This document shows positions 1 through 48,985 of a DNA stretch of 48,985 nucleotides, in pieces (the stretch's first letter is position 1; each line of letters starts with the position of its first letter). The position numbers and the translations under genes are program-made. The DNA lies in the NCBI GenBank assembly GCA_020630915.1, contig JAHDIF010000011.1, positions 1-48,985 of the forward strand, written 5' to 3'. The notes beneath the pieces are model-generated. The model saw only the letters and a list, made by a program, of their open reading frames with translations, searched no databases and was not told the origin of the DNA. Source of the stretch: Dokdonia sp. GTDB lineage: Bacteria > Bacteroidota > Bacteroidia > Flavobacteriales > Flavobacteriaceae.

Positions 1-42
1 ATTTAAAGTTAGTAAATTCGAATTAGTAACTGTCCTATTTAT

Positions 43-136
43 GGGGAAGCCTACATTTATGGGGAAGCCTACATTTATGGGGAAGCCTACAAAAAGGGGA
101 AGCCTACAAAAAGGGGAAGCCTACAGGGAAGCCTAC
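43..136. repeat. Short tandem repeat, six units of GGGGAAGCCTAC
   Basis: Six copies of the core GGGGAAGCCTAC start at 43, 61, 79, 96, 113 and 125/126; the last copy lacks one G. The spacers shrink from ATTTAT (two copies) to AAAAA (two copies) to a single A, so the array degrades in steps from left to right. It lies about 145 bases before the AraC-type gene. I see no ORF or terminator in it, and its function is unknown. It could be a replication-slippage repeat or a cluster of binding sites. Confidence 0.9.
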
Positions 137-279
137 ACTACTTACAACAAGATTTATAATCATTTGATTCTTACCTCGAACCATTTTTGTGTTTAATCAA
201 GTATATTACCCCCATATAGTTGATTGGTTTAAACCCTCTACTACTCATAACCTAGCAGCTATAAAGCATTTGACCATAC
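137..279. other. AT-rich leader before the AraC-type regulator
   Basis: This stretch holds no ORF of note and no clear TTG-N(17-23)-TAnnTTTG promoter. It contains AT-rich runs and ends at the start codon at 280. Together with the tandem repeat at 43-136 it makes up the non-coding left end of the window. Confidence 0.5.
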
Positions 280-1200
280 ATGAAAATATTAAATAAAGAA
301 ATACAAGCTGATTACAAAAATCGAATTAACCTAGTTTTTGAATTTATTGACGAATACTTGGAATTGGATTTGTCATTAAACGTAGTTTCTGAAATTGCTT
401 TTTTCTCACCATTTCATTTCCATAGGGTTTTTAAATTCATTACTGGAGAAACTATAAACGAATATGTAACTAGACGGAGAATTGAAAAATCAGCCTTGGA
501 TTTACTACATAAAAGTATCACTGCAACAGAAATAGCGCACAAATACGGATTTAGTGATAGTTCATCCTATTCAAGAACTTTCAAAAAATATTATGGAGTA
601 AGCCCAACTGAATTTAAAAAACAAAACCCAAATAGACATAGCAAGATTCGTCAACTCAAAAGCAAGAATGGACAAGAGTATCCTGACTATGAAAAATATA
701 TTTGCATCATTAATAATCTAAAAAAATGGATAAAAATGAATGCAAACATTGAGATTAAAGACACACCTGAATTGAATCTTGCAGGAGTAACGCATATTGG
801 AATAAACAGTGTTGAAAATGGCTTTGAAACACTTATAAAATGGGCAAATTCAAAAGACCTATTGAAAGACCCAGAAGCTAAGATTGGTAGACTTTTCTAC
901 GATAGTATTAAAGTTACGGCACCCGACAAAGTTCGGATGAGCATATTTTTAATAACAGATAAACCTTTCGAAGCTGAAGGCGAGATTAATAAATTGACTA
1001 TTAACAAAGGAAAATGCATCGTTGGTCGTTTTGAAATCACACCTAACGAATTCGAAAAATCTTGGACAAGCCTATTTATTTGGATGAACGAAAACGGATA
1101 TAAAAAGAGTCCTGAAAATCCATTTGAAATTTATCACAATGATTACAGGGAACATCCAGAGAATAAATTCATAGTTGATTTGCACATACCAATCGAATAA
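280..1200 (+). CDS. AraC-family transcriptional regulator with GyrI-like effector-binding domain
   Basis: The 306-residue protein has the two helix-turn-helix units of the AraC/XylS family at about residues 15-115; the second contains the typical EIAHKYGFSDSSSYSRTFKK pattern followed by GVSPTEF. Residues about 155-306 look like a GyrI-like small-molecule-binding domain, as in Rob/SoxS-type and multidrug-sensing regulators. It probably binds DNA in the cytoplasm and responds to an amphipathic or drug-like ligand; the ligand is unknown. It stands alone, with about 200 bases before the next gene. Its base composition looks more AT-rich than its neighbours, so recent acquisition is possible. Domain calls are sound; target genes cannot be told. 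Confidence 0.88.
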   Translation: MKILNKEIQADYKNRINLVFEFIDEYLELDLSLNVVSEIAFFSPFHFHRVFKFITGETINEYVTRRRIEKSALDLLHKSITATEIAHKYGFSDSSSYSRTFKKYYGVSPTEFKKQNPNRHSKIRQLKSKNGQEYPDYEKYICIINNLKKWIKMNANIEIKDTPELNLAGVTHIGINSVENGFETLIKWANSKDLLKDPEAKIGRLFYDSIKVTAPDKVRMSIFLITDKPFEAEGEINKLTINKGKCIVGRFEITPNEFEKSWTSLFIWMNENGYKKSPENPFEIYHNDYREHPENKFIVDLHIPIE

Positions 1201-1342
1201 AAAACGCTGTACAACAAAGAACTGAGGTAAAAAACAAGCTTGTTTAAACTAATTTTGATCTATAGTCTTCGTTATAAGTCAAACCATTCATAACAGCAAA
1301 AACCGTTTTACTCATCCAAACGTCCTGTTTACTCACTGTACA

Positions 1343-1373
1343 TTGCTTGTAGACCTAAAGGTGTCTAAGTTTG
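1343..1373 (+). promoter_or_regulatory. Putative Bacteroidetes-type promoter
   Basis: TTG at 1343-1345 is followed after 20 bases by TAAGTTTG at 1366-1373. This fits the flavobacterial consensus TTG-N(17-23)-TAnnTTTG. Transcription would start near 1380, just before the ATG at 1397. This argues against the longer reading frame that opens at 1343. Confidence 0.6.
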
Positions 1374-1396
1374 AATCAAACAAAAACATTTTTATT

Positions 1397-1804
1397 ATGA
1401 AAACACAAACCTCAACAAGTAAATTGAGCTATGTCAAAACAATGGTATCCTTATGTGCCTTAGGGCTATTAGGACTAGTATCCCACCGAGCTACTGCTCA
1501 AACAGAACGTACAGTTGCCGGAAAAGTACTCACAGCAAACGGGCCGCTTCCCTATGCAGCCATTACTCTTAAAGGCACTCAAATAGGCGTTCAAGCAGAT
1601 GAGAACGGTGCTTTTACTTTCCCGAAAGACCTAAAAGAAAATGATGTCCTCATCATAAGCTCTCTGGCATATACAGACCACGAGTTTGTCATCAAGGAGA
1701 ACAGCTACTTTATAGAGCCTTACCTTGAAGGTGAGGAGATTTTAATAATAGGGGCTCTTCGTACTGAGCCTGTAGCGAGATGCACGACTTCTATTAATGA
1801 CTAA
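1397..1804 (+). CDS. Exported CarboxypepD_reg-like domain protein
   Basis: I place the start at ATG 1397 (135 residues). The frame is open back to 1343, but a promoter-like element overlaps that extension, and the protein from 1397 begins with a normal signal peptide (MKTQTSTSK..., hydrophobic core, cleavage near ATAQ). The mature part (about residues 35-115) is a carboxypeptidase-regulatory-like beta domain with the pattern VAGKVLTANGPLPYAAITLKG and DENGAFTFP, the fold found at the N-terminus of SusC/TonB receptors. Here it has no barrel after it. It is likely periplasmic or outer-membrane associated. The transglutaminase-like gene follows after 9 bases, so the two are probably co-transcribed. 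Confidence 0.75.
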   Translation: MKTQTSTSKLSYVKTMVSLCALGLLGLVSHRATAQTERTVAGKVLTANGPLPYAAITLKGTQIGVQADENGAFTFPKDLKENDVLIISSLAYTDHEFVIKENSYFIEPYLEGEEILIIGALRTEPVARCTTSIND

Positions 1805-1813
1805 GCCTGTCGC

Positions 1814-2494
1814 ATGAAAATCTCTCTATTTTTAGGAATCTTCTTCTTTATATTGTACCCCGTTACCGGGCAACAGCAGGACTTTACACATATAGACTTT
1901 ACTCGTGCAGAGACAAATGCGCGCCAGTATTTAGGAGAAGATCTTTCTAACCTACCAGTACTCACATATAAGCTTACCGCCCATCTAACTACAGATGTAG
2001 AGCGTTTTAGAGCCATTTACTATTGGGTAACCCATACTATTGAGGGTAATAATCACTTACTTTCTACAAATGACCGTCAAGTGAAAAAACTGCGCAATTC
2101 TCCACAAGAACTTAAACAATGGCAACATACCTTTACCGCAAAAGTATTTGTCACCTTGCAAAAAGATAAATCCACCGTGTGTACGGGCTATGCTTACTTG
2201 ATCCAAAAAATGACACAGTATGCTGGTATAGAGTGTGAGATCGTAAACGGTTTTGGCCTTGCAAATGCCAAACAATTTAAAGAAGGTGATCCTCCTAACC
2301 ATTCTTGGAATGCTGTAAAACTTAACGGTAAGTGGTATTTGTGTGATGCTACTTGGGCCGCGGGCTACACTATAGTTACCGAGGATAAATTCGAGTTTGA
2401 TTATGACAACAAATACTTCTTAATGGAACCTTCACAATTTTCTAAAGACCATAAGCCACAAGATAGGCGGTGGTTACTTACTCCAAATAAATAG
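1814..2494 (+). CDS. Exported transglutaminase-like domain protein
   Basis: This 226-residue protein has a signal peptide (residues 1-20, cleavage near VTGQ) and a transglutaminase-core domain. The likely catalytic triad is Cys123 (in TVCTGYAYL), His163 (in PNHSWNAV) and Asp178 (in LCDATW), which matches the usual spacing of bacterial transglutaminase-like cysteine proteins. Such proteins may act as peptidases, crosslinkers or amidases on periplasmic proteins or peptidoglycan; the substrate is not predictable here. It follows the CarboxypepD_reg-like gene by 9 bases, suggesting one transcript and a common cell-envelope role. Confidence 0.85.
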   Translation: MKISLFLGIFFFILYPVTGQQQDFTHIDFTRAETNARQYLGEDLSNLPVLTYKLTAHLTTDVERFRAIYYWVTHTIEGNNHLLSTNDRQVKKLRNSPQELKQWQHTFTAKVFVTLQKDKSTVCTGYAYLIQKMTQYAGIECEIVNGFGLANAKQFKEGDPPNHSWNAVKLNGKWYLCDATWAAGYTIVTEDKFEFDYDNKYFLMEPSQFSKDHKPQDRRWLLTPNK

Positions 2495-2565
2495 TACGAC
2501 TCTACGGTTTATTAAATACACACTCTCTTTTTAATCTCTAAGAAAGGATGTACTTTTAAGGAACT

Positions 2566-3027
2566 ATGTTTTGTAAAGAATTTTTGATTATTAAAAAACT
2601 CTCTTTTGCATGGCTATGTTGTTTTGCCTGTAGCGCCTGTGCTCAAGACCTATCGGAACATCAATGGAAATCACGAATACTTATTGTACAAACATCAGAT
2701 GCCTCTTCTCCAGAATACCAAGCACAGCTCGCAGCTTTAGACGGTCAAGCAACGGCTCTATGCGAAAGAAAAATAATACTCTATAAAGTAATAGGAAACA
2801 CCTATCAGAAAATTTCATTTCAAAATACGATTCCCTCAACAAGTGGAACACTTAAAGGAACCTTACAAATGCTTGTCAAAAAAAATGAAGCGCCATTTTC
2901 TGTCACTCTTTTAGGTTTAGATGGCGGGAAAAAACGACAGCAAAAAACAACTATAACAGCTCCAGATTTATATAGCATAATAGATGGCATGCCTATGCGC
3001 CGTTACGAAATCAAAAACAAAGGATAA
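2566..3027 (+). CDS. Exported DUF4174 protein
   Basis: The 153-residue product has a hydrophobic N-terminal segment ending in FACSACAQ, so it is exported; the Cys there could be a lipobox. The mature part shows the DUF4174 pattern: a thioredoxin-like strand (SRILIVQTSD), a GLDGGKK strand-turn, and the closing motif DLYSIIDGMPMRRYEI, which is diagnostic for the family. The family has no assigned function, and no CxxC motif is present. It starts a tight operon with the DUF2306 protein (gap 3) and the GH2 glycosidase (gap 2). Confidence 0.8.
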   Translation: MFCKEFLIIKKLSFAWLCCFACSACAQDLSEHQWKSRILIVQTSDASSPEYQAQLAALDGQATALCERKIILYKVIGNTYQKISFQNTIPSTSGTLKGTLQMLVKKNEAPFSVTLLGLDGGKKRQQKTTITAPDLYSIIDGMPMRRYEIKNKG

Positions 3028-3030
3028 CCT

Positions 3031-3414
3031 ATGCATTATGAAACCCTGATGTATCTGCATCTCGCTACAGTCGTTCCTTGTTTTTTTATAGGAACCGTGT
3101 TACTCTTGATAAAAAAAGGCACTTCCATCCATAAAAATTTTGGAAGGATTTATATGGTTTTGATGCTTTTTACTGCCTTTGTCACTTTATTTATGCCTGC
3201 GGCAGTAGGTCCACAATTTTTAGGGCATTTTGGATGGATACACCTCTTTAGTTTTTTAACGATGTATACAGTTCCTACTGCCTATACGGCTATCAAAAAA
3301 GGCAATGTAAGAGCTCATAAACGCAAGATGATACTACTTTATTTTGGAGCTATTATTATAGCAGGAGGTTTTACATTTGTACCTGGACGATTTATGCACG
3401 AGTTATTTTTTTAA
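3031..3414 (+). CDS. DUF2306-type integral membrane protein
   Basis: This small protein of 127 residues has four predicted membrane segments (about 10-27, 40-58, 70-88 and 100-118). The pattern of short loops with HKNFGRIYM and AHKRKMILLYFGA is typical of DUF2306/YozB-like membrane proteins. Function is unknown. It sits between DUF4174 and the GH2 enzyme with gaps of 3 and 2 bases, so it is surely co-transcribed with them. Confidence 0.75.
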   Translation: MHYETLMYLHLATVVPCFFIGTVLLLIKKGTSIHKNFGRIYMVLMLFTAFVTLFMPAAVGPQFLGHFGWIHLFSFLTMYTVPTAYTAIKKGNVRAHKRKMILLYFGAIIIAGGFTFVPGRFMHELFF

Positions 3415-3416
3415 AT

Positions 3417-5243
3417 ATGAAAAAAGCACACCTCTTTTATACAGTATTTCTGCTAGTAACTACCTCGCTATTTGCTCAAGAACCTTTACTCGTTAACACT
3501 TATAACCGTAATACCACTTCCTTATCAGGTGCTTGGAACAATATTATAGATCCTTATGAAAATGGTTTTTACAACTATAGATATGAACCGTTTGAGAACC
3601 AAGAAAACCCTGGAAACGGTGCTTTCTTTATGAATGCAAAAGCTCAAAACCCTCAAGACCTAGTTGAATATGATTTTGATAAAATGGATACCCTACAGGT
3701 TCCAGGTGATTGGAATACGCAAAAAAAAGAACTCCTATACTACGAAGGAACGCTATGGTATAAAAAATCCTTTGATTATAAAAAATCAGAGAACGACAAT
3801 CGTGTTTTCATATACTTTGGCGCTTCAAATTATGAAACGGACGTATACCTCAATGGCAAAAAATTAGGAAAACATATAGGTGGTTTTACCCCTTTTAACT
3901 TCGAAGTAACTCACTTACTTAGAGAAAAAGGCAACTTCTTAGTAGTTAAAGTGGATAACAAAAGAAAAAAAGAAGGAGTCCCTACTTTAAATACAGACTG
4001 GTGGAACTACGGCGGCATTACAAGAGACGTAAAAATTGTTGAAACCCCTAAAGTTTTTATTCAAGACTACTTCATACAACTTGATCCCAAAGACAACAAG
4101 AAAATTATTTGCAAAATCAAATTAAATGGAGATCAGAAATCTTCAAAAAAGATAAGAGTGACTATTCCAGAACTCCATATTAACAGTGAGTTTATCGCGA
4201 ATGAAGAAGGTTGTATAGACCAAGAAATAAGCGCTCAAAACATACAGTTTTGGTCTCCTGCAATTCCATTCTTATATGATGTGCAAATTAGCGTAGATAA
4301 TGAAACCCTCACAGATCAGATTGGATTTAGAACCATCAGAACTAAGGGATCAGACATCCTGCTTAACAATACTTCCCTATTTTTAAAAGGAATCTCCATT
4401 CACGAAGAAAGTCCTATGCGTGGTGGTCGTGGGCACTCTAAAGAAGATGCATTACAGTTACTTACTTGGGCTCAAGAATTAGGGTGTAATTATGTGCGAC
4501 TCGCACACTACCCACACAATGAACATATGGTGAGACTGGCAGATAAAATGGGCATACTCGTTTGGGAAGAAAATCCCGTGTACTGGACCATAGATTGGGG
4601 AAATCAAGATACCTATGCAAATGCCCAAAATCAACTATCAGAAGTAATAACAAGAGATAAAAACAGAGCTAGTGTAATTATTTGGTCTATGGCAAACGAG
4701 ACACCTACGAGCACTGCAAGAAATACTTTTTTAAACAAGCTAGCCACTTTTACCCGAGAAAAAGACCCTACCAGACTCATTAGCGCGGCCTTAGAACAAA
4801 GCAACTATAATGGCAACCCATTAATCAGGACCATTTCAGACCCTTTTGCGTCCCAAGTTGATATTCTTAGTTTTAATCAATACATAGGTTGGTATGACGG
4901 CCCTGTAGAGAAATGCCAAACCATACAATGGCAAATAGATGTAGATAAACCTGTCCTGATTTCGGAGTTTGGAGCAGGTGCAAAATATGGCCATACCGGA
5001 AATCGCGACCAGCGGTGGACAGAAGACTATCAAGAATACCTCTATCAAGAAACCCTTAAAATGATTGACCCGATAGAGCAACTTGCAGGTTTTTCACCTT
5101 GGATTCTTATCGATTTTAAATCTCCTAGACGAGTATTACCCGAAATACAAGACGGATGGAATCGCAAAGGTTTACTCTCTGAAAAAGGAGAGAAGAAAAA
5201 GGCCTACTATGTACTACAAGAGTATTACTTACATAAGAAATAA
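3417..5243 (+). CDS. Secreted glycoside hydrolase family 2 enzyme (beta-glucuronidase/beta-galactosidase type)
   Basis: The 608-residue protein carries a signal peptide (cleavage near LFAQ, residue 20). It shows the three-domain GH2 layout: jelly-roll sugar-binding domain (about 90-210, with PGDWN and GTLWYKKSF), an immunoglobulin-like domain (about 215-310), and a TIM barrel (about 315-600). The acid/base glutamate is Glu428 in WSMANETP, and the nucleophile is Glu517 in LISEFGAG. It would hydrolyse a beta-linked sugar in the periplasm or outside the cell. Overall form resembles beta-glucuronidase-type GH2 enzymes more than LacZ, but the substrate is not certain. No SusC/SusD pair or other glycosidase lies nearby, so this is not a classical polysaccharide utilisation locus. 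Confidence 0.9.
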   Translation: MKKAHLFYTVFLLVTTSLFAQEPLLVNTYNRNTTSLSGAWNNIIDPYENGFYNYRYEPFENQENPGNGAFFMNAKAQNPQDLVEYDFDKMDTLQVPGDWNTQKKELLYYEGTLWYKKSFDYKKSENDNRVFIYFGASNYETDVYLNGKKLGKHIGGFTPFNFEVTHLLREKGNFLVVKVDNKRKKEGVPTLNTDWWNYGGITRDVKIVETPKVFIQDYFIQLDPKDNKKIICKIKLNGDQKSSKKIRVTIPELHINSEFIANEEGCIDQEISAQNIQFWSPAIPFLYDVQISVDNETLTDQIGFRTIRTKGSDILLNNTSLFLKGISIHEESPMRGGRGHSKEDALQLLTWAQELGCNYVRLAHYPHNEHMVRLADKMGILVWEENPVYWTIDWGNQDTYANAQNQLSEVITRDKNRASVIIWSMANETPTSTARNTFLNKLATFTREKDPTRLISAALEQSNYNGNPLIRTISDPFASQVDILSFNQYIGWYDGPVEKCQTIQWQIDVDKPVLISEFGAGAKYGHTGNRDQRWTEDYQEYLYQETLKMIDPIEQLAGFSPWILIDFKSPRRVLPEIQDGWNRKGLLSEKGEKKKAYYVLQEYYLHKK

Positions 5244-5352
5244 GATGTTGCTTTAGTAAAAACATTATCCTCCTTAACAACATATTTAATACAATTCTTG
5301 AAATGATCCATAGAAATGTGCGACAGAGATTTCACAACGAAACAATTACAAA

Positions 5353-5739
5353 ATGGAATCATCTCACCAAAAAGACATCATCATATTTGATGGAGAATGT
5401 AATCTATGCAATGGCGTAGTAGGCTGGCTTCTTAAATTCGCTCCTCCAAGTATGTTTGAATTTGTTGCCTTTCAGTCCCCTAAAGGTCAGAATCTACTTC
5501 GCCTTCACAATAGAGATACAAAAAGTCTAGACACTGTTATTTTAATTGATGCGCAAGGACTACATACCCACTCAGATGGCTTTTTACGAATAGTTTCTAA
5601 CATTCCAAAATGGCAACGAGTAGCCGCATTACTGGCTTTTATCCCTAGAATCTTAAGAGATTTTGTGTACAGAACGGCCTCTAAGTATCGTGTACAATGG
5701 TTTGGCACGGCATCAAGCTGTACCATACATCTAGGATAA
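5353..5739 (+). CDS. DCC-family thiol-disulfide oxidoreductase-like protein (DUF393/YuxK)
   Basis: The 128-residue protein opens with the hallmark IIFDGECNLCNGVV, where the CxxC motif (ECNLC) lies in the DxxCxxC context that gives the DCC family its name. The rest (about residues 30-120) matches the thioredoxin-like fold with RDTKSLDTVILID and a C-terminal FVYRTASKYR. It has no signal peptide, so it is cytoplasmic. A redox role is inferred from the family; no substrate is known. A bidirectional terminator follows. Confidence 0.88.
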   Translation: MESSHQKDIIIFDGECNLCNGVVGWLLKFAPPSMFEFVAFQSPKGQNLLRLHNRDTKSLDTVILIDAQGLHTHSDGFLRIVSNIPKWQRVAALLAFIPRILRDFVYRTASKYRVQWFGTASSCTIHLG

Positions 5740-5808
5740 TCTCATTAAAAAACCCAATAACCTTAAAGGCCATTGGGTAAGGGTTTACAAGAAACCCAAT
5801 CAAACAAT

Positions 5809-5834
5809 AAAAGCACCGCTGCCACGGTGCTTTT
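5809..5834. terminator. Bidirectional hairpin terminator
   Basis: AAAAGCACCG (5809-5818) and CGGTGCTTTT (5825-5834) form a perfect 10-bp stem with a 6-base loop. T-runs lie on both strands. It separates the convergent DCC gene and YiaA-like gene. Just before it, 5752-5800 holds ACCCAAT/ATTGGGT repeats that can form alternative stems. Confidence 0.85.
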
Positions 5835-5840
5835 GTTGTC

Positions 5841-6299
5841 TTATTTCTCTAATGTTTCTGACCACTTTATGTCTCTCGTATTCTTTTGTACGGCCACTGC
5901 AGCAAACAAACTTAGTGTGAATGACATTCCATAATATCCTTTCTCACTTAAGTCTAAGTCTGCATTCCAAAGGCCTATTACTAATAATAAGATCGAAACA
6001 ATGGTGACAAACCAACTTATCCCATAATAGATTTCTGTTACCGGAATGCCCTCTAATTTATCACGTACACTTTTTTGTACTGACACTACAGAGAATAACC
6101 CAAAGAGCAATACGGTAAAGTAATATCCCTTTTCATTGAGATACATATTTGCATTCCATAGTCCTACACAAAAAGAAACCATACCTATAAATAAGGCACT
6201 CCAAGAAGCACTTATAAAAGCACCTGTAGGCTTATTGGTAAATGGTTGTTTTTCTTTTTTCTTAATCTCAGTCGTTCCTGTTTTTTCTAAATTTTCCAT
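5841..6299 (-). CDS. yiaA: YiaA/YiaB-family inner membrane protein
   Basis: I take the start at ATG 6299 (152 residues, MENLEKTG...); the frame stays open to 6473, but that extension is AT-rich, low in sense and would overlap the divergent gene's start. The protein has two copies of the YiaAB two-helix unit: the first at about 35-90 with [17 protein letters not shown] and LNEKGYY, the second at about 95-150 with [13 protein letters not shown] and LSEKGYY. That gives four membrane helices with the repeated GLWNA...EKGYY signature. Function of the family is unknown. It is transcribed away from the helical-repeat gene at 6451. Confidence 0.82.
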
Positions 6300-6450
6300 A
6301 ATTAGTATTGTTTGATTATGGCCCAAAGATGCGGTGACTCCCGTAGTTAAAAAATCAAAAAAATCAATAATACTTACGCCTAAATTATTAAATAGTTCTA
6401 TTTTTATATTATAATAACTAATTTTATATAAATAAAACTTACGATATAAA

Positions 6451-7926
6451 ATGAGTATTTTATCGCTAATCACTCACCTAACCCCTGAAGAAAACACCGC
6501 TTTTAAGGCATACTTACGCTCTAAAAACAAAAGATCAGACACAAAAAATTTAGAGCTTTATACGCTCCTTAGAAAGAACACACCCCTTAAAAATATAGAC
6601 ATTGCATTATATGGAAAACCTAATCGCAATGCCTATCACGCATTATCAAAAAGGCTTCAAGACGCCTTGATAGATTTTATCGCCACACGCAATTTCCAGA
6701 CAGAAACTTCTGATGATATGCACGTCTTTAAATGGATACTCACCTCTCGCATTCTGTACGAACAAAACCAACCCAAAGTCGCTCAAAAAGTGCTGAAGAA
6801 AGCTACCCAGAAAGCACTAGAGCTCAACCTATATACCGCCCTTACAGAAAGCTATCACACACAATGGCAGTACAGCCATCTTCATCCAGACGTAGACTTA
6901 GATATACTTACAAAAGCCACAGAAGAAAACCAGCGTCGCTTTATACAACAAGAACAACTCAATATGGCCTACGCTCACATTAAAAGAGCGTTGGTCTTTA
7001 ACGAAGCGCTTCTCAAAAAAGGGATACAGCCTACCGTAGAAGAAATACTCAACAGCTTTAACATCACAATCAATGAGACCTTTAGCTTTAAGTCCTTCTT
7101 TCAACTCTTAGAAATTATCAATAAAGCGGCACATCTGGATCATAACTTTATCCAAGCACTTCCGTTCATCAAGCATACGTATAGACTCATAAAGAATAAA
7201 AAAATTATCCTAGAGAAAGAGCGTTTTTACCACATACAGGTTCTCTATTTTATGGCAAATGCTCATTTTAGAGTGCGTAATTTTGATCAAGCGAGTCATT
7301 ACCTCTCCTTAATGAAAGAAGAAATGAGCCTTAACAACGAGAAGTGGGAATCCCGCTTTCGCGAAAGCTACCTCCTCATCAATTCTTTTATTGCAAACTA
7401 TTCTGGATACGCCCAGAATGCAATCTCAGAAATAGAATCTCATATCTCTAGCTTAAAGAAACAACAGCCCGATCCAGATCTCGTTATGGCACTGGTTGTT
7501 TTTTACACGCAGCAAGAATTATATAAAAAGGCGCTTACCACCCTTAATTTACTCAAACATACAGACGCTTGGTATGAGGAAAGACTAGGTAAGGATTGGG
7601 TGATAAAGAAAGACCTGACAGCCCTAATCATTTACTACGAGCTAGAATATATAGACCTTGTAAACTCCCAGTTACGACGTTTTAAAAGGAGCTACAAATC
7701 CATTATCAATACAGAAGTACGACTCAAGCGCTTTATAGGCATTTTTACAAAAATCTTTAACAACCCTAGTGTGGTGGGAGAAGACCGCTTTCGCGAAAGC
7801 GTAAAAACCCAATTCACCACCAACTCACTAGCCCAAGAAGATATCTTCATGTTAAGCATTTTTGCGTGGATAAAAGCCAAACTCAATGGTTCAAAAATTT
7901 ATGAAACCACCCTTGCCTTGTTGTGA
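6451..7926 (+). CDS. Large alpha-helical (TPR-like) protein of unknown function
   Basis: I do not recognise this 491-residue protein beyond its helical-repeat nature. It is soluble and basic, lacks a signal peptide and has helix pairs of TPR-like spacing from about residue 90 to 400 (for example [25 protein letters not shown] near 260-290). The N-terminal 75 residues ([19 protein letters not shown]) look like a small separate domain. Such proteins are often scaffolds. Two copies of the GCTTTCGCGAAAGC palindrome lie inside the gene, both read as RFRES. The intergenic region to yiaA (6300-6450) is strongly AT-rich and probably holds both promoters. Confidence 0.75.
7355..7368. repeat. Iterated palindrome GCTTTCGCGAAAGC, copy 1
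   Basis: Perfect 14-bp palindrome inside the helical-repeat gene, read as RFRES. Confidence 0.9.
7787..7800. repeat. Iterated palindrome GCTTTCGCGAAAGC, copy 2
   Basis: Perfect copy, 432 bases after copy 1 in the same gene and the same reading frame; again read as RFRES. Confidence 0.9.
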
Positions 7927-7987
7927 TTTTCTTAACACCTAAAAAGCAATATGGTCTGTACCTTGAGGGCACTAAAAATCAAACCAA

Positions 7988-10468
7988 ATGAAAAGAACGT
8001 TCAGGTTCCTACTGGGAGTACTACTCGCCATTACCATCGCAAGCTGTGGCGCCTCTCAGTCTAAAGTTGCAGACAAAGCAACCGCCCCAAAAAGCAAAGC
8101 AAAAGAGAAGAAAAATGCCATCAAACCGTATGGCAAAGTGATCACAAAAGAAGCCAAAACAGACGAAGGGCTTTTTACTGTTCACAAACTAGATGACAAC
8201 TATTTTTACGAAATACCAGACTCTCTTTTTGGAAGAGAGATGCTTATGGTTACTCGTATTGCAAAGACAGCAAATGGATTAGGTTTTGGTGGTGGAAAAC
8301 AAAACACCTCGGTATTGCGATGGGAAGTAAAGGATAAAAAAGTATTGTTACGTGTGGTTTCTCACCAAGTATTTGCGGCAGACTCACTCCCTATTTCAGA
8401 AGCTGTAAAGAACAGTAATTTTGAGCCAGTACTGTATGCCTTTGATATTAAAGCTTATAAAAAAGATACTGTCTCGGGCAACCGCAATACCGTAATAGAT
8501 GCCACAAATCTTTTTACTACAGACGTAAAGCCGCTAGGGTTACCACAACGACGCCGTAAGAGTATGAAGGTTACAAAACTGGATGCGAAGCGCTCTTATA
8601 TAGATACTATACGCAGTTACCCTCAGAATATTGAAGTGCGCAGTGTAAAAACATATGCGGCTTCTGAGCCACCTTCTAACAGTGCCACAGGAACACTATC
8701 ACTTATGATGAGCAACTCTATGATCTTACTTCCAGAAGTACCTATGCAACGTCGTATGTTTGACGAGCGTGTAGGATGGTTTGGACGCGGGCAAACAGAC
8801 TACGGTCTAGAAGTTCAAAAGAGCAAGACAGTACGCTATCTAGACCGCTGGAGACTAGAAGTAAAAGACGAGGATATGGAGGCCTTTAAGAGAGGTGAAC
8901 TCGTAGAGCCTAAAAAACAAATCGTATACTACATAGATAGAGCAACTCCTAAAAAATGGGTGCCTTACATTAAGCAAGGTATAGAAGACTGGCAAGTCGC
9001 TTTTGAAGAAGCAGGTTTTAAAAATGCCATTATTGCTGCAGATCCTCCTACTGTAGAAGAAGATCCAGATTGGAGTCCAGAAGATGTGCGCTATAGCGTA
9101 GTGCGTTACCTGGCTTCTCCAATTCCAAATGCCAATGGACCTCACGTGAGTGATCCTCGCTCTGGGGAGATTTTAGAAAGTGATATTAACTGGTACCACA
9201 ATGTGATGACCTTGTTGCACAACTGGTACTTTGTACAAACAGCGGCTATCAATCCAGAAGCTCGAAGCAATGAGTTTAAGGATGAAATTATGGGACGCTT
9301 AATACGTTTTGTGAGCTCTCATGAGGTAGGCCACACGCTTGGACTTCCGCACAATATGGGAAGCAGTGTAGCATATCCTGTAGATAAATTAAGAGATCCA
9401 GCATTTACTAAAAAGTATGGGACAGCTCCTTCTATTATGGACTATGCGCGTTTTAACTATGTTGCACAACCAGGAGATGGTGATGTTGCTTTAATGCCTA
9501 ACATTGGTGTGTATGACAAATACGCTATCAAGTGGGGCTATCGCCCTATTCCAGAAGCATCTAGTGCAGAAGATGAAAAAGAAATATTAGACAGTTGGAT
9601 CCTAGAGCACGCAGGAGACCCTATGTATCGTTTTGGAAGGCAGCAAAGAGGCGTTATAGATCCGAGTTCTCAAACAGAAGACTTAGGTGATGACGCTATG
9701 AAAGCAAGTGCCTATGGTATTGCAAATCTTAAACGTATCATCCCTAACCTCATTAAATGGACTGCAGAAGATGGTCAAAACTACGACGAGCTGGATAAAA
9801 TGTACGGCCAAGTATTATCGCAATACAATCGCTATATGGGTCACGTAACAGCTAATGTAGGTGGTGTTTACGAAATGTATAAGACCTATGACCAAGAAGG
9901 AGCAGTGTACACACACGTAGATAAAGCCAAACAAAAAGAAGCCTTAGCATTCCTACAGGCAAACCTCTTTAGCACTCAAAACTGGCTCATTGACGAAAAT
10001 ATTTTTGATAAAATAGAATCGGCTGGAAGTGTAGAGCGCATACGACGTTTCCAGACACGTACACTCAATAATTTACTAGACTTTGGGAGAGCAGCTCGCA
10101 TGTTAGAAAATGAAGCCCTTAACGGAGCTAGCGCATATACCTTTATGGAAATGATGGCAGACACTCGCAACGGTTTGTTTAGCGAAGTATCTTCTAGATC
10201 AACCATAGATATCTATCGCCGTAACTTGCAACGCGCCTATGTAGAGCGCCTAGAATATCTGATGACTAAGGAACAAGGACCAGCGTCCCGTTTCAGTTCT
10301 AGAACAAATATAGATGTGAGTCAGAGTGATATACGCGCCGTCGTAAGAGCAGAACTTAAAGAGCTTAAACGCACCTTACAAAACAGTAGGATACGCGATC
10401 GTATGAGTAAAATTCATACAGAAGACCTTGTGGAGAGAATCAATATGATTTTAGATCCTAAGGGATAA
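7988..10468 (+). CDS. Zinc-dependent metalloprotease lipoprotein (DUF5117/DUF5118/DUF4953 type)
   Basis: The 826-residue protein begins with a lipoprotein signal (lipobox near IASC, Cys20), so it is probably anchored in the envelope. A short DUF5118-like lead (about 45-70) is followed by a DUF5117-like region (about 80-290) and a metzincin-like catalytic domain (about 310-530). The zinc site is the extended HEVGHTLGLPH (His445, Glu446, His449, His455), with SIMDYARFNYVAQPGD downstream as the Met-turn (about 475-490). A C-terminal helical part completes it. The substrate is unknown. It is monocistronic: a clear terminator follows at 10491. Confidence 0.9.
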   Translation: MKRTFRFLLGVLLAITIASCGASQSKVADKATAPKSKAKEKKNAIKPYGKVITKEAKTDEGLFTVHKLDDNYFYEIPDSLFGREMLMVTRIAKTANGLGFGGGKQNTSVLRWEVKDKKVLLRVVSHQVFAADSLPISEAVKNSNFEPVLYAFDIKAYKKDTVSGNRNTVIDATNLFTTDVKPLGLPQRRRKSMKVTKLDAKRSYIDTIRSYPQNIEVRSVKTYAASEPPSNSATGTLSLMMSNSMILLPEVPMQRRMFDERVGWFGRGQTDYGLEVQKSKTVRYLDRWRLEVKDEDMEAFKRGELVEPKKQIVYYIDRATPKKWVPYIKQGIEDWQVAFEEAGFKNAIIAADPPTVEEDPDWSPEDVRYSVVRYLASPIPNANGPHVSDPRSGEILESDINWYHNVMTLLHNWYFVQTAAINPEARSNEFKDEIMGRLIRFVSSHEVGHTLGLPHNMGSSVAYPVDKLRDPAFTKKYGTAPSIMDYARFNYVAQPGDGDVALMPNIGVYDKYAIKWGYRPIPEASSAEDEKEILDSWILEHAGDPMYRFGRQQRGVIDPSSQTEDLGDDAMKASAYGIANLKRIIPNLIKWTAEDGQNYDELDKMYGQVLSQYNRYMGHVTANVGGVYEMYKTYDQEGAVYTHVDKAKQKEALAFLQANLFSTQNWLIDENIFDKIESAGSVERIRRFQTRTLNNLLDFGRAARMLENEALNGASAYTFMEMMADTRNGLFSEVSSRSTIDIYRRNLQRAYVERLEYLMTKEQGPASRFSSRTNIDVSQSDIRAVVRAELKELKRTLQNSRIRDRMSKIHTEDLVERINMILDPKG

Positions 10469-10490
10469 GACAAGGACCTTAATTAATTTA

Positions 10491-10524
10491 AAAGCTGACT
10501 ACCAAAAGATAGTCAGCTTTTTTT
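10491..10524 (+). terminator. Rho-independent terminator of the metalloprotease gene
   Basis: AAAGCTGACTA (10491-10501) pairs with TAGTCAGCTTT (10510-10520) over 11 bp with an 8-base loop, followed by a T-run to 10524. Confidence 0.88.
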
Positions 10525-10577
10525 ATGGGTTAATATTGTGACCTCTTCTTTTATGCTTAAGACTTATTTATGAGGGC

Positions 10578-10591
10578 GCTTTCGCGAAAGC
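10578..10591. repeat. Iterated palindrome GCTTTCGCGAAAGC, copy 3
   Basis: Perfect intergenic copy. Flanking bases extend it to CGCTTTCGCGAAAGCG. Confidence 0.9.
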
Positions 10592-10602
10592 GTACTACAT
10601 AA

Positions 10603-10676
10603 AATACCACCTCCAATCATTCCTACCTTTTGGCATAAGTGGATCAATCTCCTGATTGAAAATTGGAAGTGGTATT
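10603..10676. repeat. Inverted-repeat element with nested hairpin
   Basis: AATACCACCTCCAAT (10603-10617) is matched by ATTGGAAGTGGTATT (10662-10676): 15 bp with a single G-T type mismatch. The 44-base loop holds a second hairpin, TCAATC/GATTGA with loop TCCT (about 10645-10660). It has no T-run and lies 80-150 bases after a proper terminator, so it is not a simple terminator. It may be a small structured RNA or a remnant of a small mobile repeat. Confidence 0.6.
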
Positions 10677-10938
10677 ACAAACAAACTAACCATTAAGACT
10701 ATCATACAAGGAAAACCTTACAAATAGTATAGTGCTAATATATAGCCACACCTTAGTACTAAAAAACTACACTTCGTCTAGGGTACCCTCTGGTTTGTGA
10801 ACTATAAGTTATGATGAGTATTCCTTTTAAAGGATAATCCCGATAGCCCTTTACTATTCAAAAAGTTATGTTAAATAATCTATTGAATTAAACCAATGTC
10901 ATTTTCTATAGTCATAGAGACAAACAAAAAGAAAAACA

Positions 10939-11358
10939 ATGAAAAAAATAGTAATGATTTTAATTGCCACAATGGCAATAACAGCAAGTGCTCAAAGAGG
11001 AAACCACCGCGCAATACAAAAATTAAGTGCAGATGAAATAGCCACATTGCAAACTAAAAAAATGACACTTGCATTGGCTCTAAATGAATCCCAATCAGAT
11101 CAAGTATATCAAGTTAATTTAGAACAGGCAAAAAAGCGGAAAGCTCATATGGAAGCGCGAAAAAACAGGGATAACAATGAGCAACCTACAAAAGAAGATC
11201 GCCTAGCTCGTAAGAATGAAATGTTAGATGCTAAAATCGCAGTTCAAAATAAAATGCAACGTATCCTAACAGAAGATCAATTTAAGCAATGGCGAAGAAT
11301 GGCTAAACAGCGACACCAAAAAGGGGGTCAAAAAGAAAGAGGAAGAAGAAGTAATTAA
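10939..11358 (+). CDS. Periplasmic Spy/CpxP-like (DUF4890-like) protein
   Basis: This 139-residue protein has a signal peptide (cleavage near ASAQ, residue 19). The mature part is highly charged and helical with LSADEIATLQTKKMTLAL (about 28-46) and ILTEDQFKQWRRM (about 109-121), the two conserved LTxxQ-like helices of Spy/DUF4890-type proteins. It ends in a very basic tail (KGGQKERGRRSN). Relatives act as periplasmic chaperones or envelope-stress proteins; that role is inferred. It is monocistronic with its own terminator. Confidence 0.72.
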   Translation: MKKIVMILIATMAITASAQRGNHRAIQKLSADEIATLQTKKMTLALALNESQSDQVYQVNLEQAKKRKAHMEARKNRDNNEQPTKEDRLARKNEMLDAKIAVQNKMQRILTEDQFKQWRRMAKQRHQKGGQKERGRRSN

Positions 11359-11380
11359 AGAAGATTGATCATTAGATTGA

Positions 11381-11417
11381 AAAAGGTGTGCTCCTCGTAA
11401 AGAAAAGCACACCTTTT
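11381..11417. terminator. Bidirectional hairpin terminator
   Basis: AAAAGGTGTGCT (11381-11392) pairs with AGCACACCTTTT (11406-11417) over 12 bp. T-rich sequence follows on the plus strand and an A-run precedes it, so it can end both the Spy-like gene and hemL. Confidence 0.87.
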
Positions 11418-11422
11418 ATTTT

Positions 11423-12706
11423 TTAAAGAGTTTGCGCTACCTTTTTAACAGCGGCTATGGTCATGTCTAAATCTTCATAAGAAAGAGCGTCATTCAAAAA
11501 CCAACTCTCATAAGCACTAGGAGCGATATATATCCCTTCGGCAAGAAGACCGTGAAAGAACTTTTTAAATGTATCATTATCTCCGGCAGCTGCAGTTTTA
11601 AAATCTATCACTGGATCTTTTGCAAAATGCACAGAAATCATAGAGCCTAATCTGTTGATCGTGTACGTAAGACCAGCTTCTTGAAGTACAGCATTCATTC
11701 CTTCATGGAGGTAGGCCGTCTTTTTGGCAAGATTCTCAAAAACATCTCCCGTGTTTAACTCCGTAAGCATCGCAAGTCCAGCCGCCATCGCAAGCGGGTT
11801 ACCACTTAAGGTTCCTGCTTGATACACAGGTCCCTCTGGAGCAAGATGGCTCATGATCTCCGTTCGAGCAGCAAACGCTCCTACAGGAAGCCCTCCTCCT
11901 ATTACTTTACCATAGGTAACAATATCTGCTCGTACGTTCATTAGTTCTTGAACACCTCCACGGGCAAGTCTAAACCCAGTCATCACCTCATCAAAAATGA
12001 GTAATGAGTCGTGTGTATCACAAAGGGATCTCAAGCCTTCTAAAAATCCAGTTGCTGGAGGTATACAACCCATATTTCCAGCTACGGGTTCCACTATTAT
12101 TCCAGCGATCTCGCCTTCATTTGCTTCAAAAAGTGCTTGTACTTGATCAAGATTATTATAATCTGCCAGTAAGGTATCTTTTGCCGTTCCTTGAGTAACT
12201 CCAGGACTGTTAGGCGATCCAAAGGTAACTGCACCGCTCCCCGCTTGAATCAAAAAAGAATCTGAATGCCCGTGATAACAACCTGCAAACTTGATGATTT
12301 TCTCTCTCCCTGTAAACCCACGAGCAAGTCTTACCGCACTCATACATGCTTCTGTACCGCTATTTACAAAACGAATTTTATCAATACCTGGAACCATAGA
12401 TACCGCGAGCTTTGCAATCTCTGTTTCTATAGCTGTAGGCATCCCAAACGAGGTGCCTTTTTGTGCTTTTTCAACAACTGCATCTACTACAGGCTGATGG
12501 GCGTGTCCTAAAATCATTGGACCCCAAGAAGCGATATAATCTATGAGTTTTCTACCATCTTCATCATAGAGGTACGCTCCCTTTGCTTCTTTAACAAATA
12601 TAGGATCACCTCCTACAGCTTTAAACGCTCTTACTGGGCTATTTACGCCACCTGGTATTACTTTTTGTGCCTCTGCAAAGAGTGCACTACTTCTTTTGTA
12701 TATCAT
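11423..12706 (-). CDS. hemL: Glutamate-1-semialdehyde 2,1-aminomutase
   Basis: The 427-residue protein matches HemL at full family length. It converts glutamate-1-semialdehyde to 5-aminolevulinate, the last step of the C5 route into haem. The PLP-binding lysine is Lys267 in [15 protein letters not shown], and the cofactor-site motif [10 protein letters not shown] (about 237-246) and [15 protein letters not shown] (about 115-129) are present. It is the last gene of a four-gene minus-strand operon, 3 bases after the glucosaminidase gene. No other haem gene lies in the window. The annotation is secure. Confidence 0.97.
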
Positions 12707-12709
12707 ATA

Positions 12710-13525
12710 CTAATAACCACTTTCAAAAGGCTGCACATATAATACTTGCCCTTCAAAGATTTCGTCTCCGTCAAGACTATTTATTTTCTTAAGATCCTCT
12801 ACACTAATATTGTATTTCTTAGAAAGGCGGTACAATGTCTCACCTTTTTTGACCGTATGCTGGTCTTTTTTATCTACTACTTTTCTATAATCACTTTCCT
12901 CTTTACCAAGTACTTCACCGTCATATCTATACAATTGATACTTCTCTACAATACGAATTAATTTATCTGGATATTTCTTGTCAGTTGCATAACCAGCGGC
13001 TCTTAGTCCTTTTGCCCAGCCCTTATAATCATCTTTAGGCAACTTAAAGAGACTCGAATAACGACCTCTGTTCGTTAGAAATAACGAGTGGTCACGGTAT
13101 GAGAATTTAGGAAGGCTGTACTTTCTAAAACACTCTCCTTTTTCATCATCATCATGATATACTGTGGCTCCTTTCCAGTCGTGACACTTAATCCCAAAAT
13201 GATTATTAGCCTTCTTTACCAGCTCTCCGTTACCGGCTCCAGATTCTAAAACACCTTGTGCTAAGGTAATACTCGCCGGTATTCCATATTGTCGCATTTC
13301 TTCTTGAGCGATAGCCGCATATTCTTGTACATAAGCACTCACATTATCTTTAGGTATAGAAGGAACGATAGTCGTTTCATCCTCAGACGTAGTGTCTGAT
13401 TTGTTTACTGATGAAGTGACTGTTGTATCTGGGTTAGTTTTTGAATTCTGAGAGATCTTTTTACTCCCTCCGCAACTAGTTATAAGAAAACCAGTGATCA
13501 TTATAAGTAATAAGCGCATTTTCAT
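12710..13525 (-). CDS. Glucosaminidase-LysM lipoprotein (peptidoglycan hydrolase)
   Basis: The protein has 271 residues with a lipobox at LITSCGG (Cys about 17), then a Ser/Thr-rich linker. Residues about 65-205 form a glucosaminidase domain with the catalytic glutamate region ITLAQGVLESGAGNGEL and NHFGIKCHDW. Residues about 222-267 are one LysM domain (HTVKKGETLYRLSKKYNIS), which binds peptidoglycan. It should cleave the N-acetylglucosamine-MurNAc backbone as an outer-membrane- or periplasm-anchored autolysin. It overlaps the upstream enzyme gene by 4 bases (ATGA), so translation of the two is probably coupled. Confidence 0.9.
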   Translation of the reverse strand: MKMRLLLIMITGFLITSCGGSKKISQNSKTNPDTTVTSSVNKSDTTSEDETTIVPSIPKDNVSAYVQEYAAIAQEEMRQYGIPASITLAQGVLESGAGNGELVKKANNHFGIKCHDWKGATVYHDDDEKGECFRKYSLPKFSYRDHSLFLTNRGRYSSLFKLPKDDYKGWAKGLRAAGYATDKKYPDKLIRIVEKYQLYRYDGEVLGKEESDYRKVVDKKDQHTVKKGETLYRLSKKYNISVEDLKKINSLDGDEIFEGQVLYVQPFESGY

Positions 13526-14436
13526 TCTGTATACTGTATTAGTGGAAGGCCTTTTTGCAGGAGTTTCTTATTCATCCCTTCTATTCCTTGTAGACCCCCA
13601 GTATGGATTGCTAAAATACGAGTATTTGACGGAAAATACCCTTTAGAAATTAGATCTAAAACACCCAACATCATCTTACCCGTATAGACAGGATCCAACA
13701 AAATATTGTGCTTCTTTTGAAAGTTATTTATAAAGCTTATGAGTACTGCATCCATCTTTGCATACCCACCCAAATGATACTCAGACATCAATTCCCAATT
13801 TGTTTTTGAAGTCCACTTTTTAATTTCATCTGAAAGAAAACCTCCTTTTAATGCAGGAAAACCAAGTACTTTCTGTTGCACCCCAGATGATTCTATTATT
13901 CCGCTTATGGTTCCTCCTGTACCAACTGGACAGCATATGTAATCAAAATTTGCTCCATGACCATCCAAAATTTCTGCACAACCCTGTACGGCGAGTTTGT
14001 TCGTCCCTCCTTCAGGAATCAGGTAAGCATCCGGATACGCTTTTAACAATGGCCTTTTAAATTCATCAGTATCTTTATCTCGATAGGCTGATCTTGAGAC
14101 AAATACAAAATCCATCCCGTGATCTCGTGCACTTGATAAGGTGGGATTTTGAGCCAATGTCTTTTCGAGATCAACACCTAACTCTTCGCCTCGTATGACT
14201 CCAATTGTCTTAAAACCTTCCAAAGAACCCGCAATAGCAGTCGCCGCAATATGATTAGAATAGGCTCCTCCAAAAGTAATAAGGGTTTTGTAAGAGTTTG
14301 CTTTCGCGAAAGCAAGATTATACCGCAACTTTCTATATTTGTTACCTTGTATTTGAGGATGCACCAAGTCTTCTCTTTGTATGCACAAAGTCACATCATA
14401 CGGAAGGGAAATCTCTTGGATTAAATTTACAGACAT
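13522..14436 (-). CDS. PLP-dependent ACC deaminase/D-cysteine desulfhydrase family enzyme
   Basis: I take the start at ATG 14436 (304 residues, MSVNLIQEIS); the longer frame to 14568 overlaps the upstream gene and has no family similarity. It belongs to fold-type II PLP enzymes. Lys33 in QGNKYRKLRY should bind the cofactor; FGGAYSNHIAATA (about 55-67) and the glycine-rich phosphate loop PVGTGGTISGI follow. Relatives deaminate 1-aminocyclopropane-1-carboxylate or desulfhydrate D-cysteine; I cannot separate these by sight. Its start lies 25 bases after the HEXXH gene, and its stop overlaps the glucosaminidase start. One iterated palindrome (14300-14313) encodes AFAKA in it. Confidence 0.85.
   Translation of the reverse strand: MSVNLIQEISLPYDVTLCIQREDLVHPQIQGNKYRKLRYNLAFAKANSYKTLITFGGAYSNHIAATAIAGSLEGFKTIGVIRGEELGVDLEKTLAQNPTLSSARDHGMDFVFVSRSAYRDKDTDEFKRPLLKAYPDAYLIPEGGTNKLAVQGCAEILDGHGANFDYICCPVGTGGTISGIIESSGVQQKVLGFPALKGGFLSDEIKKWTSKTNWELMSEYHLGGYAKMDAVLISFINNFQKKHNILLDPVYTGKMMLGVLDLISKGYFPSNTRILAIHTGGLQGIEGMNKKLLQKGLPLIQYTE
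14300..14313. repeat. Iterated palindrome GCTTTCGCGAAAGC, copy 4
   Basis: Perfect copy inside the ACC-deaminase-like gene, read on the minus strand as AFAKA. With flanking bases the symmetry reaches 18 bp (TTGCTTTCGCGAAAGCAA). Confidence 0.9.
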
Positions 14437-14461
14437 ATGTACACCAAAGGTACTTTGAGAT

Positions 14462-14788
14462 TTACAAAAAACGCATAAAACTCCACAACTTCTTATCCTT
14501 GAGATAGGTAAGATCTTCTTCATTTGCATAGGCCTCTCTCTCAAAAGAGATATTGCGATAGGCCACATACCAATTTTTATACTGTATGAGTCTTGCCAAA
14601 TATTCCAAGCCGTACCATACGAAAAAAGGAAGGATGAGCATCTCGAGCTGCTGCCGTAAATGAATACGCTCGTGATTGATAAAGACAGGGTCTGTCTTGA
14701 GACCTTTATGCTTCATCACAATAAAAGGCCACAAAGTGATCCCCACAAACCGATTACGCAGTAAATATTTATTAACTACTAAAAGCAT
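14462..14788 (-). CDS. Small membrane-associated HEXXH protein, unnamed family
   Basis: I do not recognise a named family. The 108-residue protein contains HERIH (His39-Glu40-His43), which fits the zinc-binding HEXXH motif, followed by RQQLEML and a hydrophobic stretch (about 50-68, ILPFFVWYGLEYLARL). A conserved-looking SFEREAYANEED near 80-91 offers Glu82/Glu84 as a possible third ligand, as in gluzincin-type peptidases. It is the first gene of the four-gene operon (next start 25 bases on). It may be a minimal peptidase or only a structural relative; activity is inference. Confidence 0.7.
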   Translation of the reverse strand: MLLVVNKYLLRNRFVGITLWPFIVMKHKGLKTDPVFINHERIHLRQQLEMLILPFFVWYGLEYLARLIQYKNWYVAYRNISFEREAYANEEDLTYLKDKKLWSFMRFL

Positions 14789-14894
14789 AGATTAAATCTA
14801 ATTCATTATCAGATAGTTACACTTCACAAGCAACATAACTTATGTACGCACTTGTTAACAGTTTTGTTTCATACAAGTATCGCGCCAGTCTTCC

Positions 14895-14902
14895 TATCTT
14901 TG
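14895..14902 (+). promoter_or_regulatory. TAnnTTTG-type -7 element before the DUF5522 gene
   Basis: TATCTTTG at 14895-14902 matches the Bacteroidetes -7 box and ends 7 bases before the ATG at 14910. The nearest upstream TTG (14864) is 28 bases away, longer than usual. If used, the transcript would have almost no leader. Confidence 0.45.
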
Positions 14903-14909
14903 TAGTATT

Positions 14910-15089
14910 ATGAATCATCTTAAAAAGCATATTCCCATAGAAGATGGAGATTACTACCTCACTCCAGAGGGATATAGATGTTTTACAGAACAGTACCACC
15001 TTAAAAGAGGTTATTGCTGTGAGAGTGGCTGTCGCCATTGTCCTTACGGTTTTGACAAGAAAACCAATAGCCAGAAAAAAAATGGATAG
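14910..15089 (+). CDS. DUF5522 small cysteine-rich protein
   Basis: This 59-residue gene is easily missed because a longer frame overlaps it. It reads from ATG 14910 to TAG 15087-15089. The product starts MNHLKKHIPIEDGDYYLTPE and contains the cysteine cluster GYCCESGCRHCPYGF (Cys36, 37, 41, 44), with Cys24 before it. That cluster is the hallmark of DUF5522, probably a small metal-binding (zinc or Fe-S) protein. The function is unknown. It lies directly upstream of urocanate hydratase (gap 117), and divergent from the HEXXH gene. Confidence 0.85.
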   Translation: MNHLKKHIPIEDGDYYLTPEGYRCFTEQYHLKRGYCCESGCRHCPYGFDKKTNSQKKNG

Positions 15090-15206
15090 GGGACTGTGCC
15101 TTTATAAAAGACGTGTGGCAAAAACACACCATAGGGTAGACATTAGGTATCCCTAGCGATTTACAAGTACACGCATTGTAAATTACTCACTCTTATTATC
15201 TAACAA

Positions 15207-17192
15207 ATGACTTTTAAAGAAGAACTATTACAAGGAATCCCTTCAGAACTTCCTACTCTTAAACCATACGACCCAGAAGTTAATCACGCGCCAAAGCGTA
15301 AAAAAATCCTTTCGCAAGAAGAAGAGCAACTCGCCTTGCGCAATGCCCTTCGGTATTTTAACCCAAAGCATCACGCTACGCTCTTGCCAGAATTTAAAGA
15401 AGAGCTAGACACCTATGGCCGTATTTATATGTACAGGTACAGACCTGACTATACAATATATGCCAGACCTATAAGTGAGTATCCAGGCCAGAGCGAGCAA
15501 GCCAAAGCCATTATGCTCATGATCCAGAATAACCTAGATCACGCAGTGGCACAACACCCTCACGAACTCATCACCTACGGTGGTAATGGAGGCGTTTTTA
15601 GCAATTGGGCACAGTACAGACTCACAATGCAATACCTCGCTCAAATGAATGATGAGCAAACGCTGGTCATGTATTCTGGGCATCCGTTAGGTTTATTTCC
15701 TTCTCATAAGGAGGCTCCACGTGTGGTGGTAACTAATGGAATGATGATTCCTAACTATAGCCAGCCTGACGACTGGGAGAAATTTAATGCCCTAGGCGTT
15801 ACTCAATATGGGCAAATGACAGCGGGTAGCTATATGTACATTGGCCCGCAAGGTATTGTGCACGGAACGACAATCACGGTACTCAATGCCTTTAGAAAAA
15901 TAGGTAAGTCTCCTAAAGGTGGACTCTTTGTTACCTCCGGATTGGGGGGAATGAGTGGCGCTCAGCCCAAAGCTGGGAACATCGCAGGATGTGTGACGGT
16001 GTGTGCAGAAGTAAACCCAAAGGCTGTGCATACCAGACATTCTCAAGGCTGGGTAGATATAGTTATTAAAGATACAGACACCCTTGTCACTCGTGTAAAA
16101 AAAGCCCTAGACCAAAAAGAAACCGTATCGATCGCCTACCAAGGGAATGTGGTAGAAGTCTGGGAAGCCTTTGATACACATAACATTCATATAGATATCG
16201 GTAGTGACCAGACATCACTTCATAACCCTTGGGCAGGAGGATATTATCCTATGGGCTATACCTTTGAGGAGGCAAACCATATGATGGCAAATGATGTAGA
16301 ACGCTTTCGCGAAAGCGTAAAAAGCACCCTTAGACGCCATGCCGCAACTGTAAATGCTCATACTGCAAAAGGCACTTACTTCTTTGATTACGGGAATGCT
16401 TTTTTACTCGAAGCCTCTCGATCGGGAGCAGATATTCTAGCCGAAAATGGCATCGACTTTAAATACCCTAGTTACGTGCAAGACATTATGGGACCTATGT
16501 GTTTTGACTACGGGTTTGGCCCCTTTAGATGGGTTTGTGCCTCTGGAGATCCACAAGATTTAGAAAAAACAGATGCGATAGCGTGTGAAGTTTTAGAACG
16601 ACTCGCCCTTAATGCCCCTCCAGAAATCCAGCAGCAAATGCAAGACAACATCCAGTGGATTAAAGGAGCACAAGAAAATAAACTCGTGGTAGGTTCTCAA
16701 GCTCGTATTCTGTATGCAGATGCTCAAGGACGCATGGAAATAGCAAAAGCTTTTAATGATGCGATCGCTAGTGGCACGATAGGTTCTGTAATATTGGGAC
16801 GTGACCATCACGACGTTTCTGGAACAGATTCTCCATATAGAGAAACGAGTAATATTTACGACGGAAGTAGATTTACGGCAGATATGGCTATACATAATGT
16901 GATAGGCGATAGTTTTAGAGGAGCTACGTGGGTAAGCATTCACAATGGTGGAGGTGTTGGATGGGGAGAGGTTATAAATGGTGGTTTTGGTATGGTTATT
17001 GATGGTAGTAAAGAAGCCGAAAGACGCTTACAATCAATGCTTTTCTGGGATGTAAATAACGGAATTGCAAGACGCAATTGGGCAAGAAACCAAGGAGCCA
17101 TTTTTGCCATAAAACGCGCGATGGAAAGTGAGCCAAATCTTAAGGTAACGATACCAAATATTGTAGAAGACAAGTTATTTAGTAACGAATAA
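15207..17192 (+). CDS. hutU: Urocanate hydratase (long form)
   Basis: The 661-residue protein is a urocanase of the long type found in Bacteroidetes and in eukaryotes, about 100 residues longer than the proteobacterial enzyme. It uses tightly bound NAD+ to hydrate urocanate to imidazolone propionate in histidine breakdown. Typical patterns are ITYGGNGGVFSNWAQYRL (about 124-141), YSGHPLGLFPS, TSGLGGMSGAQPKA (about 244-257) and MGPMCFDYGFGPFRWV with Cys432, which is the best candidate for the family's conserved cysteine. No hutH, hutI or hutG lies nearby, so this gene is split from the rest of the pathway. Palindrome copy 5 encodes RFRES at about 366-370. Confidence 0.96.
   Translation: MTFKEELLQGIPSELPTLKPYDPEVNHAPKRKKILSQEEEQLALRNALRYFNPKHHATLLPEFKEELDTYGRIYMYRYRPDYTIYARPISEYPGQSEQAKAIMLMIQNNLDHAVAQHPHELITYGGNGGVFSNWAQYRLTMQYLAQMNDEQTLVMYSGHPLGLFPSHKEAPRVVVTNGMMIPNYSQPDDWEKFNALGVTQYGQMTAGSYMYIGPQGIVHGTTITVLNAFRKIGKSPKGGLFVTSGLGGMSGAQPKAGNIAGCVTVCAEVNPKAVHTRHSQGWVDIVIKDTDTLVTRVKKALDQKETVSIAYQGNVVEVWEAFDTHNIHIDIGSDQTSLHNPWAGGYYPMGYTFEEANHMMANDVERFRESVKSTLRRHAATVNAHTAKGTYFFDYGNAFLLEASRSGADILAENGIDFKYPSYVQDIMGPMCFDYGFGPFRWVCASGDPQDLEKTDAIACEVLERLALNAPPEIQQQMQDNIQWIKGAQENKLVVGSQARILYADAQGRMEIAKAFNDAIASGTIGSVILGRDHHDVSGTDSPYRETSNIYDGSRFTADMAIHNVIGDSFRGATWVSIHNGGGVGWGEVINGGFGMVIDGSKEAERRLQSMLFWDVNNGIARRNWARNQGAIFAIKRAMESEPNLKVTIPNIVEDKLFSNE
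16303..16316. repeat. Iterated palindrome GCTTTCGCGAAAGC, copy 5
   Basis: Perfect copy within hutU, read as RFRES. Flanks extend the symmetry to ACGCTTTCGCGAAAGCGT. Confidence 0.9.
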
Positions 17193-17202
17193 AAATAAAA
17201 CT

Positions 17203-17790
17203 ATGAAAGCACTAAGACTTTTACCATTACTAGGAGCAATCCTACTCCTAGCTTCTTGCAGTACAGTGCGTGTTGCATCAGACTACGACCAAAGCGTTAA
17301 TTTTAACGAGTATAAAACCTACGCCTTTTACAAACCAGGTATAGATAAAGCAGAAATCTCAGACCTTGACAAAAAACGTATTCTTCGAGCCATAGATGCA
17401 GAGATGAGTGCAAAAGGTTTTACAAAATCTGAAAATCCTGCGGTCGTTGTAAGCATATTTACCAAAGCAAAAGAGCGTGTAGACGTTTACCAGAACAACT
17501 GGGGCTGGGGCGGAGGCTTTGGCTGGGGTGGTTTTGGCTGGGGCGGCTTCGGCGGCTGGGGCTGGGGCGGACCTTGGGGCTGGGGCGGAGGCTTTGGCAA
17601 CACCGTGTCTACCAGAACCGAAGGCACTTTGTATATAGATATTATAGACAAAGCAAACAAACAGCTTGTCTGGCAGGGACAAGGAACAGCTTCACTCGTT
17701 ACAGGAGATGTACATAAGCGCGAAGCTCGCATACAAGAAATAGTAAGCGAGATTATGCAAGTATACCCCCCAGAGGTCGCAAGCAAATAA
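17203..17790 (+). CDS. DUF4136 lipoprotein with Gly/Trp-rich insert
   Basis: The 195-residue lipoprotein has a lipobox at LLASC (Cys19). Residues about 25-90 and 140-190 form the two halves of the DUF4136 domain (FNEYKTYAFYKPG; GTLYIDIIDKANKQLVWQG). Between them (about 102-137) lies a low-complexity insert of WGWGG/FGWGG units with about eight Trp residues. DUF4136 proteins are envelope proteins without assigned function. It begins 10 bases after hutU, so it may be co-transcribed, though a functional tie is not obvious. A very long terminator follows. Confidence 0.85.
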   Translation: MKALRLLPLLGAILLLASCSTVRVASDYDQSVNFNEYKTYAFYKPGIDKAEISDLDKKRILRAIDAEMSAKGFTKSENPAVVVSIFTKAKERVDVYQNNWGWGGGFGWGGFGWGGFGGWGWGGPWGWGGGFGNTVSTRTEGTLYIDIIDKANKQLVWQGQGTASLVTGDVHKREARIQEIVSEIMQVYPPEVASK

Positions 17791-17803
17791 GACCTCACGT
17801 AAT

Positions 17804-17853
17804 ATGAGATAGTAAAAAAGCGAGCCTAATGGCTCGCTTTTTTACTATCTCAT
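17804..17853. terminator. Bidirectional terminator with perfect 23-bp stem
   Basis: A 23-base arm (17804-17826) is exactly complementary to 17831-17853 around the loop TAAT. The core GCGAGCC/GGCTCGC is flanked by A6/T6 runs, so it works on both strands. It sits between the convergent DUF4136 and hppA genes. Confidence 0.92.
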
Positions 17854-17868
17854 CAATATATCTAAAGA

Positions 17869-20364
17869 TTATTTTGTCTCGTCAACTTTAATAATAATCT
17901 CTTTTCCTTCTTTTACTTTAACATCTACATTTTTAATAGCCTCTACTTTAGACTTTACTTCTTCCAAAGTACCCTCAAGTACTTTGGTATCAATTTTTTC
18001 TTCACCATTAAGTACTGTAGTTGTGGTAATAGTAGCTTTAGCCATACCGTCATCTCCTGTAGTCATATCTACCTCTACTTGCTTCTCTATTTTCTTGACA
18101 TCAGAATCACCCACAAGTGTTAGCTCTGTTTTGTTACCATTATCATCTATAAATACAGCCTTAGTAACCTCAGAGTGCGCCAGACCTTCTTCTGTATGCC
18201 CTCCGAGAATTGGAGCGATTACAAGACCTATTAGACACGTAAGTTTAATTAAGATATTCATAGAAGGCCCAGAAGTATCTTTAAATGGATCTCCCACCGT
18301 ATCTCCAGTTACAGCCGCTTTGTGAGCGTCAGAACCTTTATAGGTCATCTCACCATTGATCTCTACTCCTGCTTCAAAAGACTTCTTAGCATTGTCCCAA
18401 GCTCCTCCGGCGTTATTCTGGAAAATAGCCCATAGCACACCACTTACCGTAACTCCAGCCATATAACCTCCTAACATTTCTGCTATAGCAACATTATCCA
18501 TTCCAAAAGCTAGTGGCAAGAATGCAATCACTAACGGGAATCCTATGGTAAGAACTCCTGGAAGCAACATTTGCTTTAAAGAGGCCTGTGTAGATATTGC
18601 AACACACTTGTCATATTCTGGTTTTCCAGTTCCTTCCATAATTCCAGGAATATCTCTAAACTGACGGCGCACTTCTTCTACCATTTCCATAGCGGCTTTT
18701 CCTACTGCATTCATTGCTAGTGCAGAAAATACCACCGGCACCATCCCTCCTACGAATAACATCGCAAGTACTGGCGCCTTAAATATGTTTATCCCGTCAA
18801 TTCCTGTAAAGGTTACATAGGCCGCAAATAAGGCTAATGAAGTAAGCGCTGCAGATGCAATTGCAAATCCTTTCCCAGTTGCTGCGGTTGTGTTTCCTAC
18901 AGAATCTAGAATATCTGTACGCTCACGAACGATAGGCTCTTGCTCACTCATCTCTGCAATACCTCCTGCATTATCAGATATAGGTCCAAAAGCATCAATA
19001 GCAAGTTGCATAGCTGTGGTTGCCATCATCGCAGATGCTGCTAGTGCAACACCATAAAATCCTGCAAAAGCATACGATGCCCAGATCGCACCTGCAAATA
19101 ATAATACAGATGGGAAGGTAGAGATCATTCCCGTGGCAAGACCAGCGATTATGTTTGTACCTGCTCCTGTAGAAGATTGCTGTACAATATTTAAAATAGG
19201 TTTTTTACCTAATCCAGTGTAATATTCTGTTACCGATGAAATTACAGCTCCTACTATAAGTCCAACTAAGGTTGCAAAGAATACTTGCATAGAAGTTACC
19301 TCAACAAGTCCTTCTCCAAAGAATTCCATTTGCATCGTTTCTGGAAGCATCCATTTACATAATGCAAAACAAGCCAATGCTACGAGAACAATAGACGTCC
19401 AGTTACCAATATTAAGTGCCCCCATTACTTGAGCTTCTTTTGCATCGTTACTTTTAATTTTAACGAGCATCGTTCCTATGATAGAAATAATGATTCCTGC
19501 TCCTGCGATCGCCATAGGTAATAAGATAGGTCCTATTCCTCCAAAATCATCTGCAATAGAACCGCCCATATCTTTAATTACATAGTTTCCTAATACCATT
19601 GCCGCAAGTACCGTAGCCACGTAAGAACCAAATAAATCTGCTCCCATTCCTGCAACATCACCTACGTTATCTCCTACGTTATCTGCAATAGTTGCTGGAT
19701 TACGAGGATCATCTTCTGGAATTCCTGCTTCTACCTTTCCTACAAGGTCTGCTCCTACATCGGCAGCTTTGGTATAGATACCTCCACCCACACGAGCAAA
19801 TAGTGCGATAGACTCTGCTCCTAATGAAAACCCAGCAAGGGTTTCTAATACGATAGTCATGTCCATGGTATTCGTCCACTCACCTCCCATAAAGAAATGA
19901 AAGAAAAAGATAAAGAATGCTGTTAGACCAAGTACTGCAAGTCCAGCTACACCAAGTCCCATAACCGTACCTCCTCCAAAAGAGATTTTTAGCGCATTAG
20001 GCAAACTAGTACGTGCTGCTTGGGTAGTACGAACATTTGTTTTTGTAGCAATTTTCATCCCTATATTTCCCGCAAAGGCCGAAAAAGCAGCTCCAAAAAC
20101 AAAAGCAATAACAATAAGCCAGTGCGTGGTAGGAACTATAAAAGAAACCACAGTTAATAAAACACTTACTATTAATACAAAAATAGTAAGCAACTTATAT
20201 TCAGCATTTAAGAAAGCGAGTGCTCCCTCGTAAATGTGATCAGAAATTTCTTTCATTTTTCCATCTCCGGCATCCTGTTTCATCACCCAAGATTGCTTTA
20301 CGAGCATATAAAGTAACCCTACGACAGCCAATACAATTGGCATATAAATCATCATTGATTCCAT
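17869..20364 (-). CDS. hppA: Membrane-bound K+-dependent ion-translocating pyrophosphatase with long C-terminal tail
   Basis: The 831-residue protein is a polytopic (about 16 helices) M-PPase that couples PPi hydrolysis to H+ and/or Na+ export. The PPi-binding loop [19 protein letters not shown] (about 208-226) and the [17 protein letters not shown] motif (about 234-250) are intact. [10 protein letters not shown] carries Ala where K+-independent enzymes have Lys, so it should be K+-dependent; the pumped ion cannot be told by eye. After the last helix ([12 protein letters not shown]) about 110 hydrophilic residues follow, encoded at about 17872-18204, which is unusual for the family. The soluble PPase gene lies just upstream on the same strand, with a terminator between. 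Confidence 0.95.
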
Positions 20365-20401
20365 ATTATAAATTTTGGTTTTTGATTATTTTTTAGCGTG
20401 G

Positions 20402-20428
20402 CAAATGTAGGGAAATCAACGGTAACAA
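20402..20428 (-). promoter_or_regulatory. Putative promoter of hppA
   Basis: On the minus strand TTG (20428-20426), a 16-base spacer and TACATTTG (20409-20402) approach the Bacteroidetes consensus. The spacer is one base short of the usual range. The start codon is about 38 bases downstream. It overlaps the trailing T-run of the ppa terminator. Confidence 0.5.
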
Positions 20429-20459
20429 AAAAGGCGATTATCTTCTAGGTAATCGCCTT
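20427..20459 (-). terminator. Rho-independent terminator of ppa
   Basis: AAGGCGATTA (20431-20440) pairs with TAATCGCCTT (20450-20459), 10 bp with a 9-base loop. The A-run at 20427-20432 becomes the T-tail on the minus strand, 29 bases after the ppa stop. Confidence 0.85.
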
Positions 20460-20487
20460 AGGCTAATTCTATTAATTGTTTTTTTTC

Positions 20488-21015
20488 TTAGTAAATACTT
20501 ACCTCACGGCGTGGCACATCACTATCGTGATAACGTTCTATACATTTTGCCACTATATCTTTTGCTTCATCTACATTTCCCCATCCGCCTACATCTACTT
20601 TTTTCTCTTCAAGATCTTTATACACTTGAAAGAAATGTTCGATTTCTTTAATAAGGTGTTGGTTCAATTCTGGAAGATCATTTACTCTACTTGCAATAGG
20701 ATCACTCACAGGTACACAAATTACTTTTTCATCTGGTCCTTTCTCATCTGCCATATGGAATACACCTATAGGCTTTACTTCAATCACGCAGCCAGGAAAA
20801 GTGGGCTCTGTTACCAATACAAGAACGTCTAATGGATCACCATCTAGCGCTAGCGTTTCTGGCACAAAACCATAATCTGCAGGGTACATCATAGAAGAAA
20901 ATATCATACGGTCGTATCGTATCTTCTTCAACTCAAAATCGTACTCATACTTGTTACGACTTCCCTTAGGAATCTCTATCAGTACGTCAAATGTTTTAAC
21001 TTTATCTGCTGTCAT
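20488..21015 (-). CDS. ppa: Soluble inorganic pyrophosphatase (family I)
   Basis: Read from ATG 21015 the protein has 175 residues, the normal family length; an ATG at 21024 adds three residues and is an equal alternative. The frame is open to 21129, but that extension encodes a translated repeat and is not part of the protein. Family I motifs are clear: LIEIPKGSRNKYEYDF, MMYPADYGFVPETLALDGDPLDVLVL with the Asp triad, and KVICVPVSDP. It hydrolyses cytoplasmic PPi to drive biosynthesis. The membrane pyrophosphatase gene follows downstream, so both PPi-removing enzymes sit side by side. A good promoter lies about 175 bases upstream. Confidence 0.96.
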   Translation of the reverse strand: MTADKVKTFDVLIEIPKGSRNKYEYDFELKKIRYDRMIFSSMMYPADYGFVPETLALDGDPLDVLVLVTEPTFPGCVIEVKPIGVFHMADEKGPDEKVICVPVSDPIASRVNDLPELNQHLIKEIEHFFQVYKDLEEKKVDVGGWGNVDEAKDIVAKCIERYHDSDVPRREVSIY

Positions 21016-21049
21016 ATACCTCATCTTTTTTTCTTTATCGCTGCGCTCT

Positions 21050-21112
21050 CCCTGTAGTCGTGAACCTTGCCTACCGGCAGGCGGGTCTCGCAAGCTCGAT
21101 TTCGCGAAAGCG
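21050..21112. repeat. GC-rich repeat element in the ppa leader, with degenerate iterated palindrome
   Basis: This block is far richer in G+C than its surroundings. It holds the near-palindrome CCTACCGGCAGG (about 21070-21081), followed by CGGGTCTCGCAAGC and then ATTTCGCGAAAGCG, a degraded copy of the iterated palindrome (about 21099-21112). Translated, part of it gives PAGRQG, a peptide I recognise from many Bacteroidetes repeat insertions. It lies in the untranslated leader of ppa and is probably a dispersed REP-like element. Confidence 0.6.
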
Positions 21113-21190
21113 CCATTCAAAACAACCACAACGATTTTATTATCAAATAGTTACTACTCGAAAATAGCTTCAAAAGTCATTTTCGGGCTG

Positions 21191-21221
21191 CAAAAATACA
21201 CCCAATTAAGGATTACTTCAA
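21191..21221 (-). promoter_or_regulatory. Strong Bacteroidetes-type promoter of ppa
   Basis: On the minus strand TTG (21221-21219), a 20-base spacer and TATTTTTG (21198-21191) match the flavobacterial consensus exactly. Transcription would start near 21185, giving a leader of about 170 bases that includes the GC-rich repeat. Confidence 0.75.
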
Positions 21222-21255
21222 AGAAAGTTGTGTTAAGTTTAGGTTAGGAAGTAGT

Positions 21256-23802
21256 TTAAAAGTAAAACCCAAAACTCCCAGTAACCCCAAACCTACGAGC
21301 ATCTGGCAAGTCGTTATAATTACCTCTAAAGTTGAAGTCTATTCTAAAGACATTAAAAATATTGCCTATACCTAGGCTATACTCGTAATACGGCTCCCTA
21401 GATGGAGCGATCATAGATGGGGTTATAGCGGTTACATCTTCTCCATCTGGGAATAGTAAATTTTCAAAAGCAGGTCTATTTAAATCTATATTGCTTTGAG
21501 AGATATTGCCTATAATCCCTCTCACACTTACAATCTCACGCAAGTTTAATTTCTTTAATAAAGGAATGCGCGAAAAAATGCGCCCTCCAAAATTATGCTC
21601 TAGCTGCAGCGAGGCATACTCATCGGTCACAAACTCATAAAAATTAAGCTGGCTGTACGTATTAAATATTGAGAACAAAGACTGGTTTCCCGGCACGGGA
21701 CTCAATAAAGATAATGGTACATCGTCAAAGGTTTTTCCTAACTCTGTAGACACATTAAGCTGACCAAAACCACCCAAACGTATTCCTTTTCTAAAGGAAA
21801 ACTGCAACTTATCATACGCAAAGTCACTATCCAACGTTCCTTCCAGTCCTCTTGTATAACTGGCAAAAAAGGTAGGAAACCACTCGTTTGCCGTCCTACG
21901 CTCTACCCCAAAACCGGAGGTTTTCTTCCCTGGCTCCCAGATGGTCGTAAATACAACCTCTGCTTGTTTTAGGTCTCCTGTAGTCGTGGTTTGGGTATCA
22001 TCTGTAAAGTAATCCAAATTAAAAGTGGGCGAAGCCGAAGATAGCGATCGCAAAGAAAGATCTGTTCTAAAAATAAGATTACGTACGGGCTCTATCTCTA
22101 CAGCAAAATTTGCAAGTTCAATCGAGGTGAGCTTATCATTCACCGCAGTATTCACGAGTGAAGAAGAAGCTAGGTTTCTACCCAACACATCTCGAGAGGT
22201 TGTTAAACTTGCTCCTATTTGCTCTACATCTTTTCGGTATCCCCCAGATATGATAAGTCTACTTTTTTTGTCTAGCAACCATTTTCCAGAAAGGCCGTAT
22301 TTAAATTTTTGATCTTTAAAACCGTATGCTCCAAAACCTTCTAACCTCCAGAGATCGTTTTGACCAAAATAGGTGCGCCCTCCCGCACGTAAGCGCAAAC
22401 CTTCTACTTCATTAAAACCAAAGGTGGAGAAGATAGGCCCATAATCAAGATTGAGCTCTGTAAATTCATAATAACCAGAGGCTAAGACAGAGCCTAAATT
22501 ATAGAGGTTTCTAAATTTCTTTACGGTCTTAAGCGTATCTAGCATTTTATAGACACCCTTTTCATCTTGATTAAGTTTTTCTAGTCTATTGGATTCCCAG
22601 AAGTCTTCATCCCTATTAAAGACATCTTTATCATAATTATATACCTCTTTCTCATAGAATCCTTTTTCTACAGGCTTATCAAACTCGTAATTATCATACA
22701 GTGTGGTCCTTTTACCATAAAGACCTCTCGAGGCTTCTTTTTTATTAAACGCAAAATCTGATAAAAAGTAATCTCGTTTTAATAAAAAGGTAGTGTCGTT
22801 TTTTATATCAAACTCCTGCTCCATATAAATCTCTTTGACCCAGTTTATATTAGCACTTTTAGAGAGCTGCATATTAATTTCCTTAAGAGCAAAAGTGGTG
22901 TCATTTACCCAAAAATCTCCTTTAAAAGTAAGTTCATTGGATCGTCGAGGATAATAAATGATATTATAGCACCACTTATTATCTATGTAGGCACTATCTG
23001 CAAGAACATAGTTGTAGGTTTGGATTCCAGTGCGAGATATAGGACTTGTAAAGCTTTTATCAAAAAACTGTAGATAATTATTATATACATTATACTGATT
23101 GTACAAATCCTTTATAAACGTAATAATTGTCTGGTTCTCACTAAAACCACTATTCTTATTCCCTTCAAGAATTTCTTTTTCTTTAGTAAGAAGATTATCT
23201 CCATAAACTTTAGAAACAGCTTCATTGATAAAAATAGGCAGGTAGGTCTTACCCGTAACGCGCGATGTATCTGTTTGATCAAAAATAAACTCCATCCCTC
23301 TAAAGAGTTTACTATTTACTAAAGCGCTATCTATAGTATTAAGATCGAACTCGAGTTTTTCGTACTTATCGTATGTATACTGCTTGTATTGTCGTAGCCC
23401 ATTTTGTTTTTTATGAAGCCATATTTTCCTCAGGATGGTTATCGCAGGATTTTCGGCTTCATCTTTGGAGGTTTTTCCTGTAAAAATAAATACCTCATCC
23501 ATAGATTCGGCTTCTTGAGAGAGGGTGATGACCATCTCATAATTTACTTTAGCCAGCAATTTTATTGTTTGGGGTGTAAACCCTATAAAGGATACATTTA
23601 CTTCCTGCCAGGTAGTTTCAGACTCTAGATAGAAACGTCCATTCTCGTTAGTAATAGTCCCTTCATTTGACCCTACAAAAACAATATTTGCAAAGGGCAC
23701 AGGATCTCCATCACTATCAAAAACCTCTCCACTTACTTTAGTTTGAGCAACAAGTAGACTAGAAAATAGTAACAGGATATAAATGAAAAGTTGTCTCAAC
23801 AT
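21256..23802 (-). CDS. Outer-membrane DUF5686 / CarboxypepD_reg-like protein
   Basis: The 848-residue protein has a signal peptide (cleavage near LVAQ, residue 20). A carboxypeptidase-regulatory-like domain follows at about 22-95 (VSGEVFDSDGDPVPFANIVFVGSNEGTITNENGRF), then the DUF5686 body to the C-terminus, whose last third reads as alternating strands ending in GSFGFYF, as in outer-membrane beta-barrels. The function is unknown; DUF5686 proteins are common in Bacteroidetes and have no SusD partner here. It lies 66 bases downstream of pdhB on the same strand, so read-through from pdhB is possible. Confidence 0.88.
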   Translation of the reverse strand: MLRQLFIYILLLFSSLLVAQTKVSGEVFDSDGDPVPFANIVFVGSNEGTITNENGRFYLESETTWQEVNVSFIGFTPQTIKLLAKVNYEMVITLSQEAESMDEVFIFTGKTSKDEAENPAITILRKIWLHKKQNGLRQYKQYTYDKYEKLEFDLNTIDSALVNSKLFRGMEFIFDQTDTSRVTGKTYLPIFINEAVSKVYGDNLLTKEKEILEGNKNSGFSENQTIITFIKDLYNQYNVYNNYLQFFDKSFTSPISRTGIQTYNYVLADSAYIDNKWCYNIIYYPRRSNELTFKGDFWVNDTTFALKEINMQLSKSANINWVKEIYMEQEFDIKNDTTFLLKRDYFLSDFAFNKKEASRGLYGKRTTLYDNYEFDKPVEKGFYEKEVYNYDKDVFNRDEDFWESNRLEKLNQDEKGVYKMLDTLKTVKKFRNLYNLGSVLASGYYEFTELNLDYGPIFSTFGFNEVEGLRLRAGGRTYFGQNDLWRLEGFGAYGFKDQKFKYGLSGKWLLDKKSRLIISGGYRKDVEQIGASLTTSRDVLGRNLASSSLVNTAVNDKLTSIELANFAVEIEPVRNLIFRTDLSLRSLSSASPTFNLDYFTDDTQTTTTGDLKQAEVVFTTIWEPGKKTSGFGVERRTANEWFPTFFASYTRGLEGTLDSDFAYDKLQFSFRKGIRLGGFGQLNVSTELGKTFDDVPLSLLSPVPGNQSLFSIFNTYSQLNFYEFVTDEYASLQLEHNFGGRIFSRIPLLKKLNLREIVSVRGIIGNISQSNIDLNRPAFENLLFPDGEDVTAITPSMIAPSREPYYEYSLGIGNIFNVFRIDFNFRGNYNDLPDARRFGVTGSFGFYF

Positions 23803-23853
23803 GTATCAAAAAATAAACCCCGCCAGAAAAAAGGCAGGGTGTAAATATAGTAC

Positions 23854-23867
23854 GCTTTCGCGAAAGC
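23854..23867. repeat. Iterated palindrome GCTTTCGCGAAAGC, copy 6
   Basis: Perfect intergenic copy, one base from the pdhB stop codon. Flanks extend the symmetry to ACGCTTTCGCGAAAGCGT. Confidence 0.9.
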
Positions 23868-23868
23868 G

Positions 23869-24846
23869 TTATTTGTACATTACTTTTTTAACAGCTTTTA
23901 TAACATCTCCACTATTAGGCAACCACTCTTCCAGTAATACTGGTGAGTATGGTGCAGGAGTATCTGCCGTGTTGATTTTTATGATAGGAGCATCTAGGTA
24001 GTCAAAAACTTGCTCTTGTACTTGGTAGGTAATCTCTGTTGCTACGTTACCAAAAGGCCACGCCTCTTCAAGAATAACCAGCCTATTAGTTTTTTTAACC
24101 GAATCCATAATCGTCTTATGATCCATAGGACGCACGGTTCTCAAATCTATAATCTCGCAAGAGATACCTTCTTTTGCGAGCTCATCTGCAGCTTTGTAAG
24201 CTTCTTTAATAATTTTTCCAAAAGAAACGATGGTTACATCTGTTCCTTCTCTTTTGATATCTGCAACACCTATAGGTAACACATATTCTCCATCTGGCAC
24301 TTCTCCTTTATCACCATACATTTGCTCTGATTCCATAAATATTACGGGATCGTTATCTCTTATGGCAGCTTTAAGCAATCCTTTTGCGTCATAAGGATTA
24401 GAAGGTACAATTACCTTAAGTCCAGGTGTGTTTGCAAACCAATTCTCAAAAGCTTGTGAATGTGTCGCGCCTAGTTGTCCTGCAGAAGCTGTAGGCCCTC
24501 TAAATACAATAGGACAAGAAAACTGCCCTCCAGACATCTGTCTGATTTTTGCGGCGTTGTTTATAATTTGGTCTATCCCTACCAGAGAGAAGTTAAAGGT
24601 CATATACTCAACAATAGGTCTACAACCTGTCATAGTACTCCCTACGCCTATCCCTCCAAAACCAAGCTCAGCAATAGGAGTATCTATCACTCTATCAGGT
24701 CCAAACTCATCTAACATACCTTTAGAAGCTTTATAAGCTCCATTATACTCCGCGACTTCTTCACCCATTAAATACACCGCAGCATCGCGGCGCATTTCTT
24801 CACTCATCGCCTCACAAACGGCTTCTCTAAATTGGATTGTTCTCAT
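23869..24846 (-). CDS. pdhB: Pyruvate dehydrogenase E1 component, beta subunit
   Basis: The 325-residue protein matches the beta subunit of the heterotetrameric pyruvate dehydrogenase E1. It binds thiamine diphosphate with the alpha subunit and makes acetyl-CoA from pyruvate together with E2 and E3. Typical patterns are MGEEVAEYNGAYKASKGM (about 27-44), DTPIAELGFGGIGVGSTM (about 55-72), GPTASAGQLGATHSQAFE and the C-terminal domain EEAWPFGNVATEI. The E1-alpha and E2 genes are not adjacent, which fits the split layout I expect in flavobacteria. It has its own promoter about 100 bases upstream. Confidence 0.95.
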   Translation of the reverse strand: MRTIQFREAVCEAMSEEMRRDAAVYLMGEEVAEYNGAYKASKGMLDEFGPDRVIDTPIAELGFGGIGVGSTMTGCRPIVEYMTFNFSLVGIDQIINNAAKIRQMSGGQFSCPIVFRGPTASAGQLGATHSQAFENWFANTPGLKVIVPSNPYDAKGLLKAAIRDNDPVIFMESEQMYGDKGEVPDGEYVLPIGVADIKREGTDVTIVSFGKIIKEAYKAADELAKEGISCEIIDLRTVRPMDHKTIMDSVKKTNRLVILEEAWPFGNVATEITYQVQEQVFDYLDAPIIKINTADTPAPYSPVLLEEWLPNSGDVIKAVKKVMYK

Positions 24847-24939
24847 ATATATTACCCACCAAGGTAGGTATCTTATTTAATGCGTTTCTAAATGTCAAAA
24901 AGAAACACAAGGTGTTAGTAAAATCTTTTTTTAGCAACA

Positions 24940-24967
24940 CAAAAATAAGCATTTATAAAGGCTTCAA
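24940..24967 (-). promoter_or_regulatory. Strong Bacteroidetes-type promoter of pdhB
   Basis: On the minus strand TTG (24967-24965), a 17-base spacer and TATTTTTG (24947-24940) fit the consensus fully. The expected leader is about 85 bases. Confidence 0.75.
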
Positions 24968-25063
24968 AAATTGAATTTTTATAAATTTTATTATGCGTGC
25001 ATAGTATTTTTGGCTTTTTATGCCTATTTTTGTTACGAAAACGAAATAGTACAGAACTTGGCG

Positions 25064-25071
25064 TACTTTTG
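25064..25071 (+). promoter_or_regulatory. TAnnTTTG-type -7 element before etfB
   Basis: TACTTTTG at 25064-25071, 34 bases before the etfB ATG, matches the -7 box. No TTG is found at the right distance upstream, so the -33 part is weak or absent. Confidence 0.45.
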
Positions 25072-25104
25072 CACCTCAAGATTCTGATCAAAAAATAAAT
25101 AATT

Positions 25105-25845
25105 ATGAAAATACTCGTGTGTATAAGTCACGTACCTGACACGACTTCTAAGATTAATTTTACGGATAATGATACAAAGTTTGACACTAATGGTGTACAG
25201 TTTGTGATCAATCCTAACGATGAGTTTGGTCTTACAAGAGCCATGTGGTTTAAAGAAAAACAAGGAGCCTCTGTAGACGTCGTAAATGTAGGTGGAGCAG
25301 AGACAGAACCTACATTACGTAAAGCACTAGCTATTGGAGCAGACAGCGCTATTCGTGTAAATACGGAAGCAAAAGATGGTTTTCAGGTAGCTAAAGAACT
25401 TGCAGCAGTAGTACAAAACGGAAGTTATGATTTAGTCATTGCTGGCCGTGAATCCATTGATTATAATGGCGGTATGGTACCTGGAATGTTAGCCGGACTT
25501 ACTGGAGCAAATTTTGTAAATACTTGTATCAGTCTTGACGTAGATGGGACAAACGCGACGGCTACACGTGAGATAGATGGTGGCAAAGAAACTGTTAAGA
25601 CATCCCTTCCTCTTGTGATAGGAGGTCAGAAAGGTCTTGTAGAAGAAAGTGATCTGCGCATCCCAAATATGAGAGGAATTATGATGGCCCGAAAAAAGCC
25701 ATTAAATGTAGTAGAGCCTACTGGAGCAGAAACAGAAACTAATATCGTTTCTTTTGAAAAACCTGCCCCTAAAGGAGCTGTAAAGCTTGTAGACAATGTA
25801 GACGACCTAATAAACTTATTACACAACGAGGCAAAAGCCATCTAA
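25105..25845 (+). CDS. etfB: Electron transfer flavoprotein, beta subunit
   Basis: The 246-residue protein has the ETF-beta/FixA pattern: MKILVCISHVPDTTSKINF at the start, INPNDEFGLTRAM (about 36-48), and VIAGRESIDYNGGMVPGMLAG (about 112-132), the AMP-binding and partner-contact region. With EtfA it carries electrons from acyl-CoA dehydrogenases and similar enzymes to the quinone pool. EtfA follows after 10 bases, and the pair is certainly one operon. The PDH E1-beta gene is divergent, so two central-carbon genes share this intergenic region. Confidence 0.96.
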   Translation: MKILVCISHVPDTTSKINFTDNDTKFDTNGVQFVINPNDEFGLTRAMWFKEKQGASVDVVNVGGAETEPTLRKALAIGADSAIRVNTEAKDGFQVAKELAAVVQNGSYDLVIAGRESIDYNGGMVPGMLAGLTGANFVNTCISLDVDGTNATATREIDGGKETVKTSLPLVIGGQKGLVEESDLRIPNMRGIMMARKKPLNVVEPTGAETETNIVSFEKPAPKGAVKLVDNVDDLINLLHNEAKAI

Positions 25846-25855
25846 AACCAAGAAT

Positions 25856-26824
25856 ATGTCAGTATTAGTATATACAGAATCAGAAAATGGCACTTTCAAG
25901 AAAACAGCTTTTGAAGTAGCCTCTTATGCAAAAGGAATTGCAGAAATGATGGGGACTTCTGTCACCGCGATTTCCATAAATGCAAAGGATACAGATAGCC
26001 TTGGTACCTATGGTGTGGACAAGGTATTAAACGTGTCTAACGAACAATTAAACAGTTTTAATGCGTCCGCTTTCGCGAAAGCGATCTCGCAAGCAGCAAA
26101 AGCAGAAGATGCCAAAGTGGTTGTTTTGAGCCAAAGCGCAGATGCAAAATATCTTGCCGGATTGCTTTCTGTCCAATTGGAAGCTGGATATGCATCTAAT
26201 GTAGTAGCACTTCCTGAAAGTACAGCACCCTTTAAAGTAAAGCGTACTGCATTTACCAATAAAGCATTTAGTCATACAGAAATCAATACCGATGTTAAAA
26301 TAGTTGGACTTGGTAAGAATGCTTACGGTCTTAAAGAAACATCGGGTGCAGCAGCAGCCGCATCTTTCGAACCTTCTTTGAGCGATGGAGACTATGGTGT
26401 GCAAGTGCAATCTGTGGATAGAGCAACAGACAAAGTATCTATTGCAGATGCAGAGATAGTCGTATCTGCAGGTCGCGGTCTTAAAGGACCAGAAAACTGG
26501 GATATGATAGAAGAAATGGCAGAAATTCTTGGAGCGGCAACTGCTTGTTCTAAACCGGTTTCTGACTTAGGATGGAGATCTCACGGAGAGCACGTAGGGC
26601 AAACTGGAAAACCAGTAGCCTCTAACTTATACATTGCAATTGGTATCTCTGGAGCGATACAGCACCTTGCAGGAGTAAACTCTTGTAAAGTAAAAGTAGT
26701 AATCAACAACGATCCTGAAGCCCCTTTCTTTAAAGCAGCAGATTATGGGATTGTAGGAGATGCTTTTGAAGTAGTTCCAGAACTCAATGAAAAACTACGC
26801 GCTTTTAAAGCAGCGAACTCATAG
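25856..26824 (+). CDS. etfA: Electron transfer flavoprotein, alpha subunit
   Basis: The 322-residue protein is a full-length ETF-alpha. The N-terminal half forms the ETF fold, and the C-terminal FAD domain is clear: IVVSAGRGLKGPENWDMIEE (about 199-218), GWRSHGEHVGQTGKPV (about 241-256), YIAIGISGAIQHLAGV and VINNDPEAPFF. FAD is bound here for electron transfer. It directly follows etfB. Palindrome copy 7 (26069) is read as AFAKA in the less conserved N-terminal half. Confidence 0.96.
   Translation: MSVLVYTESENGTFKKTAFEVASYAKGIAEMMGTSVTAISINAKDTDSLGTYGVDKVLNVSNEQLNSFNASAFAKAISQAAKAEDAKVVVLSQSADAKYLAGLLSVQLEAGYASNVVALPESTAPFKVKRTAFTNKAFSHTEINTDVKIVGLGKNAYGLKETSGAAAAASFEPSLSDGDYGVQVQSVDRATDKVSIADAEIVVSAGRGLKGPENWDMIEEMAEILGAATACSKPVSDLGWRSHGEHVGQTGKPVASNLYIAIGISGAIQHLAGVNSCKVKVVINNDPEAPFFKAADYGIVGDAFEVVPELNEKLRAFKAANS
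26069..26082. repeat. Iterated palindrome GCTTTCGCGAAAGC, copy 7
   Basis: Perfect copy in etfA, read as AFAKA at residues 72-76. Confidence 0.9.
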
Positions 26825-26844
26825 AGTTCCCAATTTATTAAGAC

Positions 26845-26872
26845 AAAACTCGCTGTCACAGCGAGTTTTTTT
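26845..26872. terminator. Hairpin terminator after etfA
   Basis: AAAACTCGCTG (26845-26855) pairs with CAGCGAGTTTT (26859-26869) over 11 bp with a 3-base loop, followed by more T. The A-run on the left lets it serve the converging membrane-protein gene as well. Confidence 0.9.
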
Positions 26873-26875
26873 GTT

Positions 26876-28543
26876 TTATGGTTCTTGTACAATAAGAATA
26901 AAGCCATCTTCTATAGTCTCACCCCTGAGTTGGATGTTATCCTTAGGGTAAGGTGTACAAGGCAATTGATGGTAAAAACAATTTGCGCTGGTTATTGGGA
27001 CGAAATAATCAAAATTAGTTTCTATCGTTTTAGTCTCGACCTTAGTCATTGCCGATGGAAACAGCCCATATTCCGGTAACTTTAAAATCATAAAAACACC
27101 AGCCCCAACTGCTAGTGCAAATCCTATAAATTTACGTACCACAGCATTAAAAGGCTTGTCAATTAATGTGCCAACCCAAGTCCTTAAAAAGGAAATCTTT
27201 GCAAAAAGCTCTGCAAAAACGAGCGCTGTCCCAATAATTAAAAACCCATAAGCAAAACGCACATCTGGAGCCTTTACAAACCAGAAAATGATACTTGCTA
27301 AGATCACTAGTAGTACATTAGTGCGATATCCATTTTTAAAGTGCTTCACTGTCTGAATTGCTAGCACAATTTGCGAGCATACTGCGATTTTGTATACTAA
27401 TTTTAAATTCAAGAACCACACAGGAATCCATTCCCATAACTGCAATGCCAACACTTCTACATAATTTTTATTTGGAATTCTCGCCCAAGAAGTTATCCAG
27501 TTGCTCTCCAAAATCACCTTCTCTACTGGCAATTTCCAAACAACAGAAAAGACATCTATCGTAGCTAATGGAAATATGAGATATCCAGAGAGGTAGTAAT
27601 TCCGCACAAAGTAGGGTACTAAAATCACCAGCCCTACACTTGCAGTATATACCCAATACCTTATCTTATTTTTCAATAGAAACGGCAGTAGGACTAAAGC
27701 TAGAAATAGAGTGCTTAGTTTAAAAGTTATAGATAATAAAACAATACCAGTAACCACCACAAACACATTTATGGGAAGTGTGACAGAGGGGTTTTTGCGC
27801 ATATATCTTAAAACGAACACAACAAGTATCCCCGCAATCACATCGGGGCTAGGAGAATTGATATGCTTCTTCAAAAACAAAAAGCTAATAAGACTTACTA
27901 AAACAAGAAAGATCATCTCCTTTATGTTTTTTTCCTTGACAGCCCTTTTAATGTCATTATGTACACCTAATATCATCACAATAAAAGCAACACTATTTAA
28001 TGGGTACATAACAATGCTTTCGGAAGTAAAAAAAGGAGGTGGTTCAAAACTAAAAAGGGCACTTACTGGAAAAAACATAGAATTAAATGCAAACCTAAAA
28101 TGAAGATTCCCTAATCCGGGAACTACCTCAAAACTCCGAATCCACTTTATGTTTTGGCTATGATACAAAGCTGTATCAAAAGTTGCAATAGGCTTTATAA
28201 CGGTTAAGAGAACAAAACAAATTAAGGTAACTAGAAAAATCATTTCTAAGGACCTATAGGCTCTTATTTTAGATACGCTTTCGCGAAAGCGTATCCCTAT
28301 TTCATCTCTTATAAAAAATGCACATATTACAGTAAACAAGACAACACCTATTAGAAAAGTGCCATTAATTGGTACAATGATAGAACCATAAGAAGCTATT
28401 AAAGAAAATAAGCCAAAGCCCTCAAAAAAAATGAGCTCTAAAGACTGGAAAGCTCTAGATATCTTGAGCAACCTTATGATCACTAAGCCCAATACTGTGA
28501 TAAGCAGTGAAACAAATATCGATAAAAGTAGATAAGACAGCAT
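26876..28543 (-). CDS. Polytopic membrane protein, possibly LIC_10190-like (GT-C-like)
   Basis: The 555-residue protein has about twelve predicted membrane helices. Between helices 3 and 4 it has a conserved-looking external loop with FDTALYHSQNIKWIRSFE and VPGLGNLHFRFAFNS (about residues 120-155), and a C-terminal hydrophilic part of about 65 residues. This resembles the LIC_10190-type membrane proteins and the general GT-C glycosyltransferase layout, where an acidic residue in the first large loop is catalytic. No lipid-carrier or polysaccharide gene lies next to it. Family placement is tentative. Palindrome copy 8 is read as RFRES at about 90-94. Confidence 0.6.
   Translation of the reverse strand: MLSYLLLSIFVSLLITVLGLVIIRLLKISRAFQSLELIFFEGFGLFSLIASYGSIIVPINGTFLIGVVLFTVICAFFIRDEIGIRFRESVSKIRAYRSLEMIFLVTLICFVLLTVIKPIATFDTALYHSQNIKWIRSFEVVPGLGNLHFRFAFNSMFFPVSALFSFEPPPFFTSESIVMYPLNSVAFIVMILGVHNDIKRAVKEKNIKEMIFLVLVSLISFLFLKKHINSPSPDVIAGILVVFVLRYMRKNPSVTLPINVFVVVTGIVLLSITFKLSTLFLALVLLPFLLKNKIRYWVYTASVGLVILVPYFVRNYYLSGYLIFPLATIDVFSVVWKLPVEKVILESNWITSWARIPNKNYVEVLALQLWEWIPVWFLNLKLVYKIAVCSQIVLAIQTVKHFKNGYRTNVLLVILASIIFWFVKAPDVRFAYGFLIIGTALVFAELFAKISFLRTWVGTLIDKPFNAVVRKFIGFALAVGAGVFMILKLPEYGLFPSAMTKVETKTIETNFDYFVPITSANCFYHQLPCTPYPKDNIQLRGETIEDGFILIVQEP
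28277..28290. repeat. Iterated palindrome GCTTTCGCGAAAGC, copy 8
   Basis: Perfect copy in the membrane-protein gene, read as RFRES. The symmetry extends to 20 bp or more (TACGCTTTCGCGAAAGCGTA). Confidence 0.9.
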
Positions 28544-28618
28544 ATTTCAAATATAGGGGCTAATATGAACAATTTAGATTCTGCTTTTATTAAACTTATA
28601 AACTACAGTAACTTTTCC

Positions 28619-28626
28619 TATTTTTG
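28619..28626 (+). promoter_or_regulatory. TAnnTTTG-type -7 element before the bifunctional nuclease gene
   Basis: TATTTTTG ends 5 bases before the ATG at 28632, which would give a leaderless or nearly leaderless transcript. No TTG is seen at the usual distance upstream. Confidence 0.4.
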
Positions 28627-28631
28627 TCTTT

Positions 28632-29243
28632 ATGAGTTTAGTGCGCTTAAACATTAAAGGGATCTCTTATAGCCAGACACAAAATGGAGCATATGCGCTC
28701 ATTTTGAGTGAAGTAGATGGAGAACGTAAATTACCTATCGTTATTGGAGCTTTTGAAGCGCAGTCTATAGCTATCGCCTTAGAGAAAGAAATACGACCGC
28801 CAAGACCTCTTACCCACGATCTTTTTAAAAATTTTGCCGATAGATTTGATGTTGTAATAAAGCAGGTGATTATACACAAATTAGTAGATGGTGTTTTTTA
28901 CTCCAGCATTATTTGTGAAAGAGACAAGATAGAAGAAATTATAGATGCACGTACAAGCGATGCTATATCACTAGCCCTTCGCTTTCAAGCACCCATATTT
29001 ACCTATAAAAATATTCTTGATAAGGCAGGTATTCACCTCAAAGGAAATACCGATCCAGAGAAATATACAGAAGATGATGAAGTTCTTATGGATGAAATTA
29101 TGCTAGAGGAAGAATCAGATTCTACGAACGATCTTAAAAAGCAGTCTCTCCAGGAACTGCACACCCAATTAGAACAAGCAGTTAATAATGAGGATTATGA
29201 ACTGGCAGCTCAATTAAGAGACGAAATATCAAAACGTAATTAA
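28632..29243 (+). CDS. Bifunctional nuclease (DUF151) domain protein with C-terminal UVR motif
   Basis: The 203-residue protein has a DUF151/bifunctional-nuclease domain at about 1-135, with PIVIGAFEAQSIAIALE and RPLTHDLFKNFADRFD, and the closing DARTSDAISLALRFQAPIF. Residues about 170-203 form a UvrB/UvrC-type motif (LEQAVNNEDYELAAQLRDEI), a helical hairpin for protein contacts. The domain is linked to DNase/RNase activity in a plant relative; a bacterial role is not settled. The nucleoside transporter gene follows 13 bases on, so nucleic acid breakdown and nucleoside uptake may be linked. Confidence 0.9.
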   Translation: MSLVRLNIKGISYSQTQNGAYALILSEVDGERKLPIVIGAFEAQSIAIALEKEIRPPRPLTHDLFKNFADRFDVVIKQVIIHKLVDGVFYSSIICERDKIEEIIDARTSDAISLALRFQAPIFTYKNILDKAGIHLKGNTDPEKYTEDDEVLMDEIMLEEESDSTNDLKKQSLQELHTQLEQAVNNEDYELAAQLRDEISKRN

Positions 29244-29256
29244 TCACACTCTTTTC

Positions 29257-30645
29257 ATGCGCAAATTATTATTGGTTATTTTTCTCTTTGCAAGTCCCTT
29301 TATGAGCTTTGCTCAAGAAACTATGGAGATAATTCCTTCGCAAGGCTTTTCTTTGGACAGTTTGTGGCGTGGCGTATTAGGTATGATTACACTTATAGCT
29401 ATAGCCTACTTATTTAGTAGTAATAAGAAAGCAATTAAGTGGAAAACTGTGGGTATAGGACTAGCACTTCAACTTGTTATTGCCATAGGGGTTTTGAAAG
29501 TACCTTTTATTGAAAAAATATTTGATTTCGTAGGTAAAATTTTCATTGAAATTCTGCTGTATACCAATGCAGGGAGTGATTTTCTTTTTAAAGGCCTCGT
29601 AAGCGATACTACGACCTTTGGATATATTTTTGCGTTTCAAGTTTTACCAACCATCATATTTTTCTCGGCACTCACCTCTGTGCTTTATTATTTTGGAGTT
29701 ATTCAGAAAGTTGTAAAAGCCTTTGGCTGGTGTCTTACCAAAATTTTAGGCATCTCAGGGGCTGAAAGCTTAAGTGTGGCAGGTAATATTTTTCTTGGTC
29801 AGACAGAAGCACCTCTTTTAATAAAAGCCTATTTAGAAAAAATGAACAAGTCTGAGATATTACTTGTAATGATAGGCGGTATGGCTACAGTTGCCGGTGC
29901 AGTACTTGCTGCTTACATAGGATTTTTAGGCGGTGATGACCCCGCACAACGATTGATCTTTGCAAAACACCTCCTGGCAGCATCTGTAATGGCGGCTCCA
30001 GGAGCTATTGTAATTTCAAAAATATTGTATCCACAAACAGAAGAAATCAATACAGATGTTTCTGTATCATCAGATAAAATAGGTTCTAATATTCTTGATG
30101 CTATCGCAAACGGAACGACGGAAGGCCTCAAACTCGCAGTAAATGTTGGGGCTATGTTGCTCGTCTTTGTAGCGTTTATAGCCATGCTTAATGGAATTCT
30201 TGGTAAAATAGGTGATATTACTAATATAAATGATTGGATGGCTGCAAATACAGCGTATCCTGAATTTTCCTTAGAAGCAATTCTAGGAACTGTATTTGCA
30301 CCTCTTATGTGGTTAATTGGAGTTGCTAAAGAGGACGTTATGATGATGGGACAGTTATTAGGTATAAAATTAGCAGCTAGTGAGTTCGTAGGCTACATAC
30401 AACTAGCAGACCTTAAAGACACCTCTAATGCAATGCACCTTAATTATGAGAAGTCTATTATTATGGCTACCTACATGCTTTGTGGGTTTGCAAACTTCGC
30501 CTCCATCGGAATTCAAATAGGCGGAATAGGGTCCCTTGCTCCTGGGCAACGCACCCAACTTTCTAAATTTGGTATGAAGGCTCTTATCGGAGGGTCTATT
30601 GCCTCATTAATTTCTGCTACAATTGCCGGTATGATTATAGGATAA
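29257..30645 (+). CDS. Concentrative nucleoside transporter (CNT/NupC family)
   Basis: The 462-residue protein is a CNT-family symporter. Its N-terminus looks like a cleavable signal or first helix (ending near SFAQ). It has the family's helical-hairpin motif with GNIFLGQTEAPLLIKAY (about 173-189), where GQTEAPL contacts nucleoside and Na+, and the second repeat with YMLCGFANFASIGIQIGGIG (about 410-429). It would import nucleosides using an ion gradient across the inner membrane. The extra N-terminal segment of about 40 residues is typical of Bacteroidetes members. Co-transcription with the preceding nuclease-domain gene is likely. Confidence 0.93.
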   Translation: MRKLLLVIFLFASPFMSFAQETMEIIPSQGFSLDSLWRGVLGMITLIAIAYLFSSNKKAIKWKTVGIGLALQLVIAIGVLKVPFIEKIFDFVGKIFIEILLYTNAGSDFLFKGLVSDTTTFGYIFAFQVLPTIIFFSALTSVLYYFGVIQKVVKAFGWCLTKILGISGAESLSVAGNIFLGQTEAPLLIKAYLEKMNKSEILLVMIGGMATVAGAVLAAYIGFLGGDDPAQRLIFAKHLLAASVMAAPGAIVISKILYPQTEEINTDVSVSSDKIGSNILDAIANGTTEGLKLAVNVGAMLLVFVAFIAMLNGILGKIGDITNINDWMAANTAYPEFSLEAILGTVFAPLMWLIGVAKEDVMMMGQLLGIKLAASEFVGYIQLADLKDTSNAMHLNYEKSIIMATYMLCGFANFASIGIQIGGIGSLAPGQRTQLSKFGMKALIGGSIASLISATIAGMIIG

Positions 30646-30858
30646 AACCTTGTGTCCTAAAGAGTAATCGTAAAGAATAATTATTTCAATTAGACTTTAA
30701 CATCTACTCTAAAGAAGTGCTTCTCCCTGCATTTGCGACGTTTTAGAAGAGTCTCCGATAGTTTTAACAATCTTGACCGACAAAAGATAACCGTCATTTG
30801 AAAAAATGATCGTAACTTTTGGTAATCAAAGTGTTCAACCATTGATAATAAACATATT

Positions 30859-32145
30859 ATGAGTATTTCCAAGCAAATTTACGCGAGCGTTATCATCCTA
30901 CTTTTAAGCTGCTTTAGTCTTACATCTCAAAATTCTAGTGATCTAATTGAAATTAAAGGAAGTATAAGTAGTGCAGAAACCAAAGAAAAAATATCGCAAG
31001 CTACTATATCTTTGGAAGGCACCAATCTCAGTACAGTTTCTAATCAAGAAGGAAAATTTTTATTAAAGATTCAGAAATCTCTAGAGAATAAGCAACTTAG
31101 TGTAGAAGCCATAGGTTACAAACAAAAAACAATTACACTACCTCAAAATTTAAAAAAATCTCTACGTATTGTTCTCGATGCCAATGTTATTAATCTAGAT
31201 GAAGCAAATCTTGTTGCTTATACAGATGCAAGAGAACTCGTAAAACGAGTTTTGAAAAAACGAAAAGACAATTATCTAGGAGATAAAACTCTTATGACAG
31301 CGTTCTATAGAGAAACGATAAAAAAACGCAACAAAAATGCCTCACTAGCAGAAGCCGTTGTTAACATTTACAAACAACCTTACGACAATAGCCAAAGAGA
31401 CCAGATACAAATGCTCAAGTCTCGCAAGGACACAGATTATTCTAAACTGGATACAATTGCCCTCAAACTTCAAGGAGGCCCATTTAGCACCTTATTTGGA
31501 GACATTGTAAAATACCCAGAAAACATTCTAGGACCTCAAGTATTTGGTGCATATGAATTTAAATTTGGGAAACTAACAGAAATTAATGGGCAAAATGTTT
31601 TTGAGGTGAAATTCAAGCAAAGAGAAGAAGTCATTACTCCACTTTACGAGGGAAGTCTATTTATAGGTGCTTCTAATCTTGCGCTTGTAAAAGCAACGTA
31701 TTCTCTCAACCTTATTAATGATAAAAAGGTAAATGAGATGTTTGTAAGACGTAAACCTAATGATGTTCGAATCAAACCTCGTAATATTTCATACGAAGTA
31801 AACTATAGAGAAAAAGATGGAAAATGGTTATACGGCTACAGTAAAGCAGATCTTTCTTTTGAGGTCAAAAAAAGAAAAAAACTATTTAAATCTATTTACT
31901 CTCTATCGTGTGAAATGGCCATAACAGACTGGGAAATTTCTCCTAGTAGTAGTACTTGGGACACCACCTTTAAAATCAATGAATATATCATTATGGCAGA
32001 TCAAAACACAGGCTTTAATGATCCGGATTTCTGGGGAGAGTACAATGTGATTGAACCAGAAAAATCAATAGAAAGTGCCATTAAAAAAATTCAACGTAAA
32101 TTATTGAAAGATCAAAAAAATAGTACGGGATTAGGAGGAAAATAA
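30859..32145 (+). CDS. Exported CarboxypepD_reg-like domain protein
   Basis: The 428-residue protein has a signal peptide (cleavage near LTSQ, residue 24). A carboxypeptidase-regulatory-like domain at about 30-110 (IKGSISSAETKEKISQATIS; GTNLSTVSNQEGKFLLK) is followed by about 310 residues of mixed beta sequence without a recognised domain, similar in style to DUF5686 N-terminal regions (for example RELVKRVLKKRKDNY; TAFYRETIKKR). It ends before any long barrel, so it is probably periplasmic or surface-attached. It has a 213-bp upstream region and its own terminator, so it appears monocistronic. Confidence 0.78.
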   Translation: MSISKQIYASVIILLLSCFSLTSQNSSDLIEIKGSISSAETKEKISQATISLEGTNLSTVSNQEGKFLLKIQKSLENKQLSVEAIGYKQKTITLPQNLKKSLRIVLDANVINLDEANLVAYTDARELVKRVLKKRKDNYLGDKTLMTAFYRETIKKRNKNASLAEAVVNIYKQPYDNSQRDQIQMLKSRKDTDYSKLDTIALKLQGGPFSTLFGDIVKYPENILGPQVFGAYEFKFGKLTEINGQNVFEVKFKQREEVITPLYEGSLFIGASNLALVKATYSLNLINDKKVNEMFVRRKPNDVRIKPRNISYEVNYREKDGKWLYGYSKADLSFEVKKRKKLFKSIYSLSCEMAITDWEISPSSSTWDTTFKINEYIIMADQNTGFNDPDFWGEYNVIEPEKSIESAIKKIQRKLLKDQKNSTGLGGK

Positions 32146-32184
32146 CCTTTTAATACCCGTTAATAACTCCTAATAACTACAAGT

Positions 32185-32221
32185 ACCTTTGGTTGTTCAA
32201 AACCAAAGGTGTTTTTATTTT
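32185..32221 (+). terminator. Rho-independent terminator
   Basis: ACCTTTGGTT (32185-32194) pairs with AACCAAAGGT (32201-32210), 10 bp with a 6-base loop, followed by a T-rich tail. It ends the CarboxypepD_reg-like gene before thyA. Confidence 0.88.
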
Positions 32222-32226
32222 TAAAC

Positions 32227-32240
32227 GCTTTCGCGAAAGC
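32227..32240. repeat. Iterated palindrome GCTTTCGCGAAAGC, copy 9
   Basis: Perfect intergenic copy between the preceding terminator and the thyA start codon, 17 bases before the ATG. Confidence 0.9.
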
Positions 32241-32257
32241 ATACAAAACACCATTTT

Positions 32258-33082
32258 ATGCAACAGTATCACGATCTTATGCACCATGTAATGGAGCACG
32301 GAAATATGAAGGGGGATAGAACAGGAACAGGAACAAAAAGCGTTTTTGGGTATCAAATGCGTTTTAACCTAGCCGAAGGTTTCCCGATGGTTACCACAAA
32401 AAAGCTGCACCTGAAATCTATAGTTTATGAACTATTATGGTTTCTTAAAGGAGACACAAACATAGGATACCTGAAAGAAAATGGGGTGCGTATCTGGAAC
32501 GAATGGGCAGATGAGAATGGAGATCTTGGACCTGTTTACGGTCACCAGTGGCGTAACTGGAATAGCGAAAATCTTGACCAAATAAAAGAGGTTGTCAATA
32601 CGCTTAAAAACAACCCAAATAGTAGACGCATGCTAGTAAGCGCCTGGAATCCAAGCGTTATGCCAGATACGTCTGTAAGTTTTAGTGAGAATGTTGCAAA
32701 CGGGAAAGCGGCACTACCGCCCTGTCACGCCTTCTTCCAGTTTTACGTCGCAGATGGAAAATTGTCTTGCCAGCTATATCAAAGGAGTGCAGATATTTTT
32801 TTAGGAGTACCCTTTAACATTGCTAGTTATGCCCTGCTCACGATGATGATGGCACAAGTATGCGGTTATGAAGCGGGTGATTTTGTACACACCTTTGGGG
32901 ATGCGCATATATACAGTAATCACTTTGAGCAAGTAGAGCTTCAACTATCTAGAGAAATACGTAAATTACCCACGTTAAAAATAAATTCTGCGGTAAAAGA
33001 CATCTTTGGCTTCAAATTTGATGACTTTACTTTAGAAAATTACGATCCGCATCCTCACATTAAGGGAGCAGTTGCGGTTTAA
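32258..33082 (+). CDS. thyA: Thymidylate synthase
   Basis: The 274-residue protein is a ThyA-type thymidylate synthase, about ten residues longer than the E. coli enzyme because of a small insert before the active site. The catalytic nucleophile is Cys156 in [23 protein letters not shown] (about 21-31), [16 protein letters not shown] and [12 protein letters not shown] (with the folate/dUMP contact residues) are intact. It makes dTMP from dUMP and methylene-tetrahydrofolate, producing dihydrofolate, which the product of folA 2.6 kb downstream reduces. An iterated palindrome lies in its leader. Confidence 0.97.
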
Positions 33083-33100
33083 CGAACCTAAATCAATACA

Positions 33101-33508
33101 ATGAAAAAATTATTTTTAATAGCCTTTTTGTTCATAGGAGCAGTAAGTTTTGCTCAAGAAGGAGTGTACATGAAAAAATCTACCACTCTTACTATTAAAG
33201 AAGTACCCCCTACATGGCCAGGATGTGACGGAACTATTAATCAAAAAAATAATTGCTTTAGACAGAAGCTTGCCCGACACGTAGTTACAGGTTTCAAATT
33301 TCCAAAAAACCACAAAAAAGGAACGAGAGTTGTTGTTGACATGATTGTTAATACAGAAGGAAAACCAGAAATTAAGGGAATGCAAGGTGGATCACAAGAG
33401 TTACAAGCAGAGATCAAAAGACAAATTATGTCTATGCCGGTTGTAAAACCAGGTATTGTAGGTGGTAAGAAAAAAGAGAGTAAGTTCAAACTTCCTTTTA
33501 CTTTTTAA
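33101..33508 (+). CDS. Small secreted TonB C-terminal-like protein
   Basis: This 135-residue protein has a signal peptide (cleavage near SFAQ, residue 19). The mature part resembles the TonB C-terminal-like domains seen in many Bacteroidetes proteins (PTWPGCDGTINQKNNCFRQKL, then VVVDMIVNTEGKPEIKGM and a second strand pair), with two cysteines (about Cys42 and Cys52) that could form a disulfide. It has no transmembrane anchor or proline-rich linker, so it is not a complete TonB. It starts 19 bases after thyA and ends before a bidirectional terminator. Confidence 0.65.
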   Translation: MKKLFLIAFLFIGAVSFAQEGVYMKKSTTLTIKEVPPTWPGCDGTINQKNNCFRQKLARHVVTGFKFPKNHKKGTRVVVDMIVNTEGKPEIKGMQGGSQELQAEIKRQIMSMPVVKPGIVGGKKKESKFKLPFTF

Positions 33509-33565
33509 TAGCACCTCTTTTATTTTTAATAGGCATCTATTAAGCAGGGTAACTATGTCAAATTA

Positions 33566-33605
33566 AAAAACCGCCAAACTTCTAACGAAGTTTAACGGTT
33601 TTTAC
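33566..33605. terminator. Bidirectional hairpin terminator
   Basis: The stem AAAAACCG (33566-33573)/CGGTTTTT (33596-33603) encloses a second stem AAACTTC/GAAGTTT with loop TAAC. It separates the TonB-like gene and the converging glycogen-binding-domain gene. Confidence 0.85.
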
Positions 33606-33624
33606 CCTAAATTAAATAAACCCT

Positions 33625-33918
33625 TTATACTTCTAGAACAGCATTTTCTGTTCCAGCATAGTCATTCCATTGGTATCTGTCTGCCTCTGCTTCATTTGTC
33701 CACTGGCCATCTACCACGTAGCGAAACTCGTAAGATGCGTCTGCAGGAACATCTATAGTCCCTTTAAATGTTCCGTTCTTTAATTTTTTTAGACTTGTGG
33801 TAGTGTCCCACTCATTAAAGTCTCCTGCCACTACAACATTGGTGGCCTCTTTTGCTGGTACTGTAAAAGTTACCTTACAAATAGGTTTTGTTTTCAAATA
33901 TTTCTTAGTAAGCGCCAT
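33625..33918 (-). CDS. Isoamylase early-set / AMPK1-CBM-type glycogen-binding domain protein
   Basis: The 97-residue protein consists of a single E-set (CBM48-like) domain: VTFTVPAKEATNVVVAGDFN, then EW, GTFKGTIDVPADASYEFRYV, and DGQWTNE. Trp and Lys positions match the glycogen/starch-contact residues of this domain type. It has no catalytic domain or signal peptide. Proteins of this kind are common single-domain genes in Bacteroidetes; binding to glycogen is inferred. Its upstream region holds a -7-like box (33945-33952) and, about 130 bases up, a LacI-type palindrome. Confidence 0.88.
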   Translation of the reverse strand: MALTKKYLKTKPICKVTFTVPAKEATNVVVAGDFNEWDTTTSLKKLKNGTFKGTIDVPADASYEFRYVVDGQWTNEAEADRYQWNDYAGTENAVLEV

Positions 33919-33944
33919 AGCTTTCTTGTTTATTATTTACCTGT

Positions 33945-33952
33945 CAAAGATA
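33945..33952 (-). promoter_or_regulatory. TAnnTTTG-type -7 element for the glycogen-binding-domain gene
   Basis: CAAAGATA on the plus strand reads TATCTTTG on the minus strand, 27 bases before the start codon. The nearest minus-strand TTG lies at 14-base spacing, so the -33 part is weak. Confidence 0.5.
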
Positions 33953-34049
33953 AAAATCATTACCCGCAAAATACAGTTGCACAGCAGTTTAGCTGTATTT
34001 TTTACAATTTCACAAACTACAGCGTTGTAGTTTTAAAATACCATAAAGC

Positions 34050-34061
34050 GCAAACGTTTGC
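34050..34061. promoter_or_regulatory. Operator-like palindrome GCAAACGTTTGC
   Basis: This perfect 12-bp palindrome with a central CG has the form of LacI/PurR-family operators. It lies between the aminotransferase stop (34131) and the glycogen-binding-domain gene's start (33918), about 98 bases upstream of the -7 box at 33952. No LacI-type regulator gene is in the window. Operator function is inferred only from the shape. Confidence 0.45.
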
Positions 34062-34130
34062 AATTAAAAAGAATCTCAAAAATGATGGCTATTTAACAAT
34101 TCTATATTCTAGCAAATAGTGTATTAATCA

Positions 34131-35213
34131 CTATAAAGTGCAATCAAGTACCTTTAAAAGAACATTTAAATCGTCTTGAGTATTAAAATAATGAAAGCCT
34201 ACCCGTATACCATCTCCTCGTTCTATGCATAGAATATCATTTTCGCGCAAGCGTTTGTAAAGTACACGATCACCTTTAAGGTTAAAAATGTTACTGTGAC
34301 CTTTACGACCTACTACTGCATCTTCTAGAAGTCCTCTTTCTATAAAAGCACTTCTTGCCTCCTCAGAAAGTTCTTTTATAGACTGGTCAATTGTGCTCAT
34401 ACCAACCTCCTTTATAAGATCTATGGCAGCACCCAGACTGCCGTAGTTTAATGTGTCTTGGTGCCCAGGCTCAAAACGCCCTATAAAGCTTCCTTCTTGT
34501 GGTTTGTATTTTCCTTGTAGAGAGTTAAAACCAGTGGTTTTGGGATCGCCGTAGGCTGCAACGCGCTCTTTAAACATAAACAGGCCGTTACCATAACCAG
34601 CATTCATCCATTTATAGGTGCTGGCCCCTATCACATCCAGTGCTGAGTTCTCAAAATCAAAGACCTCTGTCCCTAAATATTGCGTGCCATCTGCAAAGAA
34701 TAGCGTTTCTGGATAGGCAGTTTTTAATTTCTTGAGAAAGTCTTGATCTATCTTGATACCATTAATCCATTGCACCATAGAAAACGCAAATATATTGGGT
34801 TGCGCTTTCGCGAAAGCGGCCTCCACAGCACTCTCCAATTCTGCATCTATTGTCACATACGTTATATCAAACTCACGAGATGTAAAAGGCCAGTTTAAAG
34901 ATGGATAATCTTGCTCTAGCAACAATACTTTTTGAGTTCTTGGAATTCCTTCTAATAAGGTATTAAAGCCGTAGGAAAAATTAGGAGTAAGAGCTACTCG
35001 ATTAGGAGCACAATTAAATAATGTCCCCACCTTCTCCCGTACCTCTGTAAGTACTTCTGCCTGTTTCATTTTAAGCATGCTCCCCATTACAAAAAAATCC
35101 AAATCGTGATTATGGCGCCACTGCAATACAGGCTCAGGAAGTAATCCGCTAGCTGGAGTGTTCAAGTAGGTGTACTGATTTGTGATAGGAAAGTATTTTT
35201 TATAAATAGACAT
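34131..35213 (-). CDS. Class V PLP-dependent aminotransferase family protein (IscS/SufS-like fold)
   Basis: The 360-residue protein belongs to fold-type I, aminotransferase class V. The PLP lysine is Lys201 in GASTYKWMNAGYGNGLFM, with FFADGTQYLG (about 172-181) as the cofactor Asp region. It lacks an obvious active-site Cys loop of cysteine desulfurases, so it is more likely a selenocysteine-lyase-like or isopenicillin-epimerase-like member of unknown substrate. It is single and divergent from the 2TM gene at 35266. Palindrome copy 10 is read as AFAKA at about 133-137, outside the active site. Confidence 0.85.
   Translation of the reverse strand: MSIYKKYFPITNQYTYLNTPASGLLPEPVLQWRHNHDLDFFVMGSMLKMKQAEVLTEVREKVGTLFNCAPNRVALTPNFSYGFNTLLEGIPRTQKVLLLEQDYPSLNWPFTSREFDITYVTIDAELESAVEAAFAKAQPNIFAFSMVQWINGIKIDQDFLKKLKTAYPETLFFADGTQYLGTEVFDFENSALDVIGASTYKWMNAGYGNGLFMFKERVAAYGDPKTTGFNSLQGKYKPQEGSFIGRFEPGHQDTLNYGSLGAAIDLIKEVGMSTIDQSIKELSEEARSAFIERGLLEDAVVGRKGHSNIFNLKGDRVLYKRLRENDILCIERGDGIRVGFHYFNTQDDLNVLLKVLDCTL
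34804..34817. repeat. Iterated palindrome GCTTTCGCGAAAGC, copy 10
   Basis: Perfect copy in the class V aminotransferase gene, read as AFAKA on the minus strand. Confidence 0.9.
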
Positions 35214-35265
35214 ACTTTTTTGTACAGTTTAAAAGTGGTAATTTTATACTATAAAGGTCGTATAA

Positions 35266-35712
35266 ATGGGCATATTCTCAAAAAAACAAACTCCGCAAAT
35301 AGATCCTGAGCAAAAGGAACTTATAGAAAATGCACAGGCACGTGTGCGTCAAAAAAAGAAACTCTATAGACACTTCATCATTTTCTTAGCAGGAGCCATC
35401 CTTATGATTGTGATGAATTTGGGGCTTGGATTTGGAAAAGACGTCACGCTTTTTGAGAAAGACTGGTTTATATGGGCCATACTACTATGGACCTTTTTCT
35501 TTTTAGTACACCTTATAAATGTATTCTTGCTAGGGTCTTTTATGAATAAGCAATGGGAAAAAGAACAGGTAGAGAAATTGGTAGAAAAGCAAAAAGTTAC
35601 AATTGCCCGCCTCCAAGAAGAGGTGGATGCACAAATGCCTTTGCCTGAAAAAAAAACTCCACTCCCCTCCTCTCAAACAGCAGCAACTATAGACCCCAAT
35701 TCTCCCCTATGA
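35266..35712 (+). CDS. 2TM-domain membrane protein
   Basis: The 148-residue protein has two membrane helices at about 38-56 (IIFLAGAILMIVMNLGLGF) and 68-90 (WFIWAILLWTFFFLVHLINVF), with the family's RVRQKKKLYRHF lead and a C-terminal coiled-coil (about 100-125). This is the 2TM domain pattern often fused to LytS-type kinases in Bacteroidetes; here it stands alone. Its last codon overlaps the folA start by 4 bases (ATGA), suggesting translational coupling. Function is unknown. Confidence 0.82.
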   Translation: MGIFSKKQTPQIDPEQKELIENAQARVRQKKKLYRHFIIFLAGAILMIVMNLGLGFGKDVTLFEKDWFIWAILLWTFFFLVHLINVFLLGSFMNKQWEKEQVEKLVEKQKVTIARLQEEVDAQMPLPEKKTPLPSSQTAATIDPNSPL

Positions 35713-36191
35713 TAACAATGATCGCGGCCGCTGGAGAAAATAATGCCCTTGGGAAAGATAATGATCTCGTATGGCATCTTCCTGATGATTTTAAACGTTT
35801 TAAAGTGCTTACCACTGGACATCATATTATTATGGGTCGCAAGACGTGGGAATCTTTCCCAAAACCGCTTCCTAACAGAACACATATAGTCATTACAAGA
35901 AATAAGGATTATCATGCGCCAGGGGCTATTGTTGTTCATGACATGAAAGACGCACTCACCTATGCACAAGATGATGCGCATACGTTTATTATTGGTGGCG
36001 GTGAGATCTATAATATAGGACTGGAGTATGCTACACATATAGAACTCACAAGAGTTCACGGCATTTTTGAGGCAGATGCATTTTTCCCAGAAATTGATTC
36101 TAAAAATTGGGAATTAAAAGATAGTTCTTTTCATGATAAAGATGAGAGGCATCCATATTCCTTTACTTTTGAGACATGGGTTAAGAAATAA
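35709..36191 (+). CDS. folA: Dihydrofolate reductase
   Basis: The 160-residue protein is a type I DHFR, which reduces dihydrofolate with NADPH. Typical features are NNALGKDNDLVWHLPDDFKRFK (about 11-32, with the acidic Asp at the proton-donor site), GRKTWESF (NADPH loop) and IIGGGEIY (about 97-104). It starts within the 2TM gene's stop codon; ATG 35718 is an alternative start. Together with thyA 2.6 kb upstream it completes the thymidylate cycle. Confidence 0.96.
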   Translation: MITMIAAAGENNALGKDNDLVWHLPDDFKRFKVLTTGHHIIMGRKTWESFPKPLPNRTHIVITRNKDYHAPGAIVVHDMKDALTYAQDDAHTFIIGGGEIYNIGLEYATHIELTRVHGIFEADAFFPEIDSKNWELKDSSFHDKDERHPYSFTFETWVKK

Positions 36192-36210
36192 TGAGATTCT
36201 TAAGTTTTCC

Positions 36211-36218
36211 TACTTTTG
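36211..36218 (+). promoter_or_regulatory. TAnnTTTG-type -7 element before fabD
   Basis: TACTTTTG lies 29 bases before the fabD ATG, at a normal leader length. No TTG is seen at the expected -33 position, so only the downstream box is supported. Confidence 0.5.
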
Positions 36219-36247
36219 CAAAAACAAACCAACTTTAATAAACCATT

Positions 36248-37135
36248 ATGAACGCATATATTTTTCCTGGTCAAGGAGCACAATTTACAGGAATGGGATT
36301 AGATCTTTTTGAAGGATCTCATGAGGCTCAAGATATGTTCCTAAAGGCCAACGATATTTTGGGTTTTGCTATCACAGATATTATGTTTGAAGGTGATGCC
36401 GAAGCTCTCAAACAAACTAAGGTAACACAGCCCGCTATATTCTTGCACTCAGTAATTTTAAGCAAAGTGCTAGGTGATAGTTTTAAACCAGATATGGTCG
36501 CTGGGCACTCCTTAGGAGAATTAAGCGCTCTAGTTGCAAACGGTACGCTAAATTTTGAAGATGGACTACGCCTAGTTTCTAAACGAGCGCTTGCTATGCA
36601 AAAGGCTTGTGAGGCAAAGCCGTCTACTATGGCTGCTGTTTTAGGACTTGATGATCTTGTGGTAGAAGAGGTTTGTGCATCTACACCTGGTATTGTAGTG
36701 GCGGCAAATTACAATTGTCCTGGCCAACTTGTGATTTCTGGAGAGGTACCAGCTATTGAAGCTGCTTGTGAAGCTATGAAAGAAAAGGGAGCAAGACGTG
36801 CATTAGTATTGCCCGTAGGAGGCGCATTTCACAGTCCACTTATGGAGCCGGCTCGCGAAGAGCTAGCCGCTGCAATTGAAGATACTTTTTTTGATAAGCC
36901 CACTTGCCCAATATATCAAAATGTTTCTACTACAGCCATTAAGGATCCATCTGTGATAAAGAAAAATTTAATGTCTCAACTCACTGCACCGGTTAAATGG
37001 ACGCAAAGCGTTCAAAATATGATTACAGACGGAGGAACCCATTTTATTGAAATAGGACCTGGTAAGGTTTTACAAGGCCTTATGAGAAAAATAAACCGGG
37101 ACGTTACTGCCAGTGGAGCAAATGTTCCTGAATAA
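36248..37135 (+). CDS. fabD: Malonyl-CoA:ACP transacylase
   Basis: The 295-residue protein is a FabD of normal length. It moves the malonyl group from CoA to acyl carrier protein at the start of fatty acid synthesis. The nucleophile is Ser88 in VAGHSLGELSALVA, the partner is His195 in GAFHSPLM, and the FPGQGAQFTGMG lead (about 6-17) is present. It has its own -7-like box between it and folA and a strong terminator after it, so it is probably monocistronic. No other fab gene is close. Confidence 0.96.
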   Translation: MNAYIFPGQGAQFTGMGLDLFEGSHEAQDMFLKANDILGFAITDIMFEGDAEALKQTKVTQPAIFLHSVILSKVLGDSFKPDMVAGHSLGELSALVANGTLNFEDGLRLVSKRALAMQKACEAKPSTMAAVLGLDDLVVEEVCASTPGIVVAANYNCPGQLVISGEVPAIEAACEAMKEKGARRALVLPVGGAFHSPLMEPAREELAAAIEDTFFDKPTCPIYQNVSTTAIKDPSVIKKNLMSQLTAPVKWTQSVQNMITDGGTHFIEIGPGKVLQGLMRKINRDVTASGANVPE

Positions 37136-37153
37136 GTTTTTATCAAACCCATA

Positions 37154-37188
37154 AAAAAAGGCTGTCTTATTGTAAGACAGCCTTTTTT
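37154..37188. terminator. Bidirectional terminator after fabD
   Basis: A perfect 16-bp stem (37154-37169 with 37173-37188), core GGCTGTCTTA/TAAGACAGCC with A6/T6 ends and loop TTG, ends both fabD and the converging repeat-lipoprotein gene. Confidence 0.92.
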
Positions 37189-37207
37189 ATAAGCTTAATT
37201 CTAGTGT

Positions 37208-37669
37208 TTAGTGATCAGTAGCTTTTTTAAGCTTGTCTGCTCCTGTTTCCACAGCTTCTCCTGCTTTGTTTACAGCACTATCTGCAGCATCTTTTACTGC
37301 ATCTCCTGCTTTGTTCACAGCATCACCTGCAGCATCTACTGCATTGCCAGCAGCATCTTTTACAGCGTCTCCTGCCTTAGTTGCCGCATCACCTGCAGCA
37401 TCTACCGCCTCTCCTGCAGCGTCTACAGCGTTTCCTGCAGCATCTTTTACTGCATTTCCTGCAGCATCCACAGCATTTCCTGCAGCATCCACAGCATTTC
37501 CTGCAGCATCGCCAGCCGCGTCTACCGCATCTCCAGCAGCATCTGCAGCACTATTTGCAGCATTTTCCACTGCGTTTCCAGCCTCTGCAGCCTTGTCTTG
37601 TACTTCTCTACAAGAAGAGATACTCACTACCATAGCTAAAGCAGCTATTCCTAACATTAATTTTTTCAT
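37208..37669 (-). CDS. Ala-rich heptad-repeat lipoprotein (LEA-like)
   Basis: The 153-residue protein has a lipobox at SISSC (Cys19). Residues about 22-150 are made of 7- and 11-residue units such as DAAGNAV, DAAGDAV and KAGDAVKDA, repeated more than a dozen times. The pattern predicts one long amphipathic helix, as in late-embryogenesis-abundant (LEA)-like and apolipoprotein-like proteins. A role in envelope stress or desiccation protection is possible, but this is inference. Repeats are also recent at the DNA level (tandem copies around 37430-37510), so length may vary between strains. It is monocistronic. Confidence 0.8.
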   Translation of the reverse strand: MKKLMLGIAALAMVVSISSCREVQDKAAEAGNAVENAANSAADAAGDAVDAAGDAAGNAVDAAGNAVDAAGNAVKDAAGNAVDAAGEAVDAAGDAATKAGDAVKDAAGNAVDAAGDAVNKAGDAVKDAADSAVNKAGEAVETGADKLKKATDH

Positions 37670-37784
37670 AATTGATTTCTGTTTTGATAATTTAGATTAG
37701 ATGTGTTAAAATTATGATATTATTTTTGGCTTTTACCATTGCTAGTAGAAAAATCTCTTTTAATCGATAAAAAGCACGTATTAC

Positions 37785-37798
37785 GCTTTCGCGAAAGC
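37785..37798. repeat. Iterated palindrome GCTTTCGCGAAAGC, copy 11
   Basis: Perfect intergenic copy between the divergent repeat-lipoprotein and S24-regulator genes. Confidence 0.9.
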
Positions 37799-37890
37799 AA
37801 ATTCAGCAAATTTCTAACAAATAGTTACTTTATTTATACGCTATACATTTCTATCTGGATCTTAAGCCATAAAAATATTACAAAATTTGA

Positions 37891-37905
37891 TAGGAAATAT
37901 TCCTA
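37891..37905. promoter_or_regulatory. Operator-like palindrome before the S24 regulator
   Basis: TAGGAA-ATA-TTCCTA is a perfect 6-bp inverted repeat with a 3-base centre, 19 bases before the regulator's ATG at 37925. This is a natural place for an autoregulatory operator of a LexA/CI-type repressor. Binding is inferred. Confidence 0.5.
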
Positions 37906-37924
37906 ATTTTCATAAATTTACCAT

Positions 37925-38695
37925 ATGGGAATAAATGAGCTACCTTCAGAAATACGTCGTTTTAAGGAAATACGAGAAGATCACGATTTTACACAAGCCG
38001 AATTTGCTGAGCAACTAGGGATTAAAAACTCTACAGCAGATATTGAACGTGGTAGGACAAAACTATCTGGCAGGGTTGTAACGGAGCTTCTCAGGCTGTT
38101 CAATATAAATCCATTATGGATTTATGGGTATAGCAATCAAAAACACTTGAATACAGATAGTGGAGATGTAAGTCCTAAAGTAGTTATCGTTGATAAAGAA
38201 GATCAAGAAAACATGGTCTTGGTAAATCAAAAAGCGGCGGCTGGATATCCTAATAATATTGCAGATGTAGAATGGTATCAAAAACTTCCCGCCTTTGATC
38301 TCCCACTACCGCAATATCGCAACGCGACCTACAGAGGATTTCAAGTAGAAGGTGATAGTATGCTTCCTAATTTTAGACCTGGTGACTGGGTACTTGCCAA
38401 GGGAGTAGAAAGCTTACAACAGGCAAGTGATAACAAGATTTATGTGATTGTTATGCAGGACGCGGTAGTCGTAAAAAAATTACAGAAACTTCCAGATACT
38501 TCTAAGGTGTTGTTAGTATCTCTTAATGAGGAGTATGTACCTTATGAAGTATCGGTAAGTGATATCCAAGAGATTTGGCAGGTAAATAGTAAGCTCACAT
38601 TTAATATTGAGAGCAGCGGAGAGAGTAACTTATTGAGGGAGTTACAAGCCTCTATGCTTGAGCTTAAAAGCCAACTAAAAACGTTTAAGGCGTAA
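37925..38695 (+). CDS. LexA/CI-like HTH-S24 transcriptional regulator
   Basis: The 256-residue protein has an XRE-type HTH at about 10-65 (TQAEFAEQLGIKNSTADIERG) and an S24 peptidase-like domain at about 100-220. It retains the autocleavage site Ala106-Gly107 (in KAAAGYPNN), the serine Ser145 (VEGDSMLPNF) and the lysine Lys184 (VVVKKL), so self-cleavage is plausible. A coiled-coil (about 235-256) ends it. It probably represses its own gene and others in response to a stress signal. The DUF2461 gene overlaps its stop by one base. No prophage genes are near. Confidence 0.88.
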   Translation: MGINELPSEIRRFKEIREDHDFTQAEFAEQLGIKNSTADIERGRTKLSGRVVTELLRLFNINPLWIYGYSNQKHLNTDSGDVSPKVVIVDKEDQENMVLVNQKAAAGYPNNIADVEWYQKLPAFDLPLPQYRNATYRGFQVEGDSMLPNFRPGDWVLAKGVESLQQASDNKIYVIVMQDAVVVKKLQKLPDTSKVLLVSLNEEYVPYEVSVSDIQEIWQVNSKLTFNIESSGESNLLRELQASMLELKSQLKTFKA

Positions 38696-39348
38696 TGGGA
38701 TTTACAGATCTTTATGATTTTCTAGAACGTTTACGACAAAACAATTCGAAGGAATGGATGGACGACCATCGTAAAGAATACAAAGCCGTACGCACATTCT
38801 TCGTTGGCTGGTTAGACGAGTTGAATGCAAAACTGGCAAAAGTAGATCCACTCTACTTTGACACGCCTGGCAAAAAAGGTATTAATAGGATCAATAATAA
38901 CTTGATGTTTTATCCCAATAAGCCCGTCTATAAGGATCATTTTGGCGCTGGATTGGATCAACTAACCAAGCAAGGTGATTTTTACGTAGAAATAGGTCTT
39001 AAACAAAATTTACTCGCAGGAGGTTACTGGCGTCCAGAGAAAAACACGTTACGAAGTATACGTGATGCTATTGATTACAACGGCGAAGAGCTTAGAGCTA
39101 TTCTTGAAAAACCTTCTTTTAAAAAGACGTTTAACGGATTGTATGAAGATAACCCTTTAAAAACAGCCCCTAAAGGTTTTTCTAAAGAGCATCCTCAGAT
39201 AGACCTCTTGCGTCATAAAACTTTTGGGGCAGAAACAGTATTAGAAAGAAAACAGGTACTCGACCCTAATTTTCAAGAGTATTGTGTGGAGGTGTATCTA
39301 GAACTTTTACCCTTTAGAAGATATTTGCGAAAAGCGGTAAGTGTTTAG
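38695..39348 (+). CDS. DUF2461 (TIGR02453) protein
   Basis: The 217-residue protein matches DUF2461 over nearly its full length: LYDFLERLRQNNSKEWMDDH at the start, then RINNNLMFYPNKPVYKDHFG (about 64-83) and GGYWRPEKNTLRSIRDAID (about 105-123). It is cytoplasmic and of unknown function. Its start overlaps the stop of the S24 regulator gene by one base (TAATG), so the two are translationally coupled; this may link it to the regulator's stress response. It converges with the peptidase gene with only 2 bases between stop codons. Confidence 0.87.
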   Translation: MGFTDLYDFLERLRQNNSKEWMDDHRKEYKAVRTFFVGWLDELNAKLAKVDPLYFDTPGKKGINRINNNLMFYPNKPVYKDHFGAGLDQLTKQGDFYVEIGLKQNLLAGGYWRPEKNTLRSIRDAIDYNGEELRAILEKPSFKKTFNGLYEDNPLKTAPKGFSKEHPQIDLLRHKTFGAETVLERKQVLDPNFQEYCVEVYLELLPFRRYLRKAVSV

Positions 39349-39350
39349 GT

Positions 39351-40142
39351 CTAGAATACTTGTATGTGTATATGATCATCATGTCTTACTGCTCTGCATC
39401 CATGATATCTTAATTTAGGGTGTTTGAGAGACATTCGTGTTCGTAAGTGTGGCTCAATGAATATTTTAGAGATACTTCTTTCTGTAAGTAAGGCAAGAAG
39501 CAACTCTTTGGTTGCATTTTCGGACATTTTTAAATCACTGTACATACTTCCTAATGTTAGATATTTAGGAAAATCATACTGCCAATATCCTTTGTCCTTA
39601 CAAACCTCTATTTGATCATACTCACCAGACTTCGGGCTTTCAAAAATACCATAGCCACTTCTAGATGGCTTTTGATTTACTATCTGATTATTCTTGTCTT
39701 TGTAAATGAGTGAGATATCCAGCTTCTTTCCGTCATTGTGACTTAAATGAGGTACTAATGGGAAACCATCCCAGAAAGGAAAATTTGCGTCTAAACAGTG
39801 AATCTCAATATCTTGGTAAGACCTGCCTAATGTAAGGGACACATCGTCTAGAACAGTATTAATTTCTGGCACTACATAGTTACGATTAGACAATGTGGTT
39901 AAAAACATATGAACCTTTACCCGCTTATTTGTTTTAATCCGTTCTCTTCCAAAATGAGGTGCAATAAATGGTACTATTAAAAAAGTTGCAATTAGATAAA
40001 TTATACTAAAACCTATAAGTTGTTTTCTCCTGCTTTTTCTAAAAATGAGATGGGTTATTAAGAAGAGAATACCGCCTATTTGTGTAAGTGCCGTGAGAAG
40101 GCACACTGCTAAAAGGACTAAGGTAGAATTCAAAAACCTCAT
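39351..40142 (-). CDS. Membrane-anchored LAS-type (MepA/M15-like) metallopeptidase candidate
   Basis: I do not recognise a named family, but the 263-residue protein has two N-terminal membrane helices (about 8-32 and 43-62) and a soluble domain with a LAS-superfamily zinc site: LSHNDGKKLDIS gives His135 and Asp142, and the C-terminal HDDHIHIQVF gives His257 and His259. The spacing HxxxxxxD...HxH is that of D-Ala-D-Ala/MepA-type peptidoglycan peptidases. The domain should face the periplasm. Its start overlaps the waaA stop by 4 bases, so it is co-translated with a lipopolysaccharide gene. Activity is inferred. Confidence 0.68.
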   Translation of the reverse strand: MRFLNSTLVLLAVCLLTALTQIGGILFLITHLIFRKSRRKQLIGFSIIYLIATFLIVPFIAPHFGRERIKTNKRVKVHMFLTTLSNRNYVVPEINTVLDDVSLTLGRSYQDIEIHCLDANFPFWDGFPLVPHLSHNDGKKLDISLIYKDKNNQIVNQKPSRSGYGIFESPKSGEYDQIEVCKDKGYWQYDFPKYLTLGSMYSDLKMSENATKELLLALLTERSISKIFIEPHLRTRMSLKHPKLRYHGCRAVRHDDHIHIQVF

Positions 40143-41377
40143 GAATCCCTATTAAGATACTCCATAACACTCTCCGTCGCCCCTGTGTTGCTATTAATAA
40201 AATGACCAGCAATCATTCCAGTTTGTGTTCTAAATTTTACATCCACTAATAGCTTAGATAAAATCTTATCAAACTCATCTTGATTGTTTACTGCATATAA
40301 CCCAGCGAGCTGTCTTAATCGTATGGCTTCTGGAAATTTATCTAAATGACTTCCCGTAATTATAGGCACTCCAAAGGTTGCTGGTTCTAAAATATTATGC
40401 AAGCCTGTACCTCCCATAGCGCCTCCTACATAAGCAATATGCGCATAACTGTATGCCTTAGCCAGTATCCCTATGGTATCTAGTATAAGTACATTACAGT
40501 CCGTAAGAGTCGTATTTTCTCTTTCAGAATACAATACGGTATTCACTTTTAAGCGTTGTTTTAATGGAGCAATTTTATCTGCTCGTATCTCGTGGGGTGC
40601 AATTATAAATTTGGCATCGCCCTTTTGATTATTGATAAATGAAACAATTATTTCATCGTCTTCTGGCCACGTACTCCCGCACACCACACAAAGTGAATTT
40701 TGAGTAAATTCTTCCAGAAAATCTAAGGTGTTATCCATTTCAATCTGTCTCGAAACACGATCAAATCGCGTATCACCACTTACTACTTGATTATCAAAAC
40801 CTAGCGTGGTTAGTATTTTTGATGACGAGACATCTTGTAGAAAGAAATATTCAAAAGCGCTTAATGTTTTCGTCATCCACTTACCATACCATTTAAAAAA
40901 TGGTTGCTGCGTTCTAAACACTCCCGAAAGTAAGTATGTTCGTATACCTCTTCTCGCTAGCTCAGAAAGATAATTGGGCCAAAATTCATATTTAATAAAA
41001 AATGCCATATCTGGTTGCACGAGGTCTACAAACTTTCGTGCATTAGACGGCGTATCTAGGGGAAGATATGTGGTCGCTTTCGCGAAAGCGTTAGCCTTCT
41101 TAATCTCATAACCAGACGGTGAAAAAAATGTAATAACTAATTGATGCTCTGGAAAGTGCTTTTGCATAGCTTCCATCACAGGCACGCCTTGCTCATACTC
41201 ACCCAGTGAAGCTGCGTGAAACCAAATGACTGGTGTATCTTTTAACAGAGAATGCTCCAATTGTGCAAAAACATCTCTACGTCCATTTACAAAAAGACGC
41301 ATCTTACTGCTAAAGAGACTACTCGCTGGCAATAGCTTTTCGAGAATGATTATAGCAAGATTATATAAGAAATGCAT
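40139..41377 (-). CDS. waaA: 3-deoxy-D-manno-octulosonic acid (Kdo) transferase
   Basis: From ATG 41377 the protein has 412 residues, the normal WaaA/KdtA length; the open frame to 41464 runs into the divergent region and is unlikely. It has an N-terminal membrane anchor and the GT-B-fold signatures WFHAASLGEYEQGVPVM (with the proposed catalytic Glu) and FIKYEFWPNYLSEL; the nucleotide-sugar site includes GTGLHNILEPATFGVPIITG. It adds Kdo to lipid A at the inner membrane. Palindrome copy 12 is read as AFAKA. It is divergent from the sugar aminotransferase gene. Confidence 0.94.
   Translation of the reverse strand: MHFLYNLAIIILEKLLPASSLFSSKMRLFVNGRRDVFAQLEHSLLKDTPVIWFHAASLGEYEQGVPVMEAMQKHFPEHQLVITFFSPSGYEIKKANAFAKATTYLPLDTPSNARKFVDLVQPDMAFFIKYEFWPNYLSELARRGIRTYLLSGVFRTQQPFFKWYGKWMTKTLSAFEYFFLQDVSSSKILTTLGFDNQVVSGDTRFDRVSRQIEMDNTLDFLEEFTQNSLCVVCGSTWPEDDEIIVSFINNQKGDAKFIIAPHEIRADKIAPLKQRLKVNTVLYSERENTTLTDCNVLILDTIGILAKAYSYAHIAYVGGAMGGTGLHNILEPATFGVPIITGSHLDKFPEAIRLRQLAGLYAVNNQDEFDKILSKLLVDVKFRTQTGMIAGHFINSNTGATESVMEYLNRDS
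41076..41089. repeat. Iterated palindrome GCTTTCGCGAAAGC, copy 12
   Basis: Perfect copy in waaA, read as AFAKA on the minus strand. Confidence 0.9.
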
Positions 41378-41514
41378 GGTTGTAAAAATACCGTTTTGTC
41401 TTAAAATACATTGGCTACAGGAAGGAGATTTTGTATTTTTACATCTATTCACTGTATAAATCATACAGTTTTTCTTTACTCATTAAACTTCGGTATTCCG
41501 ATAATTTTCTTAGG

Positions 41515-42648
41515 ATGAAAAAAATACAAATGGTAGACCTCAAAGGTCAGTATGCAGGTATTAAAGAGCGTGTAGATGCCTCAATACAAGAGGTTATTAA
41601 TAGTGCTGCGTTTATAAACGGCCCTGAAGTACACACATTCCAGAAAGAACTAGAAGAATACCTAGGTATCAAAAATGTAATCCCCTGCGCAAACGGTACA
41701 GATGCTCTACAGATAGCGCTTATGGGATTAGGTCTTCAACCAGGTGATGAAGTAATTACAGCAGATTTTACTTTTGCAGCTACCGTAGAAGTAATTGATT
41801 TATTGCAACTCACATCTGTATTAGTAGATGTTGACCCCGTAAACTTTAACATTAATACAGATGCCATTAAAAAGGCAATTACCCCAAAAACTAAAGCAAT
41901 AATCCCAGTTCATCTATATGGTATGGCGGCTAATATGGATGCTATTATGGAAATAGCCAATGAACACAATCTATTTGTTATAGAAGATAATGCTCAAGGA
42001 ATTGGGTCTACCTACACTGGAAAAGATGGTGAAAAGCATAAAACAGGAACTATAGGGCACGTAGGGACTACATCTTTTTTCCCTTCTAAAAATTTAGGGT
42101 GTTATGGAGATGGAGGAGCTATTTTTACCAATGATGATGATCTTGCGCATACCTTAAGGGGTATTGTAAATCACGGGATGTATAAAAGATACCATCATGA
42201 TGTAGTGGGCGTAAACAGTAGACTAGACTCTATCCAAGCAGCTGTATTAAGAGCCAAATTACCTAAGTTAGATGCTTACAATGATGCAAGACGTACCGCT
42301 GCAAGAAAATATTCTGCTGCCTTTGCCGCAGAAGATAAAATCATCACGCCTTTTGTGTGTGACAGCTGTGATTGCCATGTTTTTCATCAGTATACGCTAC
42401 GCTTAAAAGATACAGACCGCGACGCACTAGCAGCGCACTTAGCAGAAAAAGAAATCCCGTATGGAATTTACTATCCAATACCATTGCATAAACAGAAAGC
42501 TTATATGGATGACCGTTATAGGGATGAAGACTTTCCCGTAACAAACGAACTTGTAAAACAAGTAATCTCTCTCCCAATGCATACTGAACTGGATGACGAG
42601 CAAATTGATTATATTACAAAGACCATTATAGACTTTGTAAATAAATAA
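41515..42648 (+). CDS. DegT/DnrJ/EryC1/StrS-family sugar aminotransferase
   Basis: From ATG 41515 (MKKIQMVDLKG) the protein has 377 residues, the usual length; the upstream frame to 41431 lacks family similarity. Signatures: PCANGTDALQIALMGLG (about 57-73), VIEDNAQGIG, and SFFPSKNLGCYGDGGAI with PLP Lys192. It moves an amino group to a keto-sugar nucleotide for lipopolysaccharide or polysaccharide. The neighbouring waaA supports a surface-glycan role; the exact sugar is unknown. Confidence 0.92.
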   Translation: MKKIQMVDLKGQYAGIKERVDASIQEVINSAAFINGPEVHTFQKELEEYLGIKNVIPCANGTDALQIALMGLGLQPGDEVITADFTFAATVEVIDLLQLTSVLVDVDPVNFNINTDAIKKAITPKTKAIIPVHLYGMAANMDAIMEIANEHNLFVIEDNAQGIGSTYTGKDGEKHKTGTIGHVGTTSFFPSKNLGCYGDGGAIFTNDDDLAHTLRGIVNHGMYKRYHHDVVGVNSRLDSIQAAVLRAKLPKLDAYNDARRTAARKYSAAFAAEDKIITPFVCDSCDCHVFHQYTLRLKDTDRDALAAHLAEKEIPYGIYYPIPLHKQKAYMDDRYRDEDFPVTNELVKQVISLPMHTELDDEQIDYITKTIIDFVNK

Positions 42649-42656
42649 CCCTAATT

Positions 42657-43937
42657 ATGAAAAAACAACTCCTCGTACTCCTCATCGCCATTATGGGGAT
42701 GAGCACTTATGCCCAAAAGCGAACCCTCTTACATTGTGGCGCCCTGATAGACACACAAAACGGAAAAGTCCTCTCTGAGCAAACCGTAACCGTAGAAGGC
42801 AATAAAATTATTAAAGTTGAAAAGGGATACACTTCCGCGAAAGCAAACGAAACGATTATTGACCTCACCTCTCAGACCGTAATGCCTGGACTTATTGATA
42901 TGCACGTCCATATTGAAGGAGAAACAAGCCCTAGTCGTTATCTGGAAACTTTTACCAAGAACAAAGCCGATATAGCCTTTAAAGCCTATGAAATAGGAGA
43001 ACGTACCTTAATGGCAGGGTTTACAGGAGTCAGAGATTTAGGCGGCTCTGGGGTAAACGTTGCGCTTCGCAATGCTATTAACGCAGGTACTGTAAAAGGT
43101 CCAAGAATTTATACCGCAGAAAAAGCCATTGGAACCACAGGTGGTCACGCAGATCCTACCAATGGTTACAGAGAAGACCTTATGGGAGATCCAGGTCCCT
43201 CTAAGGGAGTCATTAACAGTGTAGATGATGCTCGCAAAGCCGTAAGACAAAGATATAAAAATGGAGCTGACTTAATTAAAATTACGGCTACAGGCGGTGT
43301 CTTAAGTGTGAGTAAAAATGGGGTAAACCCTCAATTTACTCAAGAAGAAGCAAATGCAATTGTAGCTACAGCAAAAGAGTACGGAATGAACGTAGCCGCC
43401 CATGCTCACGGTATAGAAGGAATGCAAAGAGCCATTAAAGCAGGCGTACAAACGATAGAGCACGGATCTCTTATGGACAAGGAAACCGCCCAGCTTATGA
43501 AGAAATACAATTGCTATCTTGTCCCTACACTCTCTGCAGGTCGCTATGTCCGTAAGCAAGCAGATATAAAGGGATATTATCCTGATATTATAATTCCTAA
43601 GATCATGAAAGTAGATGAAGGTATACTAGCTACAATGAAGATGGTCTATCAAGAAAATGTGCCTATTGCCTTTGGTACAGATGCAGGAGTATTCCCACAC
43701 GGAGAAAATGCAAAAGAATTTGCTTATATGGTAGAAACAGGATGGTCTCCTATGTTTGCCATACAATCTGCTACAATTACAAATGCTAAACTATTAGATA
43801 TGGAAGGACAGCTAGGCGTCATTAAAGCTAATTTCCTTGCTGATATCATTGCAGTGGATGGAAATCCCATAGATACTATTACTGCAATGGAAAACGTTTC
43901 TTTTGTTATGAAAAATGGAACCGTTTACAAGAAATAA
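42657..43937 (+). CDS. Exported amidohydrolase family protein (imidazolonepropionase-like)
   Basis: The 426-residue protein has a signal peptide (cleavage near TYAQ). The metal-dependent amidohydrolase barrel follows: GLIDMHVHIEGE with the two histidines, DLIKITATGGVLS with the bridging-lysine position, NVAAHAHG, TIEHGSLMD and FGTDAGVFPHG with the catalytic Asp. Relatives include exported Xaa-Pro dipeptidases and imidazolonepropionase-like enzymes; I would not call it HutI although hutU is in the window. It starts 8 bases after the aminotransferase gene, so the two share a transcript. A degenerate iterated palindrome (42831-42844) encodes TSAKA in it. Confidence 0.88.
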   Translation: MKKQLLVLLIAIMGMSTYAQKRTLLHCGALIDTQNGKVLSEQTVTVEGNKIIKVEKGYTSAKANETIIDLTSQTVMPGLIDMHVHIEGETSPSRYLETFTKNKADIAFKAYEIGERTLMAGFTGVRDLGGSGVNVALRNAINAGTVKGPRIYTAEKAIGTTGGHADPTNGYREDLMGDPGPSKGVINSVDDARKAVRQRYKNGADLIKITATGGVLSVSKNGVNPQFTQEEANAIVATAKEYGMNVAAHAHGIEGMQRAIKAGVQTIEHGSLMDKETAQLMKKYNCYLVPTLSAGRYVRKQADIKGYYPDIIIPKIMKVDEGILATMKMVYQENVPIAFGTDAGVFPHGENAKEFAYMVETGWSPMFAIQSATITNAKLLDMEGQLGVIKANFLADIIAVDGNPIDTITAMENVSFVMKNGTVYKK

Positions 43938-43959
43938 GAATATATTTCCGTTAAAATTA

Positions 43960-43995
43960 AAACCCCGTTTCGAACTATCACTAAACGGGGTTTCT
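43960..43995. terminator. Bidirectional terminator
   Basis: AAACCCCGTTT (43960-43970) pairs with AAACGGGGTTT (43983-43993), 11 bp with a 12-base loop. It separates the amidohydrolase and the converging OmpA gene. Confidence 0.83.
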
Positions 43996-44015
43996 TAAGT
44001 TGGGTAATCTTTTAT

Positions 44016-45977
44016 CTATTTCTCTACGATAATAAACTCAGAGCGTCTATTTAATTGGTGCTCTTCTTCACTACACTCTATACCATTCCCACAGGCATTT
44101 GTAAGTTGTGTCTCGCCATAGCCTCTACCCGTAAGTCTTGAGTTGCTTATACCACCATTATTTACAATGTAACGTATGGTAGATAGGTTTCTGTTTTGAG
44201 ACAGCGTCATATTGTATCCATCTGGTGCACGACTATCTGTATGTGAGCGTACATCTATTTTTAGGTTAGGATACTCTCTCATTACAGTAATAACCTTCTG
44301 TAGCACAGCTGCTGCATCAGGACGAATGTTATACTTGTCAAAATCAAAGTAAATAGGATTCAAGTTTAGAATCTTAGCAAGATCATCTCCTACCTCTACC
44401 TTTAATGGTGGCTTTAAGTAAAGATCTCTATTAAGTACTGCACCTACTTCTGTGCCTGTATTTACAACAGCCTCTGCTGGCTCATAATCTGTCTTGCTTG
44501 CTCTTATGATGTACGACGATGAACAGTCTACATCAGGGAAGCTAAATCTTCCTGCGCTATCACTCGTTTTTGTTGCAACTACCTCATTGGCAATATTACG
44601 CAACTCTACAGTCGCTAGAGGAAGTATCTCGTCTGTCTTTACATCTCTGGTAACACCCGTGATGTTCTGAGCACAAGCTGTAAGTAGTTTTTGCTTTCTT
44701 GTAAAATGATAGATATCATCATTGCCTAAACCGGTGGCTCTACTTGAAGCAAAGTATCCTTCGCCCTTATCATTATCTAAAATCAATCCAAAATCGTCTG
44801 CACTACTGTTTACAGGCTTACCTACATTATAAGAATCTCCTGGAATTCCGTTGTCTTCTAACTGCGTTACAAAAACGTCAAGACCTCCTAATCCTACGTG
44901 ACCATCTGTAGCATAAAACATACGACCATCCGAAGTAATAAAAGGGAAGGTCTCTCTACCCTCTGTATTAATCTGGTCTCCTAAATTTTCTGGCTCACTA
45001 AAAGAACCATCTACATTGATGTCTACTTTCCAAAGATCACTTAATCCCTTTGTACCTGGTCTGTCCGAAGCAAAGTATAGCACTTCTTCATTTGGACTTA
45101 AAGCTGGATGCGCGGTAGAAAACTCATCACTATTAAAAGGAAGCTCTTCTGGCACACTCCATACATTACCTGACTTGTAACTTCTAAACAGCTTCAGTTT
45201 AGTCGTGCCGTCATTATCCTTTCTTAGCTTGTTTTTCCTGTCATAGTTATTTCTTGTGAAATAAACCACATCACCATTCTTTGTGAATACAGATGTACTC
45301 TCGTGATACGGTGTGTTCATCTCATCTGATAACTTGGATACTGATGGACTTTCTGATCCTGGATTGTCTACAATAAATAAATCTAAAAAAGGCTGGTCGT
45401 TCCAATCGTGTATATAATCTCCAGTACTGCTTTCTCTGTTAGAAGAAAATACCAAACGATCTCCATAAAAACTAGGACCAAAATCTTCTAAACCACTATT
45501 AAAATATACCTTCTCTACACTGTAACGACCTGACTGCGCTTCTATCTCTTTAAGATAATCACGCTCCTTGCTAAACATCTCTCCTCTTGAATCACCGCCT
45601 TTAAGCTGTTGGAACTTGTCCATTTGGGCATCTGCAAGATCATAACGTTGTAAGCTCTTTAATGACTGAGCATACTTAAAGTAATACTCTGCATTATCTA
45701 AATTAGAAGCAATACTGTCATTAGACAATAACTTACCATACCACTTGGCCGCTTCTGTGTACTCTCCAGTTAGATAATACGAGTCGCCTAGATTTTTATA
45801 CACCTCTACAGACTCCATATTCTTGTCTGCAAGATTAAGGTAAATACTACGAGCATCCATATAAGAGAAATTCTCAAACTCCTTAGCTGCCGTCTTAACT
45901 TTGCCTTGCGCAGATACGCCCAAAACAACACCACAAAATGCGATCGTCAATATATTTTTGAGTAATTGTTGTGTCAT
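44016..45977 (-). CDS. OmpA-family protein with TPR, PD40 and CarboxypepD_reg domains (PorE-like layout)
   Basis: The 653-residue protein has a signal peptide (cleavage near VSAQ), TPR-like helices (about 25-115), a PD40/WD40-like propeller (about 150-430, with VFSSNRESS, YFASDRPGTKGLSDLW and FPFITSDGRMFYAT), a CarboxypepD_reg-like domain (about 440-525) and a peptidoglycan-binding OmpA domain (about 540-653, with VRSHTDSRAPDGYN and NRRSEFII). It anchors an outer-membrane complex to the cell wall. This order is that of PorE-type proteins linked to PorP/SprF in type IX secretion. It is last in the adhesin-PorP-OmpA operon. Confidence 0.92.
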   Translation of the reverse strand: MTQQLLKNILTIAFCGVVLGVSAQGKVKTAAKEFENFSYMDARSIYLNLADKNMESVEVYKNLGDSYYLTGEYTEAAKWYGKLLSNDSIASNLDNAEYYFKYAQSLKSLQRYDLADAQMDKFQQLKGGDSRGEMFSKERDYLKEIEAQSGRYSVEKVYFNSGLEDFGPSFYGDRLVFSSNRESSTGDYIHDWNDQPFLDLFIVDNPGSESPSVSKLSDEMNTPYHESTSVFTKNGDVVYFTRNNYDRKNKLRKDNDGTTKLKLFRSYKSGNVWSVPEELPFNSDEFSTAHPALSPNEEVLYFASDRPGTKGLSDLWKVDINVDGSFSEPENLGDQINTEGRETFPFITSDGRMFYATDGHVGLGGLDVFVTQLEDNGIPGDSYNVGKPVNSSADDFGLILDNDKGEGYFASSRATGLGNDDIYHFTRKQKLLTACAQNITGVTRDVKTDEILPLATVELRNIANEVVATKTSDSAGRFSFPDVDCSSSYIIRASKTDYEPAEAVVNTGTEVGAVLNRDLYLKPPLKVEVGDDLAKILNLNPIYFDFDKYNIRPDAAAVLQKVITVMREYPNLKIDVRSHTDSRAPDGYNMTLSQNRNLSTIRYIVNNGGISNSRLTGRGYGETQLTNACGNGIECSEEEHQLNRRSEFIIVEK

Positions 45978-46020
45978 AAGTGAAATATTTTAGTCTACTT
46001 ATTTTGGTTTGATATGTTAC

Positions 46021-46034
46021 GCTTTCGCGAAAGT
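46021..46034. repeat. Degenerate iterated palindrome GCTTTCGCGAAAGT
   Basis: One-base variant of the iterated palindrome in the 101-base gap between the OmpA and PorP genes. Confidence 0.75.
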
Positions 46035-46078
46035 ATAACCATTTTCTATTATTAATACCTATTTCCTTAATTCGTGCT

Positions 46079-47035
46079 CTAGAAGAATCTAGGAGAAATT
46101 AAACGTTTTGGATTCTTGAATATCTCATAGCGTAAAAAGATCTCATAACTCCCATCATTATACTGCTGTAAGTCTGTTGTCTCACGATCATAAGCTAAAC
46201 CTATCATTAAACCGTCTGTAACTTGAAAGCCTACTAAGGCACTCAATGCAGCACTCCATCGATAGGCTAAACCTAAAGTAAGCCTATCATACAACAACGC
46301 ATTGGCCGTTAGATCAACCTGTAAGGGCGCTCCAGCTACCAACTTTACTAAACCTGCAGGCTTAAACTTAAAATCTGGCGTAATATCAAATACATAACCA
46401 GAGGTTAAGTAGTAGTTCACTCGCTCCCTAGCCAAAAAAGTAGCATTGGGATTATTCGTGTTCTGACTGTCATCAAAATGCTCCGTCTCTAATAAATTAG
46501 GAACACTCAAACCTGCATAAAACTTATCTGTATGATAAAACAACCCTACGCCAACTTGAGGAGAAAAACGATTGTCTATATTACTAGACAACAAAGGATC
46601 GCCACCATTAAAGGCAGAAGCCTCACTATAATTTACATCTAACAAATGTACACCAGCACTTATTCCAAAGGCTAACTTACCAGTATCTGATGTAGGTATC
46701 GTATAACTAAAGGATCCATCTATATACGTCTCATTCGTAATAAATATCTCATCATTTACCACATTTAAACCTAATCCTACTCGCTTAGACTCTCCAATAG
46801 GTGAATGTAACGAAAAGGTCTGCGTACGTGGACCCCCATCTAAACCCACCCACTGACTACGGTGTAAACCTAATATGCTTAAGCCCCCTCGAGAACCAGC
46901 ATACGCCGGATTAATACTTAAAGTATTGTACATATACTGAGTATACTGAGCATCCTGTTGAGCAAACATCTCTGAAGTATGTAAACTCAATACTGCTAAA
47001 AACAAAACTAGTATAGCGTTATAACTTTTTTTCAT
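46079..47035 (-). CDS. Type IX secretion system membrane protein PorP/SprF
   Basis: The 318-residue protein has a signal peptide (cleavage near MFAQ) and the family's opening AQYTQYMYNTLSINPAYAGS (about 29-48), then SILGLHRSQWVGLDGGPRTQ, and an alternating-strand barrel to the end. PorP/SprF outer-membrane proteins usually pair with one large T9SS-exported protein encoded next to them; here that is the adhesin at 47097. It likely helps anchor or move that protein at the surface. Both neighbours are on the same strand (gaps 61 and 101 bases). Confidence 0.94.
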   Translation of the reverse strand: MKKSYNAILVLFLAVLSLHTSEMFAQQDAQYTQYMYNTLSINPAYAGSRGGLSILGLHRSQWVGLDGGPRTQTFSLHSPIGESKRVGLGLNVVNDEIFITNETYIDGSFSYTIPTSDTGKLAFGISAGVHLLDVNYSEASAFNGGDPLLSSNIDNRFSPQVGVGLFYHTDKFYAGLSVPNLLETEHFDDSQNTNNPNATFLARERVNYYLTSGYVFDITPDFKFKPAGLVKLVAGAPLQVDLTANALLYDRLTLGLAYRWSAALSALVGFQVTDGLMIGLAYDRETTDLQQYNDGSYEIFLRYEIFKNPKRLISPRFF

Positions 47036-47049
47036 AAGTGTATATTTTA

Positions 47050-47077
47050 ATCCGATGGCCTAATACAACCATCGGAT
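47050..47077. other. Intercistronic hairpin between adhesin and PorP genes
   Basis: ATCCGATGG (47050-47058) pairs with CCATCGGAT (47069-47077), 9 bp with a 10-base loop. It has no T-run on the minus strand. It may stabilise or attenuate the transcript between the adhesin stop and the PorP start. Confidence 0.55.
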
Positions 47078-47096
47078 ATAGATTGGATATATTTTA

Positions 47097-48985
47097 TTAT
47101 CTGTTTATGTATAATGGACCAGCTAACTGCTGCAGCTTACCGTTGTCATTTGTATACTCAATTACGTAATAATATGTCCCTACGGGCACCTGTCGCTCTC
47201 CATCTACTAAGGCTCGACCATTACTCTCTCCTGTAAAGAAATTGCCAGTCTGTCCATAGCTTTGAGTAGACCAAACTTCTACACCCCAACGGTTGAATAT
47301 ACGTACAGTATTATTAGGGTATTTAGATAAACCACGGATCACAAACACATCATTAAGACCGTCTCCATTTGGTGTCATTAGATCGAACACCTCAAGATTA
47401 TCTGTTGCATTTGGATCACCATTGTTCAACTCTAAGAAATCCATAATACCGTTGTCATTCTCGTCACTACATTCCATACCGTTAAGTATTCCATCACCGT
47501 CACAGTCAAGTTGTTTCCACTCTTCAGATACGCTTAATAGATTTTGACTATCCGTATTAAGGTCACAAGGATCTGTAGGATCTGTACCATCAAGTATTTC
47601 AATTCCATTAGGAACACCATCGCCGTCGCAATCAAGATCATTCCAGTCTCCAGATGGCTCAATAGTCTGACTTGAAACATCCACACTACAAGAATCTTGC
47701 GGATCTGTACCGTCAAGTATTTCATCTTCATTACTTACACCGTCACCATCACAATCAGTCTCCAACCATTCATCAGTAACAATAGCTATATCCTGACTTG
47801 TTGCTAGATAATCACATAGATTTAATGGATCCGTACCATCGATAATCTCATCGCCATTCAATACTCCATCGCCATCACAGTCGGAATCATTCCACGAATC
47901 TGCAACAATTGTTATATCCTGGCTTACCGGATCGTAATCACATTGATCTAGTGGGTCTGTTCCATCAATAACTTCCTGACCATTTGGAACACCATCACCA
48001 TCACAATCTAACGCCTCCCATTCAGGAGTCTGTGGCACAGTAGCATTCTCAAACATAAACTCACAAGGATCAAGTGGACTCGTGCCATCAATTATTTCAT
48101 CACCATTAGTCACACCATCACCATCACAATCGTCATCTTCCCACTCTTGTGAAGGATCAATATCCTGACTCGCTACAATTAGATCACAACTATCTTGTGC
48201 ATCTGTACCATCAATTACTTCTTGACCATTTGTAACTCCGTCACCATCACAATCAGTAGTATTCCACTCGTCTGAAACTATTGTAATATCTTGACTAGTT
48301 GCTAGATAATCACATAAGTCAAATGGATCTGTACCATCTGCAATCTCATCTCCATTAGTTACTCCATCGCCATCACAATCAATGTTCAACCACTCATCAG
48401 TCACTATTGAAATATCTTGACTTATTATTAGATAATCACAAGGATCGAGCGGATTTGTTCCATCCTGTACTTCTGTTCCATTTGATACACCATCTCCATC
48501 ACAATCCGCTGCTTGCCATTCTGAAGATGTCATAGATGTATCCTGTATTGAGCCGTCGTAATCACAAGGATCATTCGGATCTGTACCTGTCGCAATCTCA
48601 TCTCCATTTGTCACGCCATCACCATCACAATCAGCATCTAGATACTCGTCTCCCACTATTGTAATATCCTGATTTGCAATGTCAAAATCACAAGGATCTA
48701 ATGGATTAGTTCCATCTACTATCTCTTGACCATTAGGAACACCATCACCATCACAATCTATATCGTTCCATTCATTGGTAACTATTGTAATATCTTGATT
48801 ATCGACAATATAATCACAAGGGTCCAATGGATCTGTACCGTCCATAATCTCCTGTCCGTTAGTCACTCCATCACCATCACAATCTGCATCTAAATATCCC
48901 GGCCCTTGTGGAACGGATACATCGGCTGGATTGAAATCACAAGGATCAAACGGATCTGTTCCTGCTGTTACTTCATCGCCATTAG
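47097..48985 (-). CDS. Large T9SS-exported adhesin with Ca-binding-type repeats (5' end outside window)
   Basis: The reading frame runs off the right edge of the window, so only the C-terminal 629 codons or so are seen. The visible part holds eleven complete and one partial 42-residue repeats (see repeat feature), then about residues NNGDPNATDNLEVFDLMTPN and a type B T9SS sorting domain (about the last 90 residues; TPNGDGLNDVFVIRG, NRWGVEVW, VPVGTYYYVIEY). This places the protein outside the cell, probably anchored at the outer membrane. Together with PorP/SprF and OmpA genes it forms a SprB-like surface-adhesin operon; a gliding role is possible but not shown. The internal methionine at 48866 is not the start. 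Confidence 0.92.
   Translation of the reverse strand, partial: NGDEVTAGTDPFDPCDFNPADVSVPQGPGYLDADCDGDGVTNGQEIMDGTDPLDPCDYIVDNQDITIVTNEWNDIDCDGDGVPNGQEIVDGTNPLDPCDFDIANQDITIVGDEYLDADCDGDGVTNGDEIATGTDPNDPCDYDGSIQDTSMTSSEWQAADCDGDGVSNGTEVQDGTNPLDPCDYLIISQDISIVTDEWLNIDCDGDGVTNGDEIADGTDPFDLCDYLATSQDITIVSDEWNTTDCDGDGVTNGQEVIDGTDAQDSCDLIVASQDIDPSQEWEDDDCDGDGVTNGDEIIDGTSPLDPCEFMFENATVPQTPEWEALDCDGDGVPNGQEVIDGTDPLDQCDYDPVSQDITIVADSWNDSDCDGDGVLNGDEIIDGTDPLNLCDYLATSQDIAIVTDEWLETDCDGDGVSNEDEILDGTDPQDSCSVDVSSQTIEPSGDWNDLDCDGDGVPNGIEILDGTDPTDPCDLNTDSQNLLSVSEEWKQLDCDGDGILNGMECSDENDNGIMDFLELNNGDPNATDNLEVFDLMTPNGDGLNDVFVIRGLSKYPNNTVRIFNRWGVEVWSTQSYGQTGNFFTGESNGRALVDGERQVPVGTYYYVIEYTNDNGKLQQLAGPLYINR
47508..48884 (-). 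repeat. Eleven 42-residue (126-bp) repeats of TSP3-like type
   Basis: Each unit begins DCDGDG and continues with VxNGxEIxDGTDPLDPCDY, then a linker with SQDITIV and EW. Eight units have 42 residues and three have 41. DxDGDG resembles the calcium-binding loops of thrombospondin type 3 repeats, and each unit has two cysteines (in DCDG and PCDY), suggesting disulfides. The array continues past the right edge (48885-48985) and ends in a degenerate unit (about 47400-47507). Confidence 0.9.

Follow-up and report, generated by a model that had tools for sequence, protein, structure and literature searches.

The stretch of DNA analysed here (the window, 48,985 nt of a Dokdonia sp. contig) contains twelve perfect copies of the 14-bp palindrome GCTTTCGCGAAAGC, and a search allowing up to two mismatches found three degenerate copies, two with one mismatch and one with two. 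Against mechanically called ORFs of at least 100 amino acids, eight perfect cores lie within ORFs and four between them. The cores at 7355..7368 and 7787..7800 share ORF 6451-7926 (+) and are read there as RFRES, as are those at 16303..16316 in ORF 15207-17192 (+) and 28277..28290 in ORF 26876-28543 (-). The cores at 14300..14313 in ORF 13522-14568 (-), 26069..26082 in ORF 25856-26824 (+), 34804..34817 in ORF 34131-35213 (-) and 41076..41089 in ORF 40139-41464 (-) are read as AFAKA. Among the intergenic cores, those at 10578..10591 and 37785..37798 lie between ORFs, the one at 23854..23867 is directly 3' of a PdhB-like ORF, 23869-24846 (-), and the one at 32227..32240 is 17 bp upstream of ORF 32258-33082 (+). 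The degenerate core GATTTCGCGAAAGC (21098..21111, one mismatch) falls within the 5' end of mechanical ORF 20488-21129 (-) and is probably upstream of its true start; ACTTCCGCGAAAGC (42831..42844, two mismatches) lies in ORF 42657-43937 (+), and GCTTTCGCGAAAGT (46021..46034, one mismatch) lies between ORFs 44016-45977 (-) and 46079-47035 (-). An earlier sequence-only reading had placed all twelve perfect copies correctly, with the same division between genes and spacers; its positions for degenerate copies at 42831 and 46021 were exact, but the one it put at 21099 begins one base earlier.

The palindrome is heavily over-represented. The 15 matches in the window compare with a mean of 0.14 and a maximum of 1 in 100 dinucleotide shuffles, and 96 perfect cores were found in a 437-kb sample of the same genome where a third-order Markov model predicts 0.001. 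Nine other 14-bp palindromes, used as controls, had no perfect copies in this sample. Genome-wide there are 685 copies in 2.97 Mb (18 contigs), or one per 4.3 kb, and none of the reversed control; a genome-wide count close to expectation, by which the earlier reading would have been refuted, was not found. Cores outside ORFs are in excess (32 of the 96 sampled, 12% expected). The frequent extension of the symmetry to CGCTTT...AAAGCG, which had also been noticed before, is borne out by the base at position -1, a C in 59% of half-sites in the sample.

The site does not stop at the core. At 7355 and at the other copies it continues for about 18 bp to the left and right, giving a total of about 50 bp made up of the 14-bp core and two arms of about 18 bp. 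Read 5' to 3' on either strand, the 18 bases leading into the core contain little C and much G and T and follow a three-base rhythm. This holds for all three genera in which the site is abundant (see below), and the pattern is also present in the 63 copies outside ORFs taken alone. The period-3 test was run after the pattern had been noticed, and the flank tables exclude repeated sites and sites too close to the end of a stretch. The g1 arm profile correlates with that of the distant genome G190 with r = 0.79, and the g11 profile with r = 0.66. Left and right arms showed no excess of symmetric pairing at positions 1-24 (z from -1.0 to 1.6; 2.4 at position 25). As the arms vary independently, an RNA hairpin was rejected, and no Rfam family matched the window at gathering scores. 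The arms are T-rich on their 5' side, whereas a terminator would show the reverse. From the arms of the intergenic copies, the correlation of profiles between genera and the missing covariation, recognition appears to take place at the level of DNA.

Copies are spaced more evenly than chance would place them. In the Dokdonia genome the coefficient of variation (CV) of the gaps is 0.51, compared with 0.91 ± 0.08 in simulations. Only one of 101 gaps is shorter than 1 kb (21 expected), the 432 bp that precede the copy at 7787 being the shortest of all, and the longest is 10.5 kb where 17.9 kb is expected. G190 behaves similarly over 37 gaps (CV 0.55 against 0.80, reached in 0.1% of simulations), although it has long gaps of 17.9 and 15.2 kb and a higher proportion of near-copies (60 perfect cores, 23 with one mismatch). 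In the sampled rich genomes there is about one copy per 4-8 kb, short gaps are avoided and long gaps are rare. G190 is a single contig, and 23 stretches of 20 kb along it revealed no pile-up (counts 1-5, mean 2.61, variance 1.25), so that this sample does not support the earlier suggestion of a replication-associated mark.

Such spacing could reflect an architectural or segregation protein that binds the palindrome of about 50 bp in dimeric form and requires an anchor point at intervals of a few kb, with selection acting on spacing and not on position. The evenness in both genomes, the lack of regional clustering in G190 and the copies in phage contigs fit this explanation. So does a copy found in the same short rpoB/rpoC spacer (as the frames were read) of G000 (L032, 8985) and G190 (L286, 8101). 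Known organising sites, parS, Noc and matS, are palindromic chromosomal protein sites of 13-16 bp, but they number tens of copies and are regional; Dokdonia has at least ten times as many (685), and in the sampled single-contig G190 they are not clustered. We know of no organising protein with some 700 sites of about 50 bp. The patchy distribution over two lineages would require transfer or repeated loss, and the gaps of 15-18 kb in G190 also count against an organising role, which we regard as unlikely.

The density of the site is near that of Chi in E. coli, at about one per 4-5 kb, and a bidirectional, palindromic Chi could tell the AddAB nuclease to stop degrading and load RecA, for which the G/T-rich arms would be a good substrate. 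Known Chi sequences are asymmetric, read from one side and 5-8 nt long, whereas this one is a perfect palindrome of at least 14 bp, evenly spaced and flanked by local, symmetric arms. A table of PMC1939737 lists 1008 Chi in the 4.64 Mb of E. coli, and part of PMC3763553 describes RecA as preferring TGG repeats or TG-rich DNA, a preference echoed by the G/T-rich DNA 5' of the Dokdonia core and by the three-base rhythm of the arms; the TG-rich pattern near Chi in that account, however, spans thousands of bases and not 18. In 250 kb of K-12 (71 Chi sites, 66 gaps) Chi is spaced at random (CV 0.98 against 0.97 ± 0.11) and is not flanked by a comparable local pattern. An AddB-like PF12705 frame of 900-941 amino acids is present in all 16 genomes tested, but AddB proteins of the rich lineages do not group together: the rich label needs three changes on the tree, and 21 of 500 shuffles needed no more, a result to be expected where relatives are close. 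A second, longer, AddA-sized PF12705 frame occurs in 14 of the 16 genomes (that of G394 has stops) and is unmatched in the rich g11 genomes G010 and G242. An E. coli-type Chi was rejected, since spacing and flanks differ in the K-12 yardstick and the AddB tree gives no support, and a palindromic Chi we consider rather unlikely.

Abundance of the palindrome is confined to few genomes. Six of 397 Flavobacteriaceae genomes are rich (685, 857, 578, 664, 609 and 408 copies), and the remaining 391 have 0-19. The rich genomes fall in three genera, namely Dokdonia, its sister g11 and the distant g191. The genome with 857 copies, G206, has a PdhB gene identical to that of Dokdonia sinensis, so the conservation among close relatives on which the sequence-only reading had staked its claim is found. 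Cores are better conserved than their surroundings: 11 of 12 G010 cores aligned to G242 are identical at 90.2% sequence identity, where 0.902^14 would give 24%, and in the direction from G242 to G010 the figure is 11 of 13. For the 23854..23867 core, the corresponding aligned region in D. sinensis L065 contains a perfect copy, and the 26069..26082 core is kept in D. sinensis and replaced by GCCTATGCAAAAGC (four mismatches) in L068. Positions nonetheless turn over, as neither of two aligned window sites is common to L068, which has six copies in 21 kb.

Copies with the same arms were also found in phage contigs and metal-efflux islands (the phage-contig counts exclude loci above 50% G+C and near-duplicate flanks). 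In 12 of 20 loci fetched from low-count genomes the copies are within a metal-efflux island, judged by ORF reading and by Pfam on five proteins of L005 and L008; the other eight hold other genes. This disposed of a parS-like origin cluster, which clustered copies in the low-count genomes had led us to suspect. No copies occur in two phages whose host is a Persicivirga (Nonlabens), and a 32-nt query of named phages and plasmids returned two chance-level records per collection (E 3 and 9), a search that shorter matches escape. In one stretch from each of seven low-to-intermediate-count genomes no palindrome of at least 12 bases occurred more than twice; L062, which was masked, contributed nothing to this search. 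Among 78 other named loci, a screen for palindromic 10- and 12-mers with at least three copies and no fewer than four G or C turned up a single recurrent palindrome, AAAGCGCTTT in L108.

A high-copy palindrome of this kind, occurring in and between genes, resembles HIP1 of cyanobacteria, and the earlier description of a HIP1-like chromosomal iterated palindrome was right as to kind. For HIP1, Elhai reportedly proposed an orphan DNA methyltransferase together with biased mismatch repair, and the Dokdonia site might likewise be the by-product or target of such an enzyme, acting for example on TCGCGA. As with HIP-type sequences, its frequency is very high and perfect copies outnumber near ones, 96 against 25 with one mismatch in the own-genome sample; the Synechocystis HIP1 10-mer is similar in a table of PMC1939737 (5648 and 1830), and the sections of PMC4390886 on HIP1 and alternate HIPs also describe highly iterated palindromes with few near-misses. 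Gene content disfavours the methyltransferase model. G242, with 664 copies, has no match to PF01555, PF00145 or PF02086; it matches PF02384 strongly twice (514 and 523 amino acids) and PF07669 weakly three times, once at a PF02384 place. G190, with 408 copies, has one PF01555 match (a 641-amino-acid frame) and one weak PF07669 match, and none to PF00145, PF02086 or PF02384. By gene content over these five Pfam families, the two genomes thus share weak PF07669 matches alone, and the methylation-linked motif offered earlier loses ground. Unlike HIP1, the Dokdonia site has no methyltransferase clearly common to the rich genomes and has 18-bp C-poor arms, where HIP extensions, in the portion of Elhai 2015 (PMC4390886) concerned, are short and palindromic. 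The main text of PMC4974333, which reports PacBio sequencing of D. donghaensis DSW-1, does not contain the words methyl, modification or motif. We think a HIP1-like origin very unlikely.

Our tentative preference is that GCTTTCGCGAAAGC is a DNA-level self-recognition signal, present once per few kb and most likely resembling an uptake sequence. A site-specific protein, binding as a symmetric pair or from either side, would read the site as a mark of self, and for a palindromic signal orientation would be immaterial. The likeliest setting would be natural transformation, in which site-bearing fragments would be preferentially taken up or recombined; molecular drive would therefore fill in gaps exceeding the usual fragment length, while a further copy nearby would bring it little. 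We count in favour the limitation to clades, copy number, even spacing, the excess outside ORFs, core conservation, the signs of recognition at the DNA level, turnover, the lack of copies in the two Persicivirga phages and the presence of a ComEC-family gene. Uptake signals known from Gram-negative bacteria are asymmetric and act via type IV pilus machinery. The Dokdonia site shares with USS of Pasteurellaceae and DUS of Neisseriaceae the hundreds of near-exact copies limited to clades, their relatively even spacing (seen here in both the own genome and G190), permissive locations, a core more conserved than its surroundings and recognition extending beyond the core. According to a passage of PMC7811141, the USS distribution is relatively even, as expected from uptake-driven molecular drive. 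Parts of PMC2397512 report that the spacing of DUS corresponds to conversion fragments, that they occupy permissive places and show above-average sequence conservation, and that recently acquired genes are without them. Unlike USS and DUS, the Dokdonia site is palindromic, has two long arms, belongs to Bacteroidota and is also found in phage contigs and transferred islands. A secretin is present in two of the six rich genomes (G000 and G242) and in none of the other ten. The palindromy, the few secretins, the copies in phages and islands, and the long gaps and near-copies of G190 count against an uptake signal. A ComEC-family gene was found in all 16 genomes tested, the ten poor ones included, and therefore no gene content found singles out the rich ones. 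When proteins sampled from G190 were compared with the g1 and g11 samples, which like it cover a small fraction of each genome, only apparent housekeeping genes came up as candidates for the reader.

A mark of self could also serve defence, if a nuclease degraded site-free DNA over many kb. The rarity of long gaps in the Dokdonia genome and the identical arms of sites in phage contigs fit such a mark, and the site-free Persicivirga phages would fit as well if their host genus is motif-rich. No candidate system was identified, however, and G190 has gaps of 15-18 kb, and we hold a defence mark to be very improbable.

None of the known signals compared here matches the palindrome in every respect. 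Possibly, though short of probably, it represents an undescribed kind of genome-wide self-marking site of Bacteroidota outside the USS/DUS, HIP, Chi and parS-like classes. It would be a palindrome of about 50 bp whose arms are read in three-base steps and whose spacing is held by selection or drive, and it may have moved between Flavobacteriaceae lineages with a putative reader and been stamped on resident phages and transferred islands. The site offers a practical barcode of horizontal transfer, as metal-efflux islands in other genera still bear copies. No fewer than two separate Flavobacteriaceae lineages carry an iterated signal throughout the chromosome, apparently without a shared methyltransferase, and as Dokdonia has cultured strains, the function of such iterated sequences becomes testable.

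The window contains twelve perfect copies of the 14-bp palindrome GCTTTCGCGAAAGC, besides two single-mismatch copies and a double-mismatch one (shuffle mean 0.14), which confirms the repeat described by the sequence-only reading. The excess also holds in a larger sample of the same genome, as the window and 20 further stretches (437,430 bases, 15% of the genome) contain 96 copies against 0.001 predicted by a third-order Markov model, and the whole genome has 685 copies and none of the reversed control. One-mismatch forms numbered 25 against the 96 perfect copies. Apart from shorter and longer forms of GCTTTCGCGAAAGC, no palindrome of 10-16 bases exceeded six copies in the top lists from these 437,430 bases, and nine control palindromes had no perfect copies in the rich sample. 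The 14-mer did not occur in the open-access literature searched. Ten open-access papers contain TTTCGCGAAA, incidentally to judge by their titles, and the open-access titles listed for Flavobacteriaceae, Bacteroidetes, Dokdonia and Nonlabens show no such palindrome, uptake sequence or iterated motif.

The window also encodes a low-complexity Ala/Asp-rich repeat protein with AAGNAVDAAGDA units and a lipoprotein-like start (37208-37669, minus strand), opposite which lies a long open frame, and a protein built of repeated DCDGDGVTNGDEI units (47097-48866, minus strand), which we take to resemble calcium-binding repeats.

Mechanical ORF calls placed 64 of the 96 sampled copies inside ORFs and 32 outside, whereas 88% would be expected inside; the in-ORF copies are read as AFAKA (35), RFRES (15) or LSRK (14). 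Copies in this genome are evenly spaced: over 101 gaps (mean 4.1 kb) the CV was 0.51 against a simulated 0.91 ± 0.08, the lowest value in 5000 simulations being 0.67, with a single gap shorter than 1 kb where 21 were expected, and a longest gap of 10.5 kb against 17.9 kb. A further 44 gaps, drawn from other rich genomes (those with >400 copies) and covering among others the 10 sites listed first for G206 and for G190, gave a CV of 0.62, matched by 0.04% of simulations, but one of them measured 17.9 kb. The wider G190 sample gave 0.55 against 0.80 (matched by 0.1% of simulations; longest gap 15.2 kb).

The core sits within a longer site. Reading 5' to 3' on either strand, the 18 bases that precede the core are C-poor and G/T-rich, in addition to favouring TAC at -3 to -1; most of this signal has faded by about -19, and a slight shortage of C persists to about -30. 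C frequency in the Dokdonia genome of the window (G000) is 0.06 at -4 to -10, 0.08 at -11 to -20 and 0.17 at -31 to -60. G206, G010, G242 and G394 follow the same trend, from only 21, 8, 6 and 6 sites respectively, and G190 (60 sites; 46% G+C) has a weaker signal at the same positions. Summed information from -1 to -18 is 3.98 bits in genus g1, taken as Dokdonia, 6.44 in g11 and 2.15 in G190, and the arm profiles correlate (g1-g11, r 0.87; g1-G190, r 0.79; g11-G190, r 0.66). G/T preference peaks at -3/-4, -6/-7, -10 and -12/-13 with minima at -2, -5, -8 and -14/-15; period-3 power exceeded that of shuffles in each of the three lineages (P 0.004-0.007, in a test picked post hoc). Codons are not the cause of the pattern, because it is undiminished, and equally strong, in 63 copies outside ORFs. 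The left and right arms vary independently, which favours DNA recognition and counts against a hairpin.

High copy number is confined to few genomes. In a family survey the core occurred at least once in 80 of 397 genomes, with more than 400 copies in six (two of g1, three of g11 and one of g191) and 1-19 in the other 74. Among 395 genomes of the class, which partly overlap the family set, 24 had the core and only the genome of the window had more than four copies. The PdhB-like protein of the window has its nearest relative in Dokdonia among the best 80 of at least 590 named loci, two of these 80 carry the core (both Dokdonia), and G206 and Dokdonia sinensis L065 have identical PdhB genes. 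The PdhB tree joins g1 and g11 as sisters (support 90/91) and puts G190 far away, near Aureitalea, so the trait is present in at least two separate lineages.

Comparisons between genomes gave small counts of aligned sites, from DNA skewed to conserved parts. G010 and G242 are 90.2% identical across 58 kb; 12 of the 16 G010 sites aligned to G242, 11 of them identical, and 13 of the 20 G242 sites aligned to G010, again with 11 identical. At 75% identity, aligned sites of G242 and G394 matched 3/3 each way (of 20 and 16 sites), and those of the window and G206 matched 2/3 (of 12 window sites) and 2/2 in reverse (of 20). Neither of two aligned window sites matched Dokdonia L068. A putative rpoB-rpoC short spacer, its genes read from frames, holds a copy in both the Dokdonia genome and G190. 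Site density is maintained, while positions can shift.

The suggestion of a methylation-linked motif akin to the cyanobacterial HIP fared poorly. Judged by gene content, G242 and G190 share no PF01555, PF00145, PF02086 or PF02384, and PF07669 has weak matches in both (E 9e-6 to 6e-5); with no shared family beyond these weak matches, a HIP-type mechanism for the palindrome is unlikely. A palindromic Chi, or recombination hot spot, also ranks behind: Chi in E. coli K-12 is randomly spaced (CV 0.98 vs 0.97; 71 sites, five 50-kb stretches), arms like those of the Dokdonia site are absent around these 71 sites, and the rich genomes have no common AddB type in the AddB tree. Weighing the methyltransferase, Chi and uptake-signal evidence together, we tentatively place uptake-like self-recognition first, at somewhat short of an even chance, with a chromosome-organising site and a defence self-mark behind. 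Two papers describe relatively even distribution and drive for USS (PMC7811141) and permissive locations and high conservation for DUS (PMC2397512), and these resemble traits of the Dokdonia site. Unlike USS and DUS, however, the site is palindromic, which counts against uptake. So do a secretin-family match in only two of 16 genomes searched (G000:C11:120161-120667 and G242:C8:124256-124753), leaving four of the six rich genomes with none, the fact that poor genomes have ComEC equally, and the occurrence of copies on phages and islands.

Viral contigs scanned with a 16-mer yielded 41 stretches, some with the gene content of phages. PHROGs matches give L165 a portal and a terminase (54.5% identity to the terminase of Winogradskyella phage Peternella_1), and L175 a tape measure and a portal resembling that of Cellulophaga phage phi39:1 (35%); in the same PHROGs comparison a protein of L152 matched a family of unknown function and one of L169 had no match. 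After removal of loci above 50% G+C and of near-duplicate flanks, 37 viral-contig sites had arms as in rich genomes (C 0.08 at -4 to -10). The Persicivirga (Nonlabens) phages P12024S and P12024L, whose host may or may not belong to g11, have no core. Both (L306 and L329) also lack TCGCGA, where about 2.6 occurrences each would be expected under a low-order model; under a maximal-order model the expectation is 0.1 and 0, so avoidance is not established.

By reading of ORFs, 12 of 20 loci fetched from low-count genomes (L005-L008, L010, L012, L015-L017, L019, L022 and L024) carry a metal-efflux island with an RND pump, an outer-membrane efflux protein, a multicopper oxidase and a heavy-metal P-type ATPase; for L005 and L008 these assignments come from Pfam. 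In G101, the outer-membrane efflux homologue (L015, 4036-5334, minus strand) carries additional in-frame sequence within its signal region, at the place where SAFAKAQ is read in relatives. Among the motif-poor genomes, G160 and G215 have the same site spacing (933/10754/3991). Across the 20 loci, 43 copies retain rich-type arms (C 0.08 at -4 to -10). Transfer from a rich host is the preferred reading of these copies, and the motif is usable as a barcode of such transfer.
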